From: Zygaena filipendulae | Taxonomy: Eukaryota > Arthropoda > Insecta > Lepidoptera > Zygaenidae | Assembly: GCA_907165275.2 (NCBI GenBank) | Contig: OU015660.1 | Coordinates: 2,668,501 to 2,732,500 of the forward strand | DNA: 64,000 nucleotides | Reading direction: 5' to 3' | Shown here: piece by piece, positions 1 through 64,000 of the stretch | Layout: each line of letters starts with the position of its first letter | Position numbering within the stretch: the first letter of the stretch is position 1 | Translations under genes and position numbers: made by a program | Notes under the pieces: model-generated | What the model was told of the DNA's origin: nothing | The model's input: only the letters and a program-made list of their open reading frames with translations | Database searches by the model: none

Positions 1-45
1 TAATCTACAAGACGGACTAAAAAAAAATATTATTCAACATGCCCA
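1..45. repeat. End of CRE-palindrome MITE
   Basis: The first 45 bases match the right end of the MITE seen complete at 1990-2281 (shared motif taatctacaagac, then gactaaaaaa). This suggests that a further copy of the 2.4-kb tandem unit, or at least its MITE, lies left of the window. Bases 46-410 hold no recognisable gene; homology to the tandem unit resumes near 350-410. Confidence 0.6.
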
Positions 46-770
46 TAATTGAGCTAGCTTCATCTTTGCATAGGATATCGATTTGTTCCTGTTTCGGATC
101 AAGTTTTCGTCCCACATTCCTAAAAATTTTTGTTTCGCCCCGTGTTATTTTTTATTCCTGTTTCGGGTCACTTTATAAAATGTTACTTTAGTAGAGTCAG
201 AAAAAAAAGTTAATTAAAACAATCTTTTATATACATAACGATAGCTTACCAGACAGCGTGAAAGACAGCCAAGTTCGTAACAGACAGACAGACAGAGTAA
301 CTTTCGCATTTATAATATTAACTAGTGGGAATTATTCATTTCTTTAAATTTATAAAAAAAAACCTGTAAAATATGTATTTTTATTGCATCAAATGGTTTC
401 GTTGAAAACGTTTGAAAATGAAAATGTGTAAATAAATATTAATTTATCTTTATTGTTCAATTAAGAGTAGTGAATGTTAGATAATATAAAAGACAGACAA
501 AACATACGAGTATTACAGAAAATTAATAGCTTATTGTTACAATTTATTGCATTTTGAAACACTGAAAAAGCCGCATCTATCGTATTTTTTTCTTTTTACT
601 TTATTTCAAAAAATAGTTTATTAAAAATAAAACAGTAGGTTGTAACAAGATACTTTTCATGGTGAAACTTATAACACCTTCAACGAATCTTTATTACAAA
701 AAATGATAAAGAAAAATACAAACTAGAGTCTTTGTACGTAAAAGATCTGTAATTCAAGTACATTTCATTT

Positions 771-967
771 TTAATGATTATGTTCATTTTTCTTGCATAC
801 GATTTTGTCGTCTGTGGTGAATACGACGGCTCTGCATTTTTTCCTGCGATGGGTGGCGCAACTCCACCGGATCTTGCGGAAACTTTCCCTGTGTTTGACG
901 AATTTATACCCTTCGACGAATATCATACGTGTGCCTCTCGATGAGGTTACAATTTCCACGTGCTGAT
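771..967 (-). CDS. mod(mdg4): FX1: alternative terminal FLYWCH exon
   Basis: Terminal coding exon of 64 codons plus two bases that finish a split codon. The acceptor is tttcag ending at 968; translation starts AT-CAG-CAC-GTG. There is no ATG, so it cannot be an independent gene. FLYWCH residues: G19-Y20, F22, W34, C36, C44, H62, H64; the protein ends exactly at the final His of the finger, with no tail. An AATAAA on the minus strand lies about 80 bases past the stop (near 690). Being part of mod(mdg4) rests on the array context. The protein is identical to FX2 and FX3. Confidence 0.87.
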
Positions 968-1989
968 CTGAAATGCGATAAAATCATAAATTAGATTACA
1001 TTCATTTATTTCACATTATCAAATTGAAGTATCCAAGAATAAAGTGATCGCCAAAAATTTAAACCATGCTTCATAGTTCATAACTATAAAATACTTTGCA
1101 AATCCCTGACATTTAGTTTGTTACGTTCTTCTAACACACACGCACAGTGAAACTTATAACACCCCTCTGTGTGTTGGGGTTAACACATGGTTAACGTGAC
1201 ATGACAAGGTAGGTACGTTTTGTAATAACTCATAAAGAAGAGTAATTCGGGTCAAGTGTGCGCACTTTACCCTTTGAAGCTTCACCGTGCGTTAAAATAT
1301 TAAGAATTAGGAAAATAAAAAAATTGTTTTCAATAGAGCATTTATTAGGTTATCCATTAAAAAAGAAACGAAAGCATAAAGTATCTTATCTGATTTTTTT
1401 TTTATAATAATGAAGGCAAGTCGAATGCGTACACTTGACTCGTATGGCGGAGAAGTGTAGTAAGTCTACTTTTAATACATTATGACCCTAGGGGCAAGTG
1501 TATGCATGCGCATACTTACCCACGCACACTTTCCCCGAGAAGCCAAAATTCAAATGAATTACTGAGGCCGCCGAGAAAAAGAATTTAACCTAAAATTTCA
1601 TGTTCACATTTCAATAAAAATTTCCGTGTAACTAACAGAAAATGGACTTACCGTTATCAGATCACAATCTTGCAAGTAACAGTATTTTCCAAAACTCAAA
1701 AATGTAACGATTTTACCAACATAAACAGTTTTTACTAGATAAACAAATAACGAAACGTGGTGCGGCGCACGGACATGACCAGCTGGCGGCTACTGTTTCG
1801 TCCTTTAGCCCCTCCGGCGCCTCCGATCGACCCAAACAAACACCCCATCCCCCGCGTCCCGTTCTGAAGATGCAGGCCGTGTGCCGACTTTACCCACTGC
1901 GCTTGGTTACCTCAAAGGATTCTAAACCGACTAGGGTGCGTACAGACTATGTAACATGTTAGATAATAGGGATGTTGACTACTATTGAA
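968..1989. other. Intron-like spacer of tandem unit, copy 1
   Basis: No coding sequence is seen. It includes a GC-richer patch at about 1755-1880 and the minus-strand polypyrimidine tract and acceptor of FX1 at its left edge. The same content recurs at 3356-4377 and, in diverged form, at 5744-6350. Confidence 0.6.
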
Positions 1990-2281
1990 AATAAAAATTC
2001 TAATTAGTCCGTCAGTTAGAAAATAGAAAAACAATGGACACGTATTTTTTGCTTTTTTAAATAAAATAAAATATACAGAGATAAAGCGCATTAAAGTTTA
2101 GGATGAGGAGGCCGTGACGTCACTAACCCCAAAACCGCCATACAAACTGTCAGAATAGTGACGTCACGCGAAATTTCAACTCAATATATCGCTGTTATTT
2201 TTTGATTACGTAAAAAAAGAAAAAATACGTGTCCAATATTTTTTAATAATCTACAAGACAGACTAAAAAATAAAAATTAGT
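1990..2281. mobile_element. CRE-palindrome MITE, copy 1
   Basis: About 290 bp with imperfect terminal inverted repeats of roughly 50 bp: the left arm holds agtccgtcag and ggacacgtatttttt, and the right arm holds aaaaaatacgtgtcc and gacagact. The centre has two palindromic gtgacgtcac sites (near 2114 and 2158). No ORF. Related copies lie at 4378-4669, 28120-28575, 48545-48790, 52130-52400 and 60015-60305. Non-autonomous; parent transposon unknown. Confidence 0.75.
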
Positions 2282-3158
2282 CAACATGCCCATTGTGTTA
2301 TGTAACACGACCACATTATGTAACCTTGTTATTCAACATTGCAACATAAAACAATGCTGTTCACATTAGAATAATAAAGCATTATAACAATGTTATTTAA
2401 CCATTGTTGTTTCTCGTTCTTCAGTGCTATGCTATCCACAATATCATCGCTGAGTGGACGTTTTACTAGCTGCGACAGCGATTGTACTTTTAAATAACAT
2501 AAGAAAAACAAAAACTAACGTGACTAATTTTATAAGTTATATAACATTTTGTTATAACATTCAGTGTCTACATTAAGTATCTGAAACATGTAAGGTACAT
2601 ATCAATGTTGAATAACACGTTATGTTATATAGTCTGTAGTTTGTACGCATCGTTGTAACGTTCTTTAGTTGCTCTAAAATAAATTCGACATTATTATACA
2701 TTATACATAATTATTTCTTTTAATTTATCAAAAAATCTGTAAAATATGTATTTTTATTGCATGAAATGGTTTCGTCAAATCCGTTCCATGGATTGAATAT
2801 CGAGTTGTTGAAATAAAAATGTGCGAATATTAATTTATCTTTATTGTTCAATTAAGAGTAGTGAATGTAAGATAATATAAAAGACAGACAAAACATACGA
2901 GTATTACAGAAAATTAATAGCTTATTGTTACAATTTATTGTATTTTGAAACACTGAAAAAGCCGTATCTATCGTATTTTTTTTTACTTTATTTCAAAAAA
3001 TAGTTTATTAAAAAATAAAACAGTAGGTTGTAACAAGATACTTTTCATGATGAAACTTATAACACCTTCAACGAATCTTTATTACAAAAAATGATAAAGA
3101 AAAATACAAACTAGAGTCTTTGTACGTAAAAGATCTGTAATTCAAGTACATTTCATTT

Positions 3159-3355
3159 TTAATGATTATGTTCATTTTTCTTGCATACGATTTTGTCGTC
3201 TGTGGTGAATACGACGGCTCTGCATTTTTTCCTGCGATGGGTGGCGCAACTCCACCGGATCTTGCGGAAACTTTCCCTGTGTTTGACGAATTTATACCCT
3301 TCGACGAATATCATACGTGTGCCTCTCGATGAGGTTACAATTTCCACGTGCTGAT
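3159..3355 (-). CDS. mod(mdg4): FX2: alternative terminal FLYWCH exon (duplicate of FX1)
   Basis: The same 64-codon exon as FX1, exactly 2,388 bp further on, with the same tttcag acceptor, two-base phase and stop. The predicted protein is residue-for-residue identical to FX1 (W34, C36, C44, H62, H64). If both are used, the two transcripts would be indistinguishable at protein level. Confidence 0.86.
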
Positions 3356-4377
3356 CTGAAATGCGATAAAATCATAAATTAGATTACATTCATTTATTTC
3401 ACATTATCAAATTGAAGTATCCAAGAATAAAGTGATCGCCAAAAATTTAAACCATGCTTCATAGTTCATAACTATAAAATACTTTGCAAATCCCTGACAT
3501 TTAGTTTGTTACGTTCTTCTAACACACACGCACAGTGAAACTTATAACACCCCTCTGTGTGTTGGGGTTAACACATGGTTAACGTGACATGACAAGGTAG
3601 GTACGTTTTGTAATAACTCATAAAGAAGAGTAATTCGGGTCAAGTGTGCGCACTTTACCCTTTGAAGCTTCACCGTGCGTTAAAATATTAAGAATTAGGA
3701 AAATAAAAAAATTGTTTTCAATAGAGCATTTATTAGGTTATCCATTAAAAAAGAAACGAAAGCATAAAGTATCTTATCTGATTTTTTTTTTATAATAATG
3801 AAGGCAAGTCGAATGCGTACACTTGACTCGTATGGCGGAGAAGTGTAGTAAGTCTACTTTTAATACATTATGACCCTAGGGGCAAGTGTATGCATGCGCA
3901 TACTTACCCACGCACACTTTCCCCGAGAAGCCAAAATTCAAATGAATTACTGAGGCCGCCGAGAAAAAGAATTTAACCTAAAATTTCATGTTCACATTTC
4001 AATAAAAATTTCCGTGTAACTAACAGAAAATGGACTTACCGTTATCAGATCACAATCTTGCAAGTAACAGTATTTTCCAAAACTCAAAAATGTAACGATT
4101 TTACCAACATAAACAGTTTTTACTAGATAAACAAATAACGAAACGTGGTGCGGCGCACGGACATGACCAGCTGGCGGCTACTGTTTCGTCCTTTAGCCCC
4201 TCCGGCGCCTCCGATCGACCCAAACAAACACCCCATCCCCCGCGTCCCGTTCTGAAGATGCAGGCCGTGTGCCGACTTTACCCACTGCGCTTGGTTACCT
4301 CAAAGGATTCTAAACCGACTAGGGTGCGTACAGACTATGTAACATGTTAGATAATAGGGATGTTGACTACTATTGAA

Positions 4378-4669
4378 AATAAAAATTCTAATTAGTCCGT
4401 CAGTTAGAAAATAGAAAAACAATGGACACGTATTTTTTGCTTTTTTAAATAAAATAAAATATACAGAGATAAAGCGCATTAAAGTTTAGGATGAGGAGGC
4501 CGTGACGTCACTAACCCCAAAACCGCCATACAAACTGTCAGAATAGTGACGTCACGCGAAATTTCAACTCAATATATCGCTGTTATTTTTTGATTACGTA
4601 AAAAAAGAAAAAATACGTGTCCAATATTTTTTAATAATCTACAAGACAGACTAAAAAATAAAAATTAGT
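4378..4669. mobile_element. CRE-palindrome MITE, copy 2
   Basis: The tandem-unit copy of the element at 1990-2281, with the same inverted ends and both gtgacgtcac palindromes. It was duplicated together with the exon unit, so the MITE insertion predates the duplication. Confidence 0.75.
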
Positions 4670-5546
4670 CAACATGCCCATTGTGTTATGTAACACGTCC
4701 ACATTATGTAACCTTGTTATTCAACATTGCAACATAAAACAATGCTGTTCACATTAGAATAATAAAGCATTATAACAATGTTATTTAACCATTGTTGTTT
4801 CTCGTTCTTCAGTGCTATGCTATCCACAATATCATCGCTGAGTGGACGTTTTACTAGCTGCGACAGCGATTGTACTTTTAAATAACATAAGAAAAACAAA
4901 AACTAACGTGACTAATTTTATAAGTTATATAACATTTTGTTATAACATTCAGTGTCTACATTAAGTATCTGAAACATGTAAGGTACATATCAATGTTGAA
5001 TAACACGTTATGTTATATAGTCTGTAGTTTGTACGCATCGTTGTAACGTTCTTTAGTTGCTCTAAAATAAATTCGACATTATTATACATTATACATAATT
5101 ATTTCTTTTAATTTATCAAAAAATCTGTAAAATATGTATTTTTATTGCATGAAATGGTTTCGTCAAATCCGTTCCATGGATATTCATTCGAGTTGTTGAA
5201 ATAAAAATGTGCGAATATTAATTTATCTTTATTGTTCAATTAAGAGTAGTGAATGTAAGATAATATAAAAGACAGACAAAACATACGAGTATTACAGAAA
5301 ATTAATAGCTTATTGTTACAATTTATTGTATTTTGAAACACTGAAAAAGCCGTATCTATCGTATTTTTTTTTACTTTATTTCAAAAAATAGTTTATTAAA
5401 AAATAAAACAGTAGGTTGTAACAAGATACTTTTCATGATGAAACTTATAACACCTTCAACGAATCTTTATTACAAAAAATGATAAAGAAAAATACAAACT
5501 AGAGTCTTTGTACGTAAAAGATCTGTAATTCAAGTACATTTCATTT

Positions 5547-5743
5547 TTAATGATTATGTTCATTTTTCTTGCATACGATTTTGTCGTCTGTGGTGAATAC
5601 GACGGCTCTGCATTTTTTCCTGCGATGGGTGGCGCAACTCCACCGGATCTTGCGGAAACTTTCCCTGTGTTTGACGAATTTATACCCTTCGACGAATATC
5701 ATACGTGTGCCTCTCGATGAGGTTACAATTTCCACGTGCTGAT
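5547..5743 (-). CDS. mod(mdg4): FX3: alternative terminal FLYWCH exon (third copy)
   Basis: Third copy of FX1/FX2 with an identical protein, acceptor, phase and stop. Its upstream intron begins to differ from the other copies about 60-80 bases past the acceptor (from about 5805), whereas the exon and 3' side remain near-identical. That pattern fits recent exchange that included this exon but stopped just upstream of it. Confidence 0.86.
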
Positions 5744-6477
5744 CTGAAATGCGATAAAATCATAAATTAGATTACATTCATTTATTTCACATTATCAAAT
5801 TGAAAATTACATTGTCCAAGGATAAAGTGATCGCCAAAAATTTAAACCATGTTTCATAGTTCATAACTACAAAATACTTTGCAAATCCCTGACATTTAGT
5901 TTGTTACGTTTTTCTAACACACACGCACAGTGAAACTTATAACACCCCTCTGTGTGTTGGGGTTAATGCATGGTTAACGTGTCGTGAACTAACAGGTAGG
6001 TACGTTGTGTAATAAATCATAAAGAAGAGTCATTCGGGTCAAGTGTGCGCACTTTTCCCTTTGAAGCTTCACCGTGCGTTAAAATATTAAGAATCAGGAA
6101 AATAAAAAAAATGTTTTTAATGGAGCATTTAGTTTAGTGTTTTCCAATACACAAAAATGTAACAATTTTGCCAAAATAAATAGTATTTAGCAGATAAACA
6201 AATAACATAACGCGGTGCGGCGCACAGAAATGACCGGCTACTGTTTCGCCCTTTCGCCCCTCCGGCGCCTCCGATCGACCCAAACAAACACCCCGCAGCC
6301 GCCGGCCACTTTACCCACTGCGCTCGGTTACCTCGAATGATTGTAATAACGTTATTTAGCTGCTATAAAAGAAATTCGACAAGTCGGGAGTTCCCGAGAG
6401 AATTGGGTATTTTCCGAGTTATGAAAATCAAAATTCTAATGAGATAATGATGTAGATAAATTCATAAGGGTGGCGCT

Positions 6478-6612
6478 ACAGTCTCGGCTGCGGCAGCGGC
6501 AAAAACAAATGGTAGACAACATAACAAGTTGGCCACAGCTATCAGCGGCGCGAGCTGTGGCCAACTTCTTATGTTGTGTACCATTTGTTTTTGCCGCCGC
6601 CGCCGAGACTGT
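6478..6612. mobile_element. 60-bp-arm hairpin element, copy A
   Basis: Left arm 6478-6540 and right arm 6553-6612 are near-perfect inverted repeats around a 12-base loop. The arms start acagtctcgg, pass through a CGG-rich run and caaaaacaaatggtag, and end ggccacagct. It has no coding potential of its own; long ORFs crossing it are by-products of the GC-rich arms. A related element is at 8981-9123. Probably a MITE or a foldback unit. Confidence 0.8.
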
Positions 6613-6662
6613 GGCCAAAGGGTAAGTGACGTTTCTTGGGTTTTGTTTTGGTACCTAATGTT

Positions 6663-6850
6663 TTAATGGCAATGTTGGTTCGTCACACAAACAATTTCGT
6701 CTTCGACGGTGGTGATGGCGGCTTTGCAGCCGAACCGGCGGTGCGTGGCGCAGAACCAGCGGATCTTCAAGGCGTTTTTCAGTTGCACGGTGTAAATGTA
6801 GCCGTTGTGCATCAGAGTGCGCGCCCCTCGGTCCGATATGCCAAAGACAG
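6663..6850 (-). CDS. mod(mdg4): FX4: alternative terminal FLYWCH exon
   Basis: Acceptor ggttctcag, then CT-GTC-TTT-GGC; 61 codons to TAA. Residues: N15-G16-Y17, Y19, W31, C33, C41, H59, H61. The His-x-His is written His-Cys-His (QHCH), so an extra Cys sits between the zinc His residues, as in FX7. No ATG opens the exon; the only internal Met is at residue 13. The finger ends the protein. Confidence 0.85.
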
Positions 6851-7432
6851 CTGAGAACCAGTAGGTATTTCAATTTGATTAATATAATAAACAGCGTAAA
6901 AAATTCTCTATAAAATATATTCTTATCGTTGAATGGTCCCGTTCGCGTTATTTATAGGTACTTATTTGCGCTAAATTTAATTTATAAATTAAAAAGTTAC
7001 ATCACTGATAAAGCGCTAAATTTAATTTATCAATCATAAAGTTACATCACTGATAAAATATGTCTTTGTAGGTACGTACGTCCTATGAATGATCATAATA
7101 AAACAAATCTACTGTAATCAATTTATAACTGTACTACATAGGTACTACAATTTAAATAAGTAATGTTTTGTATAAGTATCCAAGAATACGAAGGAGTATG
7201 AAGTTGTTTACTTTCATTGATTTACTTATTAAAAGTATTTATTATATCATAATTACATAGAAAATAACAAATAACGACAGATTGGTAGTCATAATCATAA
7301 AGTCATCGAGCGATAAACTTATGTTTTATTTCTTTTTCAAAGGCTTTTATCGATATCGGAGTTTTATCTCTTGCAAATGACTACCTATATCCATTCCTAA
7401 TCAATAACTATGTCCATTCTTCATAGTAATTT
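6851..7432. repeat. AT-rich spacer with a 45-bp direct repeat
   Basis: Between FX4 and FX5. A 45-bp unit starting gcgctaaatttaattta occurs twice in tandem at 6968-7057. A short piece that includes actatgtccattc is repeated near 7406 and 7438 at the 3' edge of FX5. No gene seen. Confidence 0.65.
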
Positions 7433-7629
7433 TTAATGACTATGTCCATTCCTTGTGCATACGATCTCGTCTTGTACCGTGTATACAACAGCTTTGCAAC
7501 CCTTGTTGCGATGGGAAGCGCAGAACCAGCGTGTTTTGAGTCCGGAATCCCTGTGTTTCGTGAATCGGAACCCATTAACCTTCAATATGCGGGTACCCCT
7601 GTTCGTATATTCGATACTGACAGCAGTAT
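7433..7629 (-). CDS. mod(mdg4): FX5: alternative terminal FLYWCH exon
   Basis: 64 codons after acceptor actattacag; reads AT-ACT-GCT-GTC. A second AG (ctgtcag, 13 bases inside) would put the exon out of the common phase, so the outer acceptor is chosen. Residues: N18-G19-F20, F22, W34, C36, C44, then GHSH with H62 and H64. Ends at the finger. Closest in style to FX1 and FX4 (KHRDSG, TRWFCASHR). Confidence 0.85.
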
Positions 7630-8248
7630 CTGTAATAGTACATTACTATCAACTATCAAGGCATGGAATTAAGCAGAAGAGCAATGATGGGGCGCGAGCA
7701 GATCGCAAATTTTACTAACGTGGCCTCGCTTCGTTTCTGCTTGGTTAAGGGTTTCCCACACAGTAATACACTCGCAACGGCCGATCGGAACAGTGAAAGA
7801 AAGAAATATGGGATTGTTTATTTATTTAATCATAATAGGAAGATAGAAAATAAAAGTTTTTGGGTGAAGATTGGGGCACAGAGAAGTTAAATCAAATCTA
7901 AAAAAAAAACTAGAATTTCTGTTAAAAAAACTTAAATAATTTTTTGACCATAGCAAAATCAAAATTGCTTCTGAAATCAATGATAAATCAATACAAAAAC
8001 TTTAAAGTTCATTTACTCCCGTAAACCCACTTTGTTTGTTATAGTTTTCTCTGTACTTTGTTATGGTTTTCTCTGTGACGTATAAATATTTTTTTTTAAG
8101 TTTTTATTAGTTACATCGTTCGTTTATAATTACGTCTTATATACAAATACGTACTTATCATTTGCGTAATAATTTATATAATTTGTATTAAAGCCAATGA
8201 ACACCTTTATCCATATACAGTAGGTACGTTGAGAAAAGTAATTAGGCA
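7630..8248. other. Spacer between FX5 and FX6
   Basis: AT-rich with long A and T runs. Two or three short ORFs occur but none has family features. Nothing else seen. Confidence 0.5.
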
Positions 8249-8457
8249 TTATTCCCAGATCGTTTCATGATTATGTTGTTGTCTCACGTTGACATCACGA
8301 TCATCGAACGTGACAACGGTCCCATTGCAACGCTTCCGCCGGTGCGTGGCGCAGACCCATCGCGTTTTCATCCGGGGTCCATTCTGCGAATGAACGATAT
8401 AGCTGTAACCGTCGTACCACAGAGTACGCGCTCCCTTCGCCGACATACCGATGGTCC
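8249..8457 (-). CDS. mod(mdg4): FX6: alternative terminal FLYWCH exon
   Basis: Acceptor attcgcag, then GG-ACC-ATC-GGT; 68 codons. Residues: D15-G16-Y17, Y19, W33, C35, C43, H61, H63, followed by a five-residue tail ETIWE. Open reading continues upstream through the acceptor to an ATG near 8494, but that ATG lies in the intron and the shared phase points to the spliced start. In the sheet after the second Cys it has NGTVV where most exons have a basic residue plus Ala. Confidence 0.84.
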
Positions 8458-8639
8458 CTGCGAATGATAACATAATAAATGGTAATATAATCATCAGCCG
8501 CGAAAAAATATAGAATTGGCATGTCAGTAATTTTTTTTTTCTCTTGAATCTTTATTATACCTACAGACATTACGAATAAACAATTCTATCATTTAATCGA
8601 ACTAGAACTGCAAAGCATATTATTTAAAATGTGCAAAAT

Positions 8640-8735
8640 ATGGGAGAGAAATTCAACTTCAACGCATCACATTGGTCGAAGCAAAACGTGACGTCACTAG
8701 CCCCACTCTCTGATTTATCGGCGTCGATATTCGTA
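8640..8735. repeat. gtgacgtcac repeat family, copy 1
   Basis: About 100-130 bp holding the palindrome gtgacgtcac next to ctagccc. It matches, inverted, the segments at 29655-29747 plus 30127-30175 and at 52500-52640. Unknown family; no coding sequence. Confidence 0.55.
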
Positions 8736-8980
8736 CTGGGCCCTTATTTACTATGACCATAATACGCCGCGTTACGATAACACGCCACAAAAATTGTCTT
8801 TCCCCCGAAATCAAAAAAGTTTCACTCCGAAAAAATACATTTACAACGTTTGTTAGGGCATACAGAATAATAATTTCTAATATTTTGGAATCTAGAAGGT
8901 TTGGGAATGTGTTTTTTGGACGCGCGTTATGGGCAAGATGGGTCATAGTTAATAAGGGTCCTGAACACTTACCCCTTGGG
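8736..8980. repeat. Segment shared with the FX27-FX29 duplicons
   Basis: The stretch with actatgaccataa, gccacaaaaattg and aaaaaagtttcact recurs at about 54130-54230. The stretch with acgcgcgttatgggcaag recurs near 54548, 57790 and 61638. So part of the unit duplicated at the right end of the window has an old relative here. No gene. Confidence 0.6.
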
Positions 8981-9123
8981 CACAGTCTCGGCGGCGGCGG
9001 CGGCGACGGCAAAAACAAAAGGTAGACAACATAGAAGGAGGCCACAGCACAGCGCGCGCCGCTGATAGCTGTGGACCACTTCTTATGTTGTCTACCATTT
9101 GTTTTTGCCGCTGCCGCCGCCGC
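8981..9123. mobile_element. Hairpin element, copy B
   Basis: Left arm 8981-9048 and right arm 9067-9123 form a CGG-rich inverted repeat, with caaaaacaaaaggtag on one side and ctaccatttgtttttg on the other. The left flank cacttacccc matches, in reverse complement, the right flank of copy A at 6612-6625, so the element is larger than the hairpin. A 176-codon minus-strand ORF over this region is an artefact of the arms. Confidence 0.78.
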
Positions 9124-10180
9124 AAAACAAATACTGCGCACGATTACACTATTAGCGAATGTCAAACCGCGAAATATGGCGGCGTTCAAACAGGTCAGAT
9201 TTTGTCAATATATTAAATGTTACCATTTAAAAAAAATCCAACATTTCCAAGGCTGTTCATATTTTTTATTATATTAAAATTATGTAACAAGTGAATAAAA
9301 ACAATTAAAAAATTCATGCCTAGCCCTATTCGGTAACTGTAGATACCACATCACATCAAACTCACTCTCAACTCTCAGGGGCCTGTACGTGTTGAACTTG
9401 CGTCACTCAAGCCTATCAAATGACCGTACTATTAGTCCAAGATTATGAAATAAGATAATAATAATATTTGTTACTTTTTTAATGTTACTACATGTTACAT
9501 GTTACTATTATTTAAACAGGTATTTAAATATTATGTAATTTAAACTTAAGAATAACCCGGTGCTTGGGTTTAAACCCGATAAAAGCAAACTTTTTACGGT
9601 CTTTTACCCGAAAACGGCAGAACCATGATATCACTTACCCCATCAGTGTACCACCTGCCCGTTTGCCCCCTAATACATTAAAAAAAAAAACAATTAATGA
9701 AAATAATCTATACTTCCATACTAATATTATACAGAGAAGCGATTGTATGAAAAACTCAAAAACTGGGGGAACAATTGGTAAATTATATATTAGGTGTATA
9801 TAATATTATTTTTCTACTTATTTAATTTTGACATCTTTGTATAATTGTTGTGCTATCCCGTAGTGGCGCGTATTCCTAAGTACCAGACCCAACTCATTGC
9901 GATAACGCCAATATTCGACGTTACATAGGTATGCGCATAAAAAAAAGGTATATTTTATAGTTTGGTATTCGCGATATAAGAAAAAATATATCAACATTTT
10001 ATAATTAAGGTTTACAAAAAAGCACCCGTAGGTCGAGAAAATATCTATAGAAAATTCATGCGTTACTATGAAAAATAGCCCTGACGATCTATTTTTAACA
10101 AAAAAAAAAAAAATTTTATTATTAAGATTCGTAGTACGTACTAAACACCCGGACATTGGTTAAACACAAAATCTTAAATA
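9124..10180. other. Spacer with decayed repeats
   Basis: No FLYWCH exon found. At about 9625-9690 there is a reversed fragment of a common lepidopteran interspersed repeat (gtaccacctgcccgtttgcc; compare 30325-30425). A minus-strand ORF of 112 codons at 9818-10156 has no family features and runs through homopolymers, so it is probably chance. Confidence 0.5.
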
Positions 10181-11044
10181 TATAAATCACGTGTCACGTT
10201 GTTTGTCCGCGATGGACTCCGAAACTACTGAATTGATTTTGATAAAATTTTGTAACTATTCATAATATGGTCCAACTTAAAAGATAGGATAGTTTTTATC
10301 CCGGAATTCCCTCGGGAACTGAAGGACATAGAGTACTTTTTTCCCGCAACCTCCGCGGGAACTCCGAAATTACCGCGGATGAAATCGCGGGGGACAGCTA
10401 GTCTAATATATATAAATCACGTGTCACGTTGTTTGTCCGCGATGGACTCCGAAACTACTGAACGGATTTTGATAAAATTTTGCAACCATTTATAATATGG
10501 TCCAACTTAAAAGATAGGATAGTTTTTATCCCGGAATTCCCTCGGGAACTGAAGGACATAGAGTACTTTTTTCCCGCAACCTCCGCGGGAACTCCGAAAT
10601 TACCGCGGATGAAATCGCGGGGGACAGCTAGTCTAATATATATAAATCACGTGTCACGTTGTTTGTCCGCGATGGACTCCGAAACTACTGAACGGATTTT
10701 GATAAAATTTTGCAACCATTTATAATATGGTCCAACTTAAAAGATAGGATAGTTTTTATCCCGGAATTCCCTCAGGAACTGAAGGACATAGAGTACTTTT
10801 TTCCCGCAACCTCCGCGGGAACTCCGAAATTACCGCGGATGAAATCGCGGGGGACAGCTAGTCTAATATATATAAATCACGTGTCACGTTGTTTGTCCGC
10901 GATGGACTCCGAAACTACTGAACGGATTTTGATAAAATTTTGTAATCATTTATAATATGGTCCAACTTATAGGATAGTTTTTATCCCGGAATTCCCGCGG
11001 GAACTCCGAAATTACCGCGGATGAAATCGCGGGGGACAGCTAGT
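10181..11044 (+). mobile_element. Tandem array of four Helitron-like (HLE) repeats
   Basis: A 230-bp unit starting tataaatcacgtgtcacg occurs at 10181, 10411, 10641 and 10871; the last is shortened by deletion to about 175 bp. Each ends in a small hairpin (ccgcgg, gatgaaat, cgcgg) followed by ggggacagctag and then T, as expected for a Helitron-type 3' terminus (hairpin then CTRR). No helicase gene, so non-autonomous. Two chance ORFs (10480-10725 and 10710-10955) are repeats of the unit, not genes. Confidence 0.75.
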
Positions 11045-11617
11045 ATTGTTATAAAAAATGTTATACTGACACTTCTACTGATAATCAATATTTACACTGA
11101 CACAAGATCGATGAGCTGCCCAACTAGATCAACGTAGTCAAGTTTTGGGAGCGGCAAAACTATTTTTTTAAAAGTAAAAATAAAATAAAAGATTCAGTTA
11201 AGCGCAGAAGTGCATGCTCTTTACTGTGAGGCTGAATACAGACTGACTTAATACAAGTTGCAAATTAAATCATTATTTTAATTCTAGATACTTAATAATT
11301 CTAAGAATATAAACAGGGAGTGCAGTGCAGGTGCACTTCCTCTGAATTAGCTGACGGTGCGCTTGCGTGTGGGAGCCGTCAGGTACTTAGGTGTTTATTG
11401 TTACTATCCGCTCTTGAGCGCATTGCATAACGACGTTGATGTCTATGTTTAAAATAAATAAATAATTTCAACAACTAAGTCAACTTTATGATGTTTTTTG
11501 TTTTCATTTAAATGTATTTATGTATTTGAACTTTCACCTCTCTTCAGAAAATTTGTTCAATGTCGTTAAAGATAAAGATTATTAAAGATTGTCTTTCAAG
11601 CATCGAATATTTAGTTG
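11045..11617. other. Spacer, no gene recognised
   Basis: AT-rich, with a GC-richer patch at 11310-11420 that can fold (ctgacgg and ccgtcag around an 18-19-base loop). Nothing codes convincingly. Confidence 0.45.
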
Positions 11618-11621
11618 TTAA

Positions 11622-12175
11622 CCTTTAACTAGTGACATGATAAATTTGTTACACTATAGTGGAGAAGAGATTTTTATATTAAGAAACATTGTCATTGGCA
11701 AATTATAACTATAGACGCCATTACTAAAGAAGAAGAAGAAGGGATATGACGTCTCACAGGCTACTACTTTACTTTCAAAGACCATATTTTCATAAAATTG
11801 CATTTGGATGTTTGAAAATTATGTTGATATTTAACTATTGATATGTAATAAAATAAATTTAAATCAACTCAATCAGTTTTTCTTATTTATTTAGAAAATA
11901 AACGGTAATTAAGAATTGGCCCTAATTGACATGAGATCCTTTTCTTAGCATTTTAATAGAGTTCAACCCAGGCTTCCCAAGGACGGCCGACTTTCTAATT
12001 AGTATTACTTACGTATTAAACAACCGATGACAGGTCTGCCTTCTTCCACGGTTGTTTTAGCACTAAAACCAAAAGCTACTAAGACGCGGGGTCGCAGCAA
12101 GCGGGGGGAAGTGGTCAATTTTAAGAATTTACAAAACACGTGACGCCAGTGAGACTACACGTCACTAGTTAAAGG
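11622..12175. mobile_element. piggyBac-type MITE (554 bp)
   Basis: Flanked on both sides by TTAA (11618-11621 and 12176-12179). Perfect terminal inverted repeats cctttaactagtgac at 11622 and gtcactagttaaagg ending at 12175. TTAA duplication with ends beginning CC is the piggyBac signature. No transposase. The right end lies 13 bases from the stop codon of FX7, so the FX7 3'UTR must run into the element. Confidence 0.85.
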
Positions 12176-12188
12176 TTAACCATGCGTG

Positions 12189-12376
12189 TCAATGACAATG
12201 TTTATTTGGGAGGGAGACAACTACGTCGTCGATGGTGTAGGCAGAGCCCTTGCAACCTTTCGGGCGATGCGTGGCGCAACGCCACCTAGTTTTGTAGCCA
12301 AACTTTGAGTGGACCGTATATTTGTAGCCTTTAATCGACAGTGTGCGCGCTCCTCTATGCGAAGTGATGAAAGTAC
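12189..12376 (-). CDS. mod(mdg4): FX7: alternative terminal FLYWCH exon
   Basis: Acceptor tcgtttgcag, then GT-ACT-TTC-ATC; 61 codons to TGA. Residues: K15-G16-Y17, Y19, W31, C33, C41, H59-C60-H61 (again His-Cys-His). It has no ATG. After the second Cys it reads KGSAYT. Just downstream in mRNA sense (13 bases) begins the piggyBac-type MITE, which must supply any poly(A) signal. Confidence 0.85.
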
Positions 12377-12406
12377 CTGCAAACGAATAATTAATATGGG
12401 TTATTA

Positions 12407-12598
12407 CTAGCTCTCCCCCGCGGAATCACCCGCGGTAATTTCGGAGATCCCGCGGGAATTCCGAGATAAAAGTACCCTATGTGCTTTCCTGTACCCCTGA
12501 CAACGTTTGTGCAAAATTTCATGATGATCGGTTGATCCGTTAAGGCGTAGCAAACAAACAAACAAACAAACTCACTTTCGCATTTATAATATTAGTAA
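12407..12598 (-). mobile_element. HLE copy in the FX7 intron
   Basis: Reverse-oriented Helitron-like relic: starts agctctcccccgcgg, has the cgcgg palindrome pair, and ends in cttacta-type sequence after a (caaa) run. About 190 bp; non-coding. Confidence 0.65.
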
Positions 12599-13207
12599 GA
12601 ATTATAAAAAGAAAAATGATTCGAATTAAAAACCTTTTCAAAATAGATTTTAGTTTTTAATTGTATTTACCTGACAAAAAAAAGGAAAGCAAGTTTGTCG
12701 GCAAAACCCAGTTTTCGAAAACAGTTATAAAAAGTTATCCATTTTTTTAATTCAAATTGAATTGCGAGTTAAAATTTTACCTATGTGTATGAAGAAATCG
12801 CGATTCCCGTCTGTCAGTTCAGAAAGTGATATACATTAGATACCTACTATTTTTATTATAATTATTATTAAAATATAAAATGCGTAGTTTTAAAATATGT
12901 TTTATTCAAAACACAACACAAAAACAGAATATTTTCGATAGAATTGGCGGTTAATGTTAATCTAAAGTAGGTACCTAATATTATGATTGTTTGAGAAACT
13001 ATTTTTTTTCCCATAAAAAAACTTATCGAGAATATTAAGATTAAGATAGATACAGCGAGACGTGGTCGACGTGGACACGGTCGCGAAAATCACCCAGTCA
13101 AAAGTCTAGTTTTCGTAAGGTCACGAAAATGACGATAAGTTAGTTCCTTAGTTTTCTATAGTGATAACAATTACAGATTTTCAACTTGGTTAAGGAGGCT
13201 AGATATA
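12599..13207. repeat. Spacer with dispersed repeat near 13030-13200
   Basis: AT-rich. The part at 13030-13200 (acgataagtt, then gataacaattacaga) is shared with 31915-32010, 56330-56510 and 62850-62970. No gene. Confidence 0.5.
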
Positions 13208-13550
13208 CAACTTGTTAATGAATTAACTGAAAACAAGAAAGTAGTTTACTCATAAACGACTAGCGAATCGATCGCATTGTGTTTTATAGGTTATGTTTTC
13301 ATTTTTACTAGCCCATGTCTAAATTATTTATTTATAATACAATATTTGGCGTGTACGCAGCAAAAAAATTCGAACCAGTAGGCGCAGGCGTTGCGATTGG
13401 AATTTCGTAGATAGGTCACCAAACTAATGTTGAATAACTTTTAATAAAGTATAAATTTTTTCGACATAAAATATATTTTAATCATATTATTATTGTTTAT
13501 TTTTTTAAATGGGGTGTATCAGGTTTTCAGTTAATTCATTAACACGCTGT
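13208..13550. mobile_element. MITE with 22-bp inverted ends
   Basis: Inverted repeats tgttaatgaattaactgaaa near 13213 and in reverse near 13525-13545, each close to a TA. About 343 bp, no coding sequence. Parent family not recognised. Confidence 0.65.
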
Positions 13551-13792
13551 ATTTTACGTTAGGTAATTTTGTAGCAAAGTGCGAGTTCCACATCCATACA
13601 TAATTTAGTATTACAATTAATACCTAAATATTTATAATCGAATGCCTCGATCACAAAACACATGCACAATAAAATGATTGTAATGAATGGTGGAAAGGAT
13701 AACGTGAATAAATTACTTAAATATAGATCGAAACCATTGAAACTTACCAATATGTAAGTTCGTTTTGTTTCAATGTATCAAAATACATTTTA

Positions 13793-14016
13793 TTAATTCT
13801 TTGGTTCATGATTATGTTCGTTCTTGAATGAAATCAGTTGATCGTCGATTGTAAAGACTACAGCAGGGCAATGGCGATAGTAATTCGATGAATTCACAGC
13901 ACATACCCATCTACACTTGCCAGTTCTACTACCGCTCTTCTTTTGCATAAAGTATTTGTATCCTCTGAAAAATACTACCCTTGTGCCCCTTTTAGATACT
14001 CCAAAATAAAAAGAAT
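13793..14016 (-). CDS. mod(mdg4): FX8: alternative terminal FLYWCH exon with long inter-Cys loop
   Basis: Acceptor gatttgtttcag, then AT-TCT-TTT-TAT; 73 codons to TAA. Residues: R17-G18-Y19, Y21, W36, C38, C49, H67, H69, tail EPKN. The two zinc Cys are separated by 10 residues, against 7 in most exons here, and an additional Cys (C34) precedes Trp. An AATAAA overlaps the stop codon itself (TAATAAAA on the minus strand). Confidence 0.85.
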
Positions 14017-14109
14017 CTGAAACAAATCAACCAAATACAAGCATACTAAAGCTTATTTTATGTTTCATTTATCATCTAATATTGTAAGATGTTGCTGATA
14101 TCTATATTT

Positions 14110-14954
14110 CCATACATATTATTATAAAACAAAGTCCTCCGCTGCGTCTGTCTGTCTGTTCGCGAACAAACGAAAAAACTACTGAACGGATTTTCATGCG
14201 GTTTTCACCAATGTGTGTTGAAATTCAAGAGGAAGGTTTACACGTATAGGTTATCGCGGAATTACCGCGGGAACTCCGTAATTATCACGGGTAATATTAT
14301 AAAGCTAAAGGGTTTGTTTGTTTGGTTAAACGCGCTAATCTCAGGAACTATTGGTTCAAATTAAAAAAATTCTTTTTGTGTTGGGTAGTTCATTTATCGA
14401 GGAAGGCTTAAGGCTAGGGTAAAACCAGGATAGTTGCCCTGGAGGTATAGTTGCCCCCATCGTAATTACTCTAGTTTCGCAGATGAATCGCGTGCAATTT
14501 TATTTATCTATCAAAAGACTTTCCAACTACTATTAAGTGAACCGCGTCTCATGTCTCTGTTCGATTGCACGGGAACGCAAGGTGAGATCAAAGATTTTTC
14601 GGGATAGATGCCTTGTTTCCCGGCGGGTCGTCTATCCTAAATGTAATTTATATGGACTAGACAACTATCCCATATATGGGATAGATGTCACAAAAAGTAG
14701 AGGTCCGTAGAAACCACTAATACTCTGGAAATTTCAAAGATAATGTCTTTTACATTTAATAAATTTGTAGATAAAGAACCAAAGTACTTGCCAGTTTAAA
14801 AAATAAAATATTTTGATTTATGTACTGGGAGATATAAAAGATTTCGAAAAGTGTGGCAACTATCCGGGTTTTACCCTATATTATGACATCGCGCTACGAC
14901 CAATAGGAACGGAGCATCAGATTAATGCGTGTGAAATCGCGGGGCACAGTTAGT
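14110..14954 (+). mobile_element. HLE copy, split by a nested MITE
   Basis: Helitron-like relic: begins near taaaacaaagtcctcc, continues with gaacggattttcatgcgg, and ends gaaatcgcggggcacagttagt. It is interrupted by the 459-bp MITE at 14418-14876, so the MITE is younger. Confidence 0.65.
14418..14876. mobile_element. TA-flanked MITE (459 bp)
   Basis: Terminal inverted repeats gggtaaaaccaggatagtt and, at the right end, aactatccgggttttaccc, one mismatch apart, flanked by TA on both sides (14416-14417 and 14877-14878). TA duplication fits the Tc1/mariner superfamily. It has no ORF of note; an internal ggatagatg/catctatcc-like motif recurs. Confidence 0.8.
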
Positions 14955-15259
14955 TAATTATAAATTTACTATTACACAATTGTGATATATTGTGATATAT
15001 ATTTAATTCTAAAATTTAATACATTATAACCATAATATTATTCAATTTTCATATCCAACTATACGATGTTGTCCTCTCTTAGCCAATTTGACAATCTACT
15101 TACTGTCAATTTGGTTATGGGACTGAGCTGCTAGTAGAGTCAACTTATTTTATACTGCTAAGTGCTAGGTCACAGAACTACAATCTTATTATACAAATCA
15201 ACAAAACTCTTGAGAAAGTCTGTAACAAAAAAAAAATTAACCTAGAATATGAATGTTTG

Positions 15260-16160
15260 TTTAACAGTAGTGAACTTACGGGAGGACAAAAAAATATTTA
15301 TTATTGCATTCAATATATAAAACAACCTGCCAAACAAACTGGATACATACGTATAAAATAACTAACCATATTATGTATACAGGATGGGGACGATAATACG
15401 ATGATAAATGAAAGCACCCGCAAGAGTACAATGAAACTATCAAACAAGCCCTTATATCGAAACTTCTCATTTATAAAAAAATTCTTCATCCTGTATTTTT
15501 TTGCCTAGGTAGTTAACTAAGTTATCACGAATAGGTTAGGTAACAAACTCCACGGTAGGAAATAACCTCCGTAAATATCGGTACAAATACGCCATGTTGC
15601 CAACTCGCAGCTACTTTCAGCGTGCATAGCACCAATCAGATGACTCCGCGCGCGCGCGCTGTTGCCGCTCTTATCACGGGTTAGTGAACCAATGGTGCTC
15701 TTTTTTATAAATTTTTGTCCCATTTACTTAGTTTGTTCGAAAAATTTTATGTTTCTATTTCGATATTAGGACTTATTTGATAGTTTGTGAAGGTGGCCGT
15801 ATGCCACTTGTTATGATATCCCGCCTCATTTCTAATATTTGTTATTTATTTTTATATCTGTTCAACGTGGGGCGCCAATTGTGAGGTTCGGAAGTAAAAA
15901 TCCTCGGCTAGCTCAAATAAAAATATTTTTTGTAAATTAGAGCTTTTGTATTCTTTAAATCGTATCTAGTTCTATCAAAAAGTCAAAAGTCAAATTTTTA
16001 AAATATAAAAGGAACAGATATAAAAATAAATAACAAATATTAGAAATGAGGCGAGATCATAACGAGTGGCATACGGCCGCCTTGTTACAAGTTTCATTAT
16101 ATTCTTATATTGCCGGTGTTTTCATTTATTGTCTTGTCGTCCTCACCCTGCATACTTCTC
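15260..16160. repeat. Dispersed repeat shared with 27290-27700, split by a MITE
   Basis: The parts outside 15787-16089 match 27290-27700 in places: gccatgttgccaactcgcag with its inverse at 27510-27540, gatattaggacttatttgatag at 15762 versus 27628, and attgccggtgttttcat at 16109 versus 27675. Contains a short (cg)n run at 15650. No gene. Confidence 0.55.
15787..16089. mobile_element. MITE with 70-bp inverted arms and AGTTT target duplication
   Basis: Arms 15787-15863 and 16012-16089 are inverted copies (ggccgtatgccac and gtggcatacggcc; cctcatttctaatatttgt). AGTTT is present on both flanks (15782-15786 and 16090-16094). The paralogous locus at 27640-27660 reads straight through gatagtttcatttt and shows the empty site. 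Non-coding. Confidence 0.82.
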
Positions 16161-16362
16161 GTATCTGCACGTTAGTACCTACGCTGCGTTTGTTCCATTT
16201 TACGCTTACTACATTAATTAGTATAAGTATTAATTATTTAGTGATATTAAAAAATAGTAATTAAACAAATCAATCAATCATAAAACTCGTACACCTTAAA
16301 ACACGGGAAAAATAAATAAGATTAAACTGAAAGTTTTTAAGTTTCTTATTAGTAAATCAAAA

Positions 16363-16598
16363 TTAGAAATTATAGCGGTACAAATTTTTTGTGGTTTGAA
16401 CGTTCGGTAAATGATTATGTTCATTCTTGAACGAAACTGGCTCATCGTCCACTGTGAAGACTACAGCGCGACAACCCTTGGCCTGGTGAGTGCCGCAGAA
16501 CCAACGCACTTTCCTACCGATTTCCATATGCTTGAAATATTTATATCCTCTAAAAATTAATATTTTTGCACCTCTCGAAGTTTGTAGGTACATGTGAA
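16363..16598 (-). CDS. mod(mdg4): FX9: alternative terminal FLYWCH exon
   Basis: Acceptor ttctttcag, then TT-CAC-ATG-TAC; 77 codons. Residues: R16-G17-Y18, Y20, W32, C34, C42, H60, H62, followed by a 15-residue tail ending NLYRYNF. The core (RGYKYFK, VSFKNEHNH) is close to FX10 and FX11, which form a subgroup with FX8. Upstream ATG codons lie in the intron. Confidence 0.86.
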
Positions 16599-16675
16599 CT
16601 GAAAGAAAAAAAATCTGTTCTAGAGCCATAAAACGGAATTTCTTACTTGGTGTTAATAATCTTAATCTATCTATC

Positions 16676-16903
16676 TAATATATATAAATCACGTGTCACG
16701 TTGTTTGTCCGCGATGGACTCCGAAACTACTGAACGGATTTTGATAAAATTTTGCAACCGTTTATAATATGATCCAACTTAAAAGATAGGATAGTTTTTA
16801 TCCCGGAATTCCCTCGGGAACTGAAGGACATAGAGTACTTTGTTCCCTCAACATCCGCGGGAACTCCGAAATTACCGCGGATGAAATCGCGGGGGACAGC
16901 TAG
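16676..16903 (+). mobile_element. HLE copy, full-length
   Basis: One 228-bp copy of the unit found in tandem at 10.2-11.0 kb: starts ctaatatatataaatcacg and ends gaaatcgcgggggacagctagt. It lies about 80 bases upstream of FX9 in mRNA sense, in the intron. Confidence 0.75.
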
Positions 16904-17318
16904 TTTTAATATATATGTTAAGTCCGCGATGGCGCGGAGCTAAGAATATAATCTAAAGTGCGTCAGTTACCTTTGATGGTGGTGGTATCCGCTTCGTCGG
17001 GGCCCCAGTCTTCTTGCTTGACACCACTAAGTTGGATTCACTGAGCACTTTTATACAATCCATCATCTACCAGTTTTATACTAATACCCCAAAAATACAC
17101 TAAATAACTTTTAACCCTTAATAACCGAATTAATAGTAATAAAACTAGAGAGCCGACCGATCTCCACCTAGCTATCCGATCCAAGTCCCAATTTGTTTCA
17201 CCTACCCGACACAAAATTTATAAAAGCCAATTTGCAATTATCACTAGGTTTTTATTATTTACCCTTCTCTAAACAATATATGTATATAATAATCAAACAA
17301 AATATTCTAATCTTAACT

Positions 17319-17800
17319 AGCTATTCCCCGCGGTTTCACCCGCGGAAATTTCGGAGAACCCGCAGGAATTCCGGGATACAAAGTACACTGTGTCCTTTTC
17401 TGTATACCCAAAATACCCTTTCATGAGATTTTACCGGCGTTAATTTCAGAATTCCCGCGGTACTAAACCTGGACTAAAAGTACCCTATGTCGTTCTATGT
17501 AGGGAACCCTGACAACGTGTATGCAAAATTTGACGGTGAGCGGTTGAGCCGTTAAGGCGTGAAAGTGTAACAAACAGACAGAGTTGCTTTCGCATTTATA
17601 ATATACTAGCTGACCCGCGCGGTTTCACCCGCGGTAATTTCGGAGTTCCCGCGGGAATTCCAGGATAAAATATAGTTATAAACCTTCCTCATGAATCACT
17701 CTATCTATTGGTGAAAACCGCATCAAAATCCGTTGCATAGTTTTAAAGATTTAAGCATACATAGGGATAAAGGGAAGGAGAAAGCGACTTTATTTTTTAA
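17319..17800 (-). mobile_element. Two adjacent HLE copies, reversed
   Basis: First copy about 17319-17606 (ctagctattccccgcggttt to gcatttataatata); second about 17608-17800 (ctagctgacccgcgcggttt onward). Both show the paired cgcgg hairpin next to the CTAG terminus. The stretch 16904-17318 has no recognised feature. Confidence 0.65.
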
Positions 17801-17859
17801 TATGAAGTGAATTAGGGATTTTTTACTATGAAGTGAATTAGGGATTGGCGATCACAGAT

Positions 17860-18094
17860 GGACATAGATAAGCAATAGTGTGTTAACCCACACTGGAGAA
17901 ATTTTGAGTAAATCGTGTTTTAAAAGTATAGCGCCATTTTGTGTCAACATCTTTTATGTTCAATATTTAGTTACATATTTAAGCAATGTAATAAGGTAAA
18001 CACATAATTAAATAACGTTCCCTAACTCTCAATAAATCGTTCTCGATCAATAACTTGATTTTGTGGGTTAACATGTTATTGTTTATCTGCGTCC
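17860..18094. mobile_element. 240-bp palindromic MITE, copy 1
   Basis: Ends ggacatagataagcaatag and, inverted, cagataaacaataac-type sequence, with gttaaccca inside each end (about 31-bp imperfect inverted repeats). Internal stretches ctctcaataaatcg and aaggtaaacacataatt are conserved. Other copies: 22869-23100, 35950-36175, 48865-49048 (truncated), 53344-53570 and 62291-62525. No coding sequence. Confidence 0.75.
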
Positions 18095-18222
18095 CGCTAT
18101 CCACCTATTGCCTATTTGGCTTCTTTTTGTTAAAATTTTGTTCATTTCGAATAAAACACTCGATACTCGTGTACCATTTTACTGCCTTTCTGAAATCATT
18201 GATGCTAATTATATTTAGTTTG

Positions 18223-18416
18223 TTAATGATTATGGTCGTTTTTGAATGACACCAGTCGATCATCGACCGTGACGACTACAGCGCGACAGCCGTGGAACGA
18301 ATTTAGAGCGCACGCCCAGCGACACTTGAAGCCGTAGCTTTTGTTTTTAAAATACTTGTAGCCTCTAAAATATACCACTCTTGTTCCTCTATTCGATATA
18401 TCAAATCGAAATGAAT
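18223..18416 (-). CDS. mod(mdg4): FX10: alternative terminal FLYWCH exon
   Basis: Acceptor ttgtttttag (TAG rather than CAG), then AT-TCA-TTT-CGA; 63 codons to TAA. Residues: R17-G18-Y19, Y21, W33, C35, C43, H61, H63, ending at the finger. C31 just before Trp parallels the extra Cys of FX8. The inter-Cys loop reads ALNSFHG, unusual in lacking the common SSH/ATH. Confidence 0.85.
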
Positions 18417-18823
18417 CTAAAAACAAAAAAGGACAACCATCGTTAATTTGGATATGTCATAAACAATTTGTTTGTACCGGTTATAACCGGGTAAATAAAA
18501 TACGATATAATATTATACTTTTGATACCAGAAGAAAAAGTTCTCAAGGTAGTTACGGAATTCGGGTAGGAACTACAAGGAAATTAAGTCTTGAGCTAACT
18601 AGGACTAAGGCTGCTTTCATCTCGATATAAAGAGTTGCCGAACGAATTCCAAAATTGACGTTAGTAAAACCATGAAAGGAACAGTTAGTTTTTGGAACCA
18701 AGTTAAAATATAAAAAAACGGTATGTGTAATAATAGAAAAAGCGTGTGGAACATTGTACACGGTATTATATTATCTGTGGTACACGTAACAGAAGCGAAA
18801 CTGCTTAAGCATAGGTAGTAATT

Positions 18824-19229
18824 TGTGGGCGTCCGAGGTAAAAGATACTTACCAGTTCTCGGCATTTAGGTAGTTTCCGAGATATACGAGGTTTCGTAAA
18901 GTTGGGTGAAAAAATTGCGTCCGCAATTTTAATTGATAATTAATAATAAATGTTCAATTTTCTACAATTTCATATCTAAGATATCTACAATAATATATAA
19001 AAATCTATGTAACAAGCAAGTAAAAGTTTTTTTTTTCACTCGAACTTTATGCTTTTTCTCAAATCAAGCTTTTCCAGAATTACAACTTCAAATGTCTGAT
19101 GAAAAAAAACTGTGCTAGTTTTTGAATATTCTTTCAATCCTTACTGTCAATAGACTATTCTAGATACCGAATCTAGTCTTAACTCAACATCCCACTACTG
19201 GTACCTACCATTTTATGTGGACGCCCACA
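18824..19229. mobile_element. MITE-like repeat with tgtgggcgtcc ends
   Basis: About 406 bp with inverted ends tgtgggcgtcc (18824) and ggacgcccaca (ending 19229). The interior (ccagttctcggcatttag, tctatgtaacaagcaa) matches 25270-25871. The flank 18417-18823 holds no gene; minus-strand ORFs there (18552-18865) lack family features. Confidence 0.65.
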
Positions 19230-19429
19230 TTTTGACTTTTAAGTATCTACCTATTTCCATCCTTTTTGCATCAGTAACGTTTCGTATACAACGTTAAAAT
19301 TAAAATTCGACCTTGAAATTTACTCAAATTAAGTATACCTAAAGAAATTTATGTGTTGTAGAACTAAGAACTAGATAGAACAAGTCGAGTGGAATGCAAC
19401 CCTCTTCCTTCGATAAGGGTCTCATAATA

Positions 19430-21018
19430 CACACATCAACAAAATCTAGGGATATTTTATATTTCTTCAAATATCTAAAAATCTAAGAAGAATTTTCTGA
19501 CATAGTAAATGGAAGAATGATAGGTTATTTTAAGGTCTTTAATAAAAAATCAAAAATATTTCGTAATTTTTTTGTTTTAAATAAAAATGTTAATTTTTAT
19601 AATTGCCGTAGAAAATTGTTATGATAAAAAATTTCATTTCTTCTCATAAAAGTTTAAATTTTAAATAAAAATGAAAGAATCTAATAAAATCTAATTATTA
19701 ATAATCAGTATTGCCACTTACATTAATTACACATCGACATCGATTGTTCATACTTAAAATTAAATTGTCAATGTCTAGCTGCGGTATGAGGTCCCATGTT
19801 CTTTGCAAGTGTTCGTAAAGTTGTTGTTCCGTTGTCAAATTTGGTGGGAAATCTTCCAAAGATTTCCGTTGTAACATGTCCCAGGCATGCTCGATAGGAT
19901 TTAAGTCGGGCGACTGTGCAGGCCAATCCAAAACTTGAATATCGTGGTCTCGGAGAGCGGCCGCCACCAGCCGCGCCGTATGGGAAGGAGCATTATCGTG
20001 CATGAGTAGAAATTCCTGGCCCATTTGGATTCTGTGCGGGACAATAACAGGCTCTACTACCTCCTCGTGGTATTTTTGTGCAGTCATGCTGCCTTGGATC
20101 CAAACGAGCTGGGTTCGTCCGCCAAGACGAATTCCTGCCCACACCATGATTGTCCCGCCTTGGTATGAGTGGACTTCCTGAGGGTGCCATAAACGGCTAA
20201 CTCTTCCTGGCGTTCTCCAAACGCGTGTTCTTCGTGAATCCGGATGAAACCCAAACCGGGACTCATCGGTGAACAGCACCAAAGACCATTGTTCGTCACT
20301 CCACGGTAAATGCTCCCGAGCCCACGAAAGCCGCCGACCGCGATTGCCACGTCGCAATGCTGGAACACGTAGTGGTCTTCTACCATGAAGACCAACTTCA
20401 TGCAACCTTCTTCGCACGGTTTGGCCGCTTACCATCAGCTGGTGGTCCTCCTGGAGCCTTCGGACTAGTTGCATCGCTGTGACATTGGGTTGTCTTCTGG
20501 CGGTCATTTGGAGAAATCGATCCTGTCTCTGCGTAGTAACACGATATCTACCGGTGTGCTGTTCAGCCACATCCCCAGCACTGCGATAACGTGACCACAA
20601 CCTTGATATCACGTTTTGGCTGGTATGTAAGGCCTTAGCAACGACGCGTTGAATAGCACCATTTTCTAACATGCCCACGGCTCGTAACATTTCATCTCGA
20701 CTCAAATGACGACGTGACATGACTCTTAAAGCTCACTCGGCCCAATTAATTAAAAAATAAATACAATCTAATCTCTTTTCATTAATTAATATCAATAAAA
20801 CAATCTAAATTTTCCTCATTGTAACAAGTAGTAATGACAATTTTGCCGCCGTATAGTTTTTCTTTTGTTTTTTTTTTATTTAGGTTTTTAAATTTCGAAA
20901 ATAGAATAAAAGAGGTTTCAATCTGTATATAAACTTTTTATGGAAACTAAAAAGATTTTAAACTATAAAGTCGTAAATAATTTAGGATTAAGGTATCCCT
21001 AGATTTTGTTGATGTGTG
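19430..21018 (-). mobile_element. Complete Tc1-like transposon (1,589 bp)
   Basis: Terminal inverted repeats of about 25 bp, cacacatcaacaaaatctag at 19430 and its reverse complement ending at 21018, each bounded by TA (19428-19429 and 21019-21020). One intact transposase ORF lies inside. Size, TA duplication and DD34E catalytic spacing are typical of Tc1. It sits between FX10 and FX11, in the same orientation as the exons. Confidence 0.93.
19698..20720 (-). CDS. Tc1-family DD34E transposase
   Basis: 340 codons from ATG (MSRRHLSRDEM) to TAA with no break. N-terminal paired-type helix-turn-helix region at about residues 5-110, with a basic stretch RRPLRVPALRRGNRGRR that may serve nuclear entry. 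Catalytic core: first Asp in FTDESRF, second Asp in HDNAPSH, then Glu in PDLNPIEHAWD; there are 34 residues between the second Asp and the Glu, that is DD34E. It cuts and inserts the element at TA. Full-length for the family (about 340 residues). An intact frame suggests a recent insertion; activity is untested. Confidence 0.95.
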   Translation of the reverse strand: MSRRHLSRDEMLRAVGMLENGAIQRVVAKALHTSQNVISRLWSRYRSAGDVAEQHTGRYRVTTQRQDRFLQMTARRQPNVTAMQLVRRLQEDHQLMVSGQTVRRRLHEVGLHGRRPLRVPALRRGNRGRRLSWAREHLPWSDEQWSLVLFTDESRFGFHPDSRRTRVWRTPGRVSRLWHPQEVHSYQGGTIMVWAGIRLGGRTQLVWIQGSMTAQKYHEEVVEPVIVPHRIQMGQEFLLMHDNAPSHTARLVAAALRDHDIQVLDWPAQSPDLNPIEHAWDMLQRKSLEDFPPNLTTEQQLYEHLQRTWDLIPQLDIDNLILSMNNRCRCVINVSGNTDY

Positions 21019-21253
21019 TATGTGGGTTATTGCGAAGCGGCCGGCGGATACGTGGAGAGAAGTTTATCGAGTAACTTTGGGATTAGCCCCAGAACATTTA
21101 AATACAAAAGATTCTTGTATCTGGTACATTTTATTTTCTTTTATTAGGTGGAAGTAATAAAAAAAAATATGCATACAATCGAACATAGAACCTCCTCCTT
21201 TTTGGGAATCGGTTAAAAAATTGAAATTTAGAATTCAGACTCAAGATCAGACA

Positions 21254-21456
21254 TCAGGCTGGCTGATGATTATGTTCACTTTTGATTGACAGCAGTTCGT
21301 CGTATACTGTGTAAACCGCGGCCCGACAACCTTTGTTCTGGTGAGTGCCGCAGAACCAACGAGTCTTGCAACCGTTTCGTCTTTGCTTGAAATATTTATA
21401 ACCTCTATAAAGCAGTACTTTTGCACCTCTAGCAGTGTATTGGTATGATATAGGTC
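21254..21456 (-). CDS. mod(mdg4): FX11: alternative terminal FLYWCH exon
   Basis: Acceptor tatgttttcag, then GA-CCT-ATA-TCA; 66 codons to TGA. Residues: R17-G18-Y19, Y21, W33, C35, C43, H61, H63, tail QPA. Close to FX9 (RWFCGTHQ-KGCRA). C29 precedes the Trp. The stop lies about 235 bp from the right end of the Tc1-like element, so the 3'UTR could run toward it. Confidence 0.86.
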
Positions 21457-21825
21457 CTGAAAACATATATTTTAGCGGTGAATATACACTCTAGTTAAAG
21501 CGAGACGTTCCTGAAATAGCTTTAAAATCAATAACGTATTAACATTTTTTTTTGTAATATGAAATTTTTAATAGGAAAAAAATCATGATTAATCTAAAGG
21601 GCGTGAGAAATGATTTAAGGTTTTTCAAAACCAATTTTAATTAGAAACATAAAAGAAAGCGGATATTGAACAAAAACACTGTTGGCAGTAAGACTCATTA
21701 TTTTGAGTGAATAAGTTTAAATAGCGGATTGTTTCAGGAGCGGATCTCAGGGTCTTTGGCGCAAGGAGACACCTTGATGCATATTCATCGCCTGTCAAAG
21801 TTCGGCAGTGGCGTAGTAGCGTTAA

Positions 21826-21895
21826 TAACAGCGATCCTCAGATGCTGCAGCTGCAGCACGGCGCAGTGATCTGAGGATCGTTGCATGATCGTTGA
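21826..21895. repeat. Small inverted repeat
   Basis: cgatcctcagat near 21832 and atctgaggatcg near 21870 are inverted around a CAG-rich centre (gctgcagctgcagc). It is about 30 bp downstream of the FX12 stop in mRNA sense. Function unknown. Confidence 0.55.
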
Positions 21896-21921
21896 TGATG
21901 CAACCGATCACGATTTCATTT

Positions 21922-22121
21922 TTAACGATCATGATTGTGTTCATTGCGCGTGCTCACGACCTGATGCTGGTTGGTGTAGACGGCGGCCGTGCACCGTTGC
22001 TTGTGTTTGCTACATCTCCATCTCATCCAGTTATCGTGTCTGGTAAAATTGGAATCTTTGTAAAACTTGTATCCCATATAGGTCAAAATAGGTGTACCTC
22101 TATTGGACACGAGATATTGAA
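21922..22121 (-). CDS. mod(mdg4): FX12: alternative terminal FLYWCH exon
   Basis: Acceptor ctctttcag, then TT-CAA-TAT-CTC; 65 codons to TAA. Residues: M15-G16-Y17, F19, W34, C36, C43, H61, H63, tail DR. The inter-Cys loop is one residue shorter than usual (six residues, as in FX13 and FX18), and the loop between Tyr and Trp is longer. Only about 465 bp from FX11. Confidence 0.85.
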
Positions 22122-22868
22122 CTGAAAGAGAACAAAAATATCTATGAAGCGCGAATAAACAAAACCACAGATGAATTGAGAAACTATTTTTTTTTTGTTG
22201 ACTAAACTACGATAGGTACTCAGTTTTAAGCAGTTTTTTTTTTTGCTATACCAGTGAGCAAAAATCGCAAACATGATTAATTTATATATTTTTATTTCGT
22301 TTTTATTTCAAAATAATTTTTCTTACTAAAATTATGTACACAATTAACGTCAGCCTTAAAACTAATCAACAGTATGAGGAAATGAATAGGTATTATATAA
22401 TTTATGGTGGGTAAGTATTTTGATTCGTTTTCTCTGTCAAACATTATAAGAATATACTAAACGGTATACCCAAGATAACCACCTTTTACAAGCCGTTCGG
22501 TTAATTATACAACATGCTGTGGCTTTTGTCCAAATTCGACAATTAAAAATCGTCAAGAACGCAGTCAAAGGAATCTATTAACTAGAGAGGAAATGTATAC
22601 GGTTGTGAGCGAATCCTCATGGTTTCACAAAAGCAAGCTTCCACGCTGCGAATAGATGTGCGAAAAAGAAATACTTAATAAAAATGACATCCTTGTGCAA
22701 TTGTTAATAGCGTTTAACACATTCCACCGTGATAATGCATGTTCTATTGCGTGACGAACAGCCGATTGTTAAGATTAGTATGAAAAAATCAACTGCGACA
22801 TTATTTTTCATCTGTTCCCATACTAAGTCGAGTCGATGTTATATCTGGATTCTGGACATATTATTATG
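22122..22868. other. Spacer, no gene recognised
   Basis: AT-rich FX12 upstream intron. A short minus-strand ORF at 22083-22274 overlaps the FX12 acceptor and is a chance frame. Nothing else seen. Confidence 0.45.
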
Positions 22869-23100
22869 TAGATAAGCAATAGTGTGTTAACCCACACCGG
22901 AGAAATTCAGAGTAAATCGTGTTTTAAAATTATAGCGCCACTATGTGTCAACATTTTTTTATGTTCAACGATTTTTTGATAGGTAATAAAACAATGAAAA
23001 AAGTAAACACATAATTGAAAAGCATTCTTTAACTCCTAATAAAGCGTTCTGTATCGATAACATATTTTGTGGGTTAACATATTATTGCTTATAGGCGTCC
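22869..23100. mobile_element. 240-bp palindromic MITE, copy 2
   Basis: Same family as 17860-18094 (tagataagcaatagtgtgtt to ttgcttataggcgtcc); left terminus lost. Confidence 0.7.
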
Positions 23101-23119
23101 ATTTGTTCTGTGGCCGACA

Positions 23120-23694
23120 ACTTGCTTAATCTGTACTAATATTATAATGAGCAAAAGTTTGTGAGTTTGTGTCGTTGTAAGGGGTAATCTCGGAATCTAC
23201 TGAACCGATTTTGAAAATTCTTTCACTCATAGGAAGCTACAGTGATCCTAAGTGTCATATGGTACTTTTTATTCCGGAGTTCCCGCGGAACTCCGAACTT
23301 CCCGCGGGTAAAACCACGGGAGAAAGCTAAAGTGATCTTGAGTGACATCTTTTTAACCCGGACTTCCCGCGGGAACTCAGGAGTTGGTGAGTTCACGTGT
23401 TTGTGAGATTGTAGGGGGTAACCTCTGGATGTACAGAACCGATTTTAAAAATTCTTTCACTTATAAGTAGCTACAGTGATCCTGTGTGACAAAGGATACT
23501 TTTGTCCCGGAATTCCCGCGGGAACTCCGGAGTTTGTGAGGTTGTAATCTATGGATCTACTACACCGATTTTGAAAATTCTTTCACTTATAGACAGGAAG
23601 ATAAAGTGATCCTGAGTGACATAGGATACTTTTATCCCGGAATTCCCGCGGGAACTCCGAGATAACCGCGGGTGAAACCGCGGGGCGCGGCTAG
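23120..23694 (+). mobile_element. HLE cluster ending in CTAG at the FX13 stop
   Basis: Three or four head-to-tail pieces, each with ctttcactyatag-type and cccgcgggaactcc-type segments, ending in a hairpin (aaccgcgg, gtgaaa, ccgcgg) followed by ggcgcggctag at 23694. The terminal CTAG contains the stop codon of FX13 on the other strand. Confidence 0.7.
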
Positions 23695-23917
23695 TAACTA
23701 ATAAACTTGAAAGGTGTTAACGGATGATTGTGAGCGTTCATAACATGGACGACGATATCGTCCACAGTGCGCAGCGACACGAGGCAGCCCCTCATGTGTT
23801 TGGAACAGCGCCATCTTTTTAGTCCTTTGTTGCTATTGTCGAAACGCGTGTCGTTGTAGTACGTGTTGCCCATGTAATGTAAAATTCGATTGCCTTTTGA
23901 CGATATTCGGTATGTAA
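23691..23917 (-). CDS. mod(mdg4): FX13: alternative terminal FLYWCH exon, stop supplied by a transposon end
   Basis: Acceptor tatcttttccag, then TT-ACA-TAC-CGA; 74 codons. Residues: Y14, G16, Y19, W35, C37, C44, H62, H64, tail PLTPFKFISY. The Gly-x-x-Tyr part is altered (YMGNTYY), and the inter-Cys loop has six residues. The TAG stop (23691-23693) is the reverse reading of the CTAG that terminates the adjoining Helitron-like element, so the element's insertion appears to have set the present C-terminus. Confidence 0.84.
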
Positions 23918-23999
23918 CTGGAAAAGATATAACACAAAAATATTATCACCTTTTAACACACGCGCGATAATTTATTACTATAGGTACATATTATAAATC

Positions 24000-24140
24000 A
24001 AAGTTCTGTTTGTCTGTTCGCGATAAACTCAAAAACTACCAAATGGATTTTCGTGCGGTTTTCACCAATAGTGAGTGATTCATTAGGAAGGTTTAGGTAT
24101 ATAATTTGTTAAGGTTTTTTGTGTAAATTGGTAATATAAC
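24000..24140 (+). repeat. HLE fragment
   Basis: Partial Helitron-like copy (gtttgtctgttcgcgat, ggattttcgtgcggttttcacc) without the CTAG end, in the FX13 upstream intron. Confidence 0.55.
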
Positions 24141-24149
24141 GTTGCATTT

Positions 24150-24830
24150 AAATTCTATCACGTCAAGGATGCCTTGAAAAAATTGCTTCTAGCAATAAGG
24201 CCGCCTTTTGCCATGTAATTAATCTACGTAAATATTGTAAAAAATCTTTGGTGCAATAATAGTAGATTTTACAACAAGTGCACAAAACGAACCATTATTA
24301 TTTTTAATAATGGTTTTGTGGACGAGTTATAAAACTCTGCTTTTCACTTCGATTGCGAGGAAATAAAAAAGTAGTATAACATAACATTTCTTTAATTAAA
24401 ATTCAAAGTAAAATTAGTACAGTTTTGCATACTGAAGGAAATGGTTTTTCCCGGCATATTAACCTCCTACAGTACTAACTTCTGTTACCCTAGTAGGTAC
24501 TTTCGAGTTAAGAACAGAAAGTGCCGACTCTTAAAATGCAGTGGTGCATTTGGTTTGCGCTTGAATTTCGAACAATATTATTTTGACTGAAACTATCGCT
24601 CTAGACTCTAGAGGCTAGGTGTATTTATTTCTATGGCTACCACAAATTCTATCCATGAACTTCTTATTGTGTTTGGCTGTATATGGCTCATTTTCTTTGC
24701 CTTAGGTAGATACATTTATGAGTAGATACATTAATGCCCTTGTGCACAAAATTCGATTTTGTGCAGCCTATTCCTGCATAAACAAGCACTTTCCGAGCAT
24801 GAGAAGTGAAATAGTAGATTGTTATCCTAG
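24150..24830. repeat. LINE 3'-tail piece and a dispersed repeat shared with 57030-57490
   Basis: 24160-24240 has the sequence ccttgaaaaaattgcttctag and aaggccgcctttt found at the LINE 3' ends at 52800 and 58925. From 24262 to about 24790 the sequence matches 57040-57485: caacaagtgcacaaaacgaa, gttttgtggacgagttataa, cactttccgagcatgagaag. No coding region. Confidence 0.6.
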
Positions 24831-25229
24831 GGGTGAAAGTAACTTATTTAGTCCCGAGACGGGACTAAATAAGTTAGATCTATAGATATAGATCGAGGGA
24901 CTAAATAAGTCTTTCTCCCGAGGATAACACTGTGCTTTTCATTACGAATGCAAGGAAAGTCAAAATAAAAATAGGAATTCTCAGGCAACTTCAGACCTAC
25001 TTTCCGAGTATGAGTAATGAAAAAGTATATTGTATTGTATTGCATTGTAAATTTTGCATACCTACTGCACGTTGTGAAGGTTACAGAGTAGGACATAGAG
25101 TACTTTTTTCCGGGAATTCCTGCGGGATCTTCGAAAAGAAACCGGGAACAGCTAATATTTGTTTATTTAAACTTTTTCCACAATACGGTATAAAAGGCGG
25201 ATTTAATGCTATTATGGCATTCTCTGCCA

Positions 25230-25871
25230 GTCAACAAATGGCACAAAATAAAAAAATCTGGGCGTTTCACCAGCAACCAGTTCTCGGCATTTAGTTTCCG
25301 AGATATACCTAAGAGGTTTTGTAAAGTTGGGTAAAAAAATTAGATCCGCGATTTTAATTGATTGTCGGATGAAAATGCGCTTATCCTCGCATGTACGTTG
25401 ATCATACACCAAAAGAATGTATTACAAAGATAATCCTTACATAATCTTCTTTATAAATAAAAATGAATGTTTGTATGTCTGTCCTCTATGCGTTTCGAAA
25501 CAATTAGTCCGATTGTGATGAAACTTTGGCGGGTTGTTCTGCCTGCGTCCACAAAGGTTCCTGATCCCAAAACTCACGCAGCTGAAACCGCGGGGCACAG
25601 CTAGTTATTAATAAATGCTCAATTTTCTACAATTTCTTATAGGTATTATAATATATAAAAATCTATGTAACAAGCAATTAGAAGCGTGTTTTTTATTTTC
25701 ACTCAAAGTTTTATAATACTTTGCTCAAATCAAGCTTTTTCAGTATTTCTACTTCAAAAATTCTGCTATTTTTTGAATATTTTTTCAATCCTTACCAATT
25801 GACTATTCTAGATACCGAATCTAGTATTAACTCAATATCCCACTGCTGGTACTTTTTGCTTGGATGCCCAC
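25230..25871. repeat. Second copy of the 18.8-kb MITE-like repeat, with insert
   Basis: 25270-25390 and 25610-25871 match 18850-19229. An HLE or SINE-like piece (about 25440-25605, ending gaaaccgcggggcacagctag) interrupts it. The right end ggatgcccaca stops 10 bases from the stop codon of FX14. Confidence 0.6.
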
Positions 25872-25880
25872 AAATTGTTC

Positions 25881-26095
25881 TTAATTCGAATCGGGCGGGT
25901 GTTTATGGCTGTTGCGCAACCATACCACCTCGTGACCGTAAGTGCGAACGGTGACAGTACACCCAGCGGATGTGTACTTCGAACACCTCCAGTACTTCAG
26001 TGCGCCGCTGCTCTCCGCATACCGCGTGTCCTTGTAATACGTGAATCCATTGTGTTCCAGCATAATTTTTCCTTGTCTCGATGTTACGTAATTAA
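25881..26095 (-). CDS. mod(mdg4): FX14: alternative terminal FLYWCH exon
   Basis: Acceptor ttttacttttag (TAG), then TT-AAT-TAC-GTA; 70 codons to TAA. Residues: N15-G16-F17, Y19, W35, C37, C45, H63-K64-H65, tail PPDSN. This is the first exon from the left with the Pro-Pro after the last His that marks the right half of the array (FX14, FX15, FX17, FX18 and on). An internal ATG at residue 11 is not a start, given the phase. Confidence 0.85.
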
Positions 26096-26149
26096 CTAAA
26101 AGTAAAAAATAACATGTTAGGTAGATAATATATATTATAAATAGAGCTC

Positions 26150-26574
26150 AGAAATGGACGTCTGGAAGTGGTGCCGCGCCGCACTGCTCTTGCCACAAAG
26201 AACGCTCGCGTAATCGGCTCTACGTACCATGAGCGTCTTCCTGCTATGATATTAGACACGAAAAAAATTACGAAACATTTAGTCGCCTACTTAAAAACTT
26301 TTTATTGGATAATGAATTTTACTCTATAAGTGAATATATGAATATGACATTATTAAACTTTATTGACATTTTAATAATAATATTTATTATTACAAAATTA
26401 ACTATTTTACTTTGCATTGTAACTAGTGTTACACTTTTTACTGAATTCACCTTTTTTATTTTATTAATTATTATCTGACGATCACCTTTAGGTACATAAA
26501 TTGTATGTACATATTATTATCATACAATCTTTTTTGTAAAAGTGAAATAAATAAATCTAATCTAATCTAATGAT
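26150..26574 (+). mobile_element. LINE 3'-end fragment with (tctaa)n tail
   Basis: A short degraded frame on the plus strand resembles the last residues of the LINE at 38.5-41 kb (LLKNFLLDNEFYSISEYMN against LKAYLLDKAYYSINEF), followed by an AT-rich 3'UTR and ending aaatctaatctaatctaatg. A 5'-truncated jockey-type insertion. Confidence 0.65.
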
Positions 26575-27289
26575 ACAACTTGGTTTTGAATAAGAAGAAC
26601 GATCTTTTAAGATATGTAACTGTTATTTTTTTTGTGCACGTAGATAATCATCGCGTATCAAAGATATTTGTAAAAATCTTGGCTTCTCTTTCTGTGTACG
26701 CAGTCTCAGGAAACTTTTAACTTACCTACTAGATAGTTAATCTAATTCAGTTAGGTTGGTTTCCTTGCTGATTTACCACAAACTTCGCAAAACGAACTGA
26801 TTTGTAATTCAACAAGTGGTTTTGCAAAACAAAGAAATATACTAAATTTAATAAATACTAATAATATTATAATATAATGAGAAAACATTTGATTTTTTGT
26901 ATGTTTGTTTTTTGTAATGTCAAAAATTTCTTAACCGATTTTAAAAATTATTTCACGTAAGTATAGGAAGCTCGCGTGTTCCTGAGTAACATAGGGTAAT
27001 TTTATCACGGAATTCCCGCGGGAACATCGAAATTAACGCAGTGAAACAGTGGGAGATCAACCGTGCCACCAGTCGTACTAATCACTCTTTTGCCAGAAGA
27101 AAGACTGTCAGAAATTGCTGTTAAGGGGTTCCTCGTAGATAGCTCTCTGTTTTACCATTTTGTGATAAATGCTTAAAAAATATTCGAGTATAAATTTTTG
27201 GTATTTTTATTGATACAAAAAAAATAAACTACGTAAGTATAAAATTAAATATTAAACATAACAACGTGAACGTGACCTATTAATCCATT
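26575..27289. other. Spacer with a partial HLE
   Basis: A decayed Helitron-like piece at about 26870-27070 (attcccgcgggaacatcg). No gene recognised in the rest. Confidence 0.5.
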
Positions 27290-27700
27290 TGGTTCACACT
27301 TAAGTTAATATACAGAGTAGAGTCGACAATACGACAATAAATGGTAAACACCGGCAATATAAAAGTATAATGAATCAAATAAGTTAGTAATAACTAAATA
27401 GGACAAAAAATTTTAAAAAATACAACATCATTTGATTCACTAACCCGTGAAGAGCGGCAACAGCGCGCGCGCGCGTTGTCACCTGATTGGCGCCGTGCAC
27501 GATGAATGTCGCTGCGAGTTGGCAACATGGCGTATTTGTACCGATACCTACGGAGGTTGTTTACCTATAAGTTTTAACTTACCTACCTAGGAAATAAATG
27601 AGAAATTCCGATTTCGCGCTGATTTCGATATTAGGGCTTATTTGATAGTTTCATTTTAGTATCTAATATATTAGTATTGCCGGTGTTTTCATCTGCCAGA
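27290..27700. repeat. Dispersed repeat with MITE-free site
   Basis: Paralogue of 15260-16160. It holds the unoccupied target (gatagtttcatttt) of the MITE at 15787-16089 and a (cg)n run at 27460-27476 inside an inverted segment (gagcggcaacagcgcgcg). Confidence 0.6.
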
Positions 27701-27761
27701 GTTCCCGCGACGGATTTTTTTTTTTAATTTAATTCATTTAATATTCAAAACAGCCTTTAAG

Positions 27762-28045
27762 TCAATCGCTTTCTTCTCTCTCTTGTCTCGTCTCTTCACC
27801 GCTATCAACATCACCATCGTTCCAGACGAGCCACTTCTTTTTCTTGGGCGGGTGGGTGTGGCTCTCGTTAATTTTCGCCAAGCCGCCGTTAGCGGTGTAC
27901 ACGGTCGCCCTGCAGCCGAGGTGGTGATGTGTGGAGCATCTCCAACGTTCTGTCTTGGAGCCGGCTAGAGTCTTCGAGTAAGTGTATTTGTTTAATAACA
28001 CAAGACAATTGCCTCTTTGTGATCTCACATAACACCAAGTTGTTA
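27762..28045 (-). CDS. mod(mdg4): FX15: FLYWCH exon with charged tail
   Basis: Acceptor tcgttcaacag, then TA-ACA-ACT-TGG; 93 codons, among the longest here. Residues: N18, Y20, Y22, W34, C36, C44, H62-T63-H64, then PPKKKK followed by an acidic run (WNDGDVDSGEETRQEREESD). The Gly of the G-F/Y pair is replaced by Lys (NKY). The basic-then-acidic tail is unlike any other exon and could be a separate interaction surface. Confidence 0.85.
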
Positions 28046-28119
28046 CTGTTGAACGAAAAACGAAATTAGTCGTTTAAGTTTATTCTACATAGTCAGACCT
28101 CAGTTGAAAATTTTTTAGT

Positions 28120-28575
28120 TTTTAGTCCGTGATGTAGATTAATAAAAAATATTGGACACGTATTTTTTACGTAGGTACTAAAAAAGTAACGACGCGCACG
28201 CGGCACGTTGAGCAGAAATATCACGTGACATCACGTCTTGTTACAGTTTATACGTAGTTATGATGTCACAAGCCCCCAATCCTAAACTTTATCTCGCTTT
28301 ATTTAAGTATTAGCTGTCCCCCGCGGTTTTACCCGCGGTAATTTCGGAGTTCCCGCAGGACTTCCAGGATAAACTATAGATATAAACCTTCCTCAAAAAT
28401 CACTCTATCTATTGGTGAAAACCGCATGAAAATCCGTTGCGTAGTTTTAAAGATCTAACCATACAAAGGGACAGACGAGTGAGTTAGTGATTTTTCCATT
28501 AATTGGAAAAAGCAAAAATATTTTTCTATTATTTTTTATTATCAAACTGACGGAATAAATAGAATTTTGATTTTC
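28120..28575. mobile_element. CRE-palindrome MITE, interrupted by an HLE
   Basis: Outer parts (tagtccgtgatgtagatta, ggacacgtattttttac, then caaactgacgg) match 1990-2281. An HLE copy at about 28311-28480 (tagctgtcccccgcggtttt) sits in the middle, so the HLE insertion is younger. Confidence 0.65.
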
Positions 28576-29654
28576 GTACCCCGGACACGCATATTATTAG
28601 GTGTAGAACGACATTCAGCACATAGAGAGACTTGGAATTGAAAGTGTGGTGGAAGTGATTCCACGACGTCCATTACAACGTCTCTCGGCGGAATAGCAGC
28701 ATGTGTTTGTGATTCAATTTCGAACGAAATGTTTCGTGTGAATGTTTATCAACTCTATGTTTTTAACTTGAGATTTGAGTTTGGAAGCTGAGCCTTAAAT
28801 TGTGTTTATCGCGCTATTTCGAAACGAATACAACCAAATAGATCTAAAATGTATGATTTTACTTATCCTTTGGTCCTGATGTTCGTTCAAAATCGGTCAA
28901 ACGTTAACCATCTAACATTATCATTCAAAAAAAGAGTTGAATTACTATCGTTCAATTAATTGCGACGAGAAATATGGTTAACGTTATATTTTTGGTGGAG
29001 GTTTTTTTTTGACAAACTTCATACCGAAATAACGCAACCGGCTTCCAGCTCTGACAGCGAAATATACCTAAGGGTGGAGTCAAGAATATAAAAAAAAACA
29101 ATGAATGATGCTAATTATTTATTAGGCAAAACGTGATCGCAATTAAAACTATGTGTGAAATATAACATTGCTAATTGATAGCCGCGGTGCGACTTAATTA
29201 TAATGTACTTCTTTTAGGATACTAAAATAATTAAGCTTTTATCTAGACTAGTGTGTCAGTCGAGTTCGCAAAGCAAAAGGGTGACGCACCAGCCATGGGT
29301 TATATTGCACAAAACTTAAAATATATATGTAGGTATGAGTATTGCGTTATATGCCCTACAGTATTGCAATTTTACATGTCTACTAAGACATGTCATCTTA
29401 TTAGCAAATCTCGAAACTTTCTTGAGATAATTACGTCCAAAAATTACTATTTTTGTTACTGACTCATGCAAATTATAGACGACTTCCACTTGGTTAGTAA
29501 TTCAAAAATTAGTTGCAAACGAAAACTATTAATGTGGAAAGATCAAAAACATACTAAAGGTTGGTATACCATAAAGACAAAATTATTAATGCGGTCACTT
29601 TAGAAAAAAATTGTGTGTGGAACTGGGTGAATTGTTTTTATTGGAAGATACCAA
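28576..29654. other. Spacer, no gene recognised
   Basis: Searched on both strands for a W-x-C/H-x-H exon; none found. A plus-strand ORF at 29253-29462 has no recognisable domain. Confidence 0.45.
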
Positions 29655-30175
29655 AAATTTACAACAGTACGAATATCGACGCCGATTAATCAGAGAACGC
29701 GGCTAGTGACGTCACTTTTTGTTTCGACTTATCGCTCTCCGTGACCAGGGCCGTCTTTGGACCTATTGGAGGCCCTGGGCATATTAGGATAATGGGGCTA
29801 AGTCATAGGACTTTGACAGAACACTATTTTGTTAGAATTGACAAAGAAAGTAGATAAACGAGGTTAAATATTTATTTCTATTAACAATCACATGAAACGA
29901 ATAGATAAATGTAATATAGTCCACAATAGTATTGTAGTCGGTAATTTAGGTTCGATTTCTTCGAATTAGGTATATAAGTTTTTTGGTGATAAATATTGGT
30001 TATCGTTTGGTGATCTGACAAGAACTAGGGACTTTGTATTTGATCTGAGGGGGGCCCCTATCGATTGTGGGGTCCTGGGCACTTGCCCAAAGTGCCCACT
30101 GGGAAAGAGAGGTCTGTCCGTGACCAATAAAATAATGATAGTGATGCGTTTCGGAAAGTTGAAATGTTAATTAAT
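29655..30175. repeat. gtgacgtcac repeat, split by a 369-bp insertion
   Basis: The repeat parts (gtacgaatatcgacgccgat, ctagtgacgtcac, and gatgcgtttcggaaagttg) match 8640-8735 and 52500-52640. Between them lies 29748-30116, bounded by the direct repeat tccgtgacca (29738-29747 and 30117-30126). A 10-bp target duplication fits a retroposon (LINE or SINE) copy. The insert starts gggccgtctttgg; family not recognised. Confidence 0.65.
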
Positions 30176-30324
30176 ATTTTTTGTAATTAAACACTAAGTA
30201 AATAAGAAAACAATTGTTAAGGCAGAATGTCTGGATAAAAAAGGGTTCAAAGGGAAAAATATCAAGTAAAAAACAACATGCATATAATGTTCCCTACTAT
30301 GTATATGGCGGATGGATGTTTTTT

Positions 30325-30425
30325 TTTTATGTCATAGGGGGCAAACGGGCAAGTGGTACACCTGATGGTAAGTGATTACCGCCGCCCATAGACATCTGCA
30401 ACACCAGAAGGCATGCGGGTGCGTT
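30325..30425. repeat. Common lepidopteran interspersed repeat fragment
   Basis: Sequence gggcaaacgggcaagtgg, cacctgatggtaagtgatta and ccgccgcccata are typical of a repeat widespread in moth and butterfly genomes. It abuts the FX16 stop (30424), so FX16 coding ends at the edge of the repeat. Confidence 0.6.
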
Positions 30426-30638
30426 ATTCACTTATGTAGGTGGACGCATGAGTGTGACCTGAGCGGTCATACACCACATAGTCTTTGACAGTGGTGATGA
30501 CGGCTTTGCAACCTCGGTTTGTATGACTTGAACATCTCCAGCGACACTTGGACCCGCGTGAAGTACTGACTAAGTAATAACTATACCCTTTCCACAGGGC
30601 AAGTCGCTTCTTAGTTCTCGCCGATAGTATGAATTGAA
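30424..30638 (-). CDS. mod(mdg4): FX16: alternative terminal FLYWCH exon
   Basis: Acceptor ttctttcag, then TT-CAA-TTC-ATA; 70 codons. Residues: K16? G17-Y18, Y20, W33, C35, C43, H61-T62-H63, tail ASTYISE. The end of the tail and the stop fall at the border of an interspersed repeat, so the last residues may be repeat-derived. The finger core (CRWRCSSHTNRGCKAVI) is typical. Confidence 0.84.
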
Positions 30639-31560
30639 CTGAAAGAAAAAGGTAACAAACATTTTTGTACACACTGTTTGAAAATAATAACGATTATTAC
30701 TATAAATAATATGTTCAAATTAACATGCATTAAAATACACCGTGACCTGTTCATATATTAAGCAGAGTAATGTACTTTGGATACCAGAGGACTGATATAA
30801 TACTTATATATACTTTTTTGTACATACATAAGAATATGTATTGTTAATTTATGATAAATGATATCCAACAAAAAATCTGTTTAAAAAAGGTATTATAATT
30901 TATTATTATTGTAGACATAGGTACGTTTATATATAGATACGCTTCTAAAATGGATTTAATAAATTATCTGTGGGATCACCGTAGCTTATCATAGACTAAT
31001 TAAGGGGCAAGAGGATTTTTAAAATCTGACCACAGACTATAGCCACTTTTTGTGTTGCATACCAATTTTGCAACCATTATAAATCTAACGGTTGAAAAAG
31101 AAAGTGTACCTACATCTTTATTTTAAGGACTTGAGGCGGCTCGCAACCTTAACTAAAATTTGCAAACAATGCGATCTGACCTCCGTTTGGAGGTCATCAG
31201 TCCCCACTTCTGGGAACGGGTGTGAACTACCATAGTATAATATATGTTATATTTTTACATATGTACATACAATTCAACATTGTAGTTCAGTGTTTTTTAT
31301 GGGTGCAAGCCGCTCCTCACCGTTCCCTTCATCATCATCGATAGGAGGACAGTATGTAGAGTAAATTAATACTATCTACTTTTTGATGACCTCCAAAAGT
31401 GACCTTTTTTGGCACTTTATGTTTAAACATCAATCAATGCAGCATTTTCATTAGACATTGAATTTGTTCTAATACGATTTGTTTATAGCGGGGTGGGCTA
31501 GTTCGGCTCCCATAGGCAAGGGCCTTAATCTGAAAATGTCCTTTGTGGAACTTGTTATTT
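30639..31560. other. Spacer, no gene recognised
   Basis: AT-rich; about 31130-31220 has a moderately repetitive look (gacctccgtttggaggtc, a 9-bp inverted pair). No coding signal. Confidence 0.45.
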
Positions 31561-31796
31561 CTATTTAACCCAGCCGTAAATTTGTAGTTTTGGCTGTAAT
31601 CGAGGCGGCGGATGGTTGTGAACGTCCATCATCCTTATTATTTCGTCTTTGATGGTGTAGAGCGTCGCTCGACACCCACAGTGGAGGTTGGTGGAGCATC
31701 GCCATCTAATTTTGAGTCGACCTTCGGACGCTATGCAATACGTGTATCCGTTAAGCTTTATCATACGCTTACCGCGTTTCGAGACTGTGTATTCCA
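31561..31796 (-). CDS. mod(mdg4): FX17: alternative terminal FLYWCH exon
   Basis: Acceptor cttttttcag, then TG-GAA-TAC-ACA; 77 codons to TAG. Residues: N15-G16-Y17, Y19, W31, C33, C41, H59, H61, then PPPRLQPKLQIYGWVK. Here the standard right-half form starts: (S-x-RGKR)-(5 residues)-NGYTY and a 31-residue distance to Trp, kept in FX19, FX23, FX27-FX29. An extra Cys lies at C39. Confidence 0.86.
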
Positions 31797-32596
31797 CTGA
31801 AAAAAGCAAGTTCTGATTAAGTTCTGCCCAATAAGTTAAGTTCTGTAAATAAAATATTTCAACATTTTTTTATCAATACATACTAATTGCTACTAGTAAT
31901 AGACGCCTTGTTCAAGTTAACAATCTTTCGATTGATAGTTTTTCGTGACCACGTGACGACGATATGTTCCTTAGTTTTCTCCAAAGACAAATATTCTCAA
32001 CTTGCCTAAGGGGGCTAATATTACTAGTAGAAATTTTATCTATTTGCATTTATTAAAATGCTTAAATATCATATTTACTACGCCTTTGGCATGATGCGCA
32101 GTCACGTTTATGTGAGTATTATTTTTTTTATATTATAATGACATTTTGTATATATAAATCTTGTCTTATTCCGAAATTCTCGCGGGAACTCTGAAACGTT
32201 CTTCTATCTAGGGACGTTCTAGATGCAGATTTTTTTTAAAGTGTGGATTCGGATTTTTGAGGTTCAGATCCGCGGACACTTGCATAAAAATCTTTATTGA
32301 AGTTCTATGTAAAGTATTCAAAAATTTCGAAGCTATTTTGAAAATTGAAACTGAAATATGATGGCAACAGAAGTTACATAATATGGTAAATAAATAATGC
32401 CATCGAAATCTTTAACATTGTTTATTAAACTTCTCTAATTTGATTCGTGTTCTTTATACACTATAGGTAGATATTTAAAAAAGTCTGCACAGACCTACAT
32501 AAATAACTTACGTCCATTTATTATTCCATTTAATATTTCGTTGACATAATAAATTTTATTTTAGTGACATGCGAAATGTATTCGGCTTCTAGTGTT
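31797..32596. other. Spacer with dispersed repeat
   Basis: 31915-32010 belongs to the repeat of 13030-13200 (gaccacgtgacgacgat). A short HLE piece lies at about 32150-32195 (tctcgcgggaactctg). No gene. Confidence 0.5.
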
Positions 32597-32820
32597 TCAC
32601 GTTTTTTGGTTATCGCTGTTTATACTATACGTAGGTGGATGATTATGTGATTCTTTAAGTAAATGGATATAACCATCGACGGTATGAACTCTAGCAGTAC
32701 AACCTCTGCTTTGATACGAGCATTTCCACCGTACCTTAGCATTAGTGCTGGGTCTCTTAGAGTACGTATATCCGTTTAGGGCAATTAAGCGGGTGCCTTT
32801 TTTCGACCACACGTATTCGA
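32597..32820 (-). CDS. mod(mdg4): FX18: alternative terminal FLYWCH exon
   Basis: Acceptor atgttttacag, then TC-GAA-TAC-GTG; 73 codons. Residues: N15-G16-Y17, Y19, W31, C33, C40, H58, H60, tail PPTYSINSDNQKT. The inter-Cys loop is one residue short (SYQSRG). The N-terminal EYVWSKKGTR is closest to EYTVSKRGKR of FX17. Confidence 0.85.
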
Positions 32821-34125
32821 CTGTAAAACATACAGTAGCAGTTTTATTATTAAAATAAAATAACTTATGATATATAAGGACAAAGTGATATATTTGATTG
32901 AAAAATATAGTATTGACACAGAATTTTTATTTATTTATTTACAAAATCCACAGCACTTAATACTATGTACATATTTAATATTGTTATTTTGACAATTGAA
33001 AGTTATATTTTTCATTATTCATGTGAACGTCGAGGCCATCCAGCTCCACGGCAACACAAATATAAAAAGAAGACTAAAAAGGACAAAACCTTTTGAGCTA
33101 GTTTAGTGTATAGTGATAGTGTATTTAGTGCTGTGAGTACTATATCCAAAGAACACAAGAACAAAGTGTTTTCCCCTTAATAGAGACAATAAAAAAAGTT
33201 AGTTAGTTATTGGACACATTCTTAGAATAGTCGTGTTTAGAAGTTTAGGTCAAATTTAAAATACTTATTAGTCATTACTAGATTGGCTAGATTGTATTAT
33301 AATGATTTACCTCCTTGGGTATATCATTCAGGAAAAAAAAAATGGTTATATACCTTTTAAATAAGTAAATAAAAAAAATTAAGTTTAAAAACTAGATGTG
33401 GAAACTGGAAGGTATATTGCTCCGCCGCAGAATATGGTACAAAAAGCGTGTTGTCGCAGAATTCGATAAGGAAACACGATTAATCTGATTAATCGATATA
33501 TCAGTTATATCAATCAGTACTGTGACACCATTCTCTTACTAAACGTCTTATTCGAATGAATGAATCCTTCCTAACTTGGGCGGACTGCGCAAATGGTTAA
33601 AAGTTCATGACCGTGTGACCGTGTGACTAGTGGGTGGCGACCCAATGACTCATAACTTTTTTTTTGGTTATTTATATATTCACAAGAAAAGTACATGGCA
33701 GGCAGGTACAGTCAACAGCTAAAGTAGATGATCAAAATCAGAAATTCAATACTAATGAACGGAGTTCGCGTCAGAACTGTGCGTCGTCGAAGTGATTCAA
33801 AAGTATTTGATTGTAAATTATACCAAACATTTACTACTAGTAACAGCTGCCATATATATTCGTGATCAGTTTTGACTCCAAAAGTTATAAACTCAATTCG
33901 CATCCAAGAACTAAGAGTTAAAAAAAAATTTCAAACCTAGTGAACAGTTAAAATCAAAAATTAAATTATGAGATATTTATTTTATAATAATTTTAAGTTT
34001 TAAGTAGTTATTTTTTTGTCCATGAAATCACTAAGTCAAGATTTTTGTCACGTTTTGTCACGTCATAGCCACATCACATGGAGTTCGTCATTCATGGTAG
34101 TGATCCATTGCTACGTTAGCTGTCG
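32821..34125. other. Spacer, no gene recognised
   Basis: AT-rich. The region 32920-33200 looks like a retroposon 3' part (tatttatttattt at its left, gttagttagtta at 33199) but I cannot name it. The ORF at 33712-33903 has no known features. Confidence 0.4.
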
Positions 34126-34343
34126 TTAATGTTTTCGCTGACGTTGTTTAGGAGGTTCGTGATTATGTTGTTCCATTACATATATTACGCTGTCCTCAAT
34201 CGTGTACACAAAGGCGGGACACCGCTGGCACTGGCGCGAGGAACAGCGCCATCTCTTTTTCAAACCAACACTGATTACCCCTGAATATGTGTACCCGTTC
34301 AGAACTAGTAAACGCTTGCCTCTTTGTGAAGTTGTGAACATAG
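34126..34343 (-). CDS. mod(mdg4): FX19: alternative terminal FLYWCH exon
   Basis: Acceptor aatttcatttcag, then CT-ATG-TTC-ACA; 71 codons to TAA. Residues: N15-G16-Y17, Y19, W31, C33, C41, H59, H61, tail EPPKQRQRKH (basic). The first whole codon happens to be ATG, but the two-base phase before it and the acceptor show it is an internal Met. C38 is an extra Cys in the loop. Confidence 0.86.
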
Positions 34344-34868
34344 CTGAAATGAAATTTCTGGAATTTTTAATCTCGTCGAAAATTAATTTTTATTCTTATT
34401 TCTGTTCGTTACTATAAAAAAAAAAAACTTGTAATATTTTGCAAATAATAATAATAATTCCGAAACTTTGCTGCATAACTAAATTGATAAACGTTAGGTT
34501 AAGTTAGGTAATCGAAGACAGTAGATATTTGAGACGAAAGTTTATTATTCTGAATAGACTAAAACATCCATCTATAGGTTATATTATTACTTATATATAT
34601 TAATCTACGTAAATACGATATAATCAAATAATTTTTTTGCTTTCACTCGCGTAGATAACTAGGGCAGGCTAGGGTAAATGCCTCTTTCTTTGTACCATTG
34701 ACATGCTGACAAAACAAAGGTCATTTAGCGGCTTAACCCCAAGGTTTAATTTAAGGCTTAGACCCAACTTAGACCACAGGGTTCGACCGAGTGAACAACA
34801 TAAATTGTCTTTTGGTTCGATTGAAAAAATCGTCAATTTAAATTATCTTAGGTACGAAAATAGTTTTT

Positions 34869-35119
34869 CTAATACATATTATTATAGTTAATTATGTTAT
34901 TTCGATATTGTGAAGGTATTAATTGTTTAGGTACAGGGTGTATATGTTTGTCATTAACTGGGACGATATTATCATCTACCGTGTACAGATAGGCTTTACA
35001 ATTTTTGTTGGAGGAACATTTCCATTGAATCTTAAAAGAACCTTCAGGGGACTTCGCAGTATATCTGAATCCATTCAAGATTATCATGCGGTTGCCTTTT
35101 TGTGAGGTTGTGAATATAG
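34869..35119 (-). CDS. mod(mdg4): FX20: FLYWCH exon with short inter-Cys loop
   Basis: Acceptor tattcaatttcag, then CT-ATA-TTC-ACA; 82 codons to TAA. Residues: N15-G16-F17, Y19, W32, C34, C40, H58-I59-H60. Only five residues separate the two Cys (SSNKN), the shortest loop in the array. The 22-residue tail is rich in Asn and Tyr (QYRNNIINYNNMY), as if it ran into former 3'UTR. It lies about 525 bp upstream of FX19 in mRNA sense. Confidence 0.84.
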
Positions 35120-35635
35120 CTGAAATTGAATAGGCTATTTAGAAACATGTTCAAGTGAGCGGTGTGAAACTACGTTGTAGAGTGGTGGTTCCTCCACCCG
35201 TCAAATTGCATCACATAGCGTGCATGGAATGCGATTCTATTTCTTATGGTTTTCGGGATTAGTCTTATAGTAGGTAACAATAAAATTACAATATTTTTTT
35301 TAATTAAGTTTTTTTTTTATAATTAACAGTATTTTTAAAATTATTTGTACCTAATACTAATAAATACAACAAAATGCAATTTACACAAAGTGATGCTTGT
35401 GTTACTACGCATATATACTTGAAGGTATATTAAAAAGTAGGTAGTATAGTAGGTATAGAATATGTTATTTTTAGTTTAAACTAAACCTTAAAAAAGAATG
35501 TGTTCAGAAAGTTCCATTCCGTGGGGACCCAACGAATCTAGATACATTATAATTTGGTGTGTTTTAATTTAATGTTTACTTAACTGCAAGTAATCATTAA
35601 AACGACTCTGAGTGCGGCCGTGAGACCTTAGTCTA
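35120..35635. other. Spacer, no gene recognised
   Basis: AT-rich intron-like sequence with T and A runs; nothing codes. Confidence 0.45.
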
Positions 35636-35689
35636 ATCAACTAAACCTGTGTTGCGGAATACCAACTTATTTGTGTCGTGTCGTGTTGT

Positions 35690-35948
35690 GTCGCTCGCGA
35701 CAAAAGCATATCGGGTTCATACGACCCGATTGGCGCAGAGGTCACCCGCTAATCAAGGGGTTCCGGGTTCGATTCCCGGTGGGGGCGGATTTTGTGTAAT
35801 GAACACAGGGTTCCATTTTCCAGTCTGGGTGTGTTTATGAAGTATATACCACGTTTGTTTGGTTTCCACGACACAAGCTAATAATAGCTTACTGTGGGAT
35901 CAAGTAGATCTGTGTGTTGTGATGTGGATTATTATTATTATTATTATA
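35690..35948 (+). mobile_element. tRNA-derived SINE
   Basis: Pol III-type promoter: A-box-like ttggcgcagaggtc and B box ggttcgattcc inside a tRNA-like segment (about 35725-35787, with gttccgggttcgattccc). A non-tRNA body of about 150 bp follows, ending in a (tta)n run at 35931-35947. It does not fold as a full functional tRNA, so I call it a SINE. Confidence 0.75.
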
Positions 35949-35949
35949 T

Positions 35950-36175
35950 GGACGCAGATATGTTAACCCACAAAATTAAGTAATTGATTCAGAACGATTT
36001 ATTGAGAGTTGGGGAACGTTTTTTAATTATGTGTTTACCTTATTATATTACTTAAATATTTGACTAAATATTGAACATAAAAAATGTTGACACAAAAAGG
36101 CGCTCCTACTTTTAAAACACGATTTTCTCAAAATTTCTCCAGTGTGGGTTAACACACTATTGCTTATCTATGTCC
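35950..36175. mobile_element. 240-bp palindromic MITE, copy 3
   Basis: Reverse-oriented copy: ggacgcagat at the left, atctatgtcc at the right. Flanking atat on both sides may be the target duplication. It is inserted beside the (tta)n tail of the SINE. Confidence 0.72.
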
Positions 36176-36815
36176 ATATATCGGTTGCGGCCCTGTCGGA
36201 AGACCAGCGCCTCATTATTTTCTGCCCCAGACATAATGAAGCATTTATGCTGAGACAGTGACCGATTGGCCCCCACACAGCACACCCTTCTATCTCCTTC
36301 ACCATATTTGTAAAAGTTTCTTTTTTTTCTGCCTCTTATTTTGTACCTTTTAAATGGGGACCAATATTCAATAAACTCCTTTTCTTTCTTCTTCTGTCTT
36401 TCATATATTTTGTAGGTATGGTTAGAGACATACATATTTGTATTGTATTGTCGTGTTGTAGCGCGTTCTGTTGTGGTACGTCTCCAACCATACAGATATT
36501 ATGCTTCTGTCTGTATACACAACACGACTCGACAGTCGACACATAAGTATGTTTCCGTCTTTAGGCTTAGCACCCACTCTGATTAAACTCGGTTTTGGAA
36601 TAGTCGAAAACGCCAAACCGCAAATACACATACACACACACTGCGGCGGCGTTAATTAAATCTTATATGTTATTTAAATTTTTTTAAAAATTGACAAATA
36701 ATAAATCAACGCCGCAACCATATCCAGGTACATCCACTATCGCCCAGCCGATACTGAATCGAAAACCGCTGACCTTATGCCGCCATAGTAATAAAAAAAT
36801 AGGGCGCTACTAGTT
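36176..36815. other. Spacer, no gene recognised
   Basis: Overlapping short ORFs occur on both strands at 36157-36659 but they share the same bases in several frames and have no domain; treated as chance. Confidence 0.4.
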
Positions 36816-37025
36816 GTGCCCCGCGGTTTCACCCGCGTTAATTTCAGAGTTCCCGCGGGAATTCCAGGATAAAATTACCCTATGTGTTAATCTGATGTAT
36901 AACCTATATTATTGTAAAGTTTCATTTAAATCCATCCAGTAGTTTTTGCGTGAAAGAGTAACGAACATCCATCCATCCATCCATACATACTTACTTATAA
37001 AGTTTCGCGTTTATAATAGGTATTA
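36810..37025 (-). mobile_element. HLE copy
   Basis: Starts actagttgtgccccgcggtt, with the cgcgg hairpin, cggga segments and ccatccatccatccat near 36966. It lies about 100 bp beyond the FX21 stop in mRNA sense. Confidence 0.65.
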
Positions 37026-37126
37026 ATAGGATTTCGAACAGTTACAAAAATGCACCAAATTATACATATTTTTAAAACCAGTCGTTTAAAAAATTATTAG
37101 TAGGTATACCTACGTCACATTACATT

Positions 37127-37374
37127 TTAAATCGCAGCGCGTGCTAAGCTTTGGAATCGAAGTACGCGATATTGCTGGAGAGACGGATGATTGTGTTTTT
37201 CGTACACATATGTGATTTCATTGAAGACTGTGTGCAGGCGAGCTGTGCATCCTTTGCTTTTGTGCGAGGAACATCTCCATCGTAACTTGTAACTTCTCGT
37301 ACACGACGTCGTGGAATACGTGAATCCATTCAGCAATACCAATCTTTTGCCCCTCCGTGAGATCGTGAAAGTTG
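37127..37374 (-). CDS. mod(mdg4): FX21: alternative terminal FLYWCH exon
   Basis: Acceptor actgttctcacag, then CA-ACT-TTC-ACG; 81 codons. Residues: N15-G16-F17, Y19, W32, C34, C42, H60, H62, then a tail of 19 residues (PSLQQYRVLRFQSLARAAI) rich in Arg and Leu. An extra Cys at 24 lies in the loop before Trp. The TTSRRGKR-type N-terminus groups it with FX19-FX23. Confidence 0.86.
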
Positions 37375-37767
37375 CTGTGAGAACAGTTTAAAACAATATC
37401 AGCTTATCTATCGGTAGCAAGATGAGGCCAATCACCTTTTCTTGTTTAAGTTGTAAAATATTAGAGAACGGAAGTCGGTTCTGGAGGGACAAAAAATTAT
37501 ATTAACACTTTTGAATGGTAACAATCTTCAAACTTTACCAGAAGACGGATCGCGCTATCCCATGACGGCTTTACCAAACCGTACCTAAAACGTCACATGT
37601 TTGTTAAGTCCGGACGCTCGTTCAAGTTCGATCTGAGGTTAATCAACATTAACTTCTAATTAAGAGTTGAATCGACGTGATTAAAATAATCAGCGTGATA
37701 CGAAATGCGCTTAAAATAACTCCACCCACCGGGCATTGATAAGTAAATCCATTCCATAAATGTAGAC

Positions 37768-38277
37768 TAGCTGTCCCCCGCGATTTCATCCGCGGTAATT
37801 TCGGAGTTCCTGCGGAGGTTGCGGGAAAAAAGTACTCTATGTCCTTCAGTTCCCGAGGGAATTCCGGGATAAAAACTATCCTATCTTTTAAGTTGGACCA
37901 TTTTATGAATGGTTACAAAATTTTATCAAAATCCGTTCAGTAGTTTCGGAGTCCATCGCGGACAAACAACGTGACACGTGATTTATATATATTAGACTAG
38001 CTGTCCCCCGCGATTTCATCCGCGGTAATTTCGGAGTTAATTCCGGGAAAAAAGTACTCTACGTCCTTCTTTATACCCTTACAGTAGGTAGTTTATGGTG
38101 ATTAGCTGTTCCCCGCATCAGTGCCGCAGTTCCCGCGGGAATTCCGGGATAAAAACTATCCTATCATTGGACCATTTTATGAATGGTTACAAAATTTTAT
38201 CAAAATCCGTTCAGTAGCTTCAGAGTCCATCGCGGACAAACAACGTGACACGTGATTTATATATATTAGATATAGAC
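37768..38277 (-). mobile_element. Two HLE copies in tandem, reversed
   Basis: Copies about 37768-37995 and 38000-38277, each starting ctagctgtcccccgcg and ending in tttatatatatta. The second carries an internal piece from another variant (38100-38145). Its far end cuts into the remnant exon at 38338. Confidence 0.75.
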
Positions 38278-38338
38278 ATGTAATGGCCCGTGGCCGGCGT
38301 GGCCCACCGATGGCCCTTCCGCGAAGTTGTGTATATCG
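38278..38338 (-). pseudogene. Remnant of a FLYWCH terminal exon
   Basis: Acceptor-like ggtacag, then CG-ATA-TAC-ACA-ACT-TCG-CGG-AAG-GGC: the reading IYTTSRKG matches the start of FX19-FX22 (IFTTSQKG, LFTTSRKG) in the standard phase. After about 10 codons the similarity ends in GC-rich sequence (gtgggccacgccggccac), and about 60 bases from the acceptor the HLE copy takes over. No Trp, Cys or His of the finger remains. Confidence 0.6.
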
Positions 38339-38525
38339 CTGTACCTAATTGAAAGTTAATATTTTAAAACCATTTGTTTAGTTTTAGTCAATAGCGAGGA
38401 AATTTTGCTTTAAAATACACGTAAAAGACACGTTTAATAATAATTATAATTTATACTGTAAAAAACCTAATTTAAGATATTTATTTATATATCACACAAT
38501 GTCCACTCCCATTAGCAGGTAGGCA

Positions 38526-41069
38526 TGGTGTCGTTCTCTCTCGAAAACTAGTTTGTTGCTCAGGTTAAACAAAATGGATGCCGAACGGTCAGTGACTGAA
38601 ATAACGAACTTCAAACGCGCGCACTCATTAAGATTTCCATTTGAGAATAACCTTTTCATCGGTCAATCTGTCCAGAAAAACGGAACTGAAGCATCAAACG
38701 CTTGCGTGACTTGTCACTACGCTGATATTGGTCATATTTTTTATATAGATATATAAAAAAAAGGATATTTACTGACGACTCAATACATAAATTTTATACT
38801 GACATTGCAAATTATGAATGGAAATTTATTGACCATGACATTAGTCTTAATGAAAAATTTAATAAATTAATTACTATACTGACATATTATATTGATATTC
38901 ATTTTCCCGTTAAAGAAATTCTAGTTAAAAAGAAAAGGGTAATACCGTGGCAAAGCGACACATTAGCAGATTTTATACGCAAGTTTGATAATTTTTGCGA
39001 AATCAAACGCCAGTACCCTGATAATGAATTGATTAACAAATGTATACATCATTACTCAGAATTAATTAAATTAACAAGTCTACTTGACAAACGCGACCAC
39101 ATTGATTATAAATTTATGACAACTAAAGACCCTTCTCGAGAGGTTTGGCGAGTCGTTAATAGTGAAATATCACCTAAAAATAAATCCCAAAATGTATGTT
39201 TGATTGATCAAGGTCAAATCGTAACAACGAGTCAAATCCCAGACAAGTTCAATGACTACTTTCTCAATATTACAGCTAATCTACCATTACAACCGAACAA
39301 AGGAAAGGCCATTGAATACCTAACTCGTTATTCCAGCACTACAAATCCTCCGGAATATTATTTACCTACCGTAACAAATGATATGCTGACAAAACTATTA
39401 ATGGATATGTTACACACTGGAAACACTCTGGACATCTATGACATTTCATTGAAAATTTTATTATCAGTGTGGCCAGTCATAGTTGAGATGTTAGTAGTAT
39501 TTATTAATGAAATGTTTGCAAAGGGAATTTATCCAGATGTGTTGAAAAGTACCAGAGTTTGCCCAGTGTTCAAAGGGAAAGGTGACAAAGCTCAGGTAGA
39601 TAGTTATAGACCCATTACGATCGTACCCAGTATTTCGAAACTAATCGAGTCCCTAATATCCAAAAGCATCATGGAACATCTAGAACAAAACGATCTGTTG
39701 TCCGAAAAGCAATTTGCATATCGCAAAAATAAGTCCACAAATACAGCAGCTCACAAAGTTATTGATTCGATAATAACAGGTATTGACGATAAATATAAGG
39801 TTGCAGGAATATTTTGTGATCTCACTAAGGCATTTGATGTTATACAAGGAGAATTATTACTGGACAAATTATCATTATATGGTATTCAAAATAACTGTCA
39901 TAAGCTACTAAAATCTTTCTTATCTGATAGAACCCAAACAGTACAACTAGCTACAGACTGCTGCAAAATTAGGTCAAAGACTGGTGACGTCACCATCGGT
40001 ATCCCTCAGGGTTCATCCTTAGGGAATACACTATTCCTGATTTTCATTAACGACTTGTCAAATTTCATTAGAAATGGTTTAGCTGTTTTGTTTGCGGATG
40101 ATACAACCATTGTGGTCAGTGCACGTACATATGAACAACTTAATACAAAAATAATAAACACTCACAAACAGCTCCTCGACTGGTTCACAGTGAACGGCCT
40201 GATATTAAATACGGCAAAATCCAAACTATTGCTATTTTCCGCGCGACCACCTTCAATTACACCTACGTTAGACTGCCCTGTGCCGTTATCTGATGAATGC
40301 CGTTTCCTCGGATTCACTTTAGACTCCAACATCAACTGGAAGTCCCACGTTCAGGCTCTTTGCGCCAAACTAAGTAGTGCTGCATATGCCTTACGTAGAC
40401 TATGCCCGTTAGTCTCAAAAAATATCATGCGTCAGGTATATTTTGCACACTTCCATTCTGTGATGGCGTACGGTGTTTTGTTGTGGGGCAATTCCACTGA
40501 TCACCAACGGGTATTCGTCCTTCAGAAACGTGCACTGAGGATAGTCGCGGGAGTAAAGCCAAGAGAGTCGTGTAGGAACCTTTTTAAACAACAAGGAATC
40601 ATGACGTTGTGCTCACTTTACATATTTGAGATAGTAAAATATGTCAGACAAAACATGACTCACTTCAGACGCCGAACGGGTGGTGGGCGAAATCTTCGTA
40701 ATGCTGAAAAACTTGAGACTGTATCACGAAGAACAAAATTAGCAAGTAAAAACCCGCGAGTAATTGGACCTACATATTACGAGCAGCTTCCCGCAGATTT
40801 ACGGAAAGAAAATGACAAAACTTTTTATCGCCGATTGAAAGCCTATTTATTGGATAAAGCATATTACTCCATAAATGAATTTTATGTAAAAACTATATGA
40901 TAGAATTTATTCATATTTTTAGATATTTAAATTTACTTGACATTTCTATTTTATTACTATTTTGTAATATTATTATTTTTGTATTGTATCATAATATTAT
41001 ATCATTTGACAATTGTCTTGACATTTTGTTAACACTGATAGTACGAAATAAAATAAACTAAACTAAACT
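38526..41069 (+). mobile_element. 5'-truncated jockey-type LINE
   Basis: A plus-strand non-LTR retrotransposon with the C-terminal reverse-transcriptase ORF intact and a 3'UTR ending in aaataaactaaactaaacta at 41069. The endonuclease and ORF1 are missing. The left border is uncertain: an ORF at 38553-38756 in another frame runs up to an A8 run at 38755-38763, where the RT frame opens, so a frameshift may have split the original ORF2. It lies in the intron upstream of the 38.3-kb exon remnant and antisense to the exon array. Confidence 0.85.
38726..40900 (+). CDS. Reverse transcriptase ORF (non-LTR), partial
   Basis: Frame open from 38726 to TGA at 40900, with no ATG at a natural start; about 620 residues follow 39029. 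RT blocks in order: SYRPITIVPSISKL, then FCDLTKAFDVI, GIPQGSSLGNTLFLIFINDL, the catalytic LFADDTT, and FLGFTLDSNINWKSH. The C-terminal part (VYFAHFHSVMAYGVLLWG, LQKRALRIVAG) is typical of the jockey group. It would copy its own RNA at a nicked target, but the missing endonuclease makes this copy dead. Confidence 0.9.
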   Translation, partial: YWSYFLYRYIKKRIFTDDSIHKFYTDIANYEWKFIDHDISLNEKFNKLITILTYYIDIHFPVKEILVKKKRVIPWQSDTLADFIRKFDNFCEIKRQYPDNELINKCIHHYSELIKLTSLLDKRDHIDYKFMTTKDPSREVWRVVNSEISPKNKSQNVCLIDQGQIVTTSQIPDKFNDYFLNITANLPLQPNKGKAIEYLTRYSSTTNPPEYYLPTVTNDMLTKLLMDMLHTGNTLDIYDISLKILLSVWPVIVEMLVVFINEMFAKGIYPDVLKSTRVCPVFKGKGDKAQVDSYRPITIVPSISKLIESLISKSIMEHLEQNDLLSEKQFAYRKNKSTNTAAHKVIDSIITGIDDKYKVAGIFCDLTKAFDVIQGELLLDKLSLYGIQNNCHKLLKSFLSDRTQTVQLATDCCKIRSKTGDVTIGIPQGSSLGNTLFLIFINDLSNFIRNGLAVLFADDTTIVVSARTYEQLNTKIINTHKQLLDWFTVNGLILNTAKSKLLLFSARPPSITPTLDCPVPLSDECRFLGFTLDSNINWKSHVQALCAKLSSAAYALRRLCPLVSKNIMRQVYFAHFHSVMAYGVLLWGNSTDHQRVFVLQKRALRIVAGVKPRESCRNLFKQQGIMTLCSLYIFEIVKYVRQNMTHFRRRTGGGRNLRNAEKLETVSRRTKLASKNPRVIGPTYYEQLPADLRKENDKTFYRRLKAYLLDKAYYSINEFYVKTI

Positions 41070-41135
41070 ATTTGTAACCCTACTACAACAACGAAGCCAA
41101 CAAAAAAGTATGATTTACGATTCAATTATGAAAAC

Positions 41136-41395
41136 TTAATTGCTTTTCCGATCGGTAAACGTAATCGTAATGGTTTTACGTTTAGGTTCACGACTCATGC
41201 TCTGAGGGTGATTGTGCGTTTCCTTCAAAAAGATGATCTCATCATCGAGTGTGTGCAAGCAGGCATTGCATCCTTTGTTTTGGTGCGATGAACATTTCCA
41301 TCTGGTTTTGAAACCTCCTTTTCTGGGCGTGGTGGAATACGTATATCCATTGAGTATTATCAAGCGTTTTCCTTTTCGTGACGTAGTAAATAGAG
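41136..41395 (-). CDS. mod(mdg4): FX22: FLYWCH exon with basic tail
   Basis: Acceptor ataaatttcag, then CT-CTA-TTT-ACT; 85 codons to TAA. Residues: N15-G16-Y17, Y19, W32, C34, C42, H60, H62, then PQSMSREPKRKTITITFTDRKSN, with PKRK resembling a short nuclear import motif. An extra Cys (C45) follows the second zinc Cys. The stop is about 70 bp from the LINE 3' end. Confidence 0.87.
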
Positions 41396-41579
41396 CTGAA
41401 ATTTATACAAATAAATTTGGGTATACAAAAACTAAGGTTGAATTGCATACTGTAGCCGACATTGGAAAAATTTAATACAGCCAGTATCCGAAATATGACA
41501 TAGCTTTGAAAAACATTGAATCTTATTGCAATAAAATAAAGTATAACCACGGAGAAAAGTTTTTCATATTTTTCATTAA

Positions 41580-41700
41580 TAAAGATAAAAAAAAGATAAA
41601 GATAAAGAAAGATTTATTTAAGCAAGAAGAAACACAACACAAATGAACACATACAGAACAACACAAATGAAGACAATTAAAGAATAAAAATTAATCGTGC
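41580..41700 (-). repeat. Possible LINE tail, reversed
   Basis: An (aagata) run with gataaagataaag at 41581-41610, followed by AT-rich sequence, looks like the simple-sequence tail of a retroposon inserted on the minus strand. Body not recognised. Confidence 0.4.
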
Positions 41701-41841
41701 AGAGTACTTTTTTAATCCCCCTCTCGTAAAACTTAAAAACCAATTTCAACGGAAATTCGTTTGAATGAAATACACGGGAGGTATATTTTTGATTTTTTTC
41801 AAATAAGGAATATATTTGAAAAAATAAACTATTTTTGAATT

Positions 41842-42128
41842 TTAACAAAATATGAACGTTCTTCCCGCGTAACCTTTCACTGTATGTTGTCCGAGGTGCA
41901 CTTGACCGGTTTTTTTTTTATTTTTTTTATTTTTCAGTGGCGGGTGATTATGATTTTCTTTTTTCAAGACAATCTCGTCTCCTTTCGTGATAACGCATCC
42001 GGTACAGCCAATGTTATGGTTCACCGAACATCTCCATCTAATCTTGTGACTAGAGCTGGGCGTTGCAGCGTATGTGAACCCGTTCAGTGTCATTATCCGA
42101 CCCCCTCTGCGTGATGTCGTGAATTTGA
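41842..42128 (-). CDS. mod(mdg4): FX23: FLYWCH exon with Lys/Asn-rich tail
   Basis: Acceptor ataaaattccag, then TC-AAA-TTC-ACG; 94 codons, the longest in the array. Residues: N15-G16-F17, Y19, W31, C33, C41, H59, H61, then PPLKNKKNKKKTGQVHLGQH and on to a final Cys. The Lys-rich run is coded by a T-rich stretch and may grow by slippage. The loop reads SVNHNIG, and C44 is an extra Cys. Parent-type of the pseudo-exon at 43286-43531. Confidence 0.86.
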
Positions 42129-43003
42129 CTGGAATTTTATAATGGTTACCTTATACTATTATAAACCATACAATCATATTAACAACAGGTCACCTACTTA
42201 ATTGTTTAATAAATTAAACATCATAAATAATAATGTATATTTATTTTAAACACTAATTCAAGTAAACAGGCCCTTTTTAAATTTATGCAGAGGAAAAGAA
42301 ATGTTTTTATAAACCGCAAAAATTATAAAGTAAAGATATGTTTGATTTTTTGATATAATAGATACGTATCATGTTAATTGACAATATTAAAAAAATTAAA
42401 ATTAAATATAAAAAGTGTGTTTCAGCTCCGACACACGACCAGAGTTCACTCCTTATTATTCGTTATCTCTGCTTATTGTAAATAACAAAGTCTAGTTGCC
42501 GCAGCAACGTTTCGACTTATTTAATGAGCCAGACTCATTTCTAAATAACGTCTAGTTGCCATAGCAACGAGCGCAAGATAAGTTGCGCACAAACATAACG
42601 CCTAACGCATAATGGAACGGAAAAAGTTTGATTTTACTCCCCATAAATTTTCATACCCCGCTTATATAATATGAAAATCGATTCATTAGGAGTAAACTCC
42701 AAAAGTACATATAAAATATGTGCCTATATTTATTTTAAACACCAATATGAGTCTTAGCTAGAGCCTTTTAAGAGTTTATGTAGAAAAAAATGCTTCTTAT
42801 AAACCGCATAAATTATTATGAATTAAATATATTTTGTTTATTTTAAAATATCACACGCATCATTTTAAATAAAATTTAGAAAGATTTCTAAAGTCAAAGA
42901 ATGTGTTACTCATGTAATTATTTTTGTAAAAATTTGATAGTAAAGCAAAAAACAATTATTAACGTATAATTGTAACACATACAATAAGTAGCCTGTCAAC
43001 CTC
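42129..43003. repeat. Spacer with two X-box-like palindromes and an internal duplication
   Basis: Segments around 42235-42340 and 42720-42830 are old copies of each other (tatttattttaaacac, cttataaaccgca) and recur near 43925-44040 and 51490-51560. Between them, gttgccgcagcaac (42495-42508) and gttgccatagcaac (42555-42568) are spaced exactly 60 bp and resemble RFX X-boxes. No coding region. Confidence 0.6.
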
Positions 43004-43242
43004 TTATATTTTCACGTAGTCACCCTTAAGGGTGACGATGTATTTGGGCCGTTCGTGGTAATGCCCCACATGCTTCTCTTCAATCTTCTTCCAATCGCGG
43101 TCGAGCTTTATTCGCGCCTTACAACCGCTGTTCTTCTTCGAACAGTAGAACAAAGTGCTGCGGCGCAGCTGAGAGAATGTGAAACCGTCGTACATCAACA
43201 ACGTTTTACCCTTTTTAGTCGGGATCATCGTGTAGTCAGTAT
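43004..43242 (-). CDS. mod(mdg4): FX24: divergent FLYWCH exon (Phe-Tyr-Cys type)
   Basis: Acceptor aatcagtttcag, then AT-ACT-GAC-TAC; 78 codons to TAA. Residues: D18-G19-F20, F22, then F31-Y32-C33 in place of Trp-x-Cys, C40, H60-Y61-H62, and an 18-residue tail ending GDYVKI. The Cys-to-His distance is longer (19 between C40 and H60) and includes a Lys/Glu-rich segment. With FX25 and FX26 it forms a separate subfamily. Confidence 0.84.
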
Positions 43243-43285
43243 CTGAAACTGATTAAACCTGTTCAACAAATGACCGTTTTCCTGT

Positions 43286-43531
43286 TCAAGGGATCTGTGC
43301 GTGGTCCGACGCGCACTTAGCTGGATTTTTTTTATTTTCCAGTAGCGGATGATTAGCCTTCATCAGGACTCTCTCGTCTCCGAACATGATAACGCATCCG
43401 GTACAGCCAACGTTATGGTTCACAGAAAATCTCCATCTATTTTTGCGACTGCAGCTGGGCGATGCAGCATGTGTGAACCCGTTCAATATCATTATCTGGG
43501 GGCACGGTAGTGCACCGCCAAGACGAGCCAA
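43286..43531 (-). pseudogene. Decayed FX23-type FLYWCH exon
   Basis: The frame reads MILNGFTHAASPSCSRKNRW then RFSVNHNVGCTGCVI, clearly an FX23 copy. Breaks: the first zinc Cys is Phe (WRFS), Tyr of the TY pair is His, the His-x-His is lost by deletion (MKANHPLLENKK for KKENHNHPPLKNKK), and the acceptor side is replaced by GC-rich sequence (ccccagata). Only 43 bp from FX24; FX23-FX24-type pairs were therefore duplicated as blocks. Confidence 0.8.
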
Positions 43532-44141
43532 GCGAAGCGCAAGGGCACTACACTACCTTTTCTCGAAGTGCTTCGTCGTTTTTGAACCCTTATAATTGGG
43601 TTTGGATTATACCAGATAAACAAATTTCTCAGGATGTGTTGTCAATAGCAGAGTTATTAAACATAAAGTTTTAATTGGATAGCTCTCATACTTTAGATTT
43701 TATTGATATCTAAAAAATCCTGATTTCGTCAACGACTCACTGATGATCATAAAAATTCTTAGGATATTTTCTAATGTCCTAGAAAGCTGAAATTTGGTAT
43801 TATTAGCTATTATTAGTACACAAACAAAAAAATTATTAATTATTATAATACATAATATTATGTTAATTGAGAAAAATTAACAAAAAGGCACCTACATAAT
43901 AAACCAAAAATGAAATATAAAGAATTTAAAATATTTATTTTAAGTAGGTACCAATATGAGTAAATCTACATCCTTTTTAAGAGTCTCTGTACAAAAAAAA
44001 GATAAAATCTTATAAACCACATAAATTATAAAGTAAATAGGTATTGTGTTTTAGTTTAGGATATAGTACGTAGTGCGTATCATGTTAAATACAATTCTAA
44101 AGATGTCTAAAGCCAAAGCGGAAAGATATCAAGAAAGAATA
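43532..44141. repeat. Spacer homologous to FX24-FX26 flanks
   Basis: 43925-44141 matches 51490-51670 (taaaccacataaattataaa, ctaaagccaaagcggaaaga). It is the 3' flank of a former FX24-type exon that is now separated by the LTR element. No gene. Confidence 0.6.
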
Positions 44142-44353
44142 TGTATTTTTAGGTAAACCTTCTTCAATTTCCAAATAAATTATAAGAACAGACAAAAATG
44201 ATAAACTCTTAATATAACGACACTTCTCGACGAACGACGATGCGACGGAATGACTTGCACACAGCGACTACTTCCGTAGTTCCGTCTCACGCGCCGACCG
44301 CTGTCATGGCGCTGCCCGTAGTGTTGCCGCTCTCCAAGCCGAGTCTCCCAACA
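44142..44353 (-). repeat. Left (3') LTR
   Basis: Matches 47019-47231 apart from a 3-bp indel (cacttctcg versus cacgtcttctcg) and a few substitutions, so the insertion is young. Confidence 0.8.
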
Positions 44354-44867
44354 CGGCCTCTCCTGACACCCTGACGTCCTCGTCAGGATCAATCTGATAA
44401 GGTCTTATCAGACTCGTCTCGCACATCCAGTACATGTAACAGATCGGTTAACAAGGGTCTCCAGACTGCATCCAATTTCGTCATAGCGATGCAACAAAAT
44501 TTAAACAACGTTCGCAGATACAACAAAAGTGACAAGGTTTTAGGTACACGGTTAGGTTAGTTTCAGTTATATTCATTAAAATTAATATTCGTCACACGAA
44601 TTACCAACACCAAAATAAAACCAAGATCTACGTCTACATCCACAACCACATGCAAAATAATCAACACTGAGCCGCACTGTGAGAGTCTCTTCGTCGCACG
44701 GTCGCACACTCTCACAGTCGCACTCAGCGACTCTTCGGCCTAGGCCATTACCGAAAAGCTTTCACACACTGGGTAATGATCAGGTACCACAGCGACTCTT
44801 CGCATAGCAAAAAGGTTTCGACCCTGGGCAAGGATCCGGTAACACTTCGCTCAACGAAGAATTCCAC

Positions 44868-44952
44868 AACCATCAGCATCATCTTCATCCTCATCATCAT
44901 CTCCATCTTCATCGTCATCGCTATCCTCATCTTCATCATCATCACCATCGAA
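44868..44952. repeat. (atc)n-rich microsatellite
   Basis: Imperfect cat/ctt trinucleotide run (atcatcatctccatcttc) inside the LTR element; produces spurious Met-rich or Ile-rich ORFs on either strand. Confidence 0.75.
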
Positions 44953-46275
44953 CGTAGCGACCCACTCGTAGGTCGGCTTCAAGATGACCTCAGTGCCATA
45001 CAGTCAAAATGCAAAACAGTGCGGTGACGGTGACGCTCGCTTCGCCGACACAGACGCAACGGCGTGCTGTGACGCGATCTGTACAGCGACGATGAACGGT
45101 GGCGCAGTAATGTCGCCCACAAGACACAACACATAGCCTCAACTTGTACCAGCGCACTATAGCGTAGCGGTGCAGCAGCACGTCCGTGGCAATACGGGCG
45201 TGTGCATACTGGAGTCCCACGTCGAACTTCTTTCAGACACTAATTGGTTCCAACATTCGGTTCAGATATCCATCCTAAGAGTAAACTGCAAGTCGTAGAA
45301 CTGACAATTGCATAACTTTAGTAAGCTTAAGTAATTTCTTCTTTCTTGAGCTCGGCCTAACCTGACCATTTCTCATAAAGTATTCAAGTATTTATTGCTT
45401 ACTAAGTGTACAAGTACATAACACAACAGAGTCTTATACATTGTTACAGTGAGCTTAAGACTTAGCTATCTTTTACAGGTGTTCCAAAAATATTAGGACG
45501 CACTAGTAATTAAATTACTAGGTGTCTACATAAATACATTTCAGTTCAACTACAACATTACATTACTCAGATTAATGTTTTTAAATACATCATGTTATTT
45601 AAGGTGAACATTAAGCTTAACACTCAGAAGAATAGAGGCTTAACATTAGATTTACAATACATCTAGATATCGGATTCACGTTTCAGGTTACATAAACATA
45701 ACATTAAATTCACATCTAGATATCAGATTCACATTTCGGATTACATAAACTTAACATGTAATTCATCACAAATTATTTCATCACAAGAGTTAAGCTCAGT
45801 CATCAAAATATTCCTTCAATGAATAAAAACATAAGTTGCTAATTATTATTAGAATGGGCTTATTGCTCATACCTACTCCTTTTTCAATAAAATACTTAGG
45901 TATAAGAAATATAGGAGACACAAACTTGATAATTTCCATGCTGCCTACATATATTTAACATGGATGTTCCCATACCATTGAAAGCAACACTCGTGTGTAC
46001 GCAGCTTTATAAATCTGTGATGAAATTTATTCAAAAGAAAATATCACATGACAACAATATACAGGTAGGTACATACAGACAGACAATATGTCTACTATGG
46101 GCACAAATATTCATTTCATGTTTATTACACATACAATTGTTAAGATGTAACTTATCCATCCATTCAATGTTTTGTTTTCATCTTTTTTTTTTTACTTTGG
46201 TAGCTTACTCTTTGAGTTACATAAGTAATACTCTTCCTTCAGGTAACTTACAATGCAACATAAGTATTTAGTTAC

Positions 46276-46461
46276 CTTAACCAATTCATTCAAAGTGTAA
46301 TGTGAAATTAATGGAATTTTACATCGGCAGTCAATACCGATTGACTTATGTGATTGTAGGTATCTAGTAAGTAATGGATACGTCTTACTCAATAGGCGGC
46401 AATCATTAGCTCTTAAGAGCATATCCAGCACCTCAAACGCAGTATTGTCAGCGTGAGACAT
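46276..46461 (-). CDS. Possible first coding exon of an unknown gene, inside the LTR element
   Basis: ATG at 46461 opens a frame MSHADNTAFEVLDML and continues LLSKTYPLLTRYLQSHK to NELVK at a good donor (aag then gtaact) at 46275; 62 codons. Upstream (46462-46670) is CpG- and GC-rich, unlike the surroundings, as a promoter or 5'UTR would be. I do not recognise the protein. It could be a captured host gene fragment carried by the LTR element, an unusual gag start, or chance. The frame also extends upstream to 46668. Confidence 0.35.
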
Positions 46462-47018
46462 GGTGATCTGCCCTGAGTCAGCTCCCAGGCAACTCCATCG
46501 CAGTGGCGCCAGACTGTCGCGCGCCAAGCAACGCGCCGCGAGGCGCTCCGCTAGCCCCGGCACGAAGCAACGGCAACGCTGTCGCGATTCAGTGACGCGG
46601 CGGCGCCTGCGCTCGTGGAGCACGCACTCAACGTTTGCATCAGGGTTTAAACTCCTGGAGAAACACATTTAACCGGCAGAAAGGGATCGAGAAAGTAGCT
46701 TAGTACCTACTTATTTACATAGACACAGAAAACGAATGACAACAATAGGTATTGCTGCGATTACATCGTACAAGACGTCCGATCGCGCGAACTTCGTTGA
46801 CGTTGTCGCTCTTTTGACTCGACAAAGGTAGTTCAAAACATAATAAGAATCACACAATCACACAGAAAATAGACACGAAGAACTATTATTAAATAATTTT
46901 AATCACACTTGAAACTTACCAATAAAAATGACAAACCATAAGTAACGGGTAGTTACACAAATATTAAATTGTCATGTCAGAATGCCAATACTTGTGGTCC
47001 GTGAGACAATCCCAATTC

Positions 47019-47231
47019 TGATTTTAGGTAAGCTTTCTTCAATTTCCAAATAAATTATAAGAACAGACAAAAATGATAAACTCTTAATATAACGACACGT
47101 CTTCTCGACGAACGACGATGCGACGGAATGACTTGCACACAGCGACTACTTCCGTAGTTCCGTCTCACGCGCCGACCGCTGTCATGGCGCTGCCCGTAGT
47201 GTTGCCGCTCTCCAAGCCGAGTCTCCCAACA
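47019..47231 (-). repeat. Right (5') LTR
   Basis: Pair of 44142-44353. Its outer neighbour from 47232 on resumes the FX24-type flank (tgtaacacatacaataagta), confirming the element's border. Confidence 0.8.
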
Positions 47232-47374
47232 GTATAATAATTATAAATAAGTGAAATTATTTTTTTTGTAAAAATTTGAAAGTGGAACAAAAAACCAATT
47301 AATAAAATAATCTAAATGCCTCATTAAGTATTAACTTATAATTGTAACACATACAATAAGTAGCCTGTCAACTT

Positions 47375-48244
47375 TATGCAGGACGACCGACGTGCCCGAG
47401 ACAACCGACGTCTTCATAGTAATAAGCTAGGTAACAAGCAATACTGTATAGTCACATAAGTATAGAAACATTGTATAAACTTTTAGAGGTGCACCTATAA
47501 TTTTATGATCATAGCAACTTGTATATTGAGCCTTATTGCCAAGCCCATAAATGCGGCTATCCTTCTGGCGATAAAAGGAGAAGCTTCAAGAAGCTTTCGG
47601 GCCCTCGCCTCGTCTCAAATATATTACTGTGCCCGCATCTAAAACGGGCGGCCAATGGGCGATGAGACTAGCCGCGAGCCCCGGGTTCTCGACTCGTCTC
47701 TTACCCTTCCACATTGAATGTAACCAATGGGCATCCCTACATTAATTAAGTTTGTGAAAATAAATGAACAGAAAATGCATTTACTACCCGCGAACACTAG
47801 CGAAAAGCGCACTAGATCAAAGTTATAAATATTCGCCCTAAATTAGGGACCTTACAGTGCGTTGCAAATAAAGAAACAGTTCGTCATATAGTTCGAGACA
47901 GTTCGTAGAAATCAAGAACCAGTTCGTCGCGACTAAGAACAATTAACAAGCAGATCGTAATTAAATAGTATCAGTTCGCGATAGACAGTGGTTATATACT
48001 CTTTGATAGACAGTTCATATACATAGTTAAGCTCGTTACATAGAAAGTTGTTCGCTAGTAGAATCGGGAATAGTGCCACTCTGCCAAAATCGTATAAAAG
48101 CGTTGTCACTGATATTCGCCGCATCGATTCCAGTTTCTCCCAATCCAGCAATCGCTACGTACGAGACAGGTGGACAGGGTACCGCAAAATATAGTACCTC
48201 CCCTCCATACAGTCCACTTGCCCGACACCCATTTGTTGCGTACA
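47375..48244. mobile_element. Solo LTR (870 bp) at the FX25 stop
   Basis: Bounded by AACTT on both sides (47370-47374 and 48245-48249). The paralogues at 42991-43003 and 51798-51806 read straight through cctgtcaac-ttcttatattt, so the empty site is known. The insert holds a TATA-like ctataaatattcg-type site (47825), an AATAAA (47868) and repeated agttcgt motifs, as in an LTR. The right edge lies one base beyond the stop codon of FX25. Confidence 0.78.
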
Positions 48245-48250
48245 AACTTC

Positions 48251-48489
48251 TTATATTTTCACGTAGTCACCCTTAGAGGTGAGGATGTACTTGGGCCGTT
48301 CGTGGTAATGCCCCACATGCTTCTCTTCAATCTTCTTCCGATCGCGGTCGAGCTTTATTCGCGCCTTACAACCGCTGTTCTTCTTCGAACAGTAGAACAA
48401 AGCGCTGCGGTGCAGCTGAGAGAATGTGAAACCGTCGTACATCAACATAGTTTTACCCTTTCTAGTCGGGATCATCGTGTAGTCAGTAT
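48251..48489 (-). CDS. mod(mdg4): FX25: divergent FLYWCH exon (Phe-Tyr-Cys type)
   Basis: Acceptor aatcagtttcag, then AT-ACT-GAC-TAC; 78 codons. Nearly identical to FX24 (for example R8 for K8, and S70 for the tail Leu). F31-Y32-C33, C40, H60, H62 are kept. The whole 3'UTR past the stop is now solo-LTR sequence, which carries poly(A)-type signals only in its own orientation. Confidence 0.84.
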
Positions 48490-48544
48490 CTGAAACTGAT
48501 TAAATCTATTCAGTAAGTGAAGTCGAGGGAAGCTGCGCGCTGTA

Positions 48545-48790
48545 TTATCCAATAAAAAGTCGACTATATTTTAGTTTTCACATTATAAAATAAAAATAAA
48601 ATATTGGACACGTATTTTTCTCTATGCAATCTAATAACGGCGATGTATTGAGTCAAAATTTCTCGTGACATCATGATCCGGGACAGTTTATGCGGAGTTC
48701 ATATCGGTTTATGACGTCACTAGCCTCCACTCCTTCAATGCGTTTTATCTAAGTATTTTTTTCATTAATTTGAAAAAAAATACGTAGGTA
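48545..48790. mobile_element. CRE-palindrome MITE, decayed
   Basis: ggacacgtatttttc near 48606, a gtgacatcatg and tgacgtcactagcc pair, and aaaaaaatacgt near 48775; same order as 1990-2281. Confidence 0.6.
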
Positions 48791-48864
48791 TCTATTCTCT
48801 TAACGTCATGAACCGGTAGATTTTAAACTGGGTTAAAAAATGGACAACAGTGTTTCCGATATTT

Positions 48865-49048
48865 GGATGCAGATAAGCAATAACATGTTAACCCACAAAA
48901 CAAAGTTATTGATTCAAAACGATTTATTGAGAGTTAGAGAATTTTTTTTAATTTTGTGTTTACCTTATTACATTGTATAAATATGTAACTAAATATTGAA
49001 CATAAAAATGTTGAAACAAAATGGCGCTATAATTTTAAAACTTTAACT
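48865..49048. mobile_element. 240-bp palindromic MITE, copy 4 (truncated)
   Basis: ggatgcagataagcaataac at the left; the right terminus is missing after gctataattttaaaac. Confidence 0.65.
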
Positions 49049-49084
49049 AAACAACATTTTTCATTTTATTGTCCGGAGTATATA

Positions 49085-50514
49085 CAGGCTGTTGTTTTGG
49101 TCAGCAACGCGCGTAACGGAGGTAGTAATATAACTAATATGGGTTCTAAAAAAAATATAAAAAAAATATATTTTTTATAATTCGGAACATTATTTAAAAG
49201 AAAATCTCTGCACAAGATATCTAAAAATGTTTACATTAAATGGTAATTGGTAAAGCCTTAGCGCGTAGACTAGAGCTACGACATCATAGATTCTACGCGC
49301 TACGAGCAGCTACATCGCGCGTCTCGTCGTCGTCGGTACCTACCTACCTACTACCTACCTACTATTGGGTGCGAACCCAATAGTAGGTAGGTACCTACTT
49401 TTGCACAAACGTTTTACCTATTTAGATCACGGTAAGTAAACAAAACATTTTAGACTCTCTTTCCCTCCATACTTTACTGGGCTTAGGACCGGCAAAGGAA
49501 CTGAATAATTTAGAAATTATTAAATTAGAAATGACATTTTTATCCATTAATAATATCCATTAAAGTTCTATGGCGCTGTTATTAAGTACCTTTGGCGTAT
49601 TTAAAAAGGTGAACGAACTTATTTACAATCATTAAACGTGATTTACAAATTATTGATTACACATAACACGAAGTCTTCTAAAAGTTTTTTTTATTTACAC
49701 TGATTTTACGTTAACGGTTTATCTGTTCAGTGTCTACCGCGTTGCGCGATGCACACAGAAGCACGACATCGCAAATTGTCTTTTAATCGCGATAAAACAG
49801 TTTAATTGTTCGTAATCACTTCTAAAGCGTTCAGTATCTCTTGTTTTAATGTGTCGGCGTATTCGTCATGCGTACCACTTTACGTCACCCCACAAATAAA
49901 AGTCCAATTGAGTTAGATCGGGTGTAGCGAATGTTACCCATTCCCTGAGACTAAAAACAACAGTCCTTATGGTGTAACTAGTTAAACTTGGACGAGTTGA
50001 AAACGTCGCACTCCACTCGGCTACACTATTCGCTTCATCTTCGCTATTACTAAATACTCAATAAATCGTAAATTTCACTATTGGTTAATCCTGCGAACGA
50101 CCGAGCCATTTTAGCACAGAAACAACGCACGCGCAATAGCCGCGGCTGTGGAAGGCAGACTAGCTGGCGCCTGGCGCTGGCCGCTGGCGCTAGCGCCGGC
50201 GGGCGGGGGTGGCATATCGCCGCGCCCCCCGGCCCCCGCCGCCCGGCCGCCCCGCCGCATTCGCCCGCGTTCCCACCGAGGCGGGGTGTATGTAGGTACT
50301 ATGTACGTAGGTACTATTGCATGCCGTATGATGCGCGCCGCGCCGCGCGGTCAACGACCGGTAGCGTAGGCTCGCCCGCTTGTATAAACAAAATAAATAA
50401 TTTTTTCGGATTTTCCTTGAAAAAATAATTATTTTTTTTTATATTTTTTTTGACATCAGTATCGTTAGTACAACCACCTCTGTGACGGGCGTTGTTGACC
50501 AAAACAACAGCCTG
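49085..50514. mobile_element. Mariner/IS630-type element with transposase relic
   Basis: Terminal inverted repeats caggctgttgttttggtca, with TATA flanks on both sides (TA duplication). At about 49735-49930 on the minus strand a broken frame reads TPDLTQLDFYLWGDVKW followed, across stops, by LKDNLRCRASVCIAQRGRH, the C-terminal signature of mariner-like transposases. The inner part 50140-50390 is extremely GC-rich. Non-autonomous; also contains a chance palindrome of ctacctacc/ggtaggtag near 49340-49400. Confidence 0.75.
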
Positions 50515-50555
50515 TATACATAAATTTTTCGGATTTCCTACTCTTGAGCAAGCTT

Positions 50556-51381
50556 GGCGCCACTATACTTAATTTCCAAGTTGTAGGGTTGGAAAGTTCC
50601 TTATATCTTTAGAAACACGCCCTTTAGATTAAAACGGGAACTTTCTAGCTTCTGTAGCGGTAGCGTATGTAGTAAAGGCGCGAAATTTAAAAACCCAATT
50701 TTTTAAATATTTTGAGAACTAATTTGGATAACTAAAATTATGTCGCTTTAATTCCAAAATATAAGTTAGCTAATGACGTATAAATACACAAAATTTAATA
50801 ACTTTTTTATAGCAACAAATTAAATTTAAGACTTTATTGAAATTTGAATTCAAATATTCGATAACAGATGGCGCCACTATACTTAATTTCCAAGTTGTAG
50901 AGTTGGAAAGTTCCTTATATCTTTAGAAACACGCCCTTTAGATTAAAACGGGAACTTTCTAGCTTCTGTAGCGGTAGCGTATGTAGTAAAGGCGCGAAAT
51001 TTAAAAACCTAAATTTTTAAATATTTTGAGAACTAATTTGGATAACTAAAATTATGTCGCTTTAACTCCAAAATATACGTTAAATAATGACGTATAAATA
51101 CACAAAATTTAACAACTTTATTATAGTAACAAATGAAATTTAAGATTTTATTGAAATTGGAATTTTAAATTTCGCGCCACTACTACACATGCTGCAATGG
51201 CTCACAACTATGGAGACTATACACTATGACTATTGGAGTGTATAGTCTCCATAGTTGTCTTGAACGAAGTTCAAATATTCGATAACAGATGGCGCCACTG
51301 CACTTAATTTCCAAGTTGAAGGGTCGGAAAGTCCCTTATATCTTTAAAAACATGCCCTTTAGATTAAAACGGGAACTTTCT
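50556..51381. repeat. 314-bp tandem duplication
   Basis: ggcgccactatacttaattt at 50556 recurs at 50870 and, diverged, at 51291. Copies 1 and 2 are about 95% alike by eye; copy 3 is partial. A perfect hairpin (51204-51258) interrupts the run before copy 3. Confidence 0.82.
51204..51258. repeat. Perfect 21-bp-arm hairpin
   Basis: Arms 51204-51224 and 51238-51258 are exact inverted repeats (start acaactatggagactatac) with a 13-base loop. Size is that of a small-RNA precursor or of an inverted duplication produced by repair; no evidence of expression. Confidence 0.8.
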
Positions 51382-51806
51382 TGTTCGAGGGGGGATAAAG
51401 GGCTATCACACCACATAAGTCCCTTTATCGTGTCGGGACTCCTTTTTAAGTTTTATCGGCACGCACATTTTATCGACTTAGTTTTATTATACGTATAGAT
51501 AAGGAGTCTCTAGAAAAAGAGGTAAAATCTTATAAACCGCATAAATTATAAAGTAAATATTTTGTTTGGTTTTAGGATATAGTAGGTACCTACGTATCAT
51601 GTTAAATAAATAAATAAATAAATAAATAAAATAAAATTCTAAAGATATCTAAAGTCAAAACGGAAAGATGAAAGAATGTGTATCATGTATTATGTAATCA
51701 AGTTACAGAATATTTTTTTTGTAAAAACTTGATAGCGGAACCAAAGCCAATTATTAACGCATACAGTAATAAAATTGTAACACACAATAAGTAGCCTGTC
51801 AACTTC

Positions 51807-52045
51807 TTATATTTTCACGTAGTCACCCCTAACGGTGACGATGTACTTGGGCCGTTCGTGGTAATGTTCCACATATTTCTCTACAATCTCCTTCATATCG
51901 CAGTCGAGCTTTATTCGCGCCTTACAACCGCTGCTCTTCTTCGAACAGTAGAACAAAGAGCTGTGATGCTGCTGAGAGAATGTGAAACCGTCGTACATCA
52001 ACATAGTTTTACCCTTTTTAGTCGGGATCATCGTAAAGTCAGTAT
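51807..52045 (-). CDS. mod(mdg4): FX26: divergent FLYWCH exon (Phe-Tyr-Cys type)
   Basis: Acceptor aatcattttcag, then AT-ACT-GAC-TTT; 78 codons. F31-Y32-C33, C40, H60-Y61-H62 kept; differs from FX24/FX25 at about 12-15 sites, mostly in QQHHSS and CDMKEIVEKYVE. The finger residues and GDYVKI tail are unchanged, so the pattern looks like constraint. Its 3' flank is uninterrupted and shows the ancestral state for the two insertions at 44142 and 47375. Confidence 0.84.
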
Positions 52046-52129
52046 CTGAAAATGATTGAACCTACTCAGTAAGTGAAGCCGAGGGAACCTGCAGGCTGTA
52101 GGTACGTATTATCCAGCGGGCGACTATGT

Positions 52130-52400
52130 TTCAGTTTTCAGTCCGTCATAATATACTCACGCATTTAAAAATATAACGGCGGCGATGCATTGCGTGGAAA
52201 TTTCGCGTGACATCTTGATCAGCTAAAATTCATTTAAACGAGATTCATACCGGTTTATGACGTCATAAGCCCCGCCCCGCCTGGCCCCACCCCTAAACTT
52301 TAATGCGATATTTATTTAAGTATAAACAGGAAAAACCAAAATACGTGTTAATAATTTTTTTATCATCAACTATTGGAGTAAATAGAATTACGATTTTCCT
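52130..52400. mobile_element. CRE-palindrome MITE, decayed
   Basis: agtccgtcataat at the left, tgacgtcataagcc in the centre, aaatacgtgtta at the right. Same layout as 1990-2281. Confidence 0.6.
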
Positions 52401-53100
52401 ACCCCGTCAGCATGCCTACATTTTGATTCGAATCTATCATAATTAAGTAGGTATAAGGCTCTTTAGTCAACTTGGATGGGCCTTGGATGACGTCACATAA
52501 TCATGCTCAGTCTTTATTTTCTTTATTATATTGTGTACGAATATCGAAGACGATAAATTAGAGAGCGGGGCTAGTGACGTCACGTTTTGCTTCGGCCAAT
52601 GTAGTGTTTCGCAAAGTTGAATTTCCTTGCCTTATTTAACACTTTTAAATTAATATATTTTTCGCAGTTAAAAGTTCAACGTATAAGTAGGTAGGTAGGT
52701 AGGTATTTACCTACTTAATTGTTTATTCATAATTTCTTGATGATAAACACCTATTTAATTTCCTCTCTCTTATGAATCTGTCCACTCAAAGGTTGCCTGG
52801 GAGAGATCGCTTTAAGCGATAAGGCCGCCTTTTGTATACCTTCAAGTTGAATGTAGGAAAATTGGTAAACACTTTTTTTTAGTTTGGTGTGCAATAAAGA
52901 GTTATCTATCTATCAAGGGATAAAGAAATAAAACAGGGGCTTCGGCGCATGCACAAACTATATTTTACACACTCTATTATCACATATATCACGAGATTCG
53001 TAAGTTGTATGCTGGCTACTATCGCAATATCAATGCAATAAGATTAGGTACCAACTAATAAGTAGGTACCTTGTTAACAATCACTAGGTATAGTTAAACT
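52401..53100. repeat. gtgacgtcac repeat and LINE 3'-tail piece
   Basis: 52500-52640 is a copy of the 8640-8735 family. 52790-52915 carries gataaggccgccttttg and ends gcaataaagagttatctatctatc, a LINE 3' end with a (tatc)n tail. (aggt)n run at 52687-52703. No gene. Confidence 0.6.
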
Positions 53101-53325
53101 AGCTGTTACGCATACCCGCGGTAATTTCGGAGTTCCCTCGGGAATTCCGGGATAAAAAGTACCCTATGTCCTTCTCTGCACCCCTGACAACGTGCATGCA
53201 AAATTTCTCGATGATCCGTTGACATGACATGATCCGACACACGTTGAGATGTGAGAGGGTAACAAACAAACAAATAAATAAACAAACAGACTCACTTCCG
53301 CATTTATAATATTACTAAGGATTGT
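53100..53325 (-). mobile_element. HLE copy
   Basis: Starts ctagctgttacgcatacccg, with cggaattcc-type segments and ends caaacaaacaaataaat then ataatatta. Reverse orientation. Confidence 0.6.
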
Positions 53326-53343
53326 AATTTTTTTATTACAATT

Positions 53344-53570
53344 GGACATAGATAAGCAATAGTGTGTTAACCCACACTGGAGAACTTTTGAGTAAATCGT
53401 GTTTTAAAAGTAGGAGCGCCATTTTGTGTCAACATTTTTTATGTTTAATATTTAGTTACATATTTAAGCAATGTAATAAGGTAAACACATAATTAAAAAA
53501 CGTTCCCGTAACTCTCAATAAATGGTTCTGAATCAATAACTTAATTTTGTGGGTTAACATGTTATTGCTA
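53344..53570. mobile_element. 240-bp palindromic MITE, copy 5
   Basis: ggacatagataagcaatag at the left; the right end stops at acatgttattgcta, lacking the last bases. A small HLE fragment follows at 53690-53773 (gtgaaaccgcggggaacagc). Confidence 0.68.
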
Positions 53571-54617
53571 GGTGCGTTTGTGAATGTGACTTGTACTCGC
53601 ACGAAATAACGTTGTATACTGCAATGCATTTTTTAAATCAATATAGGTACATACATAATTATACATAATTAACGAGTCAAATTAATCGTTACTAATATTA
53701 TAAACGCGAAAGTTTGTATGTATGAATGTATGTTTGTTACTCTTTCACGGTGAAACCGCGGGGAACAGCTAATTTAAAATATGTCATGACATGACAAAAT
53801 TAGGTACACCGTGTCAATTTTAATTCTACAAATTCATCATATTCGTAGAAAGACTGTCGAACGAGTCACTTTTTCATGAATAGCATGACGTATCGGCAGG
53901 GCAATTAATTTTATGTAAGTAACTTGTGTTTCTATCATATTTCAGTTTCAATCAGAATAATAGCGATTTTGTGATTAATTAATCATGTTTAGGCAGCTTA
54001 ATTTTTGATTTATTTTGGTTGATTGCTAGATGTTGTAGGTGTCAAACGTGCATATTGTAATCGCAAAACCGTCATGTTTTTTATTGCAACCGAAAAATGA
54101 TAGAAACAAAAGTTACATCTACATGACGTATCATGCCTTATTCACTATGACCATAACACGTAGCATATAGGTAACTTGCCACAAAAATTGCTTTTCCTTC
54201 ATGCTCAAAAAAGTTTCACTCAAGAAAACCTTTTACAAAATACAAAATTAAAATATATATGCAAAATTTAGAACTATAAAAAACAACATTCAGACGAATT
54301 GAGAACCTCCTCCTTTTTGGGAAGTCGGTTAATAAGACTTAATAAATTACATTTATCATATTACTGTAACTGAACAAGTAACCTCGATCAAATAGCTCAC
54401 TCCTGGTGGCTCCCGACGCAAAAGACCCCATGAAGCTCGCTGAGTTCCCTTGTTGCATTGCCACGGATAACCTTTATACATTTACAAAGTGTCTTACAGA
54501 ATGTTAATTTCTAGTATTTTGGAACGTTTGCGACTGTGTTTTTGGGACGCTCGTTATGGCCAAAGTAAGATACTTGACAGATTTGCAAGGCAATATTTCT
54601 AAGTACTTTCCCTACTT

Positions 54618-54817
54618 TCACTTGGGTGGTGGGTGGTCGTGTTTATCTTTGATGGAGATGATGATATCGTTGTGCGTGTACAAGGCGGCAGTACAACCCT
54701 TGCACTGGTGCGACGAACACTTCCACCGTACCTTGGAGCCGGTGCTAGGCGTCGTACTGTAACTGTATCCATTCAGCAATATCAAGCGTTTGCCTCTCTG
54801 TGAAACTGAGAACTGAG
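54618..54817 (-). CDS. mod(mdg4): FX27: alternative terminal FLYWCH exon
   Basis: Acceptor atagtttcag, then CT-CAG-TTC-TCA; 65 codons to TGA. Residues: N15-G16-Y17, Y19, W31, C33, C41, H59-D60-H61, tail PPPK. The central Asn of the usual His-Asn-His is Asp. An extra Cys (C38) is in the loop. Very close to FX28 and FX29 (LILLNGYSYSTTPS, VRWKCSSHQ-KGCTAA). Confidence 0.86.
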
Positions 54818-55324
54818 CTGAAACTATAGAATTAACGATGTTAGCAGAACAGTATAAGCCATTTCAAGTCAGGCTTAAAAGACCGAGTACGTCATATTTA
54901 TTCATTTATTTAATAATAATAATAAATTTCATTTGCAAGAATATGGTATACAAGTGGTGTTACATTAAAATTCATTCAACAAATTGTGCCATTTCCGGCG
55001 TACAAATGACCTCTTAAATAAATCTATCATAATTATGTAGTATTTTAAATTATTAACAAATTAATATAAAATATCGAAAATATTATTTAAAATGTCAAAA
55101 CTGCAACAAAACTGCAAAAAAGGGGAAAAAACAAAAATAAACATTAGATAATTAAAATAATTATAATTAAGAAATATTTGACAGTTTTACGATTATTCAT
55201 TTAATATGTCAGAACAGTAAAAGAATTATAATAAAAAAAAGTCAATAAAATAAATGTAAAAGTTGCGTTGTCATTAATGTACCTCAAAAACAAAAATTCT
55301 TAGAAATGGTATAAATCAAGTTAT

Positions 55325-55985
55325 TGAACGAGAACGAGAAGTGAGAACATCGAATATGTTACAGAATATATTTACCTGGGTCGATCAATTTCGTTCATGG
55401 ATCAAACAAAAAAAAAAATAGGCGAATCGCAATTGCTTGGAAAAAGTATTGGAACTTGAAGGAAATAATGAAGAATAAAGACTTAAATATAAAGATTAAT
55501 AGCAAATTGTACGACATAGTACGAGTAATTCTACCATGCTTAACATATGGTTGCCAAACATGGTCCTTACGTAAGAAAGACGAAAATAGATTAGCTATAC
55601 ATCAACGAAAAATGGAAAGAAGTATGTTGAAAATTAAATTATCAGATAAAATTAAAAAAGGAAACAATAAGGAAAAGAACAAAAGTTACTGACATACTAG
55701 GAAAAGTAAGAAATCTCAAATGGAAATGGGCAGGCCATGCGTGCAGAATGAAAAATCAAAATTGGACTGGGAAATTAACAGAATGGATAATGGACCAAGA
55801 GAAGGACAAATATGTAGAGGTAGACCGAAAAAACGATGGGAAGACATAATTATTTAAAGAAAGGTGTGGACCAGACTGGAGAAGGCAAGCCAGGGACAGA
55901 GAAAAGTGAAGGAAGCTAGGGGAGGCCTGCGCCAAGGAGGCGACTTCCACAATTGAGGCAAGATAATAATAATAATAATGAATAG
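55325..55985 (+). mobile_element. RTE-type LINE 3' relic
   Basis: Broken plus-strand frame with the RT C-terminal signature of RTE elements: a YLG-type start with NRRIAIAWKKYW, then RVILPCLTYGCQTWSLRK, and, after frameshifts, KWAGHACRMKNQNW and GRPKKRWED. It ends in (aat)n at 55970-55980. Frameshifts near 55660 and a stop before RGRPKK show it is dead. The only unbroken piece is 55456-55692. Confidence 0.8.
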
Positions 55986-57489
55986 ATAAATATAGTAATA
56001 ATAATGAAATTTAGTAATCAATATGCATGTTATATCTATAAATACATTAATGTTGAAAATTATTGAAATATTTAATTAATTAATGAAATGAGATAATCTA
56101 TTTAAATTGTGGTGGAATAAAGACTATTTTTATTTTATTTTATTTATTTCATTAAATGTCAATCAGGTTTATAAATAATTAATTATCATATCTCAGTTAA
56201 TCCTTTATTGCACATAAAAAACAGTACAGTACAATATTCATGTGTGCTATCGCGTTTGTGTTCGTGTCACAGAAACTACAAGTAGATACCTACTTGTATT
56301 CTATCATCCGCCCCTTTAGCCAAGATGACAATCTATTTATAATCCTTATTGCTATCAAACGGACTTACCGTCATGACGCGTGGTCACGAAAAATCGTTCA
56401 ATCAAAAGTCTAATTTGTTGTGATCAGGTCTCATGCCGATAAGTTCGTTGGTTTTTTATAGCGATAACAATTATGGATTGTCAACTTGGCTAGCGAGCTA
56501 TGCAGAAAACAGCCTTTATATCAAAGACATTCAATAATAAAGGAGGCTTTACATCGGTCCATGCATACACAATACACATCGACTGCATTTTTGCTTTAAT
56601 GAAATTTTAAGTGAAACTATACAACGTGTAAGATTAAACTACCTACAAAAAGTTAGTAAAGTTTTTCACGTTTCGTTTTCCTATATTTACCGACTTTGTT
56701 TCATCGCAATTAGTTCCCGGAAAGAGAACTTTTGACAATGTTTAAAAAGTTCGGTGACAGGTGTTGCAAGCGCACTTTTTAAAACCAGACGAGCAGAGTC
56801 GCGGGCAATAACCAAGGTAAAATAAAAACCATTCGAAATGTAGACCATTTACATTTATATAAAATAACAATAAACACACAAATCCAGAATAGATACATTT
56901 ACATCTAACTAATGAGATCTAATTTCTTCGCACCGTTTATTTTTTATTTATCGCGTGTGATTTTTTGTACTCATCATAATAAAAAAATAAATAATAATAA
57001 ATAATTGATAAAATAATCAAGAATCAAGTTATAGTAGATTTTACAACAAGTGCACAAAACGAACCATTTTTATCCGAGACTTTTAGCATAGTAATGTCGA
57101 GGATATAATGGTTTTGTGGACGAGTTATAAACTCTGCTTTTCACTTCGATTGCGAGGAAATTAAACAGTGGTATAACAAAACATTTGTTTAAATAAAAAT
57201 CAAAGTAAAATTAGTACAGTTTTGAATACTGAAGGAAATTGTTTTTTCCGGCATATTAATGGTATTTATGTCTTAAAAAACACACAAGGCAAATCATTTA
57301 AAGTAAATATTGTATAATAACAAATTCTATCCATAAACTTCGTATTGTATTTGGCTGTATGGCTCATTTTCTTTGCCTTAATATAGATACATTTATGAGT
57401 AGATCCGTTAATGCACTTGTGCACAAAATTTGATTTTGTGCAGCGTATATCCTGCACAAATAAGCACTTTCAGAGCATGAGAAGTGAAA
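55986..57489. repeat. Spacer with dispersed repeats
   Basis: 56240-56500 shares segments with 62740-62970 (tcgcgtttgtgttcgtgtca, gataacaattatgga). 56540-56830 is the end motif of the segmental repeat. 57030-57490 is the repeat shared with 24262-24790. No gene. Confidence 0.6.
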
Positions 57490-57881
57490 AATATTTTTTT
57501 TTTCGTAAATAGGGTACAGTTTCTTACAGATCGACGTTCAATTATAATATATAAATAATTTATGACTTAACAAATTACATGTAGGTATGATGTATGGAGT
57601 AACTAACTTTAACATCACTGTAAGCTCAATCAAGCAGCCCACCCACGGATCGCTCCCAGCGGCAAAGACGCCATGACGCTCGATGCGTTCCCGTGTTGAA
57701 TTGCCACGGATAACATCTGTACATTTATTTACGTGTCTTACAGAATATGAATTTCTAGTTAGCATGTCGAATGTTTGGAATTGTGTTTTGGAACGCGCAT
57801 TTATAGGCAAGGAATGTTGTTAGTCATAGTATATGAAGAGTTGGTTTAGTACCTGATAGATTTGCAAGTCTATATATTTAA

Positions 57882-58096
57882 TTATTTTGCCTCCTTTGCC
57901 TTGGTTGGGGGATGGTTGTGTTTTTCTTTGATTAAGACGATGTCATCCTTGTACGTGTATATGGCGGCAGTACAACCCTTGCACTGGTGCGATGAACACT
58001 TCCACCGTACCCTGGAGCCGGCGCTAGGCGTCGTACTGTAACTGTATCCGTTCAGCAATATCAAGCGATGGCCTCTCTTTGAAATTGAGTAATGAA
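57882..58096 (-). CDS. mod(mdg4): FX28: alternative terminal FLYWCH exon
   Basis: Acceptor attctttgtttcag, then TT-CAT-TAC-TCA; 70 codons to TAA. Residues: N15-G16-Y17, Y19, W31, C33, C41, H59, H61, tail PPTKAKEAK. Same loop as FX27 (SSHQCKG). The splice start residue differs from FX27 and FX29 (TT instead of CT) although the phase is kept. Confidence 0.87.
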
Positions 58097-58214
58097 CTGA
58101 AACAAAGAATTAACAATGTCAGCAGCATATAGTATAAGCCATTTCAAGTCAGGCTAAAAAGACCGAGGACGTCATACATGTGTATTCCCGCGTTTGTGTT
58201 TTAGTCACAGAAAC

Positions 58215-59033
58215 TACACGACGTCTGTTACACCAACATCACTGTCGAACAGCTGGACAAACTCGAACGGTTGCAGAATGTGTGTATCCGCTTCATATAT
58301 GGATTGCGTAAGTTTGACCATGTTTCTGAATACAGGGTTAGGCTTGGCTGGCTCCCGATCCGATTGAGGCGCAATGTGCATATCCTGCATACAGTATATA
58401 AGGTACTACATGATCCCATGGCCCCTACCTACCTTAAAGAACAATTTAAGTTCTGCTCCGACTGTAGTGGCCGTGCTCCTCGTTCCTCTACTTTTAAACT
58501 GATTGCTGTCCCTTTCCATAAATCACGGTTTTTCGAAAAATCCTTCACTGTCGAAAGTATACGCCTGTGGAACTCCCTCCCCGACTCGCTCAGACAGAAA
58601 GAGTCATTGGGCTCTTTTAAAGCTGCACTTCAAAGGCACTATTTAATTCTAAGTGGCTATCTACAGAAATTATGATTAATGTATGTAGTGTAAAATATCA
58701 TTTTATTTTTATTTTTATATGTGTATTATATCACCTATTGCTACGTGTATGTATGTATGGCATATGTATGTATGTGTATAAAGTTGTATTATATTTAGGA
58801 TATCTAAGTATTAGCGTTGTATTATCCTTATATAGTATATAGATAGGTATTACGTTGTGCACCCAGCACCCGCTTCTAGTTTGTATTTGCAGCTCTCTAT
58901 CACCTTAAGGTTGCCTTGAAAAGATTGCCTCTAGCAATAAGGCCGCCTTTTGCTCTGTATTTACTTTTTATGTGTCTTAGTTTTTATTTTCTCTTCTGGG
59001 GCAATAAAGCATATTTGATTTGATTTGATTTGA
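58215..59033 (+). mobile_element. Jockey-type LINE 3' end with (ttgat)n tail
   Basis: 5'-truncated insertion in the FX28 intron. Contains the last 150 or so RT-ORF codons (continuing 58271-58675), a 3'UTR with gttgccttgaaaagattgcc, and a tail gatttgatttgatttga at 59014-59031. The same 3'UTR type is seen at 61260-61425 and, with other tails, at 24160 and 52800. Confidence 0.82.
58217..58675 (+). pseudogene. C-terminal fragment of a LINE reverse transcriptase
   Basis: Reads LQNVCIRFIYGLRKFDHV, then YRVRLGWLPIRLRR and IRLWNSLPDSLRQ, the conserved C-terminal part of jockey-group polymerases. All RT catalytic blocks are missing. The frame is intact to its own stop at 58675. Confidence 0.82.
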
Positions 59034-59159
59034 AGGTATTAATAGAGGATTAGAATAAAAGCCGAAACACAATTTACTTCATACAACAATGTTTTAGAAT
59101 AGAATAGATTAGAAATATATTTATTTACACACACACCACGACATAAAACAACAAAATAT

Positions 59160-59890
59160 CTAACCTTCAAAATCAAAATATCTATCTTTCACACGTCTAT
59201 TACACACGGATTACAGCAGGGAAAGAGGGCGATGCTTCCGTCTGTGCTGCTAGTGTTGCCCGTCGCGCGTGTAGTGTTGTACCACACCAACTGAGAACGA
59301 GTGTTGCACCACATCGATTCGAAAACTGATCTAACAGTTCGGCCCTCCTGCCAGTAGTTGTAGAGCAGCTCATCAACTGCTCATCTGAGCGGAGCTGAAA
59401 ACAATTCATGTAAAAGCCCCATAGGTAAGGAACCGGAGGCAATACGTTTGAAAGATCCCGGAAGCAATACCTGTGAGAGCCCCCGGAGGCAGTGCTTGTG
59501 AGAGGCCTCGGAGGCAATACATGTGAGAAACGCCTCTTAGGCAATGCTTGTGAGATACGCCCCATAGGATATGAGAGGGCTCATTTACTGGTGAGTAACG
59601 GTGTCATTCTCTGCACAGTCAGACATTTCTCTGGAGCACTATCTTTTCATTTTGTCTCCGGCCACAATACTTTTATATCCTCTTTTCCCTTTCACTATCG
59701 AGGTCACTTCTTAACTATTGTTAGTTAGAACAGCTGTCACCTCATACTCATAGGGCCGAGTATATCGTGGCACCAGTTTCCCACTCGTCAACCCGTGTCG
59801 CATAATTCTTCTCTCAACCGTTACTAATGCTCCCGCAGACAGTGGTCCCTCTACACGACGACCCTTGCCGTATCGTTTTTTCATAATGAA
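59160..59890 (-). mobile_element. Ty3/Gypsy LTR retrotransposon relic
   Basis: On the minus strand 59890 to 59600 a frame reads KKRYGKGRRVEGPLSAG then IMRHGLTSGKLVPRYT and, past an in-frame stop, VKGKRGYKSIVAGD, the C-terminal end of a gypsy-type integrase. Two stops inside show decay. Downstream (59575-59425) is a degenerate repeat of about 27 bp (ggaggcaatac, tgtgagagcc) present five times, then sequence that may be LTR. Coding capacity lost. Confidence 0.6.
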
Positions 59891-60014
59891 AATTAATGAA
59901 ACTATAACTCTACAGCATGTAAGGTTAAACGAGTCAGTAATGTAAAATAATTTAGCTATAGCGTTGATTTTGCACTACAGTAATATGTGAAAGCTGATAA
60001 TAGGCTAGTTTCCT

Positions 60015-60305
60015 AAATTTTTTTTTTTAGTCCGTTTTGTAGATTATTAAAAAATATTGGACACGTATTTTTTTTTTTTATGTAACCAAAAAATAACGGA
60101 GATATATCAAGTCGAAATTTCACATGACGTCACGCCTCGCTACAGTTTGTTCGCACGTTATAGCGAGCTGTGAAGTCACGAGTCCCCCACCCTAAACTTT
60201 AATGCGCTTTATCTATGCATATTTCCATTATTTTAAAAAAGCAAAAAATACGTGTCTTTTATTTTTTTATTATCTAACTGACGGACTAAATAGAATTTTG
60301 TTTTT
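60015..60305. mobile_element. CRE-palindrome MITE, copy near FX29
   Basis: tagtccgttttgtagatta and ggacacgtattttttt at the left, catgacgtcacgcc and a decayed gtgaagtcacgag in the centre, aaaaaatacgtgtc and actgacggacta at the right. Confidence 0.7.
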
Positions 60306-61084
60306 TTTACCCAGGAAACTAGCTTATTGGCCTTATTTTTATCTATTCTTTGCAATCTACTTTTGTATATCTAGCTGTAAGCTTTCCAAATAGTGTGCAA
60401 AATAAAAAACAAAAAAAAATACAGTGAAATGAGGCAACATTTCATTCCTGATTAATAACGATGCACTATGATTAAAATAGCAATACAGTTACCAATTTTA
60501 TTTTAAAATGAAGCTAATCAAGTATAGCTGTGATTTTTATCTATATGTGTGTTTTCCCCGTTTCGCTTTCCTATAGTACCGACTTTGTTTCATCGCAATT
60601 AGTTTCCGAAAATATAACTTTTCACAATGTTTAAAAAGTTCGGCGACAGGTGTTGCAAGTGCACTTTAAAAAACCACGCGTATAGAGCCGCAGCTCGCAG
60701 GCAAAAATCCAGGGTGAAATAAAAACCAGTCTAAATGTAGATCATTTATTTATACAAACTCACATATCCAAAATATAATAGATATATTTATATCTACTTT
60801 ATTTTTTTATCGCATGTGAAACCCACAAATCCAAAATAGATTTGCGTGACCACATCTAAGAATTGATCAATTTATGATATGACCATTTCATAAATTGTTG
60901 CATTTCAGGAAATAAATGGTCGACCACATCATGATGGCATTTATTTTTTGCAGTTATCATAATAAATAATAATAATTATCTATTTATAAATAATGAAGAA
61001 TCAAGTATTTTTTTTTTCGTAAATAGGCTACAGGTTCTTAGACATCGACTTTAAATCATATATACATAATATAAGACTTAACAA

Positions 61085-61425
61085 ATTACTCTGGTTACTC
61101 TGGTTAGCGCAATAGGTTCCGTGAACAGTGTATGTATTAGTACATTTTAAGCATATTTGTTGTTGCTGCTGTTTTGTATGTGTATATATATATTTGTTTA
61201 TGTCCGTTTAATGTATTTAGACTGTTTTTGGAATGTTATCTAAATGCCGCACTCTCTACCTTTCTCTTCCTCTCTCCCTCTAACTTAGGTTGCCTATGAA
61301 AAGATTGCTCTTAACAATATAGGTCACCTAAATTGTACGTACCTACTATGTAACTGTGTCTTTGTAATATGTGTTTTCTTCTGTGTGCGTGCAATAAAGT
61401 ATATTTGATTTGATTTGATTTGAAA
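61085..61425 (+). mobile_element. LINE 3'UTR fragment with (ttgat)n tail
   Basis: gttgcctatgaaaagattgc, gtgcaataaagtatatttga, then gatttgatttgatttgaa. Same family as 58215-59033 but without coding sequence. Inserted in the segmental repeat just left of the FX29 region. Confidence 0.75.
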
Positions 61426-61731
61426 TTACATGTATGATGTATCCAGTAACTGTAACTGAACACTTCACCCCAACCAAGCAGCCCGCCCCTGGTCGCTCCT
61501 GGCGCAAAAGACCCCATGAGTCATGACGCTCGCTATGTTTCCGCGGTGATTTGCCACGGATAACCTCTGTTCGTGTCTTACAGTATATGAATTTCTAGTA
61601 TTTTGGCATGTCGAACGTTTGGCACTGTGTTTTTGGGACGCGCGTTATGGGCAAGGAATGTTGTTGATTGGTGAATGAGGGGGTTTAGTATACTTGACGG
61701 ATTTGCAAGGCTACATTTTTAAGTATTTTCT

Positions 61732-61937
61732 CTACTTTCCCTTTGGTGGTGGATGGTTGTGTTTGTCTTTGATTAAGATGATGTCATCATGGTACGTGTA
61801 TATGGCGGCAGTACAACCCTTGTTCTGATGCGACGAACACTTCCACCGTACCTTGGGGCCGAGGCTAGGCGTCGTACTGTAACTGTATCCGTTCAGCAAT
61901 ATCAAGCGTTTGCCTCTTATCGAAACTGAGAAATGAG
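61732..61937 (-). CDS. mod(mdg4): FX29: alternative terminal FLYWCH exon
   Basis: Acceptor ctatggtttcag, then CT-CAT-TTC-TCA; 67 codons. Residues: N15-G16-Y17, Y19, W31, C33, C41, H59, H61, tail PPPKGK. SSHQNKG loop without the extra Cys of FX27/FX28. An ATG upstream at 61992 keeps the frame open, but it is on the far side of the acceptor. It is the rightmost exon in the window. Confidence 0.87.
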
Positions 61938-62290
61938 CTGAAACCATAGAATTAACGATGTTAGCAGCAGAGTATAAGTCAGGTATCACCAATTAGTTTA
62001 CCGTTCGGGGTTCGTTTTAAGAAATGAAATGACTATCCCTGTCCGCACAACATTTTATAGAAAAAAATCTACTATCTTTAAACGAGCAATTCTGAATCTC
62101 TGAAACGGCTCCAACGATTTTCATGAAATCTGATATGCGAGCGATTAGTCGATCTAGCTAGGTTTGATTTTTAGAAAACGTCGTTTTATCCGTGTTTTCA
62201 GGCAATGAAAAATGAGAGAAAAACAAAGGTTACGTAAGAACAGATGGCGCTATACACAACGAGCGAAGCTCGGTGACCCAGATATTATTT
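61938..62290. other. Upstream intron of FX29
   Basis: Holds a HLE-like or LINE-like fragment (gaaacggctccaacgatttt, 62100-62200). No gene. Confidence 0.45.
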
Positions 62291-62525
62291 GGACGCAGAT
62301 AAGCAATAACATGTTAACCCACAAAACGAAGTTATTGATTCAGAACGATTTATTGAGAGTTAGAGAATGTTTTTTAATTATGTGTTTACCTTATTACATT
62401 GTTTAAATATGTAACTAAATATTGAATATAAAAATGTTGAAACAAAATGGCGCTATAATTTTAAAACTTTAATTTACTCAAAATTTCTCCAATGTTGGTT
62501 AACACACTATTGCTTATCTATGTCC
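62291..62525. mobile_element. 240-bp palindromic MITE, copy 6 (complete)
   Basis: ggacgcagataagcaataac at the left and attgcttatctatgtcc at the right, both present in full; attt lies on both flanks and may be the target duplication. Best-preserved member of the family here. Confidence 0.78.
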
Positions 62526-64000
62526 ATTTATTTAACAATAATGTAATTACGGAAATAACAAAGGTATTTTATTACATATCAATGACAAAAATATATTTTT
62601 TTTGTACTCTGTAGTGCAAATTGCTGTTCTCGCGATCCGCACAGAATCGGTCAGCGCGCGCGGCGCGGCGGTCCGAATGCGGACCCCTGGCGACCCCTGG
62701 TATAAGCCCATTTCAAGTCAGGCTAAAAAGACCGAGTACGTCATACATCTTGTGTACTCTCGCGTTTGTGTTCGTGTCACAGAAACTACAAGTAGGTATA
62801 ATATTATATCATCCGCCCTCTTAGCCCAGTTGACAATCTATTAATCGTTGTCGCAATAAAAACCTCACGAACTTATCGTCATGAGCAAGACCCGTGGTGG
62901 TTTCGTGACCACGTGACACGACGATAAGTTTTGTAGTTTTCACTAGCGATAACGATTATAGATTGTTAACTTGGCCATGTGGCAGAAAGTAATATTCGCA
63001 TCGCTCTATGCACCTCAGACCAAATAAAAACTAAAGATGGAACGTCTCGAACAACGAAGTGAAGCCGGTTGCGTATGCATGTGGTGATTAGGAAAGTGTA
63101 TGGATTTGCTAAGTTTACTTACTGGTGATAAGTGATTCCAATTCCATGATGTTTTTTTATTTTTTGACCGTTGACGACACAATATGGTATTTTTTCTAAC
63201 TTAATTGTTGCGTCACCTCCATTAGCGGGAGAAGCTCAAACTAAAAGAAAGGTATGGTATCTTTTTCTTGTAAGTGTGTGCATGTTTCTGTGTACGTGCA
63301 CGGCGTGGTGTCTTTTTCCGGGCTTCGCTTGTTTGTTCTACGCGTTCCGTCTTTAGTTTTTATTTGTTCTGAGCTATGCACACATCTATTGCTTTTGTGC
63401 TTTAATTGTGAATACAATTTTGAGTGCAACTAGTCTATAGCGTGTAACCGTTGATTTAGCACTGCAGTGAAATGAGGCAACATTTTATTCCTGATTAATA
63501 ACGATGCGCTATTAAAACAGTAATTTCGTTTTAAAATGAAGCTAATCAAGTATACCTGTGATTTTTATCTGCATGTACGTGCATCACGCAGAAACTAATG
63601 AACGGGTAAAACGAGATTTTCACAGTTTGCTTTCCTATAGTAACCGACTTTGTTTCATCGCAATTGGTATCCGGAAAGAGAAATTTTGACTATGCTTAAA
63701 AACTTCGGCGAAAGGTGGTGCAAGCGCGCTTTTAAAGACCAGGCGAGCAGAGCCGCGGTAAATCATAGTAAAATAGAAACCATTCGAATTAAGACCATTT
63801 ACTTATACACAAAATAATAATAAGCCCACAAATCCACAATAGATACATATTTTAGATATATCTAACTAATGGCGGCATGTAAATTCTTACCGCCGTTTAT
63901 TTTTTATTTGTCGCGTGTGATTTTTTGTACTTATCATAATAAATACATAATCTGCTTAAAAATAATCAAGAATCAAATTAAGGAAATCTTTTTTTTTTTC
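62526..64000. other. Right-edge spacer, part of the segmental repeat
   Basis: A CG-rich patch at 62655-62700; dispersed repeat at 62850-62970; segmental-repeat end motif at 63600-63790. Short ORFs at 62602-62844 and 63171-63429 have no recognised domain. No FLYWCH exon seen. Confidence 0.5.

What the first reader, a model, noticed from the sequence alone, without database searches (positions are those of the whole stretch)
771..61937. Array of 29 intact alternative FLYWCH terminal exons, all on one strand: a giant mod(mdg4)-type locus
Seen: 29 minus-strand exons with acceptor, no start codon, one FLYWCH finger and a private stop, over 61 kb, none with a donor. Known: in Drosophila mod(mdg4) about 30 such exons are joined to a common BTB part, some by trans-splicing, and a multi-isoform orthologue exists in Lepidoptera. 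Inferred: this is part of that locus, expanded, and extends beyond the window on both sides. Unlike Drosophila, no exon here is on the opposite strand. Distance alone (tens of kb of terminal exons, each with its own 3' end) makes trans-splicing or extreme alternative polyadenylation necessary.
Basis: partly seen in the sequence, partly recalled or inferred. Interest (0 to 1): 0.9.

Follow-up and report, generated by a model that had tools for sequence, protein, structure and literature searches.

The report
Giant moth or butterfly mod(mdg4) locus
This stretch of what appears to be a moth or butterfly chromosome is the middle of one enormous gene, mod(mdg4), which seems to keep more than 200 interchangeable last exons on both DNA strands, several times more than the reports found for other insects, and so looks like an extreme case of making many proteins by joining separate RNAs.

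Summary
The window has 30 FLYWCH frames, all minus; 29 have a phase-1 acceptor and a private stop, and the 30th (43289-43498) is decayed. The window is C11:2668501-2732500 of a 366-Mb genome. Common BTB exons lie upstream on the same strand, C11:3138315-3137316, ending CAAG|GTAGGT, the phase-1 donor the acceptors need. In 120 of 120 lepidopteran isoforms the junction residue has a codon beginning with G. The array is about ten times the window: at least 243 FLYWCH units over 631 kb, 189 minus and 54 plus. Plus-strand acceptors are phase 1 in 43 of 47; 24 of 24 sister pairs have dN/dS below 1 or saturated dS. No plus-strand common part was found (capped), so plus-strand exons need trans-splicing; window exons, 407-468 kb from the donor on its strand, do not need it by position. 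It belongs to the published lepidopteran mod(mdg4) system (Danaus: 40 isoforms) but is several-fold larger. No RNA data.

The parts
771..967 (-). FLYWCH terminal exon E01
   Evidence: acceptor phase 1, stop TAA; identical to E02 and E03
3159..3355 (-). FLYWCH terminal exon E02
5547..5743 (-). FLYWCH terminal exon E03
6663..6850 (-). FLYWCH terminal exon E04
7433..7629 (-). FLYWCH terminal exon E05 (blind rule picks another YAG, phase 2)
8249..8457 (-). FLYWCH terminal exon E06
12189..12376 (-). FLYWCH terminal exon E07 (blind rule picks another YAG, phase 2)
13793..14016 (-). FLYWCH terminal exon E08
16363..16598 (-). FLYWCH terminal exon E09
18223..18416 (-). FLYWCH terminal exon E10
21254..21456 (-). 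FLYWCH terminal exon E11 (blind rule picks another YAG, phase 0)
21922..22121 (-). FLYWCH terminal exon E12
23691..23917 (-). FLYWCH terminal exon E13
25881..26095 (-). FLYWCH terminal exon E14
27762..28045 (-). FLYWCH terminal exon E15
30424..30638 (-). FLYWCH terminal exon E16
31561..31796 (-). FLYWCH terminal exon E17; 61% identical over 69 aa to the tail of a Pararge BTB isoform (P0041)
32597..32820 (-). FLYWCH terminal exon E18
34126..34343 (-). FLYWCH terminal exon E19
34869..35119 (-). FLYWCH terminal exon E20
37127..37374 (-). FLYWCH terminal exon E21
41136..41395 (-). FLYWCH terminal exon E22
41842..42128 (-). FLYWCH terminal exon E23 (blind rule picks another YAG, phase 2)
43004..43242 (-). 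FLYWCH terminal exon E24
43289..43498 (-). E25: decayed partial copy of an E23-like exon; no phase-1 acceptor at the usual place, no Pfam match
48251..48489 (-). FLYWCH terminal exon E26
51807..52045 (-). FLYWCH terminal exon E27
54618..54817 (-). FLYWCH terminal exon E28
57882..58096 (-). FLYWCH terminal exon E29
61732..61937 (-). FLYWCH terminal exon E30
331..6146 (.). tandem triplication, period about 2388 bp (units from 331, 2707 and 5095; the last one partial), each carrying one identical exon

Best explanation
The window is an internal tenth of the mod(mdg4) locus of an insect that is, by its closest relatives, a lepidopteran. Shown: one set of common exons (BTB domain, minus strand, C11:3138315-3137316) ends in a phase-1 donor, and at least 243 FLYWCH units lie on both strands in a 631-kb span that begins 22 kb downstream of it; of the units tested most have matching phase-1 acceptors, and the sister pairs tested show constraint. 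Inferred: each mRNA joins the common part to one terminal exon (in some annotated relatives two or three fingers), giving proteins with a constant BTB part and a variable FLYWCH finger. Inferred for the plus-strand exons: they are transcribed from their own promoters and joined by trans-splicing. For the same-strand exons, including all in the window, cis- or trans-splicing is possible; trans is favoured by the published Drosophila, Bombyx and Danaus cases. Inferred for how it grew: local tandem duplication, inversion of blocks and divergence of copies.
For: Common exons found on the same contig and strand; exon 1 is 89-96% identical over 70-71 aa to the eight lepidopteran proteins compared, most of which NCBI names 'tramtrack, beta isoform'; BTB by Pfam. 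The donor ...GATGCTCAAG|GTAGG ends in phase 1 with base G. In 120 of 120 isoforms with the common part (of 127 proteins held) the residue after GDAQ is G, V, E, D or A. 29 of 30 window acceptors are phase 1 by hand; the blind rule gives 103 of 115 (plus 43 of 47, minus 60 of 68), control 647 of 1941. Of the three units found in 3.11-3.12 Mb, two match BTB-joined tails of other moths, 3113486 at 79-81% and 3114005 at 62-71%. Exons at 2519849 (85%) and 2661571 (75%) align from the junction residue of Vanessa isoforms, 2543535 (64%) from that of a Papilio isoform. 24 of 24 disjoint sister pairs (13 plus, 11 minus; 55-99.9% identity; one minus pair includes the decayed E25) have dN/dS below 1 (22) or saturated dS (2), median 0.18. 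No common-region match in 2.49-2.75 Mb, read in full. Best match lies within 3 ranks for 71 of 116 exons (null mean 5.9, maximum 19).
Against: No RNA evidence for this species. Only 5 of 116 exons are 60% or more identical to any of the 120 isoform tails held, none of them plus-strand, so use of most exons, and of every plus-strand one, rests on phase and constraint. The unit nearest the donor (3115130) matches tails at only 30-35%. Twelve of 115 frames are not phase 1 by the blind rule. The youngest window groups have dN/dS from 0.48 to 1.05 (E24-E26 1.02, E28-E29 1.05), so some copies may be relaxed or redundant. AATAAA is not enriched after the stops. No analogue of the Drosophila terminator was identified: the structured block tested in the donor intron is a dispersed repeat. 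The absence of a plus-strand donor rests for 2.49-2.75 Mb and elsewhere on a capped search (106 of 257 candidates scored).
Confidence: 0.87

Rival explanations
1. One very long minus-strand primary transcript joins the window exons to the common part by ordinary cis-splicing, each terminal exon with its own poly(A) site; trans-splicing is not used for the same-strand exons.
For: Donor and all 29 window exons are on the same strand in the right order; at least 189 of 243 units are so placed. Distances of 407-468 kb do not exclude cis-splicing (general knowledge).
Against: At least 54 plus-strand units, with the same acceptor phase where tested (43 of 47) and constrained sister pairs (13 of 13), cannot be reached in cis. 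In Drosophila all isoforms are reported as trans-spliced (PMC12692577, part 1 of 5 read), and Danaus takes 33 of 40 isoforms from the opposite strand (PMC4667647, section 8).
Confidence: 0.25
2. The frames are independent FLYWCH genes or remnants with no link to a common BTB part.
For: Some lepidopteran annotations list FLYWCH proteins without BTB (P0001-P0006, P0008); 8 of 29 window frames have an in-frame ATG before the RG motif.
Against: Shared acceptor phase matching the donor, orthologous exons annotated as joined to the BTB part, no ATG before the RG motif in 21 of 29 frames.
Confidence: 0.04
3. The three identical E01-E03 units (and perhaps other very similar blocks) are an assembly artefact such as unmerged haplotypes.
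For: Units A and B differ at 1 of 1350 sites over 1357-2706 and at none over 771-1356.
Against: A and B differ by 21 mismatches and 26 gap columns over 331-770, and C differs from both by 9 mismatches over 968-1200, which fits real copies of different age; the other window exons are not affected.
Confidence: 0.2

Closest known systems
mod(mdg4) of Danaus plexippus and Plutella xylostella (PMC4667647; passages and section 8 read)
   Same: common BTB donor, alternative FLYWCH acceptors, on both strands in Danaus, locus of several hundred kb (550 kb in Danaus); 37 of 40 and 37 of 41 isoforms with FLYWCH
   Different: reported 40 and 41 exon combinations (24 acceptor genes in Danaus), counted from transcripts and annotation; here at least 243 FLYWCH units counted from DNA, so the two numbers are not the same measure. 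In Danaus 7 isoforms use same-strand and 33 opposite-strand acceptors; here at least 189 units are same-strand and 54 opposite
mod(mdg4) of Drosophila melanogaster (PMC12692577 part 1 of 5 read; PMC11727487 passages)
   Same: constant exons with BTB joined to one alternative 3' exon, some on the opposite strand
   Different: 31 combinations (PMC4667647); terminator and intron motifs shown experimentally there; no terminator analogue identified here
mod(mdg4) of Bombyx mori
   Same: trans-splicing reported; 6 of 9 isoforms with FLYWCH (PMC4667647 passages)
   Different: 9 isoforms reported there; proteins named mod(mdg4)-heS00531 appear for Aphomia sociella
lola and Dscam1 of Drosophila (recalled, except that lola trans-splicing is mentioned in PMC4667647)
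   Same: a constant part combined with many alternative exons
   Different: lola uses C2H2 fingers; Dscam1 uses internal mutually exclusive exons; neither carries FLYWCH (all recalled)

Membership tests
mod(mdg4) | common N-terminal part with BTB domain, orthologous to mod(mdg4) | tested here: met
   C11:3138315-3137316 minus, exon 1 89-96% identical to the eight lepidopteran proteins compared, Pfam BTB
mod(mdg4) | many alternative 3' exons, most with one FLYWCH finger and an own stop | tested here: met
   29 intact in the window; at least 243 units in the locus, a few partial or decayed
mod(mdg4) | one shared splice phase between the common donor and the acceptors | tested here: met
   donor phase 1; 29 of 30 window acceptors by hand; 103 of 115 by blind rule; 120 of 120 isoform junction residues
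mod(mdg4) | orthologous terminal exons joined to the common part in related species | tested here: met
   five exons at 62-85% (3113486, 3114005, 2519849, 2661571, 2543535) against annotated protein models; none is in the window, where the best is E17 at 61%; transcripts not seen
mod(mdg4) | terminal exons on both strands (Drosophila, Danaus) | tested here: met
   54 plus-strand units outside the window; none in the window
mod(mdg4) | trans-splicing of two primary transcripts | not testable with these tools
   no RNA reads; implied by plus-strand exons only
mod(mdg4) | structured non-canonical terminator in the last common intron (Drosophila) | tested here: inconclusive
   the block tested (z -10.4) is a dispersed repeat; only the first 7.3 kb of the intron were scanned, other stable blocks not followed
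tramtrack (NCBI name of many of these lepidopteran proteins) | C2H2 zinc fingers after the BTB (recalled) | tested here: not met
   variable parts in the window are FLYWCH: 27 of 28 distinct frames by Pfam, no other family
stand-alone FLYWCH genes | own start codon before the finger | tested here: not met
   21 of 29 frames have no ATG before the RG motif; 8 of 29 do

The most novel reading that the evidence does not exclude
This locus holds one of the largest sets of interchangeable last exons of any gene: at least 243 FLYWCH units, probably 260-300 (my estimate), on both strands, fed by a single BTB donor through trans-splicing. It would be a fast-turning repertoire of FLYWCH fingers, perhaps tuned against changing DNA targets such as mobile elements.
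Probability: 0.35. Interest if true: 0.85.

Novelty: new variant of a known kind. Interest (0 to 1): 0.64.

Why it matters
If transcripts confirm it, one gene makes over 200 proteins by joining a constant part to exons on both strands over 630 kb, several times the 40 or so combinations reported for other Lepidoptera (PMC4667647). It gives a natural series of well over 100 acceptors with one donor in which the rules of trans-splicing (strand, distance, acceptor strength) can be read from RNA data, and it asks why Lepidoptera need so many FLYWCH fingers on one BTB protein, whose Drosophila counterpart serves chromatin insulators (abstract of PMC5666082, seen in a search listing).

Tried and rejected
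Structured terminator like the Drosophila NTT: the donor intron block at L039:6150-6600 folds far better than shuffles (z -10.4), but near copies lie at 26 other places (86-100% identity over the matched pieces), so it is a dispersed repeat; rejected. A second stable block at +1450 to +1850 has inverted ends (seen by eye) and looks like a palindromic element; not tested.

GGTA cluster: the first 500 nt of the donor intron hold 17 GGTA and no TACC (shuffles mean 7.9, maximum 17 in 1000), and CAGGTAAGTAA at +168. It resembles the idea of intronic U1 sites that help trans-splicing in Drosophila (title only seen, in a reference list). A 58-bp tandem duplication inflates the count, and its copy number in the genome could not be tested. 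Left as a lead.

Poly(A) signals: no enrichment. Lineage-specific clustering: 89 of 116 exons have their nearest tip inside the locus and 27 in another species, but the comparison set is the 120 best hits of one query out of 2703, so it is biased.

Census limits: 2.75-3.11 Mb was seen only through capped searches (one search scored 150 of 332 candidates; one search scored 106 of 257), a few small loci and one 10-kb stretch (2.77-2.78 Mb), in which the union held 9 of 11 units. In 2.49-2.75 Mb the capped list held only 41 of 116. At least four of the 243 are partial or decayed (2489878, E25, 2556472, 2945376). The left end of the array was not reached. The estimate 260-300 is mine.
Full report
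CHECK OF THE OBSERVATION. Composition is 35.8% GC. A profile built from 13 distinct frames of the window, searched in all six frames, finds 30 FLYWCH frames at i-E <= 1e-4, all on the minus strand. Pfam FLYWCH matches 27 of 28 distinct members; the one miss is E25, 43289-43498, a 5'-truncated copy of an E23-like exon. For the other 29 a pyrimidine-AG acceptor lies 6-10 codons before the conserved RG, in phase 1, when placed by hand at the conserved position. Each of the 29 ends in its own stop. If the base before the acceptor is G, the first residue is always A, V, D or G. E01-E03 are identical, carried by a tandem repeat of about 2388 bp. Eight of 29 frames do have an in-frame ATG before the RG motif, and four have a loose donor-like pattern inside. 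AATAAA is not closer to the stops than expected.

WHAT IT BELONGS TO. The window holds no match to the common part. A protein search with six window exons joined found, among six proteins, a Papilio protein with BTB and FLYWCH (P0007). P0007 found 2703 proteins, of which 120 were listed, all lepidopteran by the names shown; the names include 'tramtrack, beta isoform', 'modifier of mdg4' and 'mod(mdg4)-heS00531'. Of 127 proteins held, 120 carry the common part ending GDAQ, and the next residue is G 45, V 34, E 16, D 13, A 12: all codons that begin with G. So the common exon should end in G in phase 1. The seven without it are P0001-P0006 and P0008, FLYWCH hits without BTB.

THE WHOLE LOCUS. The window is C11:2668501-2732500 of a 365.9-Mb genome in 56 contigs. 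P0007 finds the common part at C11:3138312-3137312 on the minus strand. The sequence gives three coding exons from ATG 3138315, the last ending GGGGATGCTCAAG|GTAGGT at 3137316: exactly the predicted phase and base. Exon 1 is 89-96% identical to the eight lepidopteran proteins compared. The window exons thus lie 407-468 kb downstream of the donor on its own strand.

COUNT. In 2.49-2.75 Mb, read completely, a profile of the window exons finds 116 FLYWCH frames: 68 minus and 48 plus, in blocks (plus 11, minus 1, plus 1, minus 13, plus 36, minus 54); a wider profile adds two, one of them partial. The union is 241 units from 2483705 to about 3115375, 54 plus and 187 minus; a further 10-kb stretch adds two minus units, giving at least 243. 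Beyond 2.75 Mb the count rests mainly on capped searches and is a lower bound; at least four units are partial or decayed. The left end was not reached.

ARE THEY REAL EXONS. A blind rule (best pyrimidine-rich YAG in a fixed interval) gives phase 1 for 103 of 115 frames (one had no YAG): 43 of 47 plus, 60 of 68 minus; random anchors give 654, 647, 640. In the window it gives 25 of 30; E05, E07, E11 and E23 have a phase-1 site that the rule does not rank first. Exons are related by descent, so these are not independent events, but the acceptors have been kept. Of 24 disjoint sister pairs (13 plus, 11 minus), 22 have dN/dS below 1 and two have saturated dS; median 0.18. Among full window exons the youngest pairs range from 0.48 to 1.05. 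Of three units in 3.11-3.12 Mb, two (3113486, 3114005) match tails of BTB isoforms of Diatraea, Chilo, Chrysodeixis, Helicoverpa and Galleria at 62-81%; the third, 3115130, matches at 30-35%. Exons at 2519849, 2661571 and 2543535 match Vanessa and Papilio isoforms at 85, 75 and 64%, starting at the junction residue. Only 5 of 116 reach 60% against the tails held, none plus-strand, so most are fast-evolving, or their orthologues are outside the 120 of 2703 listed.

HOW IT WORKS. Shown: one donor, many compatible acceptors, both strands, constraint in the pairs tested. Known: in Drosophila all mod(mdg4) mRNAs are reported to be trans-spliced, with acceptors transcribed from their own promoters (PMC12692577, part 1 of 5 read), and a structured terminator in the last common intron is proposed to prevent cis-splicing (PMC11727487, passages). 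In Danaus 40 isoforms come from 24 acceptor genes over 550 kb, 33 from the opposite strand; Plutella has 41 and Bombyx 9 combinations (PMC4667647, passages and section 8). Inferred: the plus-strand exons here need trans-splicing, as no common-region match exists in 2.49-2.75 Mb and (106 of 257 candidates scored) lists no plus-strand BTB in the locus.

GROWTH OF THE ARRAY. The best match of an exon lies within three ranks for 71 of 116 (null mean 5.9, maximum 19) and on the same strand for 105 of 116 (null mean 59, maximum 78). This fits local tandem duplication and block inversion. E01-E03, E24/E26/E27 and E28-E30 are young local groups in the window; E25 shows decay.

NOVELTY. Lepidopteran mod(mdg4) with dozens of trans-spliced FLYWCH isoforms is in print. 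What I did not find is a report of a locus with this many terminal exons. The searches were of the held library only, for mdg4 with FLYWCH, Lepidoptera, butterfly, moth, silkworm, exons and trans-splicing, and FLYWCH with Lepidoptera and expansion; one search found nothing. In these listings PMC4667647 is the one multi-species study of the locus that I recognised. PMC4033408 (passages) counts 3 BTB-FLYWCH genes in Bombyx and 5 in the monarch and does not name mdg4. These were listings and passages, not full reading, and most subscription journals are not held. Isoform numbers up to X50 suggest that other species also have many; whether more than 200 is general is open, and published counts are of transcripts while mine is of DNA units.

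Confidence: identity as mod(mdg4) very high; use of most exons likely; trans-splicing for plus-strand exons likely, for window exons plausible.

Noticed in passing
window 19698-20720, minus: 340-aa open frame that looks like a Tc1/mariner-type transposase (recalled resemblance) between exons E10 and E11.
   Followed up: no
window 39029-40900, plus: 623-aa open frame that looks like a non-LTR reverse transcriptase (recalled resemblance), between E21 and E22; a further fragment at 58271-58675.
   Followed up: no
window 10178-11005, also near 16671-16916 and 37756-38069: 230-bp tandem repeat with dispersed copies at about 91-97%.
   Followed up: partly
G000:C11:7255040-7261074, minus: A second BTB match (64-67% identical to the mod(mdg4) BTB) with a FLYWCH frame about 5 kb away, 4 Mb from the locus: possible single-finger paralogue.
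   Followed up: no
L039:6150-6600 (C11:3136150-3136600, minus), donor intron: Strongly folding palindromic block, z -10.4, with near copies at 26 other places in the genome: a dispersed repeat inserted in the last common intron.
   Followed up: yes
L039:6820-7150 (C11, minus), donor intron: 17 GGTA and no TACC in the first 500 nt after the donor, with CAGGTAAGTAA at +168: 5'-splice-site-like cluster that could bind U1.
   Followed up: partly
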